From: Polytrichum commune
Lineage: Eukaryota > Streptophyta > Polytrichopsida > Polytrichales > Polytrichaceae
Length of the DNA: 64,000 nucleotides
Assembly: GCA_950295325.1 (NCBI GenBank)
Contig: OX485806.1
Location: forward strand, 40,674,001 to 40,738,000
Direction: 5' to 3'
The notes under the pieces were generated by a model. That model was not told where the DNA came from. It ran no database searches and saw nothing but the letters and a program-made list of their open reading frames with translations. Shown here in pieces: positions 1-64,000 of the stretch; within the stretch, counting starts at the first letter, position 1; each line of letters opens with the position of its first letter. A program made the position numbers and the translations under genes.

Positions 1-2440
1 AAAGCCACCAAAAATCAGATAATAACCTTGCATTTCTGCCCCAGCTCTCACCTCTAACCTCCCGAAAATAAAAAACGAGGTGCCCATATCTGCCCCTAGG
101 GGTCTATCGGATCCGACAGTGCCCTTAGCTCTAACTTCTAACCTCACTAAGGACCATCCAGCCACACTAGGCTGGCACCAAAAATCAGATAATAACCTTA
201 CATTTCTGCCCCAACTCTCACCTTGACCCTCCCGAAAATCAAAACCGAGGTGCTCATGTCTGCCCCTAGGGGTCTGTCGGATCCGACAGTACCCCTAGCT
301 CTAACTTCTAACCTCACTAAGGACCATCCAACCACACTAGGCTGCCACCAAAAATCAGAGAATAACCTCACATTTCTGCCCCCAGCTTTCACCTTGAACC
401 TCCCGAAAATCAAAAGCGAGGTGTCCATATCTGCCCCTAGGGGTCTGTCGGATCCGACAGTGCCCCTAGCTCTAACTTCTAACTTCACTAAGGACCATCC
501 AGCCACACTAGGCTGCACCAAAAATCAGATAATAACCTTACATTTCTGCCCCAACTCTCACCTTGACCCTCCCGAAAATCAAAACCGAGGTGCTCATGTC
601 TGCCCCTAGGGGTCTGTCGGATCCGACAGTACCCCTAGCTCTAACTTCTAACCTCACTAAGGACCATCCAACCACACTAGGCTGCCACCAAAAATCAGAG
701 AATAACCTCACATTTCTGCCCCAACTCTCACCTTGAACCTCCCAAAAATCAAAAGCGAGGTGTCCATATCTGCCCCTAGGGGTCTGTCGGATCCGACAGT
801 GCCCCTAGCTCTAACTTCTAACTTCACTAAGGACCATCCAGCCACACTAGGCTGTACCAAAAATCAGATAATAACCTTACATTTCTGCCCCAACTCTCAC
901 CTTGAACCTCCCAAAAATCAAAAGCGAGGTGTCCATATCTGCCCCTAGGGGTCTGTCGGATCCGACAGTGCCCCTAGCTCTAACTTCTAACTTCACTAAG
1001 GACCATCCAGCCACACTAGGCTGTACCAAAAATCAGATAATAACCTTACATTTCTGCCCCAACTCTCACCTTGACCCTCCCGAAAATCAAAACCGAGGTG
1101 CTCATGTCTGCCCCTAGGGGTCTGTCGGATCCGACAGTACCCCTAGCTCTAACTTCTAACCTCACTAAGGACCATCCAACCACACTAGGCTGCCACCAAA
1201 AATCAGAGAATAACCTCACATTTCTGCCCCCAGCTTTCACCTTGAACCTCCCGAAAATCAAAAGCGAGGTGTCCATATCTGCCCCTAGGGGTCTGTCGGA
1301 TCCGACAGTGCCCCTAGCTCTAACTTCTAACTTCACTAAGGACCATCCAGCCACACTAGGCTGCACCAAAAATCAGATAATAACCTTACATTTCTGCCCC
1401 AACTCTCACCTTGAACCTCCCGAAAATCAAAAGCGATGTGCCCTTATCTGCCCCTAGGGGTCTGTCGGATCCGACAGTGCCCCTAGCTCTAACTTCTAAC
1501 CTCACTAAGGACCATCCAGCCACACTAGGCTGCACCAAAAATCAGATAATAACCTTACATTTCTGCCCCCAGCTCTCACCTTGAACCTCCCGAAAATCAA
1601 AAGCGAGGTGTCCATATCTGCCCCTAGGGGTCTGTCGGATCCGACAGTGCCCCTAGCTCAAACTTCTAACCTCACTAAGGACCATCCAACCACCCTAGAA
1701 AGCCATCAAAAATCAGATAATAACCTCGCATTTCTGCCCCTAGCTCTCACCTCTAACCTCCCGAAAATAAAAAGCGAGGTGCCCATATCTGCCCCTAGGG
1801 GTCTGTCGGATCCGACAGTGCCCCTAGTTCTAACTTCTAACTTCACTAAGGACTATCCAACCACCCTAGGAAGCCATCAAAAATCAGATAATAACCTCGC
1901 ATTTCTGCCCCTAGCTCTCACCTCTAACCTCCTGAAAATCAAAAGCGAGGTGCCCATATCTGCCCCTAGGGGTCTGTCAGATCCAACAATGCCCTAGCTC
2001 TAACTTCTAACCTCACTAAAGACTATCCAGCCACACTAGGAAACCACCAAAAATCAGATAATAACCTTACATTTCTGCCCCCAGCTCTCACCTTGAACCT
2101 CCCGAAAATCAAAAGCGAGGTGTCCATATCTGCCCCTAGGGGTCTGTCGGATCCGACAGTGCCCCTAGCTCAAACTTCTAACCTCACTAAGGACCATCCA
2201 ACCACCCTAGAAAGCCATCAAAAATCAGATAATAACCTCGCATTTCTGCCCCTAGCTCTCACCTCTAACCTCCCGAAAATAAAAAGCGAGGTGCGCATAT
2301 CTGCCCCTAGGGGTCTGTCGGATCCGACAGTGCCCTTAGCTCTAACTTCTAACCTCACTAAGGACCATCCACCATCCTAGGATGCCACCAAAAATCAGAT
2401 AATAACCTTACATTTCTGCCCCAGCTCTCACCTCTAACCT
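1..2440. repeat. Satellite/minisatellite array, about 14 units of about 170 bp
   Basis: A tandem array enters from the left edge and decays near 2440. The unit of about 169-170 bp can be followed by the recurring BamHI-like core GTCGGATCCGAC, seen about 14 times. Each unit also carries the dyad CCCCTAGGGG about 10 bp before it. Unit variants recur in blocks: the segment from about 223 reappears almost unchanged at about 1071, an offset of five units, which indicates higher-order duplication. Short open frames in both strands (for example 198-521 and 1046-1369) are copies of the repeat unit and are not genes. The degraded edge (2440-2540) ends in short GAACGAAC/AACCGAACCG runs. Confidence 0.95.
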
Positions 2441-2540
2441 CACTAAGGATGCTGAAAAAGAAAGCTGAAGAATGAAAGAAACGAAACGAAACGAACGAAC
2501 GAAGGAACCGAACCGAACCGCACCGCACCGCCCGCTTCAA

Positions 2541-4745
2541 CTTCCACTTCGAACCTCACTATGACCATCCAGCCACCGAAATTCATATGATCACCTCTCA
2601 TCTCTGGCCCCTAAGCTATCACATCGAACCACACTAAGAGCATCCAGCCACCCTACAAAGCCACCAAAATTTCTGCCGCCCCAACTCTCACCTTGAACCT
2701 TACTAAGGATCATCCAGCTCTCACCTCATACCTCACTAAGGAGCCCTTTGCCAACCCTAAACCAGCCATCTAAAGTCATTTGCGAGGTTCAAATTTCATC
2801 CCCCAGGGCTCTCACCTCAAACCTCTCCACGGGGCGACCACTGCCCTTCCCTCGAGTCACTCCCCCGCTCCAAATCGTGGCTGCAACCCTGCAAGCCTAG
2901 TTCAGAGGTCCGTTGTAATGCGGGGAATGATGGTAGGCTACTGCCGCGGCAGTCTTGTTCCCTTCCACTTGTGACGGTCTCATTGTGATGTCGAGTGCTT
3001 CAACGGGCCCACACTTGTTGCCTTCTCTAGCTCACGAATACAACCCCTAATTTCTAGTGCATATATGTTAACATCGACTTGAGGTTCATACCTGGGTCTC
3101 GCAAATTCTCGATAGATCATGTGATATCTCCACTTGTCTGGTCGTACCCACTCCAGCTTCCTTGCTAGCAATGTCTTCACCACTGTGAGTCTGGCTTCTC
3201 CGTATACGAGACCTTGACCGTGTGCGGTCTGGGGAGAATTCCAATGCCTTGACTGTGCTGTTTAAGCTATCATATCGTTGTTTCGGTTGTCTCATCCTAG
3301 ATGCCCTTAATTGCTTCCTGCTTGAGAAAAATGCCTTCCTCCTCCTCTTCGCCTTTGGTTTCACTAACTCTATCGGCGAGGACCCTGTCATGTAACTGAA
3401 CCGGCTTCACAAATTCTACACTTCCCTCCTATGTGAACATCACTCTATCAATGTATGTGTCTCGCCTGTATTACATCCACACTAATATTCCATCCCATAA
3501 TCTTTTTCACATAATGTCGATATGTTTTGATTACAGTCAAGTTGCTATAAACATATAAGGAATCATAAAAATGAACATTAAAAGAATGGACACGGATGTC
3601 TAATAACATTTATAGAAATAATTCAGAAGTAATCTAAAAATGAAGAATATCATGTTTTATAAAAATAAAAATGATAGTACAAATGATAATACATAATTCA
3701 AACTAAACTAATTAGAAGAAATATTCTGTATAGCCATACCTTGACGATACTCTTCCAACTAAACTAACTTATTCTAGCTTCTCCTTAAAGGTTAATGCTC
3801 TTCCCTTGCCCATTTCAATCTTCCACTCCAAAAGAAACACTTTACTTTAGGGTGTCCCTTATATCCACTAAATGGTTCACGTGGTCTCTGGTGTATTTAT
3901 AAGTACGTCACTCGGCATCCAGCCTCATGTTTGTTATTAATATATCTAATTTGGATTGGCATATGATCATGACTAACTTAAGTAACTGCTCCACTGCATT
4001 TTCAATTTTAATTCAAATTGACCCTTACCTTACACACCTTTCTGGCAAGATGTTCTACGTTTGGGAGGGAAACTTTGTTAATTCCATTTGTCTCGTATCT
4101 TTCGTGTTGTGCCTTCTTCCTTCCCATTCTACTTGTCTTCAATGCCTTAGTGCTACTGAAATACAACTTCCCTCTCTTTTTCCTTCTCTTGATATGATTT
4201 TGCATGTCAGGTATCACCCTTCCAGAGCATGTCTACTCCAACATTCCCAAAATCCTCCCTTGAACCGAACACATCTTACGGCACTCGAGAGTCCATAACT
4301 TATGATTCTAAAACAAAGGAGTTGAGTATCACGAGATCTTATACAAGTGTTCGCACGAGGGACAGTCCTATATTTAATGCCCAATTGGGTCTTTGTCATT
4401 CGTTCTATTCCTGTCTTGAAACGTCAAGTCTATCTCTAGACCTAGTTATGATACATGCTTTAAGTCGGCGCCAAATAATCAAATTTAATTGCTTGTCGAG
4501 TAGAATGTCTACCATGACTTGCACGCTGTACTTATATATATCGTGACAGCGTTACCCATCACTTTTAGACCCAAGGGCGGCTGTTTCCATATTGAAAATA
4601 TTAGTGAAGCTTTCGTTCAGAGTTCATCCATCATGTGGATCATGTCGTTGTCGTTGGCAGCCCATTTGTAATATATAGATGGCCCACAATGTTTAGAATC
4701 CTCTTTCATATTTCCATCTTGCCGCAAGGGCTCATTCCCCTTATC
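2541..4745. other. Intergenic DNA; two short related basic ORFs, no confident gene
   Basis: Positions 2541-2780 hold decayed satellite-like sequence. From 3400 to 3900 the DNA is AT-rich and featureless. Two minus-strand open stretches resemble each other: 3086-3391 and 4008-4217 each encode a Lys/Arg-rich run followed by an F-S-S-x4-L-[KR]-[AT]-S-R-M pattern. They could be decayed duplicates of one exon, but no intron pattern, partner exon or known family was recognised, so neither is called a gene. Confidence 0.4.
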
Positions 4746-7700
4746 ATGGCTCATATTCCTGCTATTGGAGACTTGGGGTTGGCTGTCCTCTATGCAGATG
4801 GTGTGAGAGTCCCAGTTACCTTTCGGATGCAAGAGGACGGTCTAGCTTACGTGACGTCCCAACGTCTGAGTATTCGGTTCGGCTTCAGAGAGGATACTAT
4901 TATTGTTGACGAGGATATTTTTGATGTTGTCACGTCAGAACTTACATACACCCTTGGTCGGGTATCGCAGCGAGATGAGAACAATAACTTGTTTTGGAGT
5001 CTTCCTCCAGGTAGTTACCGAGTGTATGGCCTCACTGATTCTCAGATGGCTGCGTCTACTGAGATCCTCACTCCTCGTAATTCCTCTACGTGCACCATTC
5101 AAACTCCTTTGCCACGTGATGTGATGGTCAAGCTCGAGCCCGGTCTCGACACGCCAATTGTAGAAAACGTTAGAGTTCAGTCTGTAATTACACTTTCTTC
5201 AGATGAAGAGGGCAGTCCCACCAAGCCCCCGCCTCAGGTTATAGTTAGTGGGAATGCTCCTAAAGTATATCCTTTGTCCCAAGAGACTGTTAGCATATTT
5301 CCATTGCTAAAACAACTTGCAGGAAGGCCGGGAAAAAAAATATTCTAAAAAAATTAGATTACTCAGTGATTAGACACGAGAGAGTAGAGTACCTTCCTGC
5401 TGAGTTCGATGGTGTCGTCATATTTGAGTTGCCACCCGCTAGTGACACGGCCGCACGGTCACAGGCCAAGTCAATGCAGGGAATGGACAAGCGTTACGAC
5501 GGCCATGTGTGGACGAAGACCATCACCACCAACATCACAAACGACTTTGGTTTGTCCTTCCGTTCTTCCGCTTGCGTTGGACACCTGCGTTGCAACAACA
5601 AGGAGTGCGAATATTTGATCCGCCGACCTCGTATTTTCGAAGTCAACGAGACAGAGTTTGAAGGTTGTACCCTCCAAGCCTTTGTAGTGGATCAAGCGCC
5701 CCCACCTGACTCTACGTTTGTTTGCAAGGTATGTAAAGAACCCCCAACATGTATTGCTACATGTGGAGCGAAAATTTATTATGTTGCTGGCAAAAACAAC
5801 CACACAAGAGCGTGCATCCACATTGGAACTCACGATCACCCTGTCAAGGTGGGCGACTACAGAGACACTAAGGCTGAGATCAGTGGCCTAATTGAAGAAC
5901 AGATCGAGAAGACTCCTCAGGCTACCAAGAGTGCACTTCTGTTGGAGGCTAGCAAAGTTCTAATTGGCAACTATCTTCTTCAATCCGATGACGCGCCACC
6001 AAAGAAGCTCACTCTGGAGGAACTTGTTCCTGTATTCGACCGGTGCAAGGACATGGCTTCCCCGAACATCCGCAACAAGGTCATGAGCTTCCGATACCTC
6101 AAAAGGTATGGTGTCATGGACTCTATCACCAAACTCCGTGGAATCAGTTTATGGGCCTTTGTTCAGGAGAACAAATTCCCTGGTCAAGGGGCTGATCTTG
6201 ACAAGGTTTTTGTCTTCAAGATGTCGGAAGTCGGGCCTGGTAGTGGGGTAGACTTGGTGAAGCGTATGCAGCCCGGCGAAGATCTGGAGAATGCTTGGAT
6301 GATGTTCGACCATGTGAAACGGGTTAGACAATGGACCACAATGGCATGCCACGTGTATGACTCCACGTATTGTCGTGTCATGACCATTGCAAGTTGTGAC
6401 ATGCAATCGGAGGACTGTGATGCCCAGATCGTTTTTTGGAAGAATCTCAATGCTGTGATGGAGAGGAATGGTGTTGTCGATACCAACTTCAAGGGTTTCA
6501 TGGCCGATAGCGCCCAGGCCAATTGGAATGCAGTTCGGGTCATATATGGCAACGGGAAGAAGGAGGACCGCATGGATGACCGGGAGAGAACCTGTCAGTT
6601 TCATTGGACCCAATCTATGGTTAAGTATACCGAGAAATACATTCCCGAAGAACTCTGGGAGCAGCACAAGAAGATGTGCCACCAATATAGGACCGCGAGG
6701 ACCATGGACGAAGCGGAAAACCTGTACCACGGGCTACGTGCATGGTGGGTATCCGCCGGGGCAGTGACAGAGAAGGCACTTGACAAACTGGAGCTTTGGC
6801 TTGCATTCTGGCATTTCCGTTATCGCCAATGGGGAGGCTTCATGACCGGGGTATGTTGTCCCAAAACTTGTTGTTTTTTTTTTCTTTCACTGTAATTTTC
6901 ACAACTCTTCTCCAATTTATAATTGCTTCCACTATGTGCATGCAGAAATTTACAGAAGGAGAACTAGCAGAAATGCCTTCATGTAATCTCGCCGAATCAA
7001 TACACAACAAGTGGCTTCAAGCGTCTGGAAATAGCGGCGGCGACCTCTATGTTGCTACCGTGGACGACTTCGTTCGAGGCTTCCTACAGGTTGTCAATTA
7101 CTACCAGTTCCTGAAAGGTGATGTCGGCGGTATAGGCCCTACAAAGAAAGAGCTCAAGCTAAGGTTGGCAGAGCGCAGGGCGAAGCAAACGGGTAATCCT
7201 TTAGTCCTCGAAGACCCCATGATGGACATGCCTGGAGCAGAAGAGTTCTGTACCCGGGTGCCTTGCATGGCTGGGGAAGAGGTATTCGGGTCCACGAAAC
7301 GGAAAGCAGATCTACCTCTTGGAGCAGAAGAGGAGTCGCACAGACCTGATAAGGTCAACTTCTCACATCCCCGTGGCTCTGGTAGGGCTGTCCGGACTCG
7401 TTCCACTAACATGCCCATAATTATTGAAGAGGATGATTCCAATGTCCCGGAAGTTGCACCCATGGCGCCATATGCCGACAATGTCGTCCCGTCCCACATC
7501 CCCGAGGGACGGATCAGCCATGTCACTGCCGTCGAGGAGACTAGGGTGAACGTGAAGGAGTGGCACATCGCTCGGTTGCCAAAGACTTCTGCCAAATGTT
7601 GTTGGGCACAGAGAGCTGTCACCAAAAAGAAGTGTACTGAGAGAATCGTAAGGGGTGCAAAATCAACCCCTGCCCCTACGTACACCGGTCTATGGCACAG

Positions 7701-8430
7701 CACTAGGAGGAATGTGAAAGAGACCACAGAGTTTTTCTTCTGCTCAGATGATATCCATAGGTGCGTTAAGGGTAGCAGGCGCAAATGGGTTGTTCAATAC
7801 TCTGCGGAACAGGAGAGACCAAGCATTCCGGATGTTTGGCCAGTGAAACTTGGCACTAACCTCAAGCAATGTGAGATCCTGGCCCTCGAGGCGGCCGGAT
7901 TCCAACTGCCGCAGAAAGTGCCAGTCTCACCCAGAAGGCTCTTTTCCACTGCACCGTCTCCGGCAAATCTAGACTCCGTGCCGGTGCCAGCAGATGCGGA
8001 CAGGTATCCTGGGAAGAGAGAAGGGAAGCTCGTTAAGCGCACCGCAACCCGTCCAAACCCTCAGCAGCGGCTATCCATGGGCTCTTCGGACTCCCTCAAA
8101 GCTCAACTCCGCTCGGTCACAATGATTCCTCACCCTGGCCATGGCTGCATCATTGCGCTAGACTCGATGATGCCACCCGATGTGACACAATACCATATCA
8201 CCATCAGTTCCCTCCCGGGTTGCACATGCCCTGCGTTCAAGAAGACAATGACCAACTTTCGAGGGCGGAATCAATTCTCGTATTGCAAGCATGTTTACTA
8301 TATTCTTTTAAAGGTCTGCCATCGCAATCCTGATGTAGACCTTTTCATCCACGCGCCAACCTTCAGCTTCAACGAGGTCAAAGTAATTCTCGAGAGTGGA
8401 ATTTTAACTCACCCTTTAGATCGGACCTAG
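4746..8430 (+). CDS. MULE/FAR1-like transposase-derived protein with SWIM zinc finger (three exons)
   Basis: Exon 1 begins at ATG 4746, chosen because it precedes a conserved-looking N-terminus, and ends near 5240. Exon 2 opens after an acceptor at 5321-5322 and runs to 6850 (donor GTATGT). Exon 3 runs 6946-8430 in phase 0. The exon 1/2 donor is uncertain. The middle of the protein has the MULE-type transposase character: a D-S-A-Q-A-N-W-N motif near 6505-6535, followed by a C-x-F-H-W pattern. The C-terminus has a SWIM finger, C-T-C-P (about 8221-8232) and C-K-H (about 8285-8293). No in-frame stops occur within the exons. Known MULE/FAR1 relatives bind DNA in the nucleus. Neither intron contains the palindromes seen in the other transposon genes here. 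Whether it is an active transposase, a domesticated gene or cargo cannot be told. Confidence 0.75.
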
Positions 8431-9009
8431 GATTTACTCTAGGAGTGTCCCTTTCTCCCATCAACATGATAGATCGATGAAGTAGTGCCTATTCATCCAT
8501 GTTTCTAATCGAGTACGACATAGACTAAGTGATATAAGATTTTCATTGAATAATTTAAGATTGTCAGCTCAATAATATAATAAATACAATCGCATGGATT
8601 ATTTTTATTCAACTCAAAATGTTGGATTACAATACTCAACTGTATCATGTGTCTCTATACATCTTGGGATCATCCTTGGTTTTCATCATCTACTTATTTA
8701 TTATATCACAATTTTACTATCATTTTTGCACTTCACGGTTCCCAAACTAAATCAGACCATTTCAAATTCAAGGCATTTATTTTATTTAGTGCCTACACAT
8801 TCCACGGAAATAGGTCCCAAATTTTTTCTATTTCTGGCATAATCTGGAATATTCTAAGTATATTCTTGTACTATTTTTAGGAAATTCTAAATTTAATATA
8901 GAATATTTCCTATTTTTACACCATTTCTGCTCTCCGCTCTCCAAATCGCCACTCTCTGCTCTCCGCTCTCTGCTCACCGCTCACATACAAGTCTCGTCCG
9001 TGCATTGTT
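8431..9009. other. Intergenic AT-rich spacer with a CTCTGCTCTCCG-type repeat
   Basis: No gene is supported. AT-rich sequence follows the MULE-like gene. A short imperfect pyrimidine repeat (CTCTGCTCTCCG and variants) lies at about 8926-8990, just before the Ty3/gypsy remnant. Confidence 0.5.
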
Positions 9010-10760
9010 GAAGATGTGGCGATACTATTTGGGGTCGCACAAAACAAAGGTCTACATGGACAATGTGTCCTAAAAGAATTTTGACATTCAACCGCAAGTG
9101 AGCGCCAAGTCATTGCGGTGGCATGATAGTTTGGCGCTTATGAAGGTGGATTTGATCCACAAACCGGACCGTGGAAATGTGGTGCCGGATGCGCGAAATA
9201 GACCGGAAGAGTTCCAAGCAATGAGAACCATCCAAACCTTGTGGCTAATGTGTGCCGGCGAAGGAAACTTGTAATGCAAGATACGGGAGGGATAAATTAA
9301 CTACCCCAAAGCACAAAAACTTTTAGGTGACTTCGGAAGAGCAAGGTGCTTAAAGAGGTTAAGTTGGTGGACGGATTGTTCAAGTGCAAGCAAAGTTGGG
9401 TGTATGTGCCACAAGGCAAGTTGAGGCTATCCGTTTTGAAGGAGGAATATGATAGTCCTATTGCCGGCCATAAAGGAGAAAGAAACAACCGCCATAGAAT
9501 GGTGTCAAAGAGGTACCGTTGGCGGTGCATAAAGGAAGATATAACCCACTTTGTGAAGGCGTGAATAAAGTGCCAAGTGAACCGAGCCTCTTACCAAAAG
9601 CAAGATGGTTTCTTGCAACCGTTGCCTATCCCGTCAGCGCCATGGCATAGTATGTGCATGGACTTGATCACAAGTTTGCCGGAGTCACATGGATATGATG
9701 CCATCTTGTTGGTGGTTGAGCGGTTTGCCAAGTTGGCACACATGGTGCCGATTGTGGGAACCGCCACCGCGTTGGAGACCGCATAGCCTTTTCTCAAAGG
9801 ATGGTTGAGGCACCACGGGTTGCCAAGAGTGATTGTGTGGGATCAAGATCCAAAGTTCACAAGTGCATTTTCAATGCATTTCTCTAAGGAGGTCGGAATG
9901 AAACTAAGGTTTAGCACGACCTTGCATTCCCAAGTGGATGAGAAAGCGGAGGATGTGAATGGAGTCTTGAAGCAATACTTGAGGAACTTGGTGGGGGCGG
10001 ACCAAGGAGATTGGGCGGACTATGTGGGTCGAGCGGAGTGTAATTGCAATGTAGCCACGCACTTGGCTACCAAGGGGTGGTCTTTGGTGGTGGCTTATGG
10101 AGTGGATGCGCTCCAACCTATTAACCTAGCTCTCGAGGGGGCACATTCAACACTAGAGTTCAACCAAGATGGTGAGGATTTGGCCAAGGATGGTGAACAA
10201 GTCTTGGAGATGACCAAGTTGTTGGTGGAGAAAGCCCGAAGGTGCTACGAAGTGCAAGTCAATGCCGGAAGACGCGAAGTGGAGAATGAGGTGGGCCAAA
10301 AGGTGTTATTGAATGTGAACAACTTCACTTAGCCGAAAGGCCTCACTCCAAAGTTCATGTCCAAAATTGGAGCTTTGTTTTCCATTGTGGAACAAGTGTT
10401 CAAGGACATGTATAAGTTGGAATTACGGCCGGAGATCAAAGTGCATCCGACATTTCATGTCTCATTACGAAAGTCATTTTAGGACGACACCTTGTGGCCC
10501 AAACACAAGCAAGTGATTAGGCCACGTCCCGACCTTGTGGACATCATTTGGAACATGAGGTAGGAGGGCATCCTCAAGTGTAGGAAGCCCAAGTGAAAAT
10601 GAAAGAAAATGTACAAAGGAGTAGTTGGTGAAATGGTGAGGATACCATGAGAAAGAAGCCGTTTGGGTAGTGACAAGAGACATGATGAACGCCAAGGAAT
10701 TGGTAAAGCACTTTGAAGAAACTAAGTCTAGACATTCCAATAAAAAGAAGCGTAGGCATT
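9010..10760 (+). pseudogene. Decayed Ty3/gypsy pol fragment: RNase H end, integrase and C-terminal region
   Basis: Reading frames broken by many stops still spell a retroelement polyprotein in order. The C-terminal RNase H edge lies at about 9010-9290. The integrase zinc-finger region is at about 9450-9590 (H-K-G-E-R, then a C-Q-V-N-R-A-S motif). The integrase core is at about 9650-10020, with M-D-L-I, then W-D-Q-D-P-K-F, then an E-x2-V-N-x-V-L-x-x-Y-L-R helix. The region after 10330 (H-P-T-F-H-V-S-L) is typical of the segment before a chromodomain. Stops interrupt at 9562, 9784, 10330, 10480 and beyond. The 5' half (gag, protease, reverse transcriptase) is absent. It is immediately followed by a polypurine-like tract and LTR-type DNA. 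Confidence 0.9.
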
Positions 10761-11576
10761 GATGAGGACATCAATCTCCTTTAGTGGGGGAGAGACGCTA
10801 GTAGCACACTTAGCTTCGAGGCTAATTGCTCCACAACATTAACTTGTTCTTTGGCTTGAGGGAATAAAGTCCAAACTTTAGTGGTGCAAAGAGAAAAGTA
10901 TGAGATGAGGTCCTAGTCTTGTACTTGTGCTTGGTTAGTGGAAGAGGGGGAATAGATATGCCAAACTAGGTTGGGTAAGCCGAGTAATTGGGGGCCATGG
11001 CTTGGAGGGGCCTTGGATAAAACCAAGAAACTTCTTAGTTGTGGGCTTGTCCGGGCGGGGACAAGGTGATGGCGCGTGCTTATAAAAGTGCTACCCGCGA
11101 GCTAACGAGAGTTGGCGCATGGGAGTCATGAACCCATGTCTCGAAAGAGCAAAGTGGGAACCGAGTCGGGCGGGACTTGGCATCACCCCCGTGCGATCGA
11201 GGCGTGGCTTAACAATGGAAAGCCATCTCGGAGTTGCAACCGAGACAACTTAGTGGAAGCGTTGAGGTCTCGCCTAGATGTATCATGTTAGGCTAGTGGA
11301 GCCTAACGGGGGAGGCCCCAAAGGAGGGGCAACCCAAGTGAGTCCCAAAGTAGGTGGGTCTAGTGTAGGTTAGGTCCTTGGATGAGAGATCCAAGGTCGC
11401 TAACGGACCACCTAGGAACGACACCTTTGGGACTATGCCAAATTTGAAGATGCATTGTGGGGGTCGCGCCCTAAGGTAAACACAATGCCGCACCATAGAG
11501 GATGGCAACTTGAGAATTGGTGTGCCGACTACGAGTATAGTCGATGAGGGCATCGACTCCGTTTGGTGGGGGTGAG
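10761..11576 (+). mobile_element. LTR-retroelement remnant: polypurine tract, TATA box and a second polypurine tract
   Basis: A tract of the form TTAGTGGGGGAGAG at about 10781-10794 is the expected polypurine primer site before a 3' LTR. The DNA after it has a TATA box (TATAAAAG, 11081-11088), as LTR promoters do. A related sequence (GATGAGGGCATCGACTCC, then GGTGGGGGTGAG) recurs at about 11543-11576, directly before the LTR that begins at 11577. Two related elements therefore seem to be joined or nested here. Exact borders of the first LTR were not resolved. Confidence 0.55.
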
Positions 11577-14026
11577 TGTCGCGCACCTCTCCATGAGTGC
11601 CCAAAACACCATGGGCACAAGGGGGACCCCGGAGTGACACCCGGGACTTGTGGCGCCGTTGGTGAGAGGGCCCAAGTGATCCTAGTGTGGGTGAGGGCCC
11701 CGGGCGTTGGGAACGCCTCCCACCCACAAAGACTAGGAGGCATGAGGGTGAGGCCATGAGCTATGTGTAGCTCATGGCGTGGTGATTCTAGAATGCTCAA
11801 GATCACCTCAATCGGAGGTGTGAGCTAGGAGTTATGGCCATTTGAGTGGGGTGCTGTCCCGGGACAGCGCCCTGGTACAGCAGTGCCTGGGAGTGATTCC
11901 CGGGACTGCCAAGGTTCAAACAGGCATAACTTCCTCAAGACTTGCCCGAATGGGGCAAGCGAGGAGTGCATCGGCATCTACGTGAAGCGTAGATGAGGAT
12001 GGAGTGGTTGGTTGTTATGATCAGTGTGAGGTAAAGTAGGCAACCCCCTTGGTTTCCAAGCCAAAGGGTTGAGTCGTGCTTACTTTTCGTTCACAAATAC
12101 ATTTTATAAGATTCGAAAGTCTTTTTGAGAGAAAAGATAATAGTTAGCCTCTTAAGTATCCGATTAGTCCAACTTAAGCTTAGTTACCTTGGAATAGGCA
12201 ACCTAGACCCTTTTAATGTAGCTAAACTACTAAAAATCAATGCAAAGAATACCAAATGCTTAATAAAACTTCTAACTAATCAAAAAGGAATATGAAGAAA
12301 GAAGAAATACATGAGCTGCCTCACGGAAACCCTCATAACTTTTGGACAGAGTTTTAGTTTTACGCAAGATTAGGATGCAAGGATAGATAACTTCAAGTCC
12401 TACCTAGAAATATAAAACTTGTAGAAAATGGCCCAACCAGCTAACCGGGGTGAAGCTTCAAAGTCAGCAGTGCTACATCAGGAGCTGTCTCACGGAAACA
12501 CTTATAACTTCTAGACAGAATTTTAGATGTGCATGAAACTAATTTTGTTGGAAAGACAATTTTATTATCTATCTATGCATATAAAATAAATTGAAATCAG
12601 ATTTATTGGTAAGACGTGGCAATCCTCTAAAGTACGCTGTCCTATATGATTCAAGTTGCTAACTAATTTTCATTCTATATAAACTAAGGTTGCTTCACTA
12701 ACAAGTAAAGAAGAGGTGAGGAATGTGAATGTCATACAAAGAGGAAAATACTAATAAAACTATAAGAGAATATTTTATTTGAAAGATAGAAACACTTACT
12801 CCTTCTCAAGGAGTACAACCACTCCCCCTACTAACTACTAACTACTAACTACTAATAGAAGTCGGGGACACCTAAGTTGGCGAGATAGATACTAAGCGTC
12901 GAGAAGGTTGAGGCTCGAAGGGCCCGAGACCGATGAAGTGGAATAGTGGTAATGCTTGATGGAGTTTCGATGCCTCTTAAATAGGTGGTCGAGGTAGACA
13001 CTCCGTGGTATTCCGTCTTGCCACGTCTACCCTCGCATTGGATCCGTTTAGGCTTTGTTGATCTTTCGCATTGGATCCGCTTAGACTTTGTTGATCTTTC
13101 GCATTGGATCCGCTTAGATCCATTTTGACTTAGTAGTGCCCAAAGACACTTGTCAACTTGGATCTTCTCTCGTCGAAGCGAATCGGCTTGGTCAAACGTG
13201 CATCCATCTAGTCCACGTTGTTTTGCTCCACTCCTTTAACCCGTTGTCGCGTAGTCACTTTGGATTTAGCCCTTAGCTAAGTCAATCTTAGCCTTACCAA
13301 CCACTTAAATCTTGCCCTAGCTAAGTCAATCCTCACATAGTCCTATAATATTCCGTTAATGCTTGTCCTATTAGGATTTACTTACTAGGCTAGTTTCTAA
13401 CTCCCAACTTACCTAACCGACCTCATATTTACTATCTAAAGTCTATTTACCACTTATATTAGGTTAATTCGATAAAGGAATCAAAATAAACCTTCACAAT
13501 CAGACATCATACAAGGAAGTTATGATGGTCTGAAGCTGCTGGGGGGATTCTAGGCCCAGCAGCTAAGGGAAAATGTCCACTTGGCCCCAACTCTTGGTAG
13601 AGAGACAAGAGGTTGGTTGGCGGTGGGGTAGGGGCTCCGTGTAGAGTCCTAGAGGCTTATATGGGTGAGGTGGTGTGGCCTCACCCACCCGAGGCCGAAC
13701 GGCACGGCCTCCATGGGCATTGGCCCTATGTGAGGCCATAGTTGCCTAGTATGGTTCGGGTTGTTGTAGTGTTGCTCCGGCAATGCGATGATCAACATGG
13801 GATTGGACTTCCATGGATGGAAGTCCACATCTAGGAATGGGTTACCGATTAAGGGGTGAGTCCCGAAAGCAAAGTAGGAGGGTTGGTTCCCTCCTATGAA
13901 CTATAAGGTCCGGGGTAGGAGGAGCTAATCATCAGCATGGCGGAATGTGAATGGTTAGCGCTCGTAACCTTTGCTAGAATTGAAAATTGGCAAGATTGTC
14001 AAGGGGGGCTAGCAAGGGTTGCGACA
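11577..14026 (+). mobile_element. LTR of the TGTCGCGCAC family, interrupted by a nested LTR
   Basis: It starts TGTCGCGCACC and ends GGTTGCGACA, exactly like the two solo LTRs at 17032-18008 and 60210-61184. Without the inserted segment 12025-13498 and one TSD copy it is about 971 bp, close to those copies (977 and 975 bp). It follows a polypurine-like tract, so it is best read as a 3' LTR; matching 5-bp duplications are not seen at its two ends. Its right edge cuts into exon 3 of gene A (14027 onward), which removes the rest of that gene. Confidence 0.85.
12025..13498 (+). mobile_element. Nested solo LTR (1474 bp) with 5-bp target duplication ATCAG
   Basis: The insert starts TGTGAGGTAA and ends CCTTCACA. 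It is flanked by ATCAG at 12020-12024 and 13499-13503. The uninterrupted LTR at 17032-18008 has a single ATCAG at the same place, which shows an empty site. Inside are AT-rich repeats such as CTCACGGAAAC at about 12315 and 12489. No coding region is present, so it is a solo LTR left by recombination. Confidence 0.9.
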
Positions 14027-14340
14027 TCCTGCCTGGAGGGTTGTCCCCTTGGAGACATTGGATCATCGTCTCCATCGCTGCCCCACCCGCCTACATGAGA
14101 AGGCTCCTCTCTAGAGGCAAGAGGAACAACAGGATGTGGGGTAATGATATCCAAGAAGTCATTGAGATCCATTTTCTCTGCAAGCTTCCTATGATCTTTG
14201 CACTCATCCATGTCGCCAGCCCCCACAAACGAGTTAACCTGCAACCCAAGCATTTGCACCAAATAAAAAAAGTTAGTGGATTGTTGGTATCAAGATTGAA
14301 TTGACGGGGAAGATGGACATACAAACATGATGCAGTGTGC

Positions 14341-14484
14341 ATTTTACGGACGTGCGTCCGTAAAATGCACACTGGGTTAGGTTTGATAACTTTACGGCCG
14401 CGCGGCCGTAAATATGCACTGCAGCGCGGCCGCAAAGTTGAAATGAACTAGGTGGTTACACTTTATGGTCGCGCGGCCGTAAAG
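14341..14484. repeat. Three type 1-like palindromes in intron 2 of gene A
   Basis: Intron 2 (14239-14525) contains dyads at 14341-14366 (centre TG), 14391-14412 (perfect, arm TTTACGGCCG) and 14461-14484 (imperfect). A half copy lies near 14420. Gene B has palindromes of its own type in the matching intron. Confidence 0.9.
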
Positions 14485-15908
14485 TTGCATAAGGTGGAGG
14501 CATGAAAGTTTTTTTAAGTACTTACCAATGCCGCATAAACAAATTTGGTCCCCCCGAAGACGTTGTACACTGTCTCACTCATCACAGTCACAGCCTTCAA
14601 TACTCCTATGTAAAAGTCCATTCGGAGCTCGGTTGCCGGGCAGATTGCGAACATCGCCTCGTCCATTAGCTCCTTGGGGTGTGGAGGCGGCAACTGGTAA
14701 ATTTTCTTGAACACGCTCTTCGCCTTTACAGGCAAACGCCCACTTGGCGAAGACTTCCGTGTCAAGAAATAGAGACATATAGCGCCCACCTGCTTTACCC
14801 CCCTTGCTTCTTCAATGACGGCGATGCCTTCCGTCTTCACGGGGACGTATGTGCTGTGGAAGATATTGTATTCGAGATCCATCGTCGAGTTGTATAGGTC
14901 GACGACTGCTGCGGATCTCTCTTGGTCCACAATCCACAGCTACACGTTTGGCTCCAGAAGTGCAGGGGACCGAAAGCTCTTGAAAGCTTTCAGGAAGCTG
15001 TCGTAGAAAGGGGTCCCCGGAGGAGATTGTTTCCAAGAATTTGGAAATGCACGGAAATCAAAGATAGCAAAAGGACAACCCCGGGGGTCATCTCTCACAG
15101 TGGCCCGCGAAGCATAGGTGTCCCACTTGCCGAACTTCAATTGTGATGTCACAGCGCAAAACCTCGCGACACCCTCGAATTTGGCATTCTTTTTTCTATC
15201 GAGGAAGTGTTTATACAAAGTTGTCTCCCTTTCGTCGATAGAACCTTTCTTCTCGTTCTTCCTTGAGCGCTGGGCCAAGAACGGAGATGCTGCTCTTATC
15301 AATGCCTTCATTGAGACGCCATTGATGTGGTATGCTATTTTCAATCCCCTCCAGTTGTCCCACACAATGTCACCATCTGCATCTGTAAGGTTGTAGGCGG
15401 GTACCAATTTGCCTATCTCCCTCATAGCCAATGTCTTCTTCTTCCTGTATTCGCACCATTCCTTAATATGGTACGTTGAAGGCTTCATAAACCTTGGTCG
15501 TTTGAGGAAGATTTTTGGATACGGCGCTGTCCTTCTCGGAGTCTCCTTAAGAAGGTGTTCTGCCGCCTTGTAAAGCTCGGCATCGAGCAACCCTTGGAGG
15601 GGACGGAAGAACTCTCTGAGGATTGGAGGCACCTTAATCTTCAGGTCCTCTTTGTACTTCTTCTCCGTCTCAAGGTTGATGAGTTCTCCGTTGTTGTGTG
15701 CATGGAAGACGCGCATCCAGATAGCCCAGATCCTATCCAACGAAGTGATGAGCTTCAGCTCGCCCTTCAGATCTTGCACTGTCTTCATGCCGCTTTGCTT
15801 CATGTCAATGCTTGAGAACTTCGTCACAATCGCACTGCTGAATGCCTGCAAGTAGAGAAACAAATGAGTTGTTGAAATGAGATCAAAAAATGAAATGAGA
15901 ATAGTCTA

Positions 15909-15983
15909 GTTTACGGACGCGCGTCCGTAAACTTGGAGCACAGAAAGAGTGACGGAGAATTTACGGACGCGCGTCCGTAAATT
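15909..15983. repeat. Two perfect type 1 palindromes in intron 1 of gene A
   Basis: The dyads at 15909-15932 (24 nt) and 15958-15983 (26 nt) are perfect, with arm TTTACGGACG and centre CG. They fill most of the 154-bp intron 15846-15999. The matching introns of gene B (49292-49506) and gene C (63815-63930) also hold palindromes, but with different arms. Confidence 0.95.
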
Positions 15984-17031
15984 CATTTGGAAATATTACC
16001 TGCCATTTGGGATTCTTGACGACTGCGTTGTCCCTTTCTTTTGGTGGACAGCCGTGCTCCTCCCACAAGGTCCTACCAGCCACGATGTTGGCTGCCCATG
16101 ACGCCTCAAACGCTTTGATTTTGTTTGTCTGGTTGAGGAAGGCAGATATGGCGATGAGCTGATTGGAGTCCTCTGAATGCACGAGAAGTGCCTTCCAATA
16201 TCGGATTGTGGGTTTCAGAGGGCTCTTCCAATTATCGTCTGCAAGGAGAGCTTTTGCCGCTTCCACGCTATGCTGGCCGTCCACGATGTAGAATTCCCTT
16301 TGCTTAATAATTGGCCAATGTTCTGCTGTGACCTCCACGATTGGATCCTTTGGGGTCACACATATGGTCTGCCGGTCAGCTTTCGGGTTGTTCATGATGT
16401 TGTTCATCTGCCACCAGACCCCGCTCTCTTCTTGCACCCGAGTATTCATACTCTCGGTGCCCTGGTGGCATTTATAAACATCCACGTCAAATGTGAAATA
16501 CCTGCCCATTGGCTAGCAGGCTTTCGTTTTTTCGTCGAACTCTTGTTGAATTTTTGTTGATAGATCAGAGTTCGGGCGTTCTCCTTTCTTCAGAAGTGGT
16601 GCGACAGTAAGGGTGGAGCTGACATCTGGACCTTCGGTAAGTCCAGATGACTTCATTTGTGAATGGGAGCGTTTACAGGATGGTCTGCTCCCTCTCGATG
16701 CTCCACTTTGAGACGGTCTTGATCATTCCGGGACTGTCTGTGGAACACGCGGTTGTCGTTTAGAAACGACTTTCTTCTTCCCTTTTCCCTTTCTGGACTC
16801 CAGGACTGCCCCATTTACTCTCGTGACATTGTTGAGGAGTCTTCCAAGCCGCTTACCCGTCCAAGGTGCATTGCATGCATAGTCTTGGAATTCAATTACC
16901 AGATTGAAGCAACCCGCATCCGGGCTGCCATTTTCGCATTCAGCCTTGTGGAATGGATGTCTGTGCTCATGAAGAAGAATTGTGACTCTGTCATCTTGTT
17001 TTTCAAGATCTATGACGACATAGTCACCTTG

Positions 17032-18008
17032 TGTCGCGCACCTCTCCATGAGGAGTGCCCGAAACACCATGGGCACAAGGGGGACCCCGGAGTGACACCC
17101 GGGACTTGTGGCGCCATTGGTGAGAGGGCCCAAGTGATCCTAGGGTGGGTGAGGGCCCCGGGCGTTGGGAACGCCTCCCACCCACGGAGACTAGGAGGCA
17201 CAAGGGTAAGGCCATGAGCTATGCGTAGCTCATGGCGTGGTGATTCTAGAATGCTCAAGAACACCTCAATCGGAGGTGTGAGCTAGGAGTTATGGCCATT
17301 TGAGTGGGGTGCTGTCCCGGGACAGCGCCCTGGTACAGCAGTGCCTGGGAGTGATTCCCGGGACTGCCAAGGTTCAAACAGGCATAACTTCCTCAACACT
17401 TGCCCGAATGGGGCAAGTGAGGAGTCCATCGGCATCTACGTGAAGCGTAGATGAGGATGGAGGGGTTGGTTGTTATGATCAGACATCATACAAGGAAGTT
17501 ATGATGGTCTGAAGCTGCTGGGCGGGTTCTAGGCCCAGCAGCTAAGGGAAAATGTCCACTTGGCCCCAACTCTTGGTAGAGAGACAAGAGGTTGGTTGGC
17601 GGTGGGATAGGGGCTCCGTGTAGAGTCCTAGAGGCTTATATGGGTGAGGTGGTGTGGCCTCACCCACCCGAGGCCGAACGGCAAGGCCTCCATGGGCATT
17701 GGCCCATTGTGAGGCCATAGTTGCCTAGTATGGTTCGGGTTGTTGTAGTGTTGCTCCGGCAACGCGATGATCAACATAAGATTGGACTTCCATGGATGGA
17801 AGTCAACATCTAAGGAGTGGTTACCGATTAAAGGGGTGAGTCCCGAAATCAAAGTAGGAGGGTTGGTTCCCCTCCTATGAACTAATGGTCCGGGGTTAGA
17901 GGAGCTAACCATTAGCATGGCGGTATGCGAAGGGTTAGCGACTCGTAACCTTTGCTAGAATTGAAAATTGGCAAGATGGTCAAGGGGGGGCTAGCAAGGG
18001 TTGCGACA
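17032..18008 (+). mobile_element. Solo LTR (977 bp) with TSD CCTTG inside exon 1 of gene A
   Basis: It begins TGTCGCGCACC and ends GGTTGCGACA. The 5-bp repeat CCTTG flanks it at 17027-17031 and 18009-18013. It lies in the sense opposite to gene A. Joining the gene across the duplication restores the frame, and the junction region aligns with gene B (V-x-G-D-Y-x-x-x-x-L-E near 50560). It is a clean example of retroelement insertion into a transposon gene. Confidence 0.95.
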
Positions 18009-18315
18009 CCTTGGGCCACTGCACACTCTACTGACCAATTTTTAACTCTAACCCATTTATCTACATCTATATCTTTCGTCTTCATTTGATACCCAAATCT
18101 AAGTACGAATGTGTCATTCTCAAGTTTCTCTACGTAAACTGTCCAGTTGTCTACTGTGTCTTCGACTGGCTTGTAGTGATCATTGTGGCTTATATCTTTG
18201 ATGGCGGGTGGAAGTGGAGGCGGAAGAAACTCAAATGCCTGGTTAATTGCAGGTCTTTTTGTAGATGCCATCTGCAAATGCAAAAACAATGCTTAGCATC
18301 ATGATCAATGTCAAG

Positions 18316-18842
18316 TTTACGGACGCGCGTCCGTAAATTTTCCACAGGTTGTTTTGAATTATAGTGTCAGAATGAACTATCCGAAAAGATTTTGCATATG
18401 TCAATACGAAATTTCACATGTAGTTTACGGACGCGCGTCTGTAAACTATCAACGGGTAGTTGGGGATGAGAATCTCAACTATGAACAAAGATAAGATTTA
18501 ATAAGAAAGTTCTAGTTTACGAACGCACGTCCGTAAACTAGTAGTTGGGTTTACGGGGTTAGCACTAATTTACGGACGTGCGTCCGGAAACTAGGAATGG
18601 GGTTTACTCGGATGTCACTAGTTTACGGATGCGCGTCCGTAAACTAGGAGTGGGGTTTACTTGGATGTCACTAGTTTACGGACGCGCGTCCGTAAACTAG
18701 GAAAATATACTGTCCATTAGTAATAATATTGTTTTAAAAATATATCCAGAACTTACGGACGCGCATCCGTAAGTTTTGGATATATGTTGCATGCTTCACC
18801 CACCTGGTGCGTTAAAGTTTACGGACGCGCGTCCGTAAACTT
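18316..18842. repeat. Array of eight type 1 palindromes in the 5' leader intron of gene A
   Basis: Dyads with arm TTTACGGACG or one-base variants lie at 18316-18337, 18421-18448, 18513-18540, 18566-18593, 18618-18647, 18671-18700, 18751-18774 and 18815-18842. The copy at 18671-18700 is a perfect 30-nt palindrome. Spacing is irregular (about 50-110 bp) and the intervening DNA differs. They lie just upstream of the acceptor that precedes the gene A start codon, so they are probably in a 5' untranslated intron. Confidence 0.95.
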
Positions 18843-20191
18843 CAAGCCCTACATTGGTTAATCTGGTCTTTGTTGAGAGGGTTCCGGAATTTCAGGAAGG
18901 TGGTTTTGTATTTCCCAAGGATCTGCAGAATGCAATTGCATTGATCTACAGAATGCAATTGCAGTGTTCTAGAAATCTTTCATGATGCATATGATGCAAA
19001 ATACAAGCAAACCAGCAAAGAACAAAAAAAACCAAGCAATCAAACAATCCAGCAATCAAACAATCAAACCAGCAAGTAAAAAAACAAGAAATAAACTAAA
19101 ACACAATCAAACAAGCAATCTATGTACTTATGCAAGAGGCCAGCAAGTAAACAAGCAACCACGCCAGCAAGCAAAGCAAAGCAAAGCAGCAAGTACAAGC
19201 AAATCAAACAACTGTAAGCAAGCAAGCACACAAGCAAAAGAGAGAAAAAACAATCACAAGCAAGCACATAAACAAAAGATAAAAAAAACAATCACAAGTA
19301 AGCACAAGCAAGCACAACCAGCTAGCAAGCACAAGCAATGACACAAGCAGCAGGCAATCAAACAATTAAACAAGCAAGTAAAAGCAAGAAATTAACTAAA
19401 ACACAATCAAACAAGCAACCTATGTCATTATGCAAGAGGCCAGCAATCAAACAAGCAACCAAGCCAGCACAACAAAGCACAAGCAAGCACAACCAGCAAG
19501 CACAAGCAATGCAAAGCAAAGCAAAGCACAAGCAAGCACAACCAGCAAGCACAAGCAATGCAAAGCAAAGCAAAGCACAAGCAAGCACAACCAGCAAGCA
19601 CAAGCAATGCAAAGCAAAGAAAAGCAAAGAAAAGCAAAGCAAAGCAAAACAAAGCAAAATAAAGCACAAGCAAAGAAAACACAAGTAAAGCAAAGCAAAG
19701 CAAAAGCAAAGCAAAGCACAAGCACAAAGCAAAGCAAAGCAAACCAGCAAACACAAGAACAAACACAAACACAAACAACAAACAACCTTGTGAGGTGACC
19801 AGGAGCGCCAACAGCAAGAGGAGCAACGCCACCAGCAAGAGGAGCGCCAATAGCAAGAGGAGAGCAAGAGGAACGCCAACAGCAAGAGGAGAGGAGCGCG
19901 GAGAGAAGCGCCAACAACAAGAGGAACGCGGGGAGGAGAGGGTTTAGGGTGACAACAACAAACCCTAAAGAAGCAAGAGAGGAGCGTGAGAAGAATGTGA
20001 GGAAGGAGAGCGAGAGAGGGGAGGCGGAGAAATGAGAGGGTGAAAATGGGCGAATGAAACCCTAAAACCCTTAAGTACTCAAGAGGAGCCCCCCAAACGC
20101 CCCGACTCCCAACGTCCCATCCACCCTGCACCCCATCGCCACGTGGCAGAACCCTATAGGTTCATATTGGAGAGGTATGTGGCACACCTCT
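18843..20191. repeat. Low-complexity AAGCA/AACAAGC tract upstream of gene A
   Basis: A 22-25 bp duplication (GAATGCAATTGCA) lies at about 18925-18965. From about 18990 to 19800 the plus strand is a degenerate run of AAGC, AAAGC and ACAAGC, with several 50-60 bp tandem units at 19480-19610. On the gene A transcript strand it is pyrimidine-rich. Positions 19800-20100 hold AGCAAGAGGAGCGCC repeats and two AAACCCTAA telo-box-like motifs (about 19964 and 20054), which might belong to the gene A promoter. Long Cys/Leu-rich frames here are translations of the repeat, not proteins. Confidence 0.8.
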
Positions 20192-21866
20192 CCCTCTTTA
20201 GTAAGACACGTTTGGAAATCACAAAAAATGTCGTATTATCGACATGTTGTCTTCTCGTTAATATGACAAACGCTGTAAAATTGTCGTACTATTGAGCGAA
20301 TAAAAAAACAAAAGAAATATGAGCTTCAAAACACACACAACGGATGTAAGCAATTATTATATATATTGTATGAAATAATAACGTATAACTTCAAACAAAT
20401 ACAAGCGTTCTCAATAATTATTGAAATAAGAGTTCAGTGATCTGAGTCTAGTGTTGCCTACCTAAGTGAAACAAGTTGTCTAATAAAAAATTAGACAACA
20501 ATGATGCATAACGTTGACGCTTTAATATTGTACGTGAAAAAACATCATCCAAATGAACCAAATGCAAATTAACATTAAAATCAAAGCCTTCTGCATTATT
20601 GATTCCCAAAACGGCATCCACCAACTCAACAACCATTATACACACTTCTTGCTCAATATCATATGCATATAAGTATTAGTTGACATGTCACCATCATCCA
20701 GTCGCAACATCCAATTACACTAAATATCACTAACCCTATGAAAGTAAGGTACTTTTAACTGTGAACTCAAACACTAAATTTCAACTATTAATGGTAATAA
20801 GTGGAAGTGACATATAATGTGTACCATTAATTATATGATTAAAATTTAACAATGACAAAAGGAGAAGGGACATGGTAGTAACATAGCATGTAAGATACAA
20901 ATTGTAAAAACATAGCACCAGTGACAATTGGATTCTGCACCTTGTACTCAAATATAGTCTTTGTTTAAAATAATCTCTTGAAACCCTTATTTTCATTAAA
21001 TAGTGGCAGGCTCTTGGTCTGAAACCTAAATATCACCCTTATTTCATTTTTTCCATGTCGACATAAATATTTATATATTTCACATTTTCATTCGTAGGTT
21101 TATTTGGGAATTGTTGTTCTGCCAACCGACTATGGTGCTAACCCAACTCACACCATATTACTTCATAACTCCACATGATAGATTGTTTGATATTAGTCCT
21201 TCAATGTAGCATCATATTTATGACAAAGCCCAACTAACATAAGGTGAAGATGCATGACCTGGAGTCATATTAGTCACCTTTCATTTATTAATACCCTAAC
21301 CAAACCCATTCTACAATACAAATCCTAATGTTTATTAAGTTCACAATGATAAGCCTAGGGAAGTTTTCGGTATTGAAACTATAGGACAATATGAGGTTGA
21401 CTAACTCAAGTGTAACATTTTTTTGTGGAGTTGTTGCAATATGAAGGTAAGTGGACTTTAAATGACTAGTACACTAACTATCGCTTATTATTACGAATTA
21501 TGATATGCTACAACTATTTATTGTATGATAGTATATCATTGTCCACAATTAAATTACATCAATAAATTTTTTTTAAAGATTAAGCATTTTGTAAATACAA
21601 ACATCGACATATGCCACTCTTTGGACTCCTCTATCAAGAGTTTTTTTAAATATTTGTATTTGTTTGGAGTTATTAGCTCTTATTTCATATCATCTATATT
21701 GCCTATTAAACTTGTTGTATATATATCTTTGCGCTCATTTTTATTATGATAATTTCGTATTCCCTCAACAATATGACAACTTTACGCCACTTGTCATATG
21801 AATGAGAAGACGACACCTAGATAACATGACCTTTTTGTGTTTCTCACACTTGTCATACTAAAGAGG
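20192..21866. mobile_element. Non-coding terminal-inverted-repeat element, 1.67 kb
   Basis: The left end (20192 to about 20297) and the right end (21762-21866) are inverted copies of each other over roughly 105 bp. Both outer edges read CCCTCTTTAGTA inward, followed by GACA and shared blocks such as TGTCTTCTC/CGTCTTCTC and ATATGACAA. The interior is AT-rich without a convincing gene. No target duplication was recognised, so the superfamily is uncertain. It looks like an old non-autonomous DNA transposon. Confidence 0.7.
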
Positions 21867-23519
21867 GTGAACAATAATGACATTCATGTTCGGTTTGGAT
21901 GAATTTGCATGTTAATCTCTTTAATTCTTGGAGGACATAACTCTCGTCCGTCACTTGAGGTCATCCTAAGCCGGTATCAATAACATAATCTCGAAGTGCG
22001 AGGCTTGGAAGAAATTTCACCATATTTTGAGAAGAACGACATAATACTATGGGTTGAGGGTTTAGGGTTTAAGGGGTTTAGCATGAATGCAAGTCTAGAA
22101 CCTAGGGTGAGCATTCAACTACCATACTTCTTGTAATCATGAGGCCAAATTGCTTGCCTCTCATTTGAGAGTTTTAATGATAAAATGAGGTAGTGGGGGA
22201 TGTCAATCCAACTACACTCTTTGGAATCTTGTGTCAAGAGTTCTTGAAAATGTTTGTATTTGTTTGGAGTTATAAGCTCTTATTTCATACCATCTAATAG
22301 GGTTGAAGTCATATGCCTATGATATTATCTTGCACAACATTACGAATTAATTCAATCCCTTTGAACATAGGTCTAGTATGCTTGTATTAAAAGTGCACGC
22401 AAGGGTATGTATTGAATTTACATCCCTCTTGTACATTAAACAACTATCGGGATTCATTGAATCCTTCCCCGAGCTTATATATCACCTACATCAAGTAGTA
22501 GCAAACTGTTTTTTATTCTAGAATTTTGTTTCCATGGTGACATGGATTGATGTGTTAAGTACTCCATTAAAGAATACCAATTAATATATATGATCTTCAA
22601 AACCTTTCATCAAAAGTATATGTTAAGAGCAAATGGCTAAAGCCGGCTTGGAACATAAATATTATAATGATCTTCAATGTTTCGAAGCCTTAATTGTTTT
22701 TATATTTGTATCATTTCATTTCATTTTAAACTTGGGGTCACATCAAAGGATAACAAGTCCCGGCTAAATCTTTTACTTGCATGTAAGGGGTACATTTCAC
22801 CCAAAAAAAGTAAGATTCAAAAAAATGAAAGTTAGGGTTACACAACCCAAGTTTTATGGCTCTCATTAAAGGATACCAAATGAAGATTTTGTACATGGCA
22901 ATTAGAATTGTTATTGACAATTTCATGAATATTTGTTCAATGTCATATATTTTTTCACCACTTACACCATCTTGCAAAATAATTGGTGTTGTTCAATAAC
23001 TAAGAATGCTTGCAACCAAACCCTAAACCCTAAACCCACCAAACCCTAAACCCTACCTAGGTCCATAGATGTTCTACTTTCATGGCCTCACGGAAATCAA
23101 AGTTTCTGTATGTATTAATAATATTATGTATAGGTGGGAAAATTAAAAGGGTTGGATGGTAGGGTGGTGGCCGATTGTATTACAATATTAAATGCAAGAT
23201 GAGAGGAAAGAACATGATATTCTAATATCATAAGATTGTATGCAAAACAATTAAATAGTTGCTAGATTATTTCCGAAGCACATATATTTTTATAGTCCAT
23301 GGACTACAAATGTTGTTGTGGTGGTTGATTTTTTATACGATTCTATAATTTTTTGTCCACAAATTCTACAATGAACTCTTAATATTGGGTACTCCAATAA
23401 TATAAACCCCCCCTCAACAATGTTTATTGCTCATATAATATTAACCAACTTGCTTTGTTGTACACCATAAATATATAGATGCCTTTTGCTTTGTCATTAT
23501 GTGGAGTTGTGGGAGTCCA
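21867..23519. other. Intergenic AT-rich DNA with telomere-type motifs and a dispersed 80-bp direct repeat
   Basis: No gene is supported. Telomere-like runs occur at about 22062-22086 (GGGTTTAGGGTTTAAGGGG) and 23022-23056 (ACCCTAAACCCTAAACCC). A segment at 22216-22293 (CACTCTTTGGAATC onward) repeats one at 21617-21693 inside the preceding TIR element, suggesting a duplicated fragment. Confidence 0.5.
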
Positions 23520-26500
23520 AATTCGACGGAAAGACGGAAATACGGAAATACGGATTCAATTTCCGTATTTTACCTTGCTTATCTGAGGATAATAGGGTCT
23601 ATTAGGACAAAATTAATGGTACTAGGAAATAGAGTAGTCTAACCCCGCCTTGTGCGGTAAAACGACTCTAAATAAGTACTATGACCGGTCCGTCAAATAG
23701 GATGGGCGGACCATGTAATCATGGTCCAAACCCTTGGTCCGGACCAAGTAACGGACGCGCCGAGATTACCCAACGGCCCGGAAGTGGCGGTTATAACGGG
23801 CCTTATGGCGGTTGGGGGAAAAGAGAGCCGTTGGTGAAAATGTTAGTAAAACCGTTGGTGGGAACCGCCGGAAAACGGTTGGTAACCGTTTTCCGTTAAA
23901 CCGAACGGTAACAGGGGAAGGAAGAGGGAGGAAGGATATTTAAGGGTCCCTTCCTTCTCCCTCCCACTCTTTTCTGGAAAAAGGCAACCTGTTGAGAGAA
24001 CGAGTGGTGAGGTGTTCCTTCTTTCGAGCCGCCAGCAGTTGGATTGCTGGGACTCTGCACTTTTCAGTCACCGGCAGTGGGCTTGCCGGGACTTTGTGGC
24101 AATTAGACGGAAGAGAAGGACTCCGGAAGAGAGAGAGAGAGGTTGCAAGCCAGAAAGGGTGAGAGGAGAGGAAAATGCCGGAAGCACGGGAAGAGGATCA
24201 GCGGGAACCCATCCCGATTCCGCTGAAAGCCCTCACCCCTGCAATTCCGAGGGAGGATAGAGAGCTGCAGGAGCTCGCGGAGGATCTCAGGGTCATGGGT
24301 TGTGCGGGATTGTTCTCCAAACCCTGGAATCTCAGAGCGGAAGATACCCTCCGCGAGTTTAAATTCGAGAGGGGAAATCAGTGGCTAGGCACAAAGAGGA
24401 GGGATCCGGAACATTGGACTCCGGATACGTGGAACAGGGTCTACGGGTTTCCCAGGGGAATCACGGAGGGGTGGGCCGGCCGCCGCGACGGCCTGTTCGC
24501 CGGGAAGTTCAGAGGGGACGCGGATCCAAAGGACGGGTTCCACCCAGGGAACTGCCGGAATATTAGGGAGCGGAGAGTGCTAGAGTTTCTCCTGCCCATT
24601 CTCAATCCGGACAAGTCGAAGCGGATTAGCCTCATCATGGCTAACATGCTGTTTGGTGCAATGTCCGGAGTCCGGCCGGTGAATTGGGGCCTGATCATCC
24701 AGGAGATAGTCGGACGGGCCCTCCCCCATATTGGCCGGAAACCCTCCTTCCTCTCCCCCTTCATTTTGCACCTCTACCAGCATTTCGACTGCATCACGGC
24801 AGAGGAGGAGGACCTGCTCACAATAGCGGCGGATGAGGTCACCTACAAGCTGCTCCCGGAAGCCGGAGACGTCGAGACGGAGACCTCCAGCGACCCTATT
24901 CTTCCGGAAGCACCTCCCTCGTCACCCGGAAGCCCGCCACCAACCGTCCCGAGGCCACTCTCTCCCCCTCCCCCGCACCAACATCCGGAAGCCGGGCCCA
25001 GCTGGGAGACCCCATGGCGAAATGTGGACCTATCCGCTTGGGACTTCCCGGAGAATCCATTCAAGCGGTTCCAGGAGGGGATGGAGGACCTCAAGACCCA
25101 GTACTACCGACTGGAGCACATCGTCAAGGGGGCGAACCACGCTCTGGACGACTGCGGACCCGGAAACATTCTCCGGGAATTGGCAAAAAGGGCGGATCGG
25201 AAGGAGCTGGAGCAGGCCAAGACGGAGAACGCCCACCTCACCGCCCAGGTAGCGGCCATGACTCAGGAGCTGAGTCAGAAGAGCGAGGAGATCCGGAAAT
25301 ACCATGCGGAGCAGGCGGTGCTTTTCAGCCGGATCCGGGAACTGGTGGGCCATCCGGCGGAGATCGTTAACAAGGCACATCTCTACGACCGGATGATGGG
25401 GTCCGGAGATCCCATTTCCGCCAGGCAGACCCTCCCCATCCTCGTGAAGTATTCACGAACGATGAAGGATCTCCTGGCGGAAATCCAGAGGGTGGTCCCG
25501 CCAAGCGGAACACCGCGGAGGGTGCTCTATCCGGGTCCGCCAGGGTCACCAACCGGAACCCTCTACGAGGTGGTTGGTGAAGTAGCCCTGGTTCAGAATC
25601 CGCCGGCCTCTACAGGACCCAGCCAGCAAGGAGGCGGCTCTCGGCCTGGTAATTCCGGAGGGGCTCCGGAAAGGGTCCGTTCTCCCCAGGTGAGGCGGAA
25701 GAGCACCGGGTCGGTCCGATCCGGAAGGGGCCAGTCCCCTGTTCCGCGGAACTCGGATAGGTCCCGGACTCCGGATAGGGCTCGGACGCCGATCCGGCAC
25801 CAAACTTCCGATCGGGAGGCCACTCCGAGTAGGGGCAAGGCTCCTATGACCCACGCCTCGCCATCGTCTCCACGGGACTGCCAAGTGGTGAGTTCATTTC
25901 CTCCGCCACACTCGGGAGCGGCCTCCAACAGGGATCCGCGGACGGCTTCACTCTCGGGTGGACGGAATCCGGAGCAGGGCACCGGAAGCGATCCTTCTCC
26001 AGTCCGAAGCATCCGGATGGGGACAGCTTCCGGAACCCCAGGGACAGTCTCCGGGACACCAGGGACCGCTACCCCACGGACCGAAAGGGCAGCGGATTCG
26101 GAGGACGAGGTTGCTCCGTCTCCGAACATGAGGAGGATGCTTACACGGCTGCAGAAGGCGTCGCCGGCCTGGGGCTCATCCGCCGTCAGCGGGTTAGGGA
26201 GTCACTCAAAGGAGGGATCGGCTCCGAAGAAGCACCGGTCTTCTTAATTAGGGGAGTGGCTAGATTGATTAGGCAGAAGGGAGGTAGGCAGGTAGGACTT
26301 AGGAGTTTTTGAAGACGATTAATAAAATTTTCCTTTGGTAGTGTCAGCGGAAAACCCGGATCTGGATCCGGGAAATCCGGGAGACCGGGGGTAGTTAGGG
26401 TTTTCTTGAGCGGCGGCCGCTTGGGCTGCCGCCCTCAGTTTAGGGATTTTTGAGCCTCTACTTAAGGCTGAATAAGGAGCTTGAGGAGGGTTCCTTCTCC

Positions 26501-27700
26501 ATCGTTGTATTGTGATTACTCCTACCCCGAATAAATGTCTTTGCTTCTCACTCCTTGACTTCTCTTGATTGATGTGTGTGTGAATGACCTGGAGATCGTT
26601 AGTGGAAGAGAAAGAGAGGGCATGAGGGATAGGAGTTCCGGATAGGACATGAGAGAGGAGACCCGGATCAGATCCGGTTATCGCATTGTAGATCCTCTCT
26701 GAGTGTAGTGGGAGGGAAACCTCACTAATCCGGTAGGTTGGGTAACGTCTAGGTGGGATAGCCGCTGGGAAGATTGGGTGATATCCGGAAGGGATCCGGA
26801 CTTGCGCCAATCTGATCTTCTGAAGAGGTCCCACCGTCCTTAGACGGACCTGCCCGGATTAGTGGTACGGATCGCCCAGTTATCTCAGATTGAGTAGAAT
26901 CCAAGGTAGAGGTAGCCGGACAGATCCGTCGGACGGAGAAGGAGAGGTCCGGATCAGTAAGGATTCCGATAGGAGGCCACCTCCGGAGTGCAGTAGGAAG
27001 AGATCCTCATTGTTCCGAATGCCTGGGTAACGTCCATGTGAGATAGCCGTCGTTAGGACTGGGCAAGATCCGGAAGGTGCCGGACTTACGCCATCCGACC
27101 TTCTGAAGAGGTCTCACAGTCTTTGGACGGGGTAATCCGGAAAGTGGTACGGGTCACCTACTCATCCCGTCGAGTTAGATCTCCGGTTGGAATCCAGACT
27201 CCTCTGGCCACTATGGTCCCAAGAAACAATCCAGATCTCTCTGCGTGACCTGCCAGGACGGACCTAATCAATCCGGATTGGTTGTGAGGGAGTTTCCGGA
27301 TTCTAACCTTATCAAGGACGTCTTCACCGGAAGAAACCAATTATTCTAGAGGGTAGACGTAAAGGGGTGGGTAAGTATTATAAAGAGGACCTAGAAATAA
27401 CATCCGGAGAGGTACCCTCCGGAAAAAGGCTAAGAATGTCCCCAAAGACCAAATATCCGGAAATTAGGCTAAGGAAGAAGAAATAAGCAGGTACGGAGAG
27501 TTTTAGACCTCCTACACTTCACAGAATCCCTGGACGATACTAGGGTCATCCGGACAACCCGGATTAGGCACTTAAAACCGCCAATCTGGACATTTTGGTG
27601 TTCGCGTGTTCCCACAGGAGTCATGGTCAAATGCATGTTGGCCGCCATGAATACACATTCCATTGCAAGGCTGGCATTCTCCATGTTGGAATATTAGGTT
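23520..27700 (+). mobile_element. Probable non-autonomous retroelement body around the gag-like gene
   Basis: GC-rich DNA full of CCGGA/TCCGG words begins near 23640 and stops near 27650, distinct from the AT-rich flanks. Downstream of the gene are AATAAA-type signals (about 26320 and 26530). A diverged direct duplication follows: about 26640-26895 and about 26935-27195 share GTAACGTC, GATAGCCG, CTTCTGAAGAGGTC and the following TTAGACGG/TTGGACGG blocks. Paired LTRs were not found by eye, so the borders are approximate. Confidence 0.4.
24175..26247 (+). CDS. Retroelement-associated gag-like / plant transposon protein, 690 aa
   Basis: A single uninterrupted frame of 690 codons begins at ATG 24175. 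Residues about 75-225 form a globular region with Y-G-F-P-R-G-I, F-A-G-K-F and V-L-E-F-L-L-P-I motifs, resembling the 'putative plant transposon protein' type of domain found in retroelement gag-like proteins. Residues about 330-415 are Glu/Gln-rich and likely coiled coil. The rest is Ser/Pro/Arg-rich and disordered, with S-R/P-G repeats. No zinc knuckle, protease or reverse transcriptase is present, so the element is non-autonomous or the frame is a separate retroelement gene. The base composition is much more GC-rich than its surroundings. The family assignment is from memory of the pattern and is moderate. Confidence 0.65.
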   Translation: MPEAREEDQREPIPIPLKALTPAIPREDRELQELAEDLRVMGCAGLFSKPWNLRAEDTLREFKFERGNQWLGTKRRDPEHWTPDTWNRVYGFPRGITEGWAGRRDGLFAGKFRGDADPKDGFHPGNCRNIRERRVLEFLLPILNPDKSKRISLIMANMLFGAMSGVRPVNWGLIIQEIVGRALPHIGRKPSFLSPFILHLYQHFDCITAEEEDLLTIAADEVTYKLLPEAGDVETETSSDPILPEAPPSSPGSPPPTVPRPLSPPPPHQHPEAGPSWETPWRNVDLSAWDFPENPFKRFQEGMEDLKTQYYRLEHIVKGANHALDDCGPGNILRELAKRADRKELEQAKTENAHLTAQVAAMTQELSQKSEEIRKYHAEQAVLFSRIRELVGHPAEIVNKAHLYDRMMGSGDPISARQTLPILVKYSRTMKDLLAEIQRVVPPSGTPRRVLYPGPPGSPTGTLYEVVGEVALVQNPPASTGPSQQGGGSRPGNSGGAPERVRSPQVRRKSTGSVRSGRGQSPVPRNSDRSRTPDRARTPIRHQTSDREATPSRGKAPMTHASPSSPRDCQVVSSFPPPHSGAASNRDPRTASLSGGRNPEQGTGSDPSPVRSIRMGTASGTPGTVSGTPGTATPRTERAADSEDEVAPSPNMRRMLTRLQKASPAWGSSAVSGLGSHSKEGSAPKKHRSS

Positions 27701-28017
27701 TTTGTTTTTAGGAAAGAGTTGGCGGCTAGTATCCTATGCTGAAGAAAGGATCCAAGGGAAGATGACGAGTACTTAAGGGAAATCCCCCCACCAAGGGACT
27801 CTTTTTGCATCTCATATGTGGGTTGCGCTCTTGAGACCCTTGTAGTGTGGTGGATACTTGTTTCGCGCAGGTATAGATCCTATTGCAATGAACCTATTAT
27901 ACCCTAAACCCATATTCGATTTGCACTATCTGGATCTCTGAATGCGATGGATTCTATTTCTGACAGGTATTGTTCACGCTGCAAGGGTCCTATTATGACG
28001 CCGCAAATTACGGAACT

Positions 28018-28687
28018 TTACGGATGCGCGTCCGTAAACATTACATCTCTTGACTTATTTGCTTATTGAATATCTCATATCTTATTGAATCTCTCAGTGG
28101 CTCGTTGCATCATTGAGTATCTCAATCTATTTTCATTGGCTCATTGAGCATTTACAAGTAGGTTTACGGACGCGCGTCCGTAAACATGCATCCTTTTGGT
28201 GTCACATGGTGGTATGTCATCTACAATGTGGGCTGTGAATTATTATCTGTTTTGATAGTATGCATATTTGTTCTGATGAATATTTACGGACGCGCGTCCG
28301 TAAATCTTGAACCTTTTGCATCTGTTCTAGTAATGAGGTAAAGGTAGGTTTACGGACGCACGTCCGTAAACATACAAACCTCTTGCATCTGTTTAGTAAT
28401 GAGGTAAAGGTATGTTTACGGACGCGCGTCCGTAAACAGACAAACCGTTGGTACACATTCAAATACATTACTGGTAAGGCCAAGAGGTAAAATTTAGTGT
28501 AAATGTAAATGGGGCTGGGACTTCTTGGTTCCTTGCAACCCTATTTGTTTTGGACACAATTGTCATTTGACATAGGGATGTTTACGGACGGGCGTCCGTA
28601 AACATACATTGTCTAATTTGCCAAGACGTTTGCGCCTAACCCTGACATCTCTTATCAGATAATGATTTGCGGACAGGCGTCCGTAAA
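28018..28687. repeat. Array of seven type 1 palindromes upstream of the DUF7869-like gene
   Basis: Dyads with arm TTTACGGACG lie at 28018-28039, 28162-28185, 28282-28305, 28348-28371, 28414-28437, 28580-28603 and 28664-28687 (imperfect). Centres include CG, CA and GG. The units at 28318-28450 are a tandem duplication of about 66 bp (ATGAGGTAAAGGTA plus palindrome). The array ends about 50 bp before an acceptor (CTCTTGTAG) and start codon, so it probably lies in a 5' leader intron, as in gene A. Confidence 0.95.
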
Positions 28688-28740
28688 CATACACTGCTTA
28701 TATTTTATCTCATTCTTCATTTGGCTCTCTTGTAGTGGCC

Positions 28741-31700
28741 ATGGATTCCGACGTCGGTGATAGTGCGTCCGATTTCTCCTCGGAACTGTCAAGCTATGCT
28801 AGCGAATTTGAAGATGTCGTGGAACAGGAAGCTACAAATGGTGTGGCCGATGCAGATGATGAAATCATACCACCATGTGAGGGTTATTCGCGGGAGCAGT
28901 GGGTTGATCTTGATGTTGTACTACTCAATGCATGTGCCGTTCCCGTGGCCAACGGTGTTTGTAGGAACTCGAATCCAACGGATTGTATTGATGCAAAACC
29001 CCTCGGGGAGGACGATGTTGGGGTGTGCATATTGAACTCCTTACTTCCATCGGAAGTGCCTCCTGGTTGGAGGTTCTCTCTCCGTCGATGGCCTTTGCGA
29101 AGTGTTCATCACGATGGTGTGAGCTTGTGGGATCAATCCCGCCGATTTGAGCAACTGCAACAGTCTTTGTTCGCCACAATGCGTCCCAGACAAGGTCGTC
29201 GTAAATATGATTCCGTTCGTGTGCCTCGTGAACCCACGCAGCGTCGTCGAGATCATACATTGGGAGACACATCTATTAGGTCCGTAGCCACAAAGGATTG
29301 TTATGCGAAGAAGTGCTGCCAACTATTTCCCCGTGACAAAATCAAATCTTTGAGGCAAGAGATGTGGCTTGCCGACTTTCGTATGCGGTCTGCCAAGAAA
29401 CTTGAAGTACATCGCAACATGCACTTGGATGCCGGAGGTTGTAAGGTTGTGACCTTGGAAAATATAGAAGTTTGTTGCCGGGCATGGTACATTATTCATG
29501 CCGTTTCAAAGGCAGATTTTTATAGGTTCCGGAACTACTCGCTGCAAGGAAGGCGTTCTCGGTTCCATGGCAACTCAGGTACAAAGAAGCCCAGGGAGGC
29601 AACACTCCAAGCGGCTGCAACTCTGTCAACCATCATTATGCCATTAGCGGATGCGATGCCACACAAGACACGCACTTTGCCGTCGGGGGAAAAGGTTGTT
29701 CAGATGGTTTTACCCACAGGGACAAAATGGAAGAACATACTCGTGGATGTTAATGAAGTTGGTGAAAATGTTGGATGTGGGCCGATTTCGTTGTCAAAAT
29801 TGAATGTCATCAAGAATCAACAGTTCGCTGAATACATTACGAAGAGACCCGGGGATAAGTTTGCTACGTGTTCTACTTGTGAAAAATATAAAGGCCTTCG
29901 AGACGCACATCCAATAGGGACCAAGTCGCACACCAGACATCAACAGAAATACATTGAGCATGTCAACAACCAGGAGGCACACCGTCAATACTACTACAAG
30001 AATCGCGCCTTATCGATAATGAGGCCGAACGAGGTGTTGACAATCATTCATGACAAAATGGACCATGCGAAGACCGCTTGCCCTTGTTATGCGCGGAAAA
30101 TAAAGGCCACAGATGGATATTTCAAGCTACCAATATATGTCACAGGTTCGTTGGTTTTCATTTTTTTGGCGTGCCCACATATTCATTTTTAAGAGTTACG
30201 GATGCGCATCCGTAACTCGTCTGTGCATGGTTGTTCCTTACTTGCGGCAATATCATATTTCCTTCATATATATGATATTGGAATGTACTTCTCATTTGTA
30301 TGTCTTAATTCAGGTATAATTGCACATGGCCATGTGGACGTCAAGTATGCACATTATGGCTTGGATTTCTATCTAGGCGATGCCAATCATACCGTAGGGT
30401 CTTTTGCAAAACTTCTACGAGATCTTGAGAGTCCGCCAACATCATCCTCGCGTGCTTTTTTTGTTGGATGTGGAACAACTCCGATTTATGAGGTTGTGCT
30501 AGAGGGGAAGGAAGTTTGTCTATCTTCATTTCAAGAACCGCCTGAACAACCCGTTCTTGCTAAACCTTTGCCTCGAACTCTACACGTGCAACTTGACAAT
30601 TGTGCCAAAGATAACAAATGTCGATACGTGTTTTGTTTCTGGTCATTGCTGGTAGCCAAGGGCATTTTCAAAGAAGTGTTTGTGTCTTTTTTGATGGTTG
30701 GCCACACGCACGATGACATCGACGCTTCATTTGGACGTTGGAGTATGAAGTTGCACGAGGAGGATTTTCCGACAATTCCTCTTCTCATGAAATCATATAT
30801 GGATTTGGACAATGTGCCAGTCATTCCACATTTGATTGAAGAAGTGCCCGATTTCAAACGGTTTATAAAACCATTTATTCTTAAGGGGTCTGACCGACTA
30901 GTGGGCCACACCAAGGCTCAACAATTCCGATTTTATATGCGTGACGATGGTCTACCCGCCATGCAATTCAAAGTTTTGTGCACTTCCCCGAATTGGGGTC
31001 CGGAGGAAGGGATACTCATTTGGCGCAAAAACGAAGATGGCAAATGTGTGCTACCTGATGGTCAGCCAAAGCCTTGCACACCCAACCCCATGAGGAATGG
31101 GCCAGAAATCATCAAAGGTATATCCGGATTCATTGAATATTGGAAAGAATTGTGCGAGGAAGACATCACAAGACGTGTTAGGGATACCCACGAGCCATTG
31201 ATTACGTATTGGGATCGTATTCGCACGGCATTGATAGCACCCGATGTTGATACACATTCATGTTTGACACAAGGGTTTTGGCCACAAAGTCGAGTGACAG
31301 TCGTGGAATCTGAGGCCATGTTGTTCAACAATGGGGACGTTCGTGAAGAGTTCGCTGCGGACGATCATTATGTTGGCCCTGCTCGCAATCGACCGGAGCC
31401 GTCGTTTCGTGTTGGGGTTGATTGCCACGAAGGTTATTTGCTGCTCGTACGTGCTGGGGATGAGAAGCATCCCAAGCCAATTTGGTTGGTGAAAGCATTG
31501 TCATCACCAAACTTTGTTCCAACTAGTCCAAATTTTCGCCAAATTGAGGTGGAATATTGCCGTCCAAGCACCAAAGATCAAAATGTGCTCCGGACATATT
31601 TAGGGTGGGACACCAAAAAAGGTTTCAAATGGACAATGGACTCATCATACGAACCGGTTTGGATAAACACAGATACCATACTTTGTGCTTGGAAACCACA

Positions 31701-31833
31701 CAAAGGTTCGAAATCAGAGACAATGACCATCCCGCAAAAACATATAGATTTTGCCAAAGACAACTTGGCACGTATCGCAGCTGCGGAAAACGATCTTGAA
31801 AATGGAAATGAAGTTGAAGATGAAGATGAATAG
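28741..31833 (+). CDS. DUF7869-like protein, candidate RNase H-fold transposase (type 1 element), two exons
   Basis: Exon 1 runs 28741-30145 and exon 2 30314-31833, giving 974 codons with no stops. ATG 28741 follows an acceptor at 28730-28735. Landmarks in order: an N-terminal region shared with the other copies (W-V-D-L-D-V-V-L-L-N), C-x-x-C in C-S-T-C-E-K-Y, H-D-K-M-D-H-A-K near the exon end, L-D-N-C-A-K-D-N-K in exon 2, and V-G-H-T-H-D-D-I-D-A-S-F-G-R-W. The last two match the DUF7869 family pattern. The spaced Asp residues would fit a DDE-type catalytic core, but that is inference. The C-terminus is acidic. The gene points away from gene A, and both share type 1 palindromes. It is the only fully open member of its family here. 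Confidence 0.85.
30193..30218. repeat. Perfect 26-nt palindrome in the intron of the 28.7-kb gene
   Basis: The dyad has arm GAGTTACGGATG and lies in the 168-bp intron 30146-30313. It is a variant of the type 1 arm. The paralogous intron at 35815-35953 lacks a palindrome. Confidence 0.95.
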
Positions 31834-32426
31834 GGGGAATGATATTGATGTACGTCGGGACCAAAGTTAGTTGAAATGTGTATTTGTTTGTCATTAATAT
31901 ATGACATTGGGGTTGAATATTATATTAGACACATTTTATAGATTACAACTAGTATAATATTATTGCATGACTGTATTGATTTACGGATGTGGAATCACCC
32001 TTCCCATGCGCTATCAAATGTTTTCTAGTATATGTTTATATTTACGGAAGTGGAATCCAAACTATTTAATATTGCATATTATGTTAATTTGTAAATTCTA
32101 ATTAACATTGTAAATTTATTTTAAGTATTGTTGCAATTGGGATGTGCCATTCAATTCAACCACAATAGACCAAGAGCTTTATGTTTCGGATGCGCATCTA
32201 AGAGTCAATACATATAAAATTAGATGGCTATTTATGGATTCATTACTTTTGTTCAACACAATCCCAAAAAAACCAAATAATCGTGTAATTGTGTCATTTG
32301 ATTCTCATCCCCATACTTACTATATTTAGTAATATATAGTTCCATCGCATATGGATTTCTAAAATATTATGATGTAATTGTTCCCGATGTTCCCTACGTT
32401 CACAATATTCGCATCCGAAACTATGG

Positions 32427-32476
32427 GTCCAATTTATTTTGAGACTTTCCAAAGTCTCCAAATAACGAATATAGTG
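32427..32476 (-). mobile_element. CACTA-type right terminus of the type 1 element
   Basis: Read from the right edge inward, the sequence begins CACTATATTCGTTA and continues with GGAGACTTT..AAAGTCTC, an inner small inverted repeat. The same terminus in opposite orientation begins at 33888. Homology between the two ends continues inward for about 100 bp (shared AATATTGTG and GGGAACAT blocks). It lies about 640 bp after the stop of the 28.7-kb gene. Confidence 0.8.
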
Positions 32477-32984
32477 TTTACATAGTAAAGTAAATATTAC
32501 GACATAAAGTGAGAAGTATATGTCATTGCCGGATTTGTTTACTATAATAAGTCACACGCACTTACTACGTAAAGTTATGAATCTCCTTCGTTATTGTCCA
32601 AGATTACTAGAGGGAGTGATATGGAGATTTTTATTCATTTCACATATATGACTTTGTGTAGTGAAGTGCAAAAGTTAGTACACACCTACATGACTTAGTT
32701 ATGATATCACTAGGCTTAGTTATATGGTGACGTGTATTATCTTGCTTATATTGACGAGGCATAGTGAAGTAGGACATGACTTTATGAAGTAAAGCACGCG
32801 GAGCACCCCAAACTTCACTCCCATTGGGAACGTGTCCATTGGGAACGTCTTGTCCGACATGACTATGACCATACTTTACTGCTTGTTCGAAGCGACTGGT
32901 CGTTTTCCACGTTAGTAAAGTTTGGATTTTCTCACTCGTAGGAGTTAAAAAACCTAGTTTGTAAAAGACGTGTTTTGTTGTAGT
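32477..32984. other. Spacer between the terminus and the LRR pseudogene
   Basis: AT-rich sequence with no supported gene. Confidence 0.4.
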
Positions 32985-33887
32985 GTCACTTCTTTGATGA
33001 AGCTTGATTTGTTGCATTGTTCAAGGATAATGACATTACTTGAGGGACTTGGAAACCTCACTTCTTTGACCAAGCTTGATTTGTGAGGATGTTTGAGCTT
33101 GACAACATTACCCGAGGTACTTGTAAACCTCCCCTCTTTGACAAAGCTGAATTTATCACAATGTTGGAGATTGACAACATTAGTTGAGGGATTTGAAAAC
33201 CTCACTTCTTTGAAGGAGCTTTACTTGGCACATTATGCAAGCTTGACAACATCCTTGGAGGGACTCGGAAACCTCACTTATTTGACGGAGCTTTATTTGT
33301 CAAGTTATTCAAGCTTAAAAACATTACTAGAGGGACTTGAAAACCTCACCTCTTTGACAGAGCTTAAATTATGGGGATGTTCAAGCTTATCAACATTACC
33401 CGAGAGACTTGGAAATCTCAATTCTTTGATGGAGCTTTTATTTGTTAAATTGTTCAAGCTTGACAACATTAGCCGAGGGACTTGGAAATCTTGCTTCATT
33501 GCACAAGCTAGTTTTGTGGCATTGATCAAGTTTAACAAAATTACTCAAGGCACTTGGAAACCTCACTTCCTTAACAAAGCTTAATTTGTCGCAATGTTGG
33601 AGATTGACAACATTACCCAAGGAACTCGGAAACCTCACTTCTTTGACGGAGCTCAATTTGACAGATTCTTCAAGCTTGACAACATAACATGTGGGACTAA
33701 GAAACTTCACTTCTTTGACGAAGAATTATTTGCCAAATTGTTCAAACTTGACAGTAGTACATGAGGGACTTGAAAACCTCATTTTTTCTACGAAGCTCAA
33801 ATTGGGGGGATGTTCAAGCTTGAAAACATTACCAAAGGATCTTGGAAACCTTGCTTCTTTGACATAGCTTAAATTGTGGGGATGTAA
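32985..33887 (+). pseudogene. Leucine-rich-repeat pseudogene fragment
   Basis: About twelve 72-bp units each encode a 24-residue plant LRR of the form L-x-G-L-x-N-L-T-S-L-T-x-L-x-L-x-x-C-x-S-L. The frame is open at 33093-33584 but has a stop near 33090 and frameshifts afterwards. Such repeats occur in plant NBS-LRR and receptor-type proteins. The last repeat is broken in mid-unit exactly where the CACTA-type terminus starts at 33888. The host LRR gene was therefore probably the insertion target. The remainder would lie beyond the far end of that element. Confidence 0.85.
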
Positions 33888-33932
33888 CACTATATTCGTT
33901 AATCGGAGACTTTTGAAAGTCTCAAAATAATA
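33888..33932 (+). mobile_element. CACTA-type left terminus of the type 2 element
   Basis: It starts CACTATATTCGTTAAT at the point where an LRR repeat is interrupted, followed by the hairpin GAGACTTT..AAAGTCTC. It faces the 3' end of the 34.3-kb DUF7869-like gene, as the terminus at 32476 does for the 28.7-kb gene. The three bases before it are TAA; the matching duplication would be off the window. Confidence 0.85.
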
Positions 33933-34294
33933 TATGCCCATGGTGTGGGATGCCAATATTGTGGGCATACGGAATATTGGGAACATCAAGAACATGACGA
34001 TTTAAAATTTCGCACGTAAAGCATATTCTTATTACTAAAAATAGGATCTTTCATTTTAAATGAAAATGTGAGCTCCTTGTGGAAAATAACAATCGACTCT
34101 AAAAAAACAAATGGTTTATGTTATTATAGAGTTTGGGGTGCGCATCCCATAAGTAAGGCTCTTATGAATTATTTGGATGGCACATCCCAAACGTATACCA
34201 CAATGGAGTGCGACAAGTCCACTAAGTCTAATAAAATCCAAGTCTACTAAGCACCCATGTTTTTCGTCATTAACTCCCACCTAATATGTTATGT

Positions 34295-37200
34295 TTACAC
34301 ATCTCCATCTTCCGCTTCATATCCATTCTCGGCGTCATTCACAGCAGCTGCAATACGTGCCAAGTTGTCTTTGGCAAAATCTATATGTTTTTGGGGGATG
34401 GTCATTGTTTCTAATTTGGAACCTTTCCGCGGCTTCCAAGCACAAAGTATAGTATCTGTGTTTATCCAAACCGGTGTGTACGCTGAGTCCACTGTCCACT
34501 TAAAATTCTTTTTGGTGTTCCAACCTTCATAAGTGCGTAGCACGTTTTGGTCTTTAGTGCTTGGACGACAATATTCCACCTCAATTTGACGAAAATTGGG
34601 GCTAGTTCGAACAAAATTGGGTGAAGACAATGCTTTCACCAACCAAATTGGCTTGGGATGCTCCTCATCCCCTGCTCGTACGAGGACCAAATAACCTTCA
34701 TGGCAATCAACACCTATACAAAACGACGGTGCCGGTCGATTGCGGGCAGGGCCAACGTAATGCTCGTCCATTGCGAACTCTTTACGAACGTCTCCATTGC
34801 TAAAAAACATGGTGTCGGACTCGACAACCGTTAAACGGCTTTGTGGCCAAAATCCTTGTGTTAAAGTTGTACGGGTGTTGCCACCAAGTGTCATTAGGGC
34901 CGAGCGAATGCGATCCCAATACGCAATCAAAGGTTCATGAGTATCTCTAACACGTCTAGTGATGTCCTCCTCACACAACTCTTTCTAATATTCAATGAAT
35001 CCGGATATGTCTTTGATGATTTCCGGCCCATTCCTCATGGGGTCGGGTTTGCAAGGCTTTGGATCCCCATCCAGGAGCAAACATTTCCCATCATTGTCTT
35101 GACGCCATACAAGTATACCATCATCCGGGCCCCAATTAGGAGATGTGCACAAAAGCTTAAATTGCATGGCCGGGAGACCATCATCCCTTATATAGAATCG
35201 GAATTGTTGTGCTTTGGTATGTTCCACCAAACGGTCCCCTCCCTTCAACATGTATGGCTTGATGAAGGCCTTGAAATCTGATACTTCCTCAATTATGTGT
35301 GGAATTACCGGCATATGGTCCAAATCCATATACGATTTCATAAGAAGTGGTATGGTTGGAAAATCTTCTTCATGCAACTTCATGCTCCACCGTCCAAAAG
35401 ACGCATCAATGTCATCGTGTCTGTGTCCCACCATCAAGAAAGACACAAACACCTCCTTGAAGATTCTTTTCGCCACAAGCAAGGACCAAAAACAAAATAC
35501 GTATCGACATTTGTTGTCCTTCGCACAATTATCAAGTTGAACGTGGAGAGTTGGAGGCAAAGGTTTCGCACAAAAAGGTTCTCCGGGTGGCTCCGGCAAT
35601 GACGACATACAAACCTCCTTCCCCGTAAGTAGTGCTTCGTAAAGGGATGTCATTCCACAACCATCAAACAATGCACGTGATGAATGTACCGGTGGCTTCT
35701 CCAGATCGCGCAAGAGTTTTGCAAATGATCCCACCGTGTGGTTAGCATCGCCAGGGTAAAAATCCAAACCATAATGGGCATACTTAACGTCTCCATGTCC
35801 GTGGGCAATCATCCCTGGGAAAAAACAAACGATCCATGAATGACAACAATAACAACAACAACCCTAAACGGATGTATGAAGTAGAAACCCAACGCAAACA
35901 CATCTAGTAAAATTGGATAGAATTTGAACACATATTTGTGATTTCCTACAAACCTGTGACAGCTACGGGCAATTTGAAGAGTCCATCCGTGGCCTTTATT
36001 TTCCGTGCATAACAAGGGCATGCGGTCTTGGCGTGGTCCATTTTGTCATGGATGATTGTTAGAACCTCTGTAGGCCTCATTATGGATAGAGTACGGTTCT
36101 TGTAGTAATCTTGATAGTGAGCCTCTTGGTTGTTGACATGTTCAATATATTTTGCTTGGTGTCTGGAGTGGGATTCAGTGCCTATGGGGTGGGCGTCTCG
36201 AAGACATTTGTATTTTTCACACGTCGTACACCTAGCGAACTTGTCCCCATGTCTCTTCAAAATGTATTCAGCAAACTGTTGGTTTTTAATTACACTCAAC
36301 TTGGACAAAGAAATGGGACCACATCCCGCTATGCGACCCACTTCGTTAATGTCCGTTAATATGTTCTTCCATTTTGTACCCGTGGGCAACACCATTTGTA
36401 CAACTTTCTCCCCTGACGACAATGTATTCGTCTTGTGGGGCATTGTATCGGCCAATGGGACTATGATGGTGGAGAGTGTCGCGGAGGCTTGGAGTGTAGC
36501 CTCCCGAGGTTTCTTTATGCCCGAATTTCCATGAAATCGAGAGCGGCGATCCAACGATGAATACTTTTGAAACCTATAAAAGTCAGACTTTGACACGGCG
36601 TGGATGGTATACCACGCGGTACAACACACATCCACATTCTCAAGTGTAACCACCTTATGCCCATGGGTGTCAATGTGCACATTTATGTGAACCTCGAGTT
36701 TCTTTGCCGATCTCATACGGAAATTGGCAAGCCACATCTCTTGACGTAGGGACTTAATTTTCTCCCGCGGGAAAAACTGGCAACATTTCCGAAAGCAACA
36801 GTCCTTGGCGGACACAAGACGGATAGATTCGTCTCCCAATATGCGATCCCGTCGACGCTCCTTATCTCCTCGAGGCACACGGTTAGAATCATATTTGCGT
36901 AGGCCTTTGCGAGGACGTATTTTGGCCAACAAAGCTAATTGCATTTGCTTATGGCGCCGCTCATGGTCCAACAAGCTCACTCCGTCATGGAGAACCCGAC
37001 AAAAAGGCCATCGACGTAAGAAAAATCTCCATGTCACCGGGACCTCAAGCGGAAGCAATGAATTCAAGATGCACACACCAACATCGCTAGGACCAAGGGG
37101 GTTGGCATCCACACAATCACGGGGATCAGAGTTTCTACATATGCCATCTGCCACAGGGACACCAAGGTCGTTGAGTAGGACGACATCAAGGCCAACCCAT

Positions 37201-37430
37201 TGCTCCCTCCCGAAACCGGCATACAACGGAATGTCATCGTGGTCATCCCTGGGATGTAGAGATTGTTCGTGCACTTCTGAAGATTCATGGGAGGATGTAT
37301 GCACAAACTCGCCCATCACGTTTGGCAGAACATTACAACCCGCCGAAGGAGAAGAAAGTTCACACTCACCATCGGAGGATGAAGCAATTGTGGACAACTC
37401 CAATGAATTATATGCCACGGGCAGCGCCAT
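34295..37430 (-). pseudogene. Second DUF7869-like gene (type 2 element) with one nonsense codon
   Basis: Exon 1 is 37430-35954 and exon 2 35814-34295. The intron position and phase match the 28.7-kb copy, and exon 2 has the identical length (1520 nt). All landmarks are kept: C-x-x-C, H-D-K-M-D-H-A-K, L-D-N-C-A-K-D-N-K and V-G-H-R-H-D-D-I-D, the last with R for T. A single TAG at 34985-34987 replaces the Trp codon of the intact copy (context G-F-I-E-Y-W). Otherwise both exons are open. The start codon follows an acceptor (TTTGCTTAG). Its leader region carries the type 2 palindrome array. Apart from this change it looks as complete as its paralogue, so it is recently inactivated or a readthrough case. 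Confidence 0.9.
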
Positions 37431-37953
37431 CCAACCTAAGCAAACCACTAATCAATGTCCAAAACAACAAGCACCGCAATGCACACAAAAGCGAAAACGA
37501 GAGTTGTGTAGATATATGGCCCAAAAAACACAAACAACTCTCGCGGCACCGTTGGGGGACCTCACATATGAAGACGAATGTGCGTTCGAAAACAACGCCA
37601 TGACATGTAAATACAGCGTGGGATTCACACGCCAATGGACAACGGCATCGAATTGTGGTACATATTACCCGTGAAGGGTGTTTGGTCGATTTGCTAATAA
37701 AACATGGGAAGGGTTGCCAACCAACAAAGGACAGCATACACACATATATTCACGAACGCGCGGACGAAAACATCAACCCAACAAACAATGAATTGTAAAA
37801 GGGATAAGCAACGTGCATTGCTCAGGAGCACCCAAAATGCACCTGCATCATTATTCACATGAAGCAAGCATCGTAATTGAAGGGCATGTCTTTGACAGGT
37901 GTGTCTAGGAACGACCGACCCCAAGCTAGAGCCTAAACTGAAGGGTGTATGTA

Positions 37954-38270
37954 TACGAACGATCGTTCGTAAATCATAGCCGAAACATATGGGCATATGC
38001 ATACGAACGATCAATCATGTGTTCTAGCCGTGACCATGTTTGTAAAAAATATTAGCCTGTCGGAAGAAATATCTATAGCCAAGTACTAGGAGGCATGTGC
38101 ATAAATGAACGGATGTTTCTGTATAATTGCAAAATAATATCAATTGATATTTACGAACGCACGTTCGTGAATATCCGACCATCATATGTTCAGTTGGACA
38201 TAACGGATTCACGGGAGCGTAGGTGTCTTTGAGGGTTAAAAGGAAAATATACGAACGCACGTTCGTATAT
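37954..38270. repeat. Scattered type 2 palindromes upstream of the 34-kb gene
   Basis: Dyads with arm TTTACGAACG or its shortened form lie at 37954-37971 (centre AT), 38149-38172 and 38247-38270, with decayed copies near 37748 and 38001. They fall between the gene's first acceptor and the tandem array beyond. Confidence 0.85.
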
Positions 38271-39232
38271 CATTGAACATTTTAGCGCATACGACTACCT
38301 ATAAGTAGGTCAACGTGGAGTACTGTCGAATGCTCTACTTACGAACGCACGTTCGTAAAACCACTCGCATCACACGAACTTACGTGCGCCTGTATCTCGA
38401 AGGAAATATATACGAACGCACGTTCATATATCATTGAACATTTTAGCGCCTACGACTACCTATAAGTATGTCAACGTGGAATACTGTCGAATGCTCTACT
38501 TACGAACGCACGTTCGTAAACCACTCGCATCACACGAACTTACGTGCGCCTGTATCTCGAAGGAAATATATACGAACGCACTTTCGTATATCATTGAACA
38601 TTTTAGCGCCTACGACTACCTATAAGTAGGTCAACGTGGAGTACTGTCGAATGCTCTACTTACGAACGCACGTTCGTAAACCACTCGCATCACACGAACT
38701 TACGTGCGCCTGTATCTCGAAGGAAATATATACGAACACACTTTCGTATATCATTGAACATTTTAGCGCCTACGACTACCTATAAGTATGTCAACGTGGA
38801 GTACTGTCGAATGCTCTACTTACGAACGCACGTTCGTAAACCACTCGCATCACACGAACTTACGTGCACCTGTATCTCGAAGGAAATATATACGAACGCA
38901 CGTTCGTATATCATTGAACATTTTAGCGCCTACGACTACCTATAAGTAGGTGAACGTGGAGTAATGTCGAATGCTCTACTTACGAATGCACGTTCGTAAG
39001 CCACTCGCATCACACGAACTTACGTGCGCCTGTATCTCGAAGGAAATATATACGAACGCACGTTTATATATAATTGAACATTTTCGTGCTTGTGACTACC
39101 TGTAAGTAAATCTACGCGGAGTATGTCTAATGCTCTAATTACGAACGTGCGTTCGTAAACCACTCGCATCCCGTGTCTGAACCTCTTGTGCCTATGCTAC
39201 CAACTCATCTTTATGAACGTGCGTTCGTAAAC
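38271..39232. repeat. Six-copy 160-bp tandem array, two type 2 palindromes per unit
   Basis: The unit begins at GAACATTTTAGCGCC and holds one dyad of the form TTACGAACG-CA-CGTTCGTAA and one flanked by TATA. The first dyad recurs at 38341, 38502, 38662, 38822, 38981 and 39141. Units are nearly identical, apart from the last, more diverged one. A further dyad lies at 39210-39232 (centre TG). Small frames such as 38434-38625 are repeat translations. Confidence 0.95.
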
Positions 39233-40623
39233 GTCCGGTATTTGCGGCGGTATATGCGGGTATGTGCAACCTATTGTGTACCTGGGAGGTATAGGGTGGG
39301 CGCACAAGAAAATGGTTTGTGGTTGTTCCAGTCAGGTCTGTGAAGCGCACACAAAGTTGTGCTGCAAAAAAATAGCTCTGATGTGGGGGGAAGAGCTTTA
39401 AGTACCTTCCCCCTGATGGTTCAAAATCCCTTGGATGCTATTTAAAAAGCGGATTCCCGCTGCCTACTTTGACCTAACAATATGCCATTCCATCCATGCG
39501 GAATAAATAAATAGCATTATGTATGGAACATGTCTTGCATGCACGCAACATATTGTAAATATGTCAATCGGTCGCACACCTTAGTTGTCACCAAGGTCTC
39601 ATGAGAATATATGTCTATATTTATATGTATATATAAATGTCATATTGTATATTATATTATATATACACATATATATAATATTAGATACATGATGTCTATA
39701 TAGGTTGATGATTAACATTGAATCTAAATGATTTGCGACTAAGGTGTGAAGTCCAAGTTAATTGACGATTGATTATACCTAATAAAGTGATGAAGGGTTT
39801 AGGGTAATACATATTCACACACACAATGAGGTAAGAGTGGCTAAGAACATGTTGTGGAAGCCCCTAAAATTGTAGGTATCATATGATTCACATAAAAAAA
39901 ATGCCCGTAATATGGTCACCAAGTGCATGAATACCAATAAAAAGTCGCTTAATCCATAATGGCTTGTACTAGGTAAATTGAGGACATTTTGAAGTAATCA
40001 TACCCAATATATGTAGGTACGGTCTTCATTCAAATGTAACACTAGGTTTGAAAATAATGAATTAAAATGGCATGATTGGAAATGATCAATCACTTTGGAA
40101 CGGTGCATACGATAATGATAAGAATTAAAACCATGCCTACGTGAAATCACACTTACAATTATTAATATCATGTGTTTGACGTCCTATGGGAAATAAAATT
40201 TCCTCCACCTCTTGTAAAGGTTTAGGATAGCGCAGGCTCACCACAATCTGAAATTGTGTCCTTCATCCAATAAATATTTTTTTAAGGAACCATTGAACAC
40301 CTTGAAAGACATATTGTCCATGAAAAATTTATATTTTAAAACACCATATACACATCCTTGCGGGTGGATTTTTTATTTGAATCCACCCTCTACACTCAAG
40401 GCTCGCCAAACATCGGACCATATTATGAATTATAAGTTTAAATGCAATTGATCATTGGTGAAATTTAAAGTTGATGGCACTAGTATTCGTTTGTTAGTTC
40501 AAGTCGACAACTAATTAAATGACTTCACCTCCTATTGGAAATTCATTTTTCCTCCACCATGGTGTGGAAATGGATAACTAACTTGGAATGGTACATACAA
40601 TAGTATGCACTTACAATTATAAA
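39233..40623. other. AT-rich intergenic DNA
   Basis: No gene is supported. A TATA-rich low-complexity stretch lies at 39610-39690. A segment at about 40060-40165 is repeated in diverged form at about 40555-40625 (CACTTACAATTAT and flanks). Confidence 0.5.
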
Positions 40624-41045
40624 CACTATATTCGTTAAATTGAGACTTTTTGGGCATTTTGAAACATTCATAGAAATAAGAACAAAGATAAATGGAACAC
40701 ATATTGGAGAAAGTTGTAAGATGCGAACACTTTGAAGCGGGTGTTTAGAACAAGAACCCCATTAATAATTCATATTTGGGATTGTTTAGGGTGGGCAATC
40801 CAAACCTTAGGCCAAGTTGAAGGGGAAATCTTAAAACATTCATATTATCGCACAAAAACTTGTATGAATATGGTTTAGGTAGGGCAATCCAAACCATAAA
40901 TCATATTGAAGGGGAAATATGTGAACCAATATAATATAACATACAAAATATTCCAAACTCATATTTGTGATGGTTTAGGTAGGGCAATCCAAACCTTAGA
41001 CCATATTGAAGGAAAAATCATGTGACACTTCTATTATTGCAAAAA
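40624..41045 (+). mobile_element. CACTA-type left terminus and subterminal repeats, probably of the type 3 element
   Basis: It begins CACTATATTCGTTAA, then TTGAGACTTTTTGGGC, on the side facing the 3' ends of the minus-strand genes at 41-51 kb. From about 40780 to 41040 there are three diverged units of about 100-120 bp containing GGTTTAGGTAGGGCAATCC. Subterminal repeats of this sort are typical of CACTA elements. The segment 40660-40760 is also found at about 53190-53290. Confidence 0.7.
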
Positions 41046-41153
41046 AAACATACAAATTATGGCATGTAAAATGCATAGCATGCTAACACCACACATCCAT
41101 TGGATAGTGCGACCCAAAATGATGTTGCCTATGCCCCCAAAACCCTACGCCTA

Positions 41154-41890
41154 CTATGGCCTATCTAGCCTCGGAGACCGCCTCTTTCTCTTTTGCAATC
41201 TTTTCTTTTGCCTCTTTTTCTTTTGCTGCGACTTCTTTTGCTCGCATTGCTTCAACATTCCTGAAAATCTCCGCCCCGCGACTATAGCCATTTTTGGGGT
41301 CATCGCCATCAATAACACACATTTTGGATTCCGTCGGCCGCCCGAATTATACGACGAAGAATTCGAATACGATGAAGTGGACTGTCTTGCATTTCTGGTC
41401 ATAGAGTAGAAACGCTCCACCTCGATGGACGCACTAGCCCGCATAGTCTTACGGGTGGAAGCAACCTGCAACGCGTCAATGCAATAACACATGTGTTAGT
41501 TTAGGGAGGAAGACCCAAACGTGTCACACGTTCAATTTTTTAGCGCAAAATGATTGTAATGCGCGGTTAACCATGTGGGGGGGGGGGTTCACCTTGTCAC
41601 CGGGGCCATTCGCGAGGAGGGGCAAGGCGTCCCGCAAAGGAATAGGAAGGGTTCCACTCTTCGTTGGCCGAGCGTCCATCCACAGCCGCCGTTGAGGTGT
41701 AATACTGCCGCCGGGCCGAGAGGGGGACGTCCGGACACATTTGCGATCTATGCCCTTGAGCGGCGACGGGGACGGAGAATGCCGGAAGATTTGCTTGGGT
41801 GGGGGCTATTGACGATGTCGGCGTCAATAGGCTCCTTGGAGTAGTCGATGGTGGACGCGGTGTGAACCCTTTGAGTGGTCCAGCACTCTG
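41154..41890 (-). CDS. Two-exon 3' end of an unidentified basic protein
   Basis: An exon at about 41890-41594 (acceptor CCCGCAG, donor near 41588-41602) is followed by an exon at 41474-41154 (acceptor GCGTTGCAG), which ends at a stop. The upstream exon encodes Pro/Ser-rich sequence. The last exon encodes a Ser/Tyr-rich stretch and a Lys/Arg-rich tail of K-K-x-R-Q-K-K repeats that could be a nuclear-localisation signal. No family was recognised. It lies just inside the terminus at 40624 and may be a third gene of that element. Upstream exons were not found, possibly because of LTR-like DNA at 42.1-44.8 kb. Confidence 0.4.
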
Positions 41891-42141
41891 CGGGATCACT
41901 TTTAATTAGAATGTTAGCATTAAAAGTTAGAATTGATAGGGAATTTAGGGAAAATTAGTTCATTTAGCATTTAGCCTAGAAGAAGGAAGGTCAAAATGAA
42001 ACTAAGTAGTGCTAGAAGATATCAAAGTAGAAAAAATATGCTAGCTAGTAAAAACAACTAGCTAAGCAAATATTAGTAGATGCTAGCTATTAAGCAAATG
42101 TTAGTAAATGCTAACTAAGCAAATATTAGTTTATTAGTTAG

Positions 42142-44760
42142 TGTGAGGCACACAAGATTATTGGAGGTGTTTTGCGTAAGAAGACAAAATCGGCTTGAAG
42201 ACTTTTGAAGAAAATTAGAAAAAGAGCAAGGGGGCTATTTGCCCACTTGCCCCCTTGCCAACTCGATGGCGGAAAAATTAGAAAGATTTCTAAGGTATCC
42301 CGTCGGAGCCACCTCGGCGAGAGGGTGGCAACCTCAACTGGGAAAACCCCCGAGCCAAAATTTCGGGAAAGGGTTTGAAAAATGGATCCGGTGGAGGAGG
42401 GGTCCAACCCTTTTGTGAGAGGGTTTAAAAACCCCTCCTTCCACCTTGTAGGTCTCTATCTTCCTCTAATGCTTGGGCGAAGCCCTGCTTCAATGTAGTT
42501 AGGAAAAAATCCTTTAGCATGCATTCTCAATGGCCTAAAAGAAAGGCTTGAGAACCTCCTCTACTCTCTCTCCTAGTTAGAATGTGTGTTTATTAACACA
42601 CCAACAAAATTATTCCTTCTTTTGTAGAGGTAGGTTGGATGGTAGAGTTTTGAGTGGAGGCATTGTAGACCTCATCTGCCAATGACTTGAAAGCTTAGTT
42701 CAGAAGCTAGAACAAGATACTTATCATTTTTCTCTTACAGAGATTTCATATAGCTATCCATAGCCGTTTCCCATTTGTGATTTGGTTAAGATGACTATTA
42801 GTTATGGATTTCCAAAGATGGAGTAGAAAAACTGGGTGATCTTATGGGTAGCGGCTGCTGGATCAGACCTGCGAGCCCAATAGGAATTTTAATTCTAAGA
42901 AGTTATATTTTTCCCAAGTAGAACTTTTGTGTAGCTTTCCAAAATGGCTTAAAACATTTGATTTGAGCATGATTTGAATTAGATATGAATTGTGGAAGAT
43001 GGGGCACATAGTTTGAGAACTTTTGGTTGACTGCTGCATTACAGAGGATCTGTTGGGTTCACTTCGGCTTACCTTTCTAATCACATATTTTTATCAAATA
43101 CATATTTTTAATATCTCTCCAGGGTCATATAGAACGTTTGATTTGAATAAGATTTGAATTAGATATGAATTGTTGAAGGCGAGATACATAGTTTAAGCCT
43201 TCTTGATTGACTGCTGTGTTACAAGGAGTCTGCTGAATTTCTATTAGCTTAACCTGCTGATGTTATAATTTTCCTAGTTAGAACTTGTTCATAGCTTTCC
43301 AATGGTATAAGGAAAGCCTAGATCCAACTAGTAAGGAATGTGCTATGAATTTTTGAAGTTAGAAGGTAGATAGGTGGGTTGGAAGGGTCGGTTGAATCGA
43401 CCTCACACTTCCAATCCTCATAACTTTTGCAATTCTTATCCGATTAAAGTGATTTTTAGATCATTGGAAAGATAATTAGGTGCACTAAGTATAAATATTA
43501 TGCTTAGGATTAAATTACAGTGCAGAATAAATACTTTATATTTTAATTGTTAACTAAGGTACTACCAAACTAGTTACAAAGAAGAGGCAAGGTCGACGCT
43601 CAAGAAGTGGAGCAAGGAAGGAGGTAGCGGTTCGGCCTCCATCCAGCCCAAATCAACCGAGGAGAATTAAATTAAATTTACTGACGCTAGCCTTCCATTT
43701 AGGGTTGGAGGGAGCGCGGCTAAGGTACGCATCTCTAAACCCACTCACCTATCTCGTAAGGTCAAGTGGCTTGACCACTTGACCGCCAAGGGAATACCCA
43801 ACTCCATTGTTTTCGGGGCCCTTGGTATGTTTTGTGGTAGTAGCTTCATTTATTAGCAAGTTTCGTGTGTGGTAAGTCGGATTAATCACCGACATAACCA
43901 CTCTTAATATTGTTGGTGGAAATGTGGGATTAATGACCCGCGAATCCACTATTATGTTGTTGGCCCCATAGATTGGGAGTAATGGCCCCAATTTATGAAG
44001 ATTGCGCAACAGGTTGAACCTACAGGTCGTCCGTCACCCTGGTCCCATTGAGTTGCATTTCGTGGTCTATCCAGTGTAAACACATTTAACAATCAAAACA
44101 TATAAAATAAATCGTAAACCCTTGTTGGCAAGAGACCCGAATCGGAAACTTAACTTGGTAGAGTGACACCACCCTTCGAACCATTGATGTCCGAAGGGTT
44201 TGAGATGTTACTCGACCTTCAAAGGACCTGCACGAGGCCTTAGAAGGTTCCGAGGTAAGGGGTGCACCAACCAGGTAAGGGGTGATGCCTAATATGTTAA
44301 TGTAGTGAGTTAGGACGTGCAAACAAAAGTAAGTAATTAAGAAGGAATTTGTGTGAAGGGTGGGACTTAGGCCAAGTTCCCCCGCTTAGAAAACTAAATA
44401 GAACTAAATAAAGAAATAGGAAGAATTGAATGGTCCATCAAATTGTTGTTATTCCGTTCGTTGAGTTAGGGTGGTATGAGTCACACCCGGTTGGGTGTAT
44501 CAGAACCATCCCAATTCACAAATTAGGATTGCCTTGGTTTCAAGGCTGGTGCGTCTGCGCGTAGAATAGGTTGTAGGTTAAGGTTAGAACTAGATATGAA
44601 ATTGGTTAGTGGAGTTTAGAGCGACACTAGTAAAAAACTAAGGCCCAACCTTTGGAGGTACTACGACGCATATTTAATCTCCCTTAAAAATCTAACTACT
44701 CACGTTATACACCTATCATCCGGGTTCGGCTTGGGCGCCTGCAAATGCAGGCCACCTTCA
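42142..44760. mobile_element. LTR-retroelement-like non-coding DNA
   Basis: The segment resembles the nested LTR at 12025-13498 in style: it starts TGTGAGGC, ends near CACCTTCAC, and shares CCTTGGTTTC-type blocks (44530; compare 12050). A block of about 85 bp (TTTGAATTAGATATGAATTGT and flanks) is directly repeated at 42955-43045 and 43135-43222. No target duplication was found and no pol is present, so this call is tentative. It separates the 41-kb exons from gene B. Confidence 0.35.
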
Positions 44761-46271
44761 CCGAAGGGCTTGTGTGATACTTTTAGGCTCCCTCGAAAGG
44801 GGGTGGCCCAAAAGTACCACACGCGACATCGTAGACAGTCTCGTAGAAGAAGCTCCCCAAGTTTGATTCGCTGACGATCTCAATCGAGGGCTCCAAACGC
44901 CGATGGCAAAATTAAAACAAACAAAACCCAAGGAGAGGGGGGGAGGGGGGAGCATGTGAAAATCGATATACAATTGAGGCATAATATATCACACACAATG
45001 GCACACCATGTAGTATCTCAAATGAGTTTATTATATTTCGCGTGAGCGTACAACTCTCTATACATATAGTCCTTCGGATCCATGTATCTTTCGCCTATTG
45101 GATTACAACTAAGGAACCGGGGCACGGGTAGTCCGCTCCCCACGAGCGTTTGAATGTACTTAAGTAGGTCTAACAAAAAGCGATCTCGGACCTTCTCGAC
45201 CGTCCACGTGGGACAAACTATGAAGTTGGAGGTCGGGTTCAAAATGTTTTTGGAAGCGCTGTTGTCCACCATCAACGTGTTGTCACGGGTGGGGCGAACG
45301 TCGTAGGGATAGCCGACCATGTTGGGACGCTGGTCCCATACGACTGGCTTCAAGACCTTAAGAAATTGGTTTACGGCGGGGTTGTTGGGCTTCTTCACAA
45401 CCCTGCCCTCGGGGGTGTATAATGTTTTACAAGAATCCTGTCCTAAGACCAAGCACGGGGGTTGGAGTCCTTTGAAGATGAACTCCACGACCGCCTGGGT
45501 GTTCTCGGACTTCATGGAGCTCCACACGATCACCCACCATTTGGATAGGGCGATCTGTAGGAAGCGCCGAAGCCACGGGCGGAGGTACACTAGCTTGCTT
45601 TTGATGTACGCGGGGGGACCATCGTAGTTGGCGTCCTCGGGCTTGCAGAAAGGCACCGTGGGGACCCTCGGACAATGCACGCATTGGACAAGGACCCCGT
45701 TGAGGTCTAGCACCAGGAACCGGGTCTTGGGAGGCGAAGGTGGCGAGGGCAAAATTGGGGGGACCACCACGCTGTCCTCCACACTCCTCGGAGAGGACCG
45801 GTGGGGAGCCGCGACGCTATGCTCCGAACCCTGCGGCGACGAGCGAGAGAAGGCGGCGAGGACTATGTTATGCTATGTCCATCTCAAGCATAACGGAAAT
45901 TTTGTGCAAACACAAGAAGAATTAGACCATTGGTGGCAACAAAAACATACAACGGGAACAACATACATTGGGGCACGGATGCAAACATATGGGCGCCAAA
46001 AATAATAACTTTATTTTTACAAATCTCTATGTACAATTTGATGGGGGGGGGGGACCGCGGTGAACGAGGGCATTCACACTATCCTAATTCTACATCTACA
46101 AAATTGGTTGCGCGCCGCCAAGGTCGAGCGTAGTCGAGTGCAGGTGAAACGAAGGGGATCGCGGGGGGCACGTTGGGGGAGGGGGAGCAAGTGTAGAGCA
46201 TGGGGGGCAGGGGTGTGCATTTCCTCCTAGCAATGGGGACACGACCACGCCAACAAGACAGTGACCCAGGA

Positions 46272-46295
46272 AGTTTGGGTCGGTCGACCCAAACT
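46272..46295. repeat. Type 3 palindrome in inferred intron 3 of gene B
   Basis: The dyad has arm AGTTTGGGTCG, centre GT, and lies within the inferred intron 45831-46315. Its presence fits the rule that the internal introns of this gene family carry palindromes. Confidence 0.9.
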
Positions 46296-46594
46296 GGGAG
46301 GGCTCAGTGTATTACCTCGCCCTGGTCATGTCTCGACGATGTGGAAGCCTCCACCGTCCCCGCTGCCCCACCTCTCTCGCCACCGCCTTCTCCGACGACG
46401 TTAGGAACCTTCTCCTGCAAACAATCGGCATCAGGCCCTTGTCCTAAACCAATCTCCGCATGTGCATCATGCATGGGTTCATCAATTTGGTTAGGAGTAG
46501 AGGTATCACCAGGCCCTTGCAGGCCTTCAACATCTAGCATGGCCGTGCCTAGTTGACATTCATGTTGGTCAAGGGAGGACTGCACTGCAATGGG

Positions 46595-46685
46595 GTTTGG
46601 GTCGCCCGACCCAAACTGTCCTGCATCTGGAGAGGGCCCTTCGGACACTACAGTGGATGGTGGGTTTGGGTCGGTTGACCCAAAC
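46595..46685. repeat. Two type 3 palindromes inside exon 3 of gene B, in frame
   Basis: Dyads at 46595-46616 (centre CC) and 46664-46685 (centre GT, one mismatch) lie within the open exon. On the coding strand they encode F-G-S-G-D-P-N and F-G-S-T-D-P-N without disturbing the frame. They sit in the disordered Pro-rich region. Confidence 0.95.
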
Positions 46686-47873
46686 ATCCTGGGGTCGTCC
46701 GATTGGTGAGGGGGCGCCATGACTATGGGGGGCCGAAGTGGTGGAGGGCCCAAAGGGGAGGAGGCTCCAGAGACGCGCCAGATGTTGGGGTCATCCACTT
46801 GCTGGACCGGCGCGTACGGAACTTGGTGGGGCCGCATCAAGTGCTGGAAGCTGAAAGACGATTGCGGCAAAGGCTGCTGAGGGATGCTCTGCGCAGGGAA
46901 GCCGGGGGGCAAGTGCGGGAAGGCGCTGGAGGGAGCCACCACCAAACCTTGCGCCCACATTCTTTGTATCACTTGTGATATCAAGTCGGCGTGGGACGGA
47001 GGTTGGGCCATCGCCCTCTGACGCTCCTGCTCCAACAGGAGAGCCCTCAGCTCTGCTACCTTGTTCCGCACCGAGGGCTCTTCCGCGGCAGCCTTCTGCA
47101 GACGGACGCATTGCTCCTCGTCCCTCCGCATCTTCTCGTTTGCCTCATCCACCATGAGGACTTCGGGTTTCACCCTAACCATGCTAGCGAACGCTGTCGG
47201 GGAAGGGGGATCCGATCTGAGCCGTTTGGCGAGCTCAATGTCATCGTCGTCCTCGCTGCTTATGGCAATGGTCTCCTCCACGGAGTAGTCGCCATACAGC
47301 TTCTTCCCCTTTAACTTCCTCCTCTCCCTGAACGTGGCGGTCACGTCCCTGGAGTACATGTCCCGTGCATCGGCCACCGTGAGGACGGGCACGAGCTTAC
47401 TCTGCGGGGTTGCCGCCCGCATCGCCTTCTTCCATTGAGGGGCTTTGGATTCTTGCGTGAAGCCCGTTGCCCCTTCCTCGACGTCGCCTTCCTTCTCCGC
47501 CTCCTCGTGTTCCTCTTTTTCCTCCTCCTCGTCGACCTAGCCACCTTCTGTGCGGGACGGATTGCCCGGATGCAACCTGACCAGAGGTTCGGGTACTTGG
47601 GTTGTGGCCCTCATGGCCATTTCTTCCGGGTTGATCCGCCTTGCCCTATCAAGAGGGTTTTCGCCCCCCTGAACAACCTCGTCGACGTAGCTACCCGGGA
47701 TCCAATCGAGGATGTCCATCTTCTTCGCCAGCGATTTCTGCGCCCTGTAAAATGGCAGATCGCCATCCTCTATGTAGGAGTAGATATTCAACCCCGACAT
47801 CTACACAATCCAAGTTATAGGGAATTAGAATTTGTCGAGGCAGTCACATAAACAAGACTAAGGACAATGTGTA

Positions 47874-47930
47874 GTTTGGGCCGGTCGACCCAAACCAAAA
47901 AATAGCCCACTTTGGGTCGATCGACCCAAA
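47874..47930. repeat. Two type 3 palindromes in intron 2 of gene B
   Basis: Dyads lie at 47874-47895 (one mismatch) and 47911-47930 (perfect, centre AT) within the 159-bp intron 47801-47959. This intron matches gene A intron 2 in position. Confidence 0.95.
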
Positions 47931-49380
47931 CTGCTTACGAGCTATAGAAAGTCACTTACCATGGCAGCATAGATAGGTTTCGAGCCTCCGCAGACGTTGA
48001 AGATGCAGTCCCCTCTCCTCGTCAGCGTCCTCATCATTCTCATGTAAAATTCCATCCGCAGCTCATCTGCAGGATAGTTTGCGTATTTAGCCTCGTCGTA
48101 GAGGCACTTGTTGGCACCCAACCCTTCTAGAACTTGGAAGAGTTTGTCCATCCGGGATATAGGGTGGTTCGGCACCTTCAGCAACTCCGCTTTGTACACG
48201 AAGTACAAACACAAGACGTTGACGAACTTGGTCTTTTTGTCCCTCAACGTCGTGTAAGCCCCCTCCGCCGGTGCGGCGATGTAGTGAGACTTGGAGACTG
48301 CATACTCCGGCTGCAGTTTCCGGACAAGCTCGTACACCTGCTCCGCTCTCCTATCCTCGACTATCCAAAGCCAGATATCTACCTCCCTGAACTTAGGGCT
48401 TGCATAATCGACGAACTTAGATAGGAAGGGGTCGTAGAAGAGGGTGCTCATCGTGCTCTCAAATGAGCTTCCAGGAATATTCCTAAAATCAATCATCCCA
48501 AAAAGAAAGCGGTCCCTTGCTTTCGTCCTTATCGCCATTCTGGCGTCTTGACCTGGCCAGCCCTGAATTTTCAAATTGTCAAAGGTGACAAGGTTGAAGT
48601 AAGCGTCCCCTTCAAACTGGACAATCTTCTTCTCCTTGATAAAGTTCGAGAACGCACGCGCTGTGTGATCCGGAAGCGCCCGGTTTTTCCCACCCTTCAC
48701 CATCTTGGCCCGCAAGAAGTCGTCCCCCGCTTCCCTTATTAGAGCCGCCATGGAGGCACTGGTGAACTTATATTTAGCTTTGAATGCTCTCCAATTAGCC
48801 TCATGGACCTCACCGTCCACGACAATATTCCTCTCTGGCACTAATTTATGCAGCTCCTGCACGATAATCGCCTTCTTTTTCATGTTCTCCGTCCATTCCT
48901 TCATGGTGTAGCATGAAGGAACAAAGGATTTGGGCTTTTGGAAGACAATCTTCGGGTGCACCCAGCACCACTTCGCCGTGAGTGCCACATGCAGGATGTG
49001 AGATGCCGCCTTCTCCATCTCCGTCTCTGACAGCCCTTGAAGAGTTCTAAAGAACTCTCTCACGAGAGGCTTCATCTGCTTGAAGCGCGAGGTTTGGCTG
49101 AAGAAAATGCCAGTGTCGGGGTCGATCAAATCCCCCGTCTCGTGCTTTTCAAACACGGTTTTCCACTTCCTCCAAACTGAGTCCGATGCTGTAATCAAGT
49201 AAATCTCCCCCCTGAGGTCGTTGTATTTCTTTTGCTTGTGGCTCGAATTATCAATGGAGGAGAATTTGTTGATCATTTGGTATTTGAAATCCTGCACGTC
49301 CACAAAATAGAACATTTGAATGCGTGTTAGATATGTACATGTGATTTCCAACCCATATCATGACCAACATCTGCAACAAC

Positions 49381-49497
49381 AGTTTGGGTCAATCGACCCA
49401 AACTAAAAAAACACAAGACTGCAACAATTGTTTGGGTCGATCGACCCAAACTAAATAAACAAGGCTGCACCAGGAGTTTGGGTCGGTCGACCCAAAC
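49381..49497. repeat. Three type 3 palindromes in intron 1 of gene B
   Basis: Dyads at 49381-49404, 49430-49451 and 49476-49497, spaced about 46-49 bp, have centres AT, AT and GT (the first with one arm mismatch). They lie in intron 49292-49506, equivalent to intron 1 of genes A and C. Confidence 0.95.
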
Positions 49498-50857
49498 AAT
49501 ACTCACCTCCCATTTGGGATTCTTGTCCTTCGCATTCTCCCTCTCCTTGGGAGGCCTACCATAGAACTCCCACACCTCCCGCGAGGCCATGATATTCCTT
49601 ATCCAGGAAGTTTGGTAGGCCCTCTTCTTATTTCCCATATTGAAGAACCGGGAGATGTCGCTGAGCTTGGTCTCGTTGTCAGACCACACCACCGGTGCCT
49701 TCCAAACCTTCAGCTTTTCCTTCTGATTGTTGGGATCATCCCACTCATTCATGAGTTGGATTTTCTTGGATGCCTCCACGCTGTGTTGGCTGTCTATCAG
49801 CCAAAAATCGCCCTTCTGAATTGTTGGCCACATTTCAGGTGTAGGCATTTTCTTGAGACCCTGTGGCATCACTACAATCGTTTGCCTGTCGTCTTTAAAC
49901 TGCTCGCAAACGATCTGCGCGATTATCCAGTCAACGTAGGCGTCTTCCTTTGCCCGGACATACTTCTCTGGTGGCGCTAGATGGCACTGGCTGATGTTCA
50001 CGTCGAACTTGAAATCCCTTCCCATGAAAAAATAGTGGGAGCATTTTGTCGTGAAATTGTTCACGATTTTCTGCAGCTCCCCTGCATACACCTCTTCGCC
50101 GGGCTTCGGCATACGCAACTCCGGTGAGACTGGCTCGTCAGTCATCACAGATGACTCTCTCGCCCTCTTGGATGGAGTTGTTTGACGGCTCCTAGAAGGT
50201 GTAGGCGTCTCGCTATCCGTAGGTGTTTGGGAGGGAGTGGTCCTTCACGAGTCAGCCGGTACTGGTCCCGGCTTCCTCACCGATTGAGGTCTTGACGACC
50301 CTGCTCCTTCCTCTGTGGTAGCTTTCCGCCTCACAGGTTGCTGTGATTTGGTTTTGCTTTGCAGGTCCTTGTTCAGCACGGTTATTGCATGTTTTAGTTT
50401 TGTGAACCGGCTTGAGACCTTGGTATTCGATGTACTCCCATCGATAAATATTGTCTCTGGCTTGATAACTTCCGGTTCGACACAGGACTCTATTGCATAG
50501 AGTGCGTCGAAAGGCTCGGAGAACTAGTGCATGAACATATGCGCGTTCTGCACAACCGAGTTCTCGAGGATGACATCGGTATAGTCTCCAAGAGACTGTA
50601 CCGATGCGACCTCCCATCCCGTAAGAGTCGCCCAGGTGTGTTTCTCCACGGTTCCCACCTTGACAACAAAAATCATTTTGTATATTGAGGCTTTGACTAC
50701 TTGAATAGACCAAGCCAGGACAAGCCCGTCCTTAGGGGAATAGGAGTCATCTTGCGGGGTTTCATGCTCCTGCCACAACATGTCCGGCACAGGCATGAAC
50801 CACCTTTCGCCAGGTCTTTTCTTTGGAGCCATCTGTAAGAAAATAATGTGCAATGTT

Positions 50858-51410
50858 AGTTTCGGTCGTTCGACCCAAACATCTACGACATGAATGATTT
50901 AGGTGGATTGTGTATTTACATATTTTAGCATCATTTGTATTGATAATAAGAATGTTGTGATTATTGGGTGGATTTGCATTTTATATTTTTTGTGACATGC
51001 AGGATTCCTTGATATTTTTCCTTGATACATTCCTTGATTATTATTTTTGGGTGGACGTGAATTTTATATTGATGCAAAAACCATGGATTTCTTTATGAGT
51101 TTATAATTACAAGACTTTGTTTGGGTCGTTCGACCCAAACATGATGCTTTGTGATGTATTTGGGTCGTTCGGCCCAAACATGATGCTTTGTGATGTGTTT
51201 GGGTCGGTCGACCCAAACAAGGGGCTGTGTTTGGGTCGGTCGACCCAAACAAGGGGCTGTGTTTGGGTTGAGCGACCCAAACAAGGGGCTGTGTTTGGGT
51301 CGGTCGACCCAAACAAGATGCTGTGTTTGGGTCGAGCGACCCAAACAAGGGGCTGTGTTTGGGTCGAGCGACCCAAACAAGGGGTTGTGTTTGGGTCACT
51401 CGACCCAAAC
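50858..51410. repeat. Array of ten type 3 palindromes in the 5' leader of gene B
   Basis: One imperfect dyad lies at 50858-50880. Nine more follow between 51119 and 51410, with spacing falling to about 31-33 bp and spacer text such as AAGGGGCTGT repeated. Centres include TT, GT and AG. A decayed copy is at about 51421. They lie upstream of the acceptor (TTTCTTACAG) that precedes the gene B start codon, so probably in a leader intron. Confidence 0.95.
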
Positions 51411-52200
51411 AATAAGCTTTCTTTGGGTCGTCTCCCCAAACAATACTATTTTAATATATATTTTTAACTTGGCATGTAGCATATACAATGCTTATGCATT
51501 GTGTATGCTACAACACCGTGAATCTACAAACACATATTGGTTAAAATAAAACACAATACCTTTCAAAGATGTTGTGCAAACAATTTGGAGTAGAGCAGGT
51601 TGTTCTTCCAATAATTCTCAATATCAAACAAACTGTGAGAAACTTTAATGAGAAACTTTCAAACAACTATCAACTCTCTCAAACAGCTCTTGGATCTCTC
51701 AACCAACTCCTGAATCTCACAGAGATCTACTGAATCTCTCAAAAGACTTCGAAATGTCTAAACCAACTCCTGAATCTCACACACAACTACTAAACCTCTC
51801 AAAAGACTTCGAAATGTCTAAACCAACTCCTGAATCTCACACACAACTACTAAACCTCTCAAAAGACTTCGAAATGTCTAAACCCACTCCTGAATCCCTC
51901 ACAAAACTACTGAATCTCTCAAACGACTTCGAAAACTCTCAAACAACTCTTGATACTCTTAAAGAACTCCTGAATTTCACAAGCACTCCTAAAACTTCCA
52001 GTACAAACACCTGGACCTCCCAAACAGAAGCTTTATCTCCTACACAATGTTTTACTAACTTCCCTCAGCACTTTCCAACACTCTTCAACACTCTTGGACT
52101 AATTTCCTTCACACTCATGCTCGAAAACCCTCCTCCGTATGTTTCTGTTTCTTTCAAAATAAACCGTAACTTCTAAGATTGCACTGCGGTTATTCTATTG
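51411..52200. repeat. 60-bp tandem repeats upstream of gene B
   Basis: From about 51650 to 51980 the sequence repeats with a 60-bp period (CTCAAAAGACTTCGAAATGTC and CCAACTCCTGAATCTCAC), clearest at 51721-51900. The plus-strand frame 51754-52176 is a translation of this repeat and not a gene. Confidence 0.85.
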
Positions 52201-52345
52201 TAGAGCAAGAGGAAGGAGGGAAATAGAAGGATTAGAAGAAAGCAAAACGCGGGAGAATGTGAAGTAAACCCACACCAAGCCTGAATCGCCGCGGCGCTTT
52301 GCGAAAGCGGCGCTTCCTAGCAAAGCGCGGAGCGTAAGCTTGGCG

Positions 52346-52391
<46 letters not shown>

Positions 52392-53144
52392 ATAAAAAAT
52401 GTGACGGTTGGGGTTTTGTTTGCCTCAGGAATTGGCCCCCAACCGCATGAATAGGGTGCCCACAGGATTAGGGCACCCACGGAAACAGGGTTACAGGGAA
52501 CCCTAAAACCTAAATCCTAAAGCTTGACTCTAAACCCTTAGCGGGCCTACCTCTTTAAGAGTACATAGGCTATTTGCCTCATAGCATAGGTTGCATTCTA
52601 CAATATCAACTTTTTGTAAGTTGAAAACCTTTTGAGTTTGTAAGTTCCCCGCCAATTGCCTTCAAAACTAATTTTTAGTAGGTTGAAATCCTTCATATCT
52701 TTTAATGTTGTAGGTTTTAAATTCGAAATTTGAGTACTAAGTGGGATCCTTGGCAAAAATTGAACCTTGCTAAGCCTTTCACCACGTTTGAAGGCCAAGG
52801 ATTAACCAACTCTTTTTTAAAGAGTTGATTATAAGTTATGAAAGGTTGCTAAAATTCAAATGAGTTTAAGGGTGAAAGTTCTCACCATGTTCTCATTCAA
52901 CCTGTACTCTTCCTGCAAGATATAGCCTAAAGATATGTACTTAGGCCAACTAATTTCCCAATTTGAAGAAGGATGAATGGCTAAAATCCTCTATTTAAAA
53001 AAAAAATTAGGCAAAATTTCCTAAATGTTTTTTATCACATAGGTTGATATCCTATGTTTTTAAATTGTCCATAGGCTCTTTGTCCTACACTTTCAAATTT
53101 TTATAGGCTAAGTCACTAATTTTGTAGGCTGCATTTTTTTTAAT
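52201..53144. other. (AG)n tract, telo-box-like motifs and AT-rich spacer
   Basis: An (AG)n run lies at about 52348-52387. CCCTAAAACC/TAAATCCTAAA motifs lie at 52500-52540. By position this could be the promoter or first leader exon of gene B, in parallel with the purine tract and telo-box motifs upstream of gene A, but no transcription start can be assigned. The remainder is AT-rich and empty. Confidence 0.35.
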
Positions 53145-53395
53145 CGGTATATTCGTTAATTTGGGATTTTTTCTGCATTTTGAGAAAGTTACAAATATAA
53201 GAACATGGATAAAATCACACATATATTGGAGAATGTTGTAAGATGCAAATACTTTGAAGTGGGTGTTCATATCAAGAACGCAATTAAGATCTCATATGAA
53301 GATGGTTTAGGTAGGACGACCCAAACATTACACTATGTTGTTGTGGTCCATATATTAATTTGAGAGAAGAGAAAATCTCAAATTAGCGAATTTTA
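53145..53395. mobile_element. Small MITE-like element related to the CACTA-type termini
   Basis: The left end reads CGGTATATTCGTTAATTTGG. The right end, read inward, is CTAAAATTCGCTAATTTGAG. They form imperfect inverted ends matching the terminus at 40624. The interior (53190-53320) resembles 40660-40800, including AAGAACA, ATATTGGAGAA and GTTGTAAGATGC. It is a likely deleted, non-autonomous derivative. Confidence 0.6.
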
Positions 53396-53906
53396 GGGTT
53401 TACGTTCTTTTGGACCCTGCTCTAAACCCTTATTAGTTTTTTCAAAAGAACTATGGAGTACCCTAAGGTGCTACATAAAATGTGTTATTCTACAAAACTA
53501 ACCATTTATATAGCCAATGCATTCTTACAACAAAACTTTATGCTAAACTAATACTTATCCCCTACTTACATGACACCATACCCTAAATTTTCCAAAATCA
53601 TTGAAGGCATTGGTTTCTCTTTTGTTTGAGCATGTTAGAAAAACCATATAATTGCGTTATATTTAACGATGTAACCATTCACATTTAGACTTTACCAATG
53701 ATGCCAACAATTCACACGATATTGAATGAAAAAAAAAAGATTACCCACACCCCCCAACATGTGGAACAATTTAGAATACTTGAGTGTGGAGCCTAATAAA
53801 TGAATACCTTCCCCAACTGCATTTTGCAAGGGTTTTGAAATGCATGATCCTTATTTGAAATTGCGAACATGCTCAAGTTTTAAGTACATCCCTTAGATCG
53901 TGACTT
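53396..53906. other. AT-rich intergenic DNA
   Basis: No gene or repeat was recognised. Confidence 0.4.
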
Positions 53907-54746
53907 TGACGAATCACATAGTCGCCAATAAACCATGGTTCATGATATATTTAATATATAGATTGTGATATAAGAGTAAATGGGATAAGCACAACATCAA
54001 ATGAAGCCATTCAAGCAATCATGTTGTTATTCCCTGTTCCTTCCATGTATATTAGACGATGGCGCAAGATAAAATAGATGTTGTTTGTATATGGGGGCAT
54101 CAGTGAACCACTACTACATTTGGTGTTTAGGGTTTAGGAGACAGGGTTTAGGAGACAGGGTTATAACATATTAATCTATCCAATGTCAATGTATAACATT
54201 GTCTTAGTGGTGAGAAGAGTCTTATAGTAAAGAAGGTTATAGTAAAGACGATGTTGATTATGTTAATTTGCTATTTGAGACGTTTAAACGCGATATATTG
54301 ATTGGTCTTGTGTTTATTCAAATAACATGAAATGTTATGGATGTTATTAGGGGTTAGGGGTCCAACTTTGGATGTTTTGCTCACTTTAGGGAATCGCATA
54401 GTCGCTAATAAACCATGGTTTATGATGTATTTAATATATGGAATGTGATGTAAAAGTAGATCGGAGAAGCACAACATCAAATGAAGCCATTCAAGCAATC
54501 ATGTTGTTATTCATTGTTCTCTGCACGTGTATTAGATAATGGAGGAAGATATAACAGATATTGTTTGCATAATATGAAGAAGAGTCTAATCGGAAGGCCA
54601 TAGTAAATACAATCTTGATCATGTGAATATGTTATATGGGACGTTTAAACATGATATCCTAATTGGTTTTGTATTTAGCCAATACGTATTTCATGTTGTG
54701 GATGTTATAAGGGTTTAGGGTCCAATTTTTGATGTTTTGCTCACAC
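53907..54746. repeat. Diverged tandem duplication (about 480 and 360 bp)
   Basis: The block from about 53910 (AATAAACCATGGTT, then GCCATTCAAGCAATCATG) recurs from about 54390. The tail blocks GACGTTTAAAC and GATGTTTTGCTCAC occur at about 54280-54383 and 54640-54746. The second copy is shorter. No coding content was seen. Confidence 0.8.
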
Positions 54747-55728
54747 ACATTTGTAAACTTGAAGTGAACTTGAGGATGGATTCAAGTAACATTAAAAGAT
54801 TGAACTAAAAAGGGACATTGGTAGTTAGTATCCCCTTAACAACGTCCACATACGTTCGTCATTGCCACACTTGCATGCGAGATAATAGAACAATGTTCTA
54901 GGGTGTAGGGTTTAGTGGAGACAAATAAATAATTTTATTCACCATGACAATGGCCTCAAGCCTTGGAAACTCTCTCATAATTGTAGCCTCCAAATGGCCC
55001 AAATCCCACCTAAAATAGGTTTACACTTGAAAGGCTTGGAAACTCTCTCATAATTGCAACCTCCAAATGTCCCAAATCCCACCTAAATAGGTTTACACTT
55101 GAAAGCATTGAATGGAATTGTGTTTGGCTCTACATATTGGTTAAAATATACCGTCATGATACTTGAAAAAATTAATGTGGCCGCCACCCTTCCTCCCAAT
55201 GGTGTATGTCATATCCACACAAAACCAAAAAAATAGATTAAATCTCATAGACTAAGTTATATGACGGCTGGGGTATCAGAGGGGCATTGATAGATGCGCA
55301 TTTTCTACAATAAACAAAAAACGGGGAATTATGTAAGGAGGTTCGAAATAACCTCTGCAAGAGAAGAAGGCGGAAAAAACATCCAATGCCTAGGTCTGGG
55401 AAGCGGAGGTGGATAGTATAAAGGGGCGCACCCCCCAAAAGTCGGTCTTTTTTTTCTCCTCTCCCGCTGCTGAATTCGTAGAGAGAACTCTTAGTCGGAG
55501 CTGTACTTAAAGGTTTGTGCATGCTGCCGTTCATGAGCATTTTTTCCACAACATGCAATTTCATGAGCACCTATCCACAGCATGCAAGCCCACCGTGAAC
55601 TTTGCAATGAGCTCAAATTCAACACACCTCGCAATATTCTCCGTATTATACGCCGGATTTTGTGGTGTATTTGGGCGCCCTTCACTTTTCCACTACTGTT
55701 GGCGGGTTTTGAGTATGATCCTTATGAG
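54747..55728. other. Intergenic DNA with a 76-bp tandem duplication
   Basis: A unit containing CTTGGAAACTCTCTCATAATT and ending GGTTTACACTTGAAAG is present at about 54960-55035 and 55036-55105. No gene is supported in the rest. Confidence 0.6.
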
Positions 55729-56124
55729 GTTTGGGTCGGTCGACCCAAACCCCTCCACTACTGTTTAGGATTTTTGTCTGACCCTGATGAGGTTTGGGTC
55801 GACCGACCCAAACATGTCCACTACTGTTTAGTGTGACTGTACGACCCTTATGAGGTTTGGGTCGGTCGACCCAAACCCCTACCCCAGTGTGTTAGGGTGC
55901 CTGTACGACCCTTATCAGGTTTGGGTCGACCGACCCAAACCCCTACCCCAATGTGTTAGGGTGCATGTACGACCCTTATCAGGTTTGGGTCGACCGACCC
56001 AAACCCCTACCCCAATGTGTTAGGGTGCCTCTCTGACCCTTAAGGGGTTTGGGTCGACCGACCCAAACCCCTACCTGGTGGGGGTATATTTACCCTGTGA
56101 AGGTTTGGGTCGGTCGACCCAAAC
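55729..56124. repeat. Array of seven type 3 palindromes with a 63-bp period
   Basis: Dyads with arm GTTTGGGTCG start at 55729, 55792, 55855, 55919, 55983, 56047 and 56103. Centres are GT or AC, which are the same sequence read on opposite strands. The spacers share GACCCTTATCAGG and CCCTACCCCA. A decayed copy is at about 56178. The array lies between gene B and the DUF7869-like fragment at 59.8 kb, and uses the arm of gene B. Confidence 0.95.
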
Positions 56125-59100
56125 TTTTCCCCACAGCGTGATCGAATTCTGAATGGCCCTGAACCCATCATTGTGCAAGGTTTGAGTCGGTCACGGGTAG
56201 ATCACTCTAAGGCATTTTTGTGCACCACGTGCGGCTGGGGGTTATTTTTTGGGGGGTTATTTACCTTCAAGGGTTGAATTAAAGCCTCCCTATAATTACT
56301 TATATTTCAAAAATGGCCCGTTTGTTTGCACCCTTTCATTACTTATATTGTCCAAGTCGTTGCAATTTTTTGTACTCTATATTCCTTTTAAGTAATAAAA
56401 GCTAATCTACTTCCTAACGCAATTGACGAGTGTTGAGGGAAAGCATGGAAACAAAGAAGGGTGCAAACAATAATACCATTGCAAACATTGTTATAATGAA
56501 AGCACTCAGGAGATGCCAACACAAATACCATAGCGGTCATTGCAATGCAAGTGACCAAAAACACAAAGCATAGTAAAGCGGGTTTAGAATTTACAATTTA
56601 GGGTGTAGTCAAATTGAGCCCTTGCTCAAAATAACACTTATTGGTTTGTGAGATATAGATATAATGGGTGTGCAAAGCTCTAGAGATCAACCAAGGGTCC
56701 AATTGGTCCTTCATTATCTGATCCTGTCATCTTCTATTCATTTTTTTTTCTATATTCTTCAAGTTCCTCTTGTAACCTAAATGTCCAAAAAGTGACATCT
56801 GAAATCTGACCTCTTCACCCCCAGTTCTCCAACATTGATAAAGCATCTTCGAGCTTACCCAGCTATGTACATTCAAATTGGTTCAGTTCGAAGTCCATTG
56901 ATAACATTATAAAAACTTCCTAGAAGTACGATTCAGATAGCACCACTTATGTAGGTTGTGTCAACTTCAGGTGCATGAGTGAGGTTTTTAAAAACGTGGG
57001 TGGCAGTAACCTGCTTCAAAAATTCTTAATCCCACTGCAAGCTTACCAAGCTGCTGAACATGAAGTTATCTTTCCTGAGCTGAACACTTCACAAATGTGG
57101 TACAATTCAGATCAATGTTTATGTAGCTTCCCTTCCAACTCAAAGAGATCCCATTGAAACTTCAGCTCCATAAAATCAATCAGTACTCTGTCTCCAATTC
57201 ATATAGATAGAACAAACGGATTCTTGGACAAGCCTGAACCCTAAATCACCAATCCCAAATTTACTTAGCCATCTCTAAGAATGGAATGGATTCTTCCAAC
57301 GAGAAGAATTACATGTTGTGAGGAATACCCCATTCATAGGCCTCATGGGAGACAAATACAAACTTTTGAACTGATCAAACCCCTTCCATGTTAGTGCCTA
57401 TGAAGCCAAATCCACAAACTATGAGCCACAAAAATGGTGAGCTTGAACCCACCATCAACTATGAGCCTAATGAACTGTACACCCCACAGCTTGACCCTAC
57501 AACTGTACTCTGCTCAAGGCATGTGAAATGTTCTGGAGCTTCAGGAAACTGCCTCCCAAATTATGTCTAAATCTGTAATTCCAAAATATCCAACAAACTA
57601 GCTGCTGCTGATCCTGCCACAAACCCCCAACGTCATAGTGAAACAAGCTAAAGGACGGAAACAAGAAGGGCTGATAAAGATGGGACATAGGACAGGTTGA
57701 GTGACTACAGCTGCCTGTCCACTCTTGTTTCCACGCCAAGTATGGCAATCTTTTGACTAGATAATGCAATCTGGCATAGCAATGGTTTCACCATTGTGAG
57801 GGGATTCGTACAGATTTCGTACTGTGGACAACAGCGACGAGGATGAAGGCCTAGGCTAGACCCAATAAGATACAATTACATTACATGTAATTGTAATGTA
57901 ATCACAATCAAAATATCAAAGTATGCCGAGTTCCGAGTGGGAGGAATGCCTGCCGAATCCCTATCAAGTATCGAAGCTCCGACAAGAAATGAACTTTAAG
58001 CTGGAGGACATGATCGGAGAGCACTGCCATATTCAGAACAACCTTGTCATTCCCCCCCCCCCCTGCAACAATTAAATCTAAAGAGCCTGTGAAGATTGTT
58101 TAACTCGCTCGAAATTCCTTCTTTGTCGATGTTGAAACTGTACAGAGGACGATGGTCAAGCTCTATATATGGAATCACAATTTTGGGTATGTCAATTTTT
58201 ATGCTAACATTGCTTTTCTTTTTCAAATTTGCTGCCGTTTCTTTCGCTGCAGCTTTTGTTCTTGGTGCAGGACTATGTATCAGCAATAGTGAATGGGGAG
58301 AGCCGATCGCTAGTTACAGATGAAACAGTTGAGTTTGAGAAAAGATGAGTTGAAGTTCAAGACTGCAGGAAAATTACAGACCATTTTGGACGAATCTATG
58401 GAATATATCTTCATCAATGAAGAAAAACTGAAAGATCACAACATGTAATGGTTGACAGACTAATTTCAATACTTCTAGGGGGTGACCTTCGATCCAGTGA
58501 CATGCTGGGCAACCCAGCCCAGACCATCCCAGAGCCCCTCCCCCCTAAACCCTAAACCTCAAATCGGATGTTTTTGTACACGAGTTCTTCAACATTACTG
58601 CCCACTGTCGGCTGAGTAACCACAACCTCTCCCAGACATGGCATCTCTCTTAGTGTACCGGCCACCACGCTCATTTCGGCATCTCTCTTAGTGTACTGGC
58701 CACCACGCTCATTTCTTCCAAGGTAGTAATGTAAGGGCAATCAGGAGATGAGGAGCATTCCCCGACTGTCCCTAAATGTACTAGCAGGACACAATCCACA
58801 CATAAAAGCGCGCCTCCTCCGAAGCAGAGCACTCTCAAATGCAATGTTGCAAAGCTGAGATACTAGAGACTAGTCGCACACTCTTCCTTGTACCTATTGC
58901 CCAGAAAACCTTGAGGTGTCAGCACTATCTCTTCCGAACTCTTCCGGTGAGTGTGTGAGCACTTCGTGATGAAAACTCCATAGCCATCAAATAGGGGAAG
59001 CGGTGGATAAAAGTGAGCAACATACATACCTCAAACCGATGTAGCCGGTATGGGCACTTAAAGCCTTACTGTTCAGCAGCACTGCCGCGCCTCCTCCGAA

Positions 59101-59479
59101 ACAAAGCCTCCTCCAAAACAAAGCCTCCTCCGAAACAGAGCTCCTCCTCGAACACAGCGGACGAAAACGCGAAGCAAATTGAAACCCTAGCCATCAACAA
59201 ACGGGCGTGGGGAAGACGACCCCAACGACATCACGTTCCTTTTGCATCCATTTTTGGACTAAAGAAAATCCCAGTTATCATCCATCCCCGTGAGTCCTCA
59301 ACCCATTTACATACCATACTAAACATAACTTCTAGGATCCTTATCTTCAGCCCCTATATTAGTTTTACAAAAAAATAATGGCCCATGTTTTATGTGCATC
59401 TAACTTACTTATAATTTCATTGTCTACATTTAATGGCCCCTTCATTATTTGGAATTCCTTTATAATTTTTATTTCAAAT
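56125..59479. other. 3.4-kb stretch without a recognised gene
   Basis: Short frames (for example 58096-58323, with one hydrophobic stretch) show no family match and were not called. A 39-bp tandem duplication (GGCATCTCTCTTAGTGTAC) lies at about 58638-58716, a poly-C run at about 58052-58064, and a GAAACAAAGCCTCCTCC repeat at 59095-59150. Confidence 0.4.
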
Positions 59480-59839
59480 GATTTTAATCCTCTCTATATT
59501 ATGCCGCACGTCGTTTTTAAAATGCACTAAGTGATCTACCCGTGGAGTCGGTCGACCGAATCCCGACCCCATCCCATGGGCAAGCTGTGGATGACCCTCA
59601 ATCCATGGTGGCACAGGATTTAGGTCGGTCGATCCAAACCCCCTACTAAAATATTTTGTGGAACTATTTTTGGTCTTGCGCACAATATTGGGAGTTCACA
59701 TTTTAGTTGTGTTGCAAATGTTTTTATACTCGGTGTCCCTATTGATCATGATGTCTTGCATTTAGCGATATTTGATTATTTTGGACCCTTGCATTGTGTC
59801 CATGTGTGTTGAGGTTTCATGTGCATGTGTGTAGGCGCA
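59480..59839. repeat. Decayed type 3 palindromes in the leader of the 59.8-kb fragment
   Basis: Two degenerate dyads, GAGTCGGTCGACCGAATCC near 59547 and TTAGGTCGGTCGATCCAAAC near 59620, lie upstream of the acceptor (GTGTGTAG) that precedes ATG 59840. They link this gene copy to the type 3 element. Confidence 0.6.
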
Positions 59840-61320
59840 ATGGAGGGAGTTGATGGAAGAGGGGATTCCTTCTCTGAAGACATGGGCAACACCCAATCTT
59901 CGTCTGGGGATGAGCTAGACATTGTCGGGGAGGATAGTTTTGATGACAGTGCAGATGAAGGTCATTTGGGGAGTCCTTCGCCATCTGCCCCTTCTTGCCC
60001 CATTGTGGAATGTGCAGGGCTTTCACGAGCTTCATGGGTGAATTTGGATGTGGTACTTGTTAATGACAATGGAGTTGCTGTGGCGGAGGGTATTTGTCGT
60101 AACACACATCCACAAGATTGCATTGATGAAAACCCCCTTGGCACCGAGGACGTTGGAGTTGTTATATTGGAATCACTCGTACATTCCGAAGTGAATCCAA
60201 CTCATAGGTTGTCGCAACCCTTGCTAGCTCAATTAGCAATCTTGCGAATTTTCCTTTCTAGCAAAGGTTACGAGCGCTAACCCTTCGCATTCCGCCATGC
60301 TAATGGTTAGCTCCTCCTACCCCGGACCATATAGTTCATAGAAGGGGAACCAACCCTCCTACTTTGCTTTTGGGACTCACCCCTTAATCGGTAACCCATT
60401 TCTTGGATGTGGACTTCCATCCATGGGAAGTCCAATCCTATGTTGATCATCGCATTGCCGGAGCAACACTACAACAACCCGAAGCATACTAGGCAACTAT
60501 GGCCTCACAATGGGCCAATGCCCATGGAGGCCGTGCCGTTCGGCCTCGGGTGGGTGAGGCCACACCACCTCACCCATATAAGCCTCTAGGACTTCACGCG
60601 GGGCCCCTACCCCACCGTCAACCAACCTCTTGTCTCTCTACCAAGAGTTGGGGCCAAGTGGACATTTTCCTTTAGCTGCTGGGCCTAGAACCCCCCAGCA
60701 GCTTCAGACCATCATAACTTCCTTGTATGATGTCTGATCATAACAACCAACCACTCCATCTTCATCTACGCTTCACTTAGATGCCGATGGACTAATCACT
60801 TGCCCCATTCGGGCAAGTATTGAGGAAGTTATGCCTGTTTGAACCTTGGCAGTCCCGGGAATCACTCCCAGGCACTGCTGTACCAGGGCGCTGTCCCGGG
60901 ACAGCGCCCCACTCAAATGGCCATAACTCCTAGCTCACACCTCCGATTGAGGTGTTCTTGAGCTTTCTAGAATCACCACGCCATGAGCTACGCATAACTC
61001 ATGGCCTTACCCTTGTGCCTCCTAGTCTTCGTGGGTGGGAGGCGTTCCCAACGCCCGGGGCCCTCACCCACACTAGGATCACTTGGGCCCTCTCACCAAC
61101 GGCGCCACAAGTCCCGGGTGTCACTCCGGGGTCCCCCTTGTGCCCATGGTGTTTCGGGCACTCCTCATGGACAGGTGCGCGACATAGGTTCTCGTTGCGA
61201 AGGTGGCCGTTGAGGAATGTGACAATTGAGGGGGTTAGCTTGCATGACCATGAGCGACGACACATCCAAATCCAACAGGAGCTCCAACCAAACATTCGGC
61301 CACGCAAAGGCCTACTGTGA
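59840..61320 (+). pseudogene. Truncated DUF7869-like gene fragment (type 3 element), split by a solo LTR
   Basis: ATG 59840 opens the same N-terminal region as the other two copies (W-V-N-L-D-V-V-L-V-N, then C-I-D-E-N-P-L-G). The frame stops at the solo LTR 60210-61184 and resumes after one copy of the TAGGT duplication with F-S-L-R-R-W-P-L-R. It ends in a stop at 61318-61320, where similarity to the paralogues (R-P-R-K-G-L) also ends. Only about 165 of nearly 1000 residues remain. The body of the gene is missing, replaced by LTR-like DNA. Confidence 0.9.
60210..61184 (-). mobile_element. Solo LTR (975 bp) with TSD TAGGT inside the DUF7869-like fragment
   Basis: It is the reverse complement of the 17032-18008 family: it starts TGTCGCAACC and ends GGTGCGCGACA. 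The duplication TAGGT lies at 60205-60209 and 61185-61189. Confidence 0.95.
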
Positions 61321-63040
61321 GCCCAACATGGTGCCCACATGTGGTGATTAACTCTTTGAAACCAATTTTAATTTGACTTTGATGTGTTATGATTATTCAC
61401 AAAACATAAAAAGAGTGAAGTGTGGTTTGGATTTAAGTTTAGGCTTTAGAATGTGTTGGGTGGTTATTTCAAGGGTTAAGTTCAATAGGATAATGCCTTG
61501 ATTATGTGAGTAGGGGGTAAGGTGAGGCAAGGTGAGCTCCACGGGTTAAATGCCCACTTTTGGATCCACCTTGGTAGTTTAGGAAGAAGGAAGTTTGGTG
61601 GAAGGGGATTAGTCCCTACTTTGAAGGTGAAGGTTAAGGGATTGTGATTGGAGGTGCTAATCCTCTCACCCTATCCTCACCTCTCTCTCCCTTTCTCCCT
61701 CTCTCCCTCTTTGCTACTTAAGGTGTTTTCTCTCTCATTTTCCTCTCTCTCCCTCAAGCGCTCTCAAGGGAGCAAGTCCTTAATAGCTTGAGTCACGTGT
61801 GTAGGATATTAGTTTTAGTGGAGTTCATTAGTTAAGCTCTCTCTCTCATTGTCTCTAAAGGGGGTGAGTTCTTAGAACTTGATACAAGGGTGTGAAAGAA
61901 GTAGCTCTTAGAGTAGTTGTGTGTTAGATTAGTTTAGTTCATTAGCGGGTAAGTTAGCTCACTTATCCCAAAGTACAAGGGAGAAGGAATTAGGAGATGT
62001 GTGGATTAGTACTTAAGGTTGTACGATTCAACGGGGGTGGCTACCTTACTCGCTACCAGCTGCACTCTGCTGTCCGAGGCCTAACTGGGCAGTTGCATTC
62101 TGATGGCCGAAGCCCAACGGTGGTGGCTACCTTATTCGCTACCAGCTGCACTCTGCTGCCGAGGCCTAACTGGGCAGTTGCATTCTGATGGCCAAAGCCC
62201 AACGGTGGTGGCTACCTTACTCGCTACCAGCTGCACTCTGCTGCCGAGGCCTAACTGGGCAGTTGCATTCTGATGGCCGAAGCCCAACGGTGGTGGCTAC
62301 CTTACTCGCTACCAGCTGCACTCTGCTGCCGAGGCCTAACTGGGCAGTTGCATTCTGATGGCCGAAGCCCAACGGGGGTGGCTACCTGACTCGCTATCAA
62401 CTACAACTCTACTGGTCTAATGCCAACGGGGCAGCTGCAAGTAACTTTAATGGACCAAGGCAAATCTTGGAGTAAGCCCGGGCTAGCCTTGTTAGGCCTT
62501 AACTTAACGAATCAAGATATAGTAACCTTAGTGCTTCACCACAATTTAACCTTGTACCACAATAGAATATTTTAGAATATTTTAGACCTTAGGTAAGTAT
62601 GGGATTCATTAGGCTAGGTATGGCATGTGTGATTTTCGGTTGTATTGGTGCTTGAACCATTAAGAAAAGTGTTTTTCAACACTCGAACCCAGTGGTCAAA
62701 ACAAATCACTTGGATTACTAATGGAGAAGGTGGAGGACATCCGCGGTGGCGAAACAAAGGAGGTTAGGCCGATGGAGAAAGTGGGCGACTCTAGTAATGG
62801 AAGAAGGAAGAAGAGGATAATCAAAGGCCAAAGGGGAATATCTTTGAGAGCTTGTGTTGCCAAGGCCGCCGGTTGGACCCTTGAGAAAGCCAATTCGGCT
62901 ATGGGTCAAGAGGCTACCATTAATAAACGAAGTGATTCAAAATGACATGAATGCCTTGGGATGTTAAGGGAGCATTTTCAATACACAAACAATACATGTG
63001 ATTCTCAAAACCATCACCCGGACTAGGACGCTTAAGGGGG
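61321..63040 (+). mobile_element. Retroelement-like insertion with an 88-bp tandem repeat
   Basis: The DNA is non-coding with CT-rich runs (61680-61760). From about 62034 to 62395 a unit of about 86-88 bp (GCTACCTTACTCGCTACCAG, then GGGCAGTTGCATTCTGATGG) is repeated four times. A short plus-strand frame at 62721-62945 shows no recognised family. The segment interrupts both the DUF7869-like fragment (left) and the 5' part of gene C (right), so it probably replaced DNA there. Borders are approximate. Confidence 0.4.
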
Positions 63041-64000
63041 GTGGGTTTGGCCTCACAAGGAGGTTCTAGAAGTGCGCCGCGGCCAGTGCCTTCAGCTAGC
63101 AGATTGTCAGAAGGGCCAAGCAGACACTCCACGCCATCTAAAAGAATTAGGGACGATATGGAGAAGTCTGGTATCACGGAGACAGCTGAGGTCAACTCGT
63201 CGCCTGTCATGCCGACTCCTTTGAAAAAGGGAGAAAACCCTGATGCGGCAAAGGCAACTCGTATCCTTCGCGACTTCAACAATTACTCGAAGGATTGCTG
63301 GCCCATGGAACGGCACTTCACCTTCAATGTGGACTGCTTCAAATGCGAGAAATCCCCCAACAAGTGGGTGGTGAGGTCACGTGAAAGCGGAGGTGTGAAG
63401 TGGCAAATCAACAACTTGATGAATAACGTGAATTGGGATAGGCAAACTGTGTGTGTTATGCCAAAGGGTTTCACTTCCCGTCCCACGGAAAAAGATTGGG
63501 CAAGAATCCAGAACGGGGAGTTTTGGATTATTGATGGACAGCACAGCTTGGAGGCATCGCAGATCATCTTCAAGGATGATAACTTCCAGCATGAGCTCAA
63601 GGGGGACCTGCGCTACTGGAAGGCGTTCCTAGTGTGGTCAGACGACTAGGACAAGCTCCGGAAAATTTCGACATTTTTGAATTCCGGGAATAAAATCAAG
63701 GCGTTTGAGGCATCATGGGCAGCAAACATAGTGGCTGCGAGAGACGTGTGGGTGGCACACGGGTGCCCACCAAAGGAGAGGGAGAATGCAAAAAACCAGT
63801 CTCCACAATGGAAGGTAAGTTTACGAACGATCGTTTGTAAACATCTGGTTCCTTTTCAACATTCTTGATCATTTTATTTACGAACGTGCGTTCGTATTTG
63901 GTAGCCCGCTGACATTGCTTTCTAATGCAGGCGTTTTGCGATGCGATGGTGGACAAATTCTCTTCCATCGACATGAAGTCCACTTCAACGAAGTCAGTGC
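63041..64000 (+). pseudogene. Gene C: partial ParB/DGQHR-like gene (type 2 palindromes), cut by the window edge
   Basis: The first exon is open from about 63041, with its 5' end missing, to donor 63815. Exon 2 starts at 63931 after TAATGCAG and runs off the window. The exon has I-I-D-G-Q-H-S-L-E-A-S (about 63529-63561) and D-C-W-P-M-E-R-H-F-T-F-N-V, aligning with genes A and B throughout. TAG at 63647-63649 interrupts the frame shortly after the DGQHS motif. The intron and its phase match intron 1 of genes A and B. It lacks the start codon and the first 200 or so codons. Confidence 0.85.
63819..63898. repeat. Two type 2 palindromes in intron 1 of gene C
   Basis: Dyads at 63819-63842 (arm GTTTACGAACG, centre AT, one mismatch) and 63877-63898 (centre TG) lie in the 116-bp intron 63815-63930. 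The arm is the one seen around the 34-kb DUF7869-like gene. Confidence 0.95.

Follow-up and report, generated by a model that had tools for sequence, protein, structure and literature searches.

Short palindromes in a 64-kb stretch of the moss Polytrichum commune genome (64,000 nucleotides; hereafter the window) belong to DNA transposons that have terminal repeats AACACTATATTCG, a gene encoding a DUF7869 protein (gene A) and a divergent orphan gene (gene B). Judging from the sequence, we consider it probable that the palindromes are operators of a dimeric, element-encoded protein, most likely the product of gene B, that serves self-specific control or anti-silencing of the element.

Geometry and distribution of the palindromes

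The first-pass annotation had noted more than 40 palindromes of a single layout in the window. This holds, and the phenomenon is broader than claimed: 49 palindromes were found with at most one mismatch in the 20 arm positions (24 of type 3, 16 of type 1 and nine of type 2), and 56 when two mismatches were allowed, while an identical scan of the window read backwards, as a control, gave no site with up to four mismatches. Twenty-eight palindromes are exact (17 of type 3, 11 of type 1, none of type 2). Dyads with a 2-bp spacer and arms of at least 9 bp numbered 41, against a mean of 0.4 and a maximum of 2 in 20 dinucleotide shuffles, and the neighbouring spacers of 1 and 3 bp gave none and three, respectively. 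An excess at spacers of 0, 4, 6 and 8 bp largely represents the same sites with shorter or longer arms.

Every arm type is built as 10 bp, NN and 10 bp, giving a 22-bp palindrome: TTTACGGACG-NN-CGTCCGTAAA for type 1, TTTACGAACG-NN-CGTTCGTAAA for type 2 and GTTTGGGTCG-NN-CGACCCAAAC for type 3. In all five types identified, the outermost base of the half-site carries 1.04–1.41 bits of information and the base beyond it 0.16–0.57 bits, as read from flanks filtered for redundancy. The three arm types annotated at first were all recovered, but at least five exist, since two more, CCCACGGGTG and CCCACGGGCG, were found in elements picked by DUF7869 hits; palindromes were present in nine of 11 slices chosen by such hits across frame-length classes. 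Two pairs of arm types differ by one base per half-site. Some details of the annotation required correction. The type-3 half-site is the 10-bp GTTTGGGTCG, and the type-2 arm, which has 2909 perfect copies genome-wide, carries at least one mismatch in every window copy. Arms ending in CG around the centre are not universal, because the bases adjoining NN in type 4 are TG..CA, and CG-NN-CG was therefore rejected as a code. The centre, described as free, is most mixed in type 2, but in fetched DNA it is mostly CG in type 1 (41 CG, 10 CA/TG and one CC/GG) and AA/TT in types 4 (63 of 70) and 5 (49 of 54).

Exact sites of types 1 and 3 number 1147 and 9731 genome-wide. The 9731 type-3 sites, at spacer 2, compare with 172 at spacers 3–15, and the 50 of these 172 that were listed all represent one 29-bp repeat with a spacer of 11. 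Mixed-arm sites are rare: there are 43 for types 1 and 2 against 1147 and 2909 pure sites, and 32 for types 4 and 5 against 644 and 177, all raw counts taken without a null expectation. Sites cluster by type; among the matches listed, 84 of 86 type-2 and 42 of 50 type-4 sites have a neighbour of the same type within 10 kb. Agreement of the arms within a unit is near-perfect, in that 322 of 326 typed sites have the arm type that prevails in their sequence (the count excludes 51 other 7-bp dyads that fit no type). The exceptions include a window site at 18516 that joins one type-2 arm to one type-1 arm, and four of seven other type-1 sequences hold a single type-2 site. The A and B sides carried the same arm type in 12 of 12 elements; C6_39.1 is represented by a single A-side site.

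Anatomy of the host transposons

Four complete elements of 9.5–17.4 kb have AACACTATATTCG at both ends and a 4-bp target duplication (E1, ATGG; E2, CACT; E5, ACCT; E3, CATA), a hallmark of cut-and-paste transposition. In E1, E5 and E692, palindromes occur both in the upstream regions of the two genes and between coding exons, and intron 1 of B has GT..AG ends and contains the palindrome of its own lineage; in L055 the GT end alone was seen for this intron. E5, picked by a terminal repeat pair and by having no listed type-1 sites, holds 23 type-2 sites in corresponding places. E3, which lacks an intact A or B, holds 33 type-2 dyads.

The coordinates of the window features are given in Table 1. 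Gene A matches PF25273 (DUF7869) at 132.6 and 132.5 bits against a Pfam cut-off of 26. No other Pfam family, including any MULE-type transposase, matched above cut-off, and searching its sequence against PDB produced no match (best E 0.45). Acidic motifs can be seen in gene A by eye. The type-3 gene A is interrupted in the window by a repeat of ~970 bp, and most of it is missing there but present in L010 and L011. Likewise, exon 1 of the type-3 gene B, in three broken frames in the window, is open in L055. The DxDx motif expected in NIF/SCP-type phosphatase domains is replaced in the type-3 ORF D by DLNGV. The type-2 B fragment and the A side at 33886–39231 probably come from one element, of which the fragment would be the B side, split by a nested type-3 element.

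Table 1. Features of the transposons in the 64-kb window.
Feature	Position	Strand	Details
Type-1 palindromes, B side of type-1 element	14343..18839	.	Window scan; 14343, 15910, 15960, 18316, 18424, 18516 (mixed arms), 18569, 18622, 18675, 18818
Gene B, type-1 element	14487..18289	-	tblastn with E1 proteins, ORFs
Exon-1 pieces, type-1 gene B	18289-18011, 17064-15964	-	DGQHS motif; split by repeat
Exon-2 region, type-1 gene B	15851-14487	-	Frame shift at ~14939
Type-1 palindromes upstream of gene A	28017..28687	.	28017, 28163, 28283, 28349, 28415, 28581, 28666
Gene A, type-1 element	28735..31833	+	DUF7869, PF25273, E 1.7e-38
Open frames, type-1 gene A	28735-30192, 30202-31833	+	Degenerate palindrome between them at 30195
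A-side terminal inverted repeat, type-1 element	32440..32478	-	AACACTATATTCGTTATTTGGAGACTTT...
A-side terminal inverted repeat, type-2 element	33886..33923	+	
Gene A, type-2 element	34295..37448	-	DUF7869, E 1.8e-38; 37448-35946, 35812-34985, 34978-34295
Type-2 palindromes upstream of gene A	37952..39231	.	All with at least one mismatch; mostly 160-bp tandem array
Probable B-side terminal inverted repeat, type-3 element	40622..40660	+	2 mismatches to 28-mer
ORF D, type-3 element	45018..45872	-	NIF/SCP-type phosphatase-like domain, PF03031, E 9.6e-14
ORF C, type-3 element	46304..47536	-	No Pfam match; 29% identical to E1 ORF C
Gene B, type-3 element	47942..50898	-	Exon 1 50898-49504, exon 2 49357-47942
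Type-3 palindromes between gene B exons	49476, 49430, 49382		Window scan
Type-3 palindromes, B/C/D region	46273..51410	.	Window scan
Type-3 sites between B, C and D open frames	46273, 46595, 46664, 47874, 47910, 49382, 49430, 49476		
Type-3 sites upstream of gene B	50859, 51119-51410		
Type-3 palindromes upstream of gene A	55729..56124	.	64-bp tandem array
Gene A 5' part and upstream, type-3 element	59619..61315	+	59619-60214, 61183-61315
Gene B fragment, type-2 element	63041..63898	+	DGQHS, 63041-63868; type-2 palindromes 63820, 63877

Arm type, gene phylogeny and a proposed reader of the palindromes

The first-pass annotation had suggested comparing arm type with the phylogenies of both linked gene families. 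In our sample the arms change four times on the B tree and five times on the A tree (which includes a palindrome-free outgroup), the minimum possible, and none of 200 shuffles scored as low, although both trees contain near-copies, which by themselves cluster labels. The B tree holds 25 of 27 B sequences, L050 and the type-2 fragment of the window being too short. Type 4 is not one resolved group on the B tree, and neither is type 5 on the A tree. Since the elements are inherited clonally, co-segregation is partly expected even without recognition; the argument for recognition comes from the scarcity of mixed-arm sites, a constant spacer length and arms that persist where their flanks can hardly be aligned. 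With respect to the flanks, DNA identity in the pairs E692/L023 and E1/window type 1 is 87–90% in gene A versus 37–86% in the palindrome-bearing upstream region. The close same-type pairs E692/L024 and E5/L025 are as similar upstream as in the gene and thus provide no evidence of constraint.

Gene B is more divergent than A at most divergences. The ratio of B to A protein distance has a median of 2.6 within an arm type, and is 2.5–3.2 between types 4 and 5 and 4.1–4.4 between types 1 and 2. The annotation saw a recognition site co-evolving with its cognate protein; the arms do follow both trees, but for types 4 and 5 the ratio is about the same-arm median, so that a burst at the arm switch is not evident there, and accelerated evolution of B at arm switches was not retained as a claim. 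Within types, dN/dS for B is 0.07–0.27 in 10 of 11 comparisons, the other being saturated; dS was saturated in three tests overall (this one, and one each for B and A between types), and the frames, run from stop to stop, may include a little intron.

We propose that a 22-bp operator, comprising two 10-bp half-sites 2 bp apart, would be read by a homodimer encoded by the transposon, most likely by gene B. Once bound, this protein would tag the non-coding parts of elements of its own lineage and either activate both genes or shield them from silencing. Because sites lie upstream of both genes and between exons, one protein could serve both, and with arms and B both particular to a lineage, different lineages would not cross-act. 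Non-autonomous derivatives retain the arrays and may be served in trans. Counting against this proposal, arrays could become uniform within a lineage through nothing more than tandem expansion and gene conversion. B has no significant family match in Pfam, NCBIfam, PHROGs or PDB, and no DNA-binding domain is therefore demonstrated. The best sub-threshold Pfam lead was YEATS (E 0.017; 15.5 bits against a cut-off of 22; one of nine proteins). Profile searches against PDB gave chance-like hits: for exon 1, Cas1 (E 0.13) and an N-methyltransferase (E 0.76, confined to the GQH motif), and for exon 2, a trimeric cytochrome c (E 3.3e-7, its three copies each at E 2.6–3.2) and three others (E 0.04–0.34). 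AlphaFold gave poor models of both exons (mean pLDDT 39.7 and 36.6) from an input of three window sequences per exon. Searches of non-eukaryotic collections found no relatives of B among viral contigs (exons 1 and 2) or prokaryote genome contigs (exon 1).

As arm type also follows gene A, protein A, the presumed transposase, remains a candidate binder, using the sites for transposition or its regulation. The arm changes are at their minimum on its tree too, there are arrays in front of A, and E3, a non-autonomous element, retains them. We nevertheless regard this as unlikely. In E1 and E5 some 4 kb separate the arrays from the element ends, and a role as subterminal transposase sites was discarded because the arrays examined sit kilobases inward; types 1, 2 and probably 3 share one terminal repeat, AACACTATATTCG, despite their different arms. 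Furthermore, A is more conserved than B (83% versus 47% between E1 and E5), and all 17 divergent but non-independent type-4/5 pairs, drawn from seven elements (C6_39.1, with no single exon-2 frame, was left out), show less synonymous divergence in A than in B exon 2, so that the arms travel with the diverged non-coding and B part rather than with A. It is also distinctly unlikely that no protein reads the palindromes and that they behave as parasitic sequences, hairpin-prone repeats multiplying within a lineage through slippage and gene conversion. Many sites do sit in short-period tandem arrays, and arm variants are nearly fixed per lineage, as under concerted evolution. However, a non-symmetric repeat would spread equally well, whereas the 10+2+10 geometry recurs in five lineages with different arms, also at non-tandem intron positions, the 10-bp boundary is sharp in the filtered flanks, and type 2 at least combines a free centre with constrained arms. 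The presence of sites ahead of genes, and not just between exons, makes RNA hairpins less likely as the functional form.

Reading of the sites by a host factor (a transcription factor, chromatin or the small-RNA machinery), with lineages differing by drift or escape, appears very improbable. In Arabidopsis the non-coding regions of VANDAL elements are RdDM targets, according to the available text of PMC10398659, and four of the five arm types contain at least two CpG, but a single factor would leave unexplained five different exact arms that each go with a separate B lineage, and the retention of exact symmetric sites would be odd if they only attracted silencing. That gene B encodes a DNA methyltransferase-like enzyme with the palindromes as its methylation sites is scarcely credible. 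The sites are palindromic and contain CpG, and there is a faint by-eye resemblance of ELRM-FY...N-CGG-K and D-R-IPG to amino-methyltransferase motifs X/I and IV; against this, B exon 2 has no methyltransferase match in Pfam, NCBIfam or the PDB profile search, the DPPY motif is absent from B, and type 4 has no CG beside its centre.

Comparison with known systems

If the B product reads the palindromes, the closest counterpart would be the VANDAL/VANC system of Arabidopsis. In the available text of PMC5735166 and PMC10398659, VANDAL elements likewise carry arrays of a motif, commonly in tandem, within the introns and upstream regions of their own genes; subgroup motifs differ by one base, motif and element-encoded protein change together, and there is specificity among related lineages. 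Anti-silencing is shown for VANC in these sources, and would be only a putative role in the moss. The VANC21 motif, as described in the same text of PMC5735166, is 9 bp long and forms single-orientation arrays, in contrast to the 22-bp palindromes of the moss elements, and the word stem 'palindrom' is absent from PMC5735166. The moss elements also differ from VANDAL in their DUF7869 gene A, a gene B of no known family and a 4-bp target duplication. MULE target duplications are typically about 9–11 bp, and those of E1, E2, E5 and E3 are 4 bp. A more specific version is possible but short of probable, namely an independent VANC-like anti-silencing system in another superfamily, in which an orphan dimer with a ParB-like GQH motif would load on palindromes upstream of genes and in introns, spread and keep its own chromatin open, with at least five specificities.

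Other systems share single features. ParB–parS also has palindromic sites, and the [DN]GQH[ST] motif of B is reminiscent of ParB-like domains; however, B gave no ParB match in Pfam or NCBIfam and a non-significant one to the ParB-like phrog_1033 (E 0.025, one of nine proteins), and the moss sites are 22 bp with a variable centre in a eukaryotic transposon. Bacterial REPs are extragenic repeats with tyrosine transposases. Like the moss sites, REP palindromes are abundant, clustered, short and tied to a transposase-type gene (RAYT; available text of PMC2817692), but in the moss the sites are internal to large eukaryotic elements, where they occupy introns and regions upstream of genes. TnpA of Spm/En is an element-encoded DNA-binding regulator with repeated sites, a subterminal 12-bp motif, and can relieve silencing; the putative moss regulator would resemble it, but Spm sites are subterminal and serve transposition, whereas the moss sites are internal, palindromic and lineage-specific. 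In the literature searched, no paper names DUF7869, and among the matches listed from literature on palindromic transposons, mosses, Sola-type elements and bryophyte anti-silencing there was no comparable palindrome/anti-silencing transposon system.

Should B indeed read the palindromes, the moss elements would represent a second, differently built solution to the problem solved by VANC, and sequence-specific self-recognition would be something that transposons use repeatedly and not an oddity confined to a single Arabidopsis family. They would also form a natural library of thousands of sites and their matched proteins, with at least five specificities, of which sister types are a single base step apart; it would further include rare intermediates with mixed arms and non-autonomous elements in which only the sites are left, making the joint change in specificity of a DNA-binding protein and its many dispersed sites directly testable.

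Palindromic sites in the window and across the genome

The first-pass annotation had described more than 40 palindromes in the window, of three arm types that agreed within transposon units. The palindromes are indeed present: 49 sites were recovered with no more than one mismatch over 20 arm positions, and the same scan of the window read backwards gave none. Dyads (two inverted arms around a spacer) with a 2-bp spacer and arms of at least 9 bp numbered 41; 20 shuffles averaged 0.4. Searching the genome (407.8 Mb, 64 contigs) returned 1147 exact sites of type 1, 2909 of type 2 and, with the 9-bp arm TTTGGGTCG, 9731 of type 3, while reversed-pattern controls for these three types gave 0 each. 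Two further types, 4 and 5, have 644 and 177 exact sites. Among the matches listed, 84 of 86 type-2 and 42 of 50 type-4 sites had a same-type neighbour within 10 kb, eight type-4 sites being solitary; clustering of types 1 and 3 was judged by eye from the site lists. We conclude that the palindromes are a real, genome-wide, lineage-specific system of a DUF7869 transposon family.

Site geometry was examined from a seed of the innermost 7 bp of each arm, with the flanks beyond it scored after a redundancy filter. In all five types conservation extends three bases past the seed, with 1.04–1.41 bits at the third, and then drops to 0.16–0.57; all five share a 10+2+10 layout. The half-sites of types 1–5 are TTTACGGACG, TTTACGAACG, GTTTGGGTCG, CCCACGGGTG and CCCACGGGCG, with G at positions 6 and 10 throughout; one position separates type 1 from type 2, and likewise type 4 from type 5. 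Type-3 arms, so abundant at spacer 2, gave 172 sites at spacers 3–15 combined, and all 50 of these among the matches listed belong to a 29-bp dispersed repeat, TTTGGGTCGAGCAAAATGCTCGACCCAAA, with spacer 11. Its listed copies are mostly single and widely separated; it may be unrelated to the type-3 sites or derived from them. Mixed-arm sites are rare (raw genome-wide counts of 43 for types 1/2 and 32 for types 4/5). Some 4/5 mixed sites, the three tabulated, adjoin DUF7869 hits of type-5 elements and occupy the place of the palindrome in the gene A intron of the type-4 element E692; they look like inherited intermediates.

Anatomy of the elements

Two type-1 elements on contig C1, E1 and E2, align with 97.6% identity over ~17.35 kb, have sharp ends, and both start and end with a sequence beginning AACACTATATTCG. 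Target duplications of 4 bp flank E1 (ATGG), E2 (CACT), the type-2 element E5 (ACCT) and the non-autonomous E3 (CATA). The 28-bp terminal repeat, at up to two mismatches, has 1096 and 1102 copies on the two strands genome-wide, and many on C1, among the matches listed for that contig, form facing pairs ~7.5–25 kb apart. In E1, gene A (DUF7869, PF25273; the presumed transposase) lies on the minus strand as two open frames, with palindromes ~0.5–1.1 kb upstream. A long spacer separates these from the palindromes upstream of the orphan gene B, a plus-strand gene whose exon 1 contains DGQHS and is followed by exon 2; palindromes follow each B exon, then come ORF C and ORF D. For ORF D the match is to the NIF/SCP-type phosphatase family (PF03031), at E values of 9.6e-14 in the window and 3.8e-11 in E692. 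Phosphatases of this type are expected to carry a DxDx motif; the phosphatase-like domains tabulated have DLNG or DVNG in its place.

The window type-3 element is probably nested within the type-2 element. Copies of a ~1-kb repeat, some with GCTGTCCC..GGGACAGC dyads, sit within type-1 gene B and type-3 gene A, among other places. The window also holds a 170-bp tandem array of 14.3 copies, within which a perfect palindrome of 16 bp, CTGTCGGATCCGACAG (spacer 0), occurs 12 times, and a short imperfect AAACCCT array, which resembles a plant telomere repeat and suggests a plant-like genome.

Coordinates of elements and other features (C1, C3, C4 and C6 are contigs; L-numbers are fetched slices)
Feature	Location	Remark
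E1	C1:36951047-36968396	type 1
E2	C1:27947644-27964956	type 1
E3	C1:639041-648600	type-2 sites; slice L015
E692	C1:48451501-48478000	type 4; fetched slice, ends not found
Window type-1 element	~14.1-32.5 kb	with insertions
Window type-2 element	33.9-39.2 kb; 63 kb	A side; B fragment
Window type-3 element	from ~40.6 kb	gene A disrupted at 60.2 kb
Phosphatase-like domain	window 45018-45872; L018:5166-5987	
L035, fused B exons	C1:33084501-33088050, at 1822-3549	type 5
29-bp repeat	C1:1020528-1020556	and elsewhere
Mixed 4/5 sites	C3:11261707; C4:34783927; C6:43037821	
170-bp tandem array	window 4-2441	
~1-kb repeat	window 11.6-14.0, 17.0-18.0, 60.2-61.2 kb	
AAACCCT array	window 23018	
E1 B exon 1	L001:8000-9421	

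E5 was selected by its terminal-repeat pair and the lack of a type-1 site there among the matches listed; it carries 23 type-2 sites in places corresponding to the E1 layout. The choice of E3 was not blind, as its sites were already in the genome-wide type-2 list. This 9.5-kb element has the same terminal repeats and 33 type-2 dyads (arms of at least 8), no intact A or B but only fragments, and a D fragment. Terminal-repeat pairs of near-equal length lie on C1 at 31.47 and 50.55 Mb, which suggests a multicopy non-autonomous family.

A DUF7869 search, in which 150 of 1491 candidates were scored, supplied eleven gene A slices, picked to cover a spread of frame-length classes and with palindromes disregarded. 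Nine have 2-bp-spaced palindromes upstream of A; none were found there in L020 and L021, which represent a distant DUF7869 class. The new arm CCCACGGGTG (type 4) occurs in three of the nine and in the separately fetched E692, and CCCACGGGCG (type 5) in one. The layout of E692 is complete: type-4 sites stand upstream of both genes, between the A frames and in the gaps that separate the B, C and D frames, and one lies within frame C. Its identity to E1 is 44.5% for A and 20.5% for B, yet the layout is the same.

Arm type and gene lineage

Co-segregation was assessed in 48 sequences (46 with sites), several being two ends of one element. The proposed agreement of arms within units is near-perfect: once 51 untyped dyads are set apart, 326 inner-arm dyads belong to the five types, and 322 of them match the main type of their own sequence. 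The remaining four, found singly in E1, L046, L047 and L052, are type-2 sites lying in type-1 elements. A single type-2 or mixed palindrome recurs among type-1 sites, at E1 element position 10471 (near the start of gene B), in these three slices and at window position 18516; it could be a relic or have a separate function. A-side and B-side arm types agree in all 12 elements read on both sides, one of them (C6_39.1) by a single A-side site.

Arm type also follows both gene families in this sample, the test that the first-pass annotation had proposed. On maximum likelihood trees of 25 B and 25 A rows it requires 4 changes on B and 5 on A, in each case the fewest possible (shuffled means 15.5 and 16.4), figures to be read with a program warning of long branches meeting and with the clustering of labels that near-copies alone produce. 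Types 1, 2, 3 and 5 each form one group with starred support on the B tree, where type 4 is not resolved as a single group (27% of bootstraps); types 1–4 each form one group on the A tree and type 5 does not (10%).

Gene B is under purifying selection within types (dN/dS 0.07–0.27 in 10 of 11 comparisons, the other being saturated). From gene A into its upstream region, identity per 150-bp block falls from 90% to 56–86% between E1 and the window type-1 element, and from 87% to 37–75% between E692 and L023 (type 5); for E5 and the window type-2 element the upstream region is alignable in fragments only. The arms persist in these diverged regions, each keeping its own type. The close pairs E692/L024 and E5/L025 show no such drop, and E692/L032 a mild one. 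E1, E5 and E692 all have B intron 1 in the same position, with GT and AG ends, and in each a palindrome of its own lineage lies in the intron, ~50 bases or fewer from the 5' splice site; the GT end and palindromes were also seen in L055. In L035 exons 1 and 2 are fused in one open frame and the intron and palindrome are absent there, which looks like intron loss.

The candidate reader and comparison with VANDAL

That an element-encoded protein may recognise the palindromes is a hypothesis well supported by this pattern. The ratio of B to A protein divergence has a median of 2.6 in 15 same-arm pairs and is 2.5–3.2 for types 4/5 and 4.1–4.4 for type 1 versus 2. Synonymous divergence is lower in A than in B exon 2, at about half, in 17 of 17 divergent type-4/5 element pairs (21 run, 4 near-identical; pairs not independent). 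Exchange of A between lineages would give this, as would constraint on the silent sites of A, and the data only hint at either. Under both, the arms upstream of A keep to the type of B, which tilts the prediction towards B as reader, with A, C and D remaining candidates. Profile searches of Pfam, NCBIfam, PHROGs and PDB gave B no significant family match, one composite artefact aside, and its GQH motif bears only a passing resemblance to ParB. Residues 108–151 of E1 B exon 1 gave a sub-threshold, non-significant Pfam match (E 0.017; one of nine proteins) to YEATS, a chromatin-reader domain.

The nearest known system is VANDAL/VANC. In Arabidopsis, RdDM targets the non-coding regions of VANDAL elements (PMC10398659). 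The DUF7869 elements differ in transposase family and target duplication, and are not members of VANDAL/VANC, since the defining features that were looked for were not found. The placement and evolution of the VANDAL motifs are closely paralleled here, and by analogy we infer that the palindrome system would work like VANDAL/VANC.
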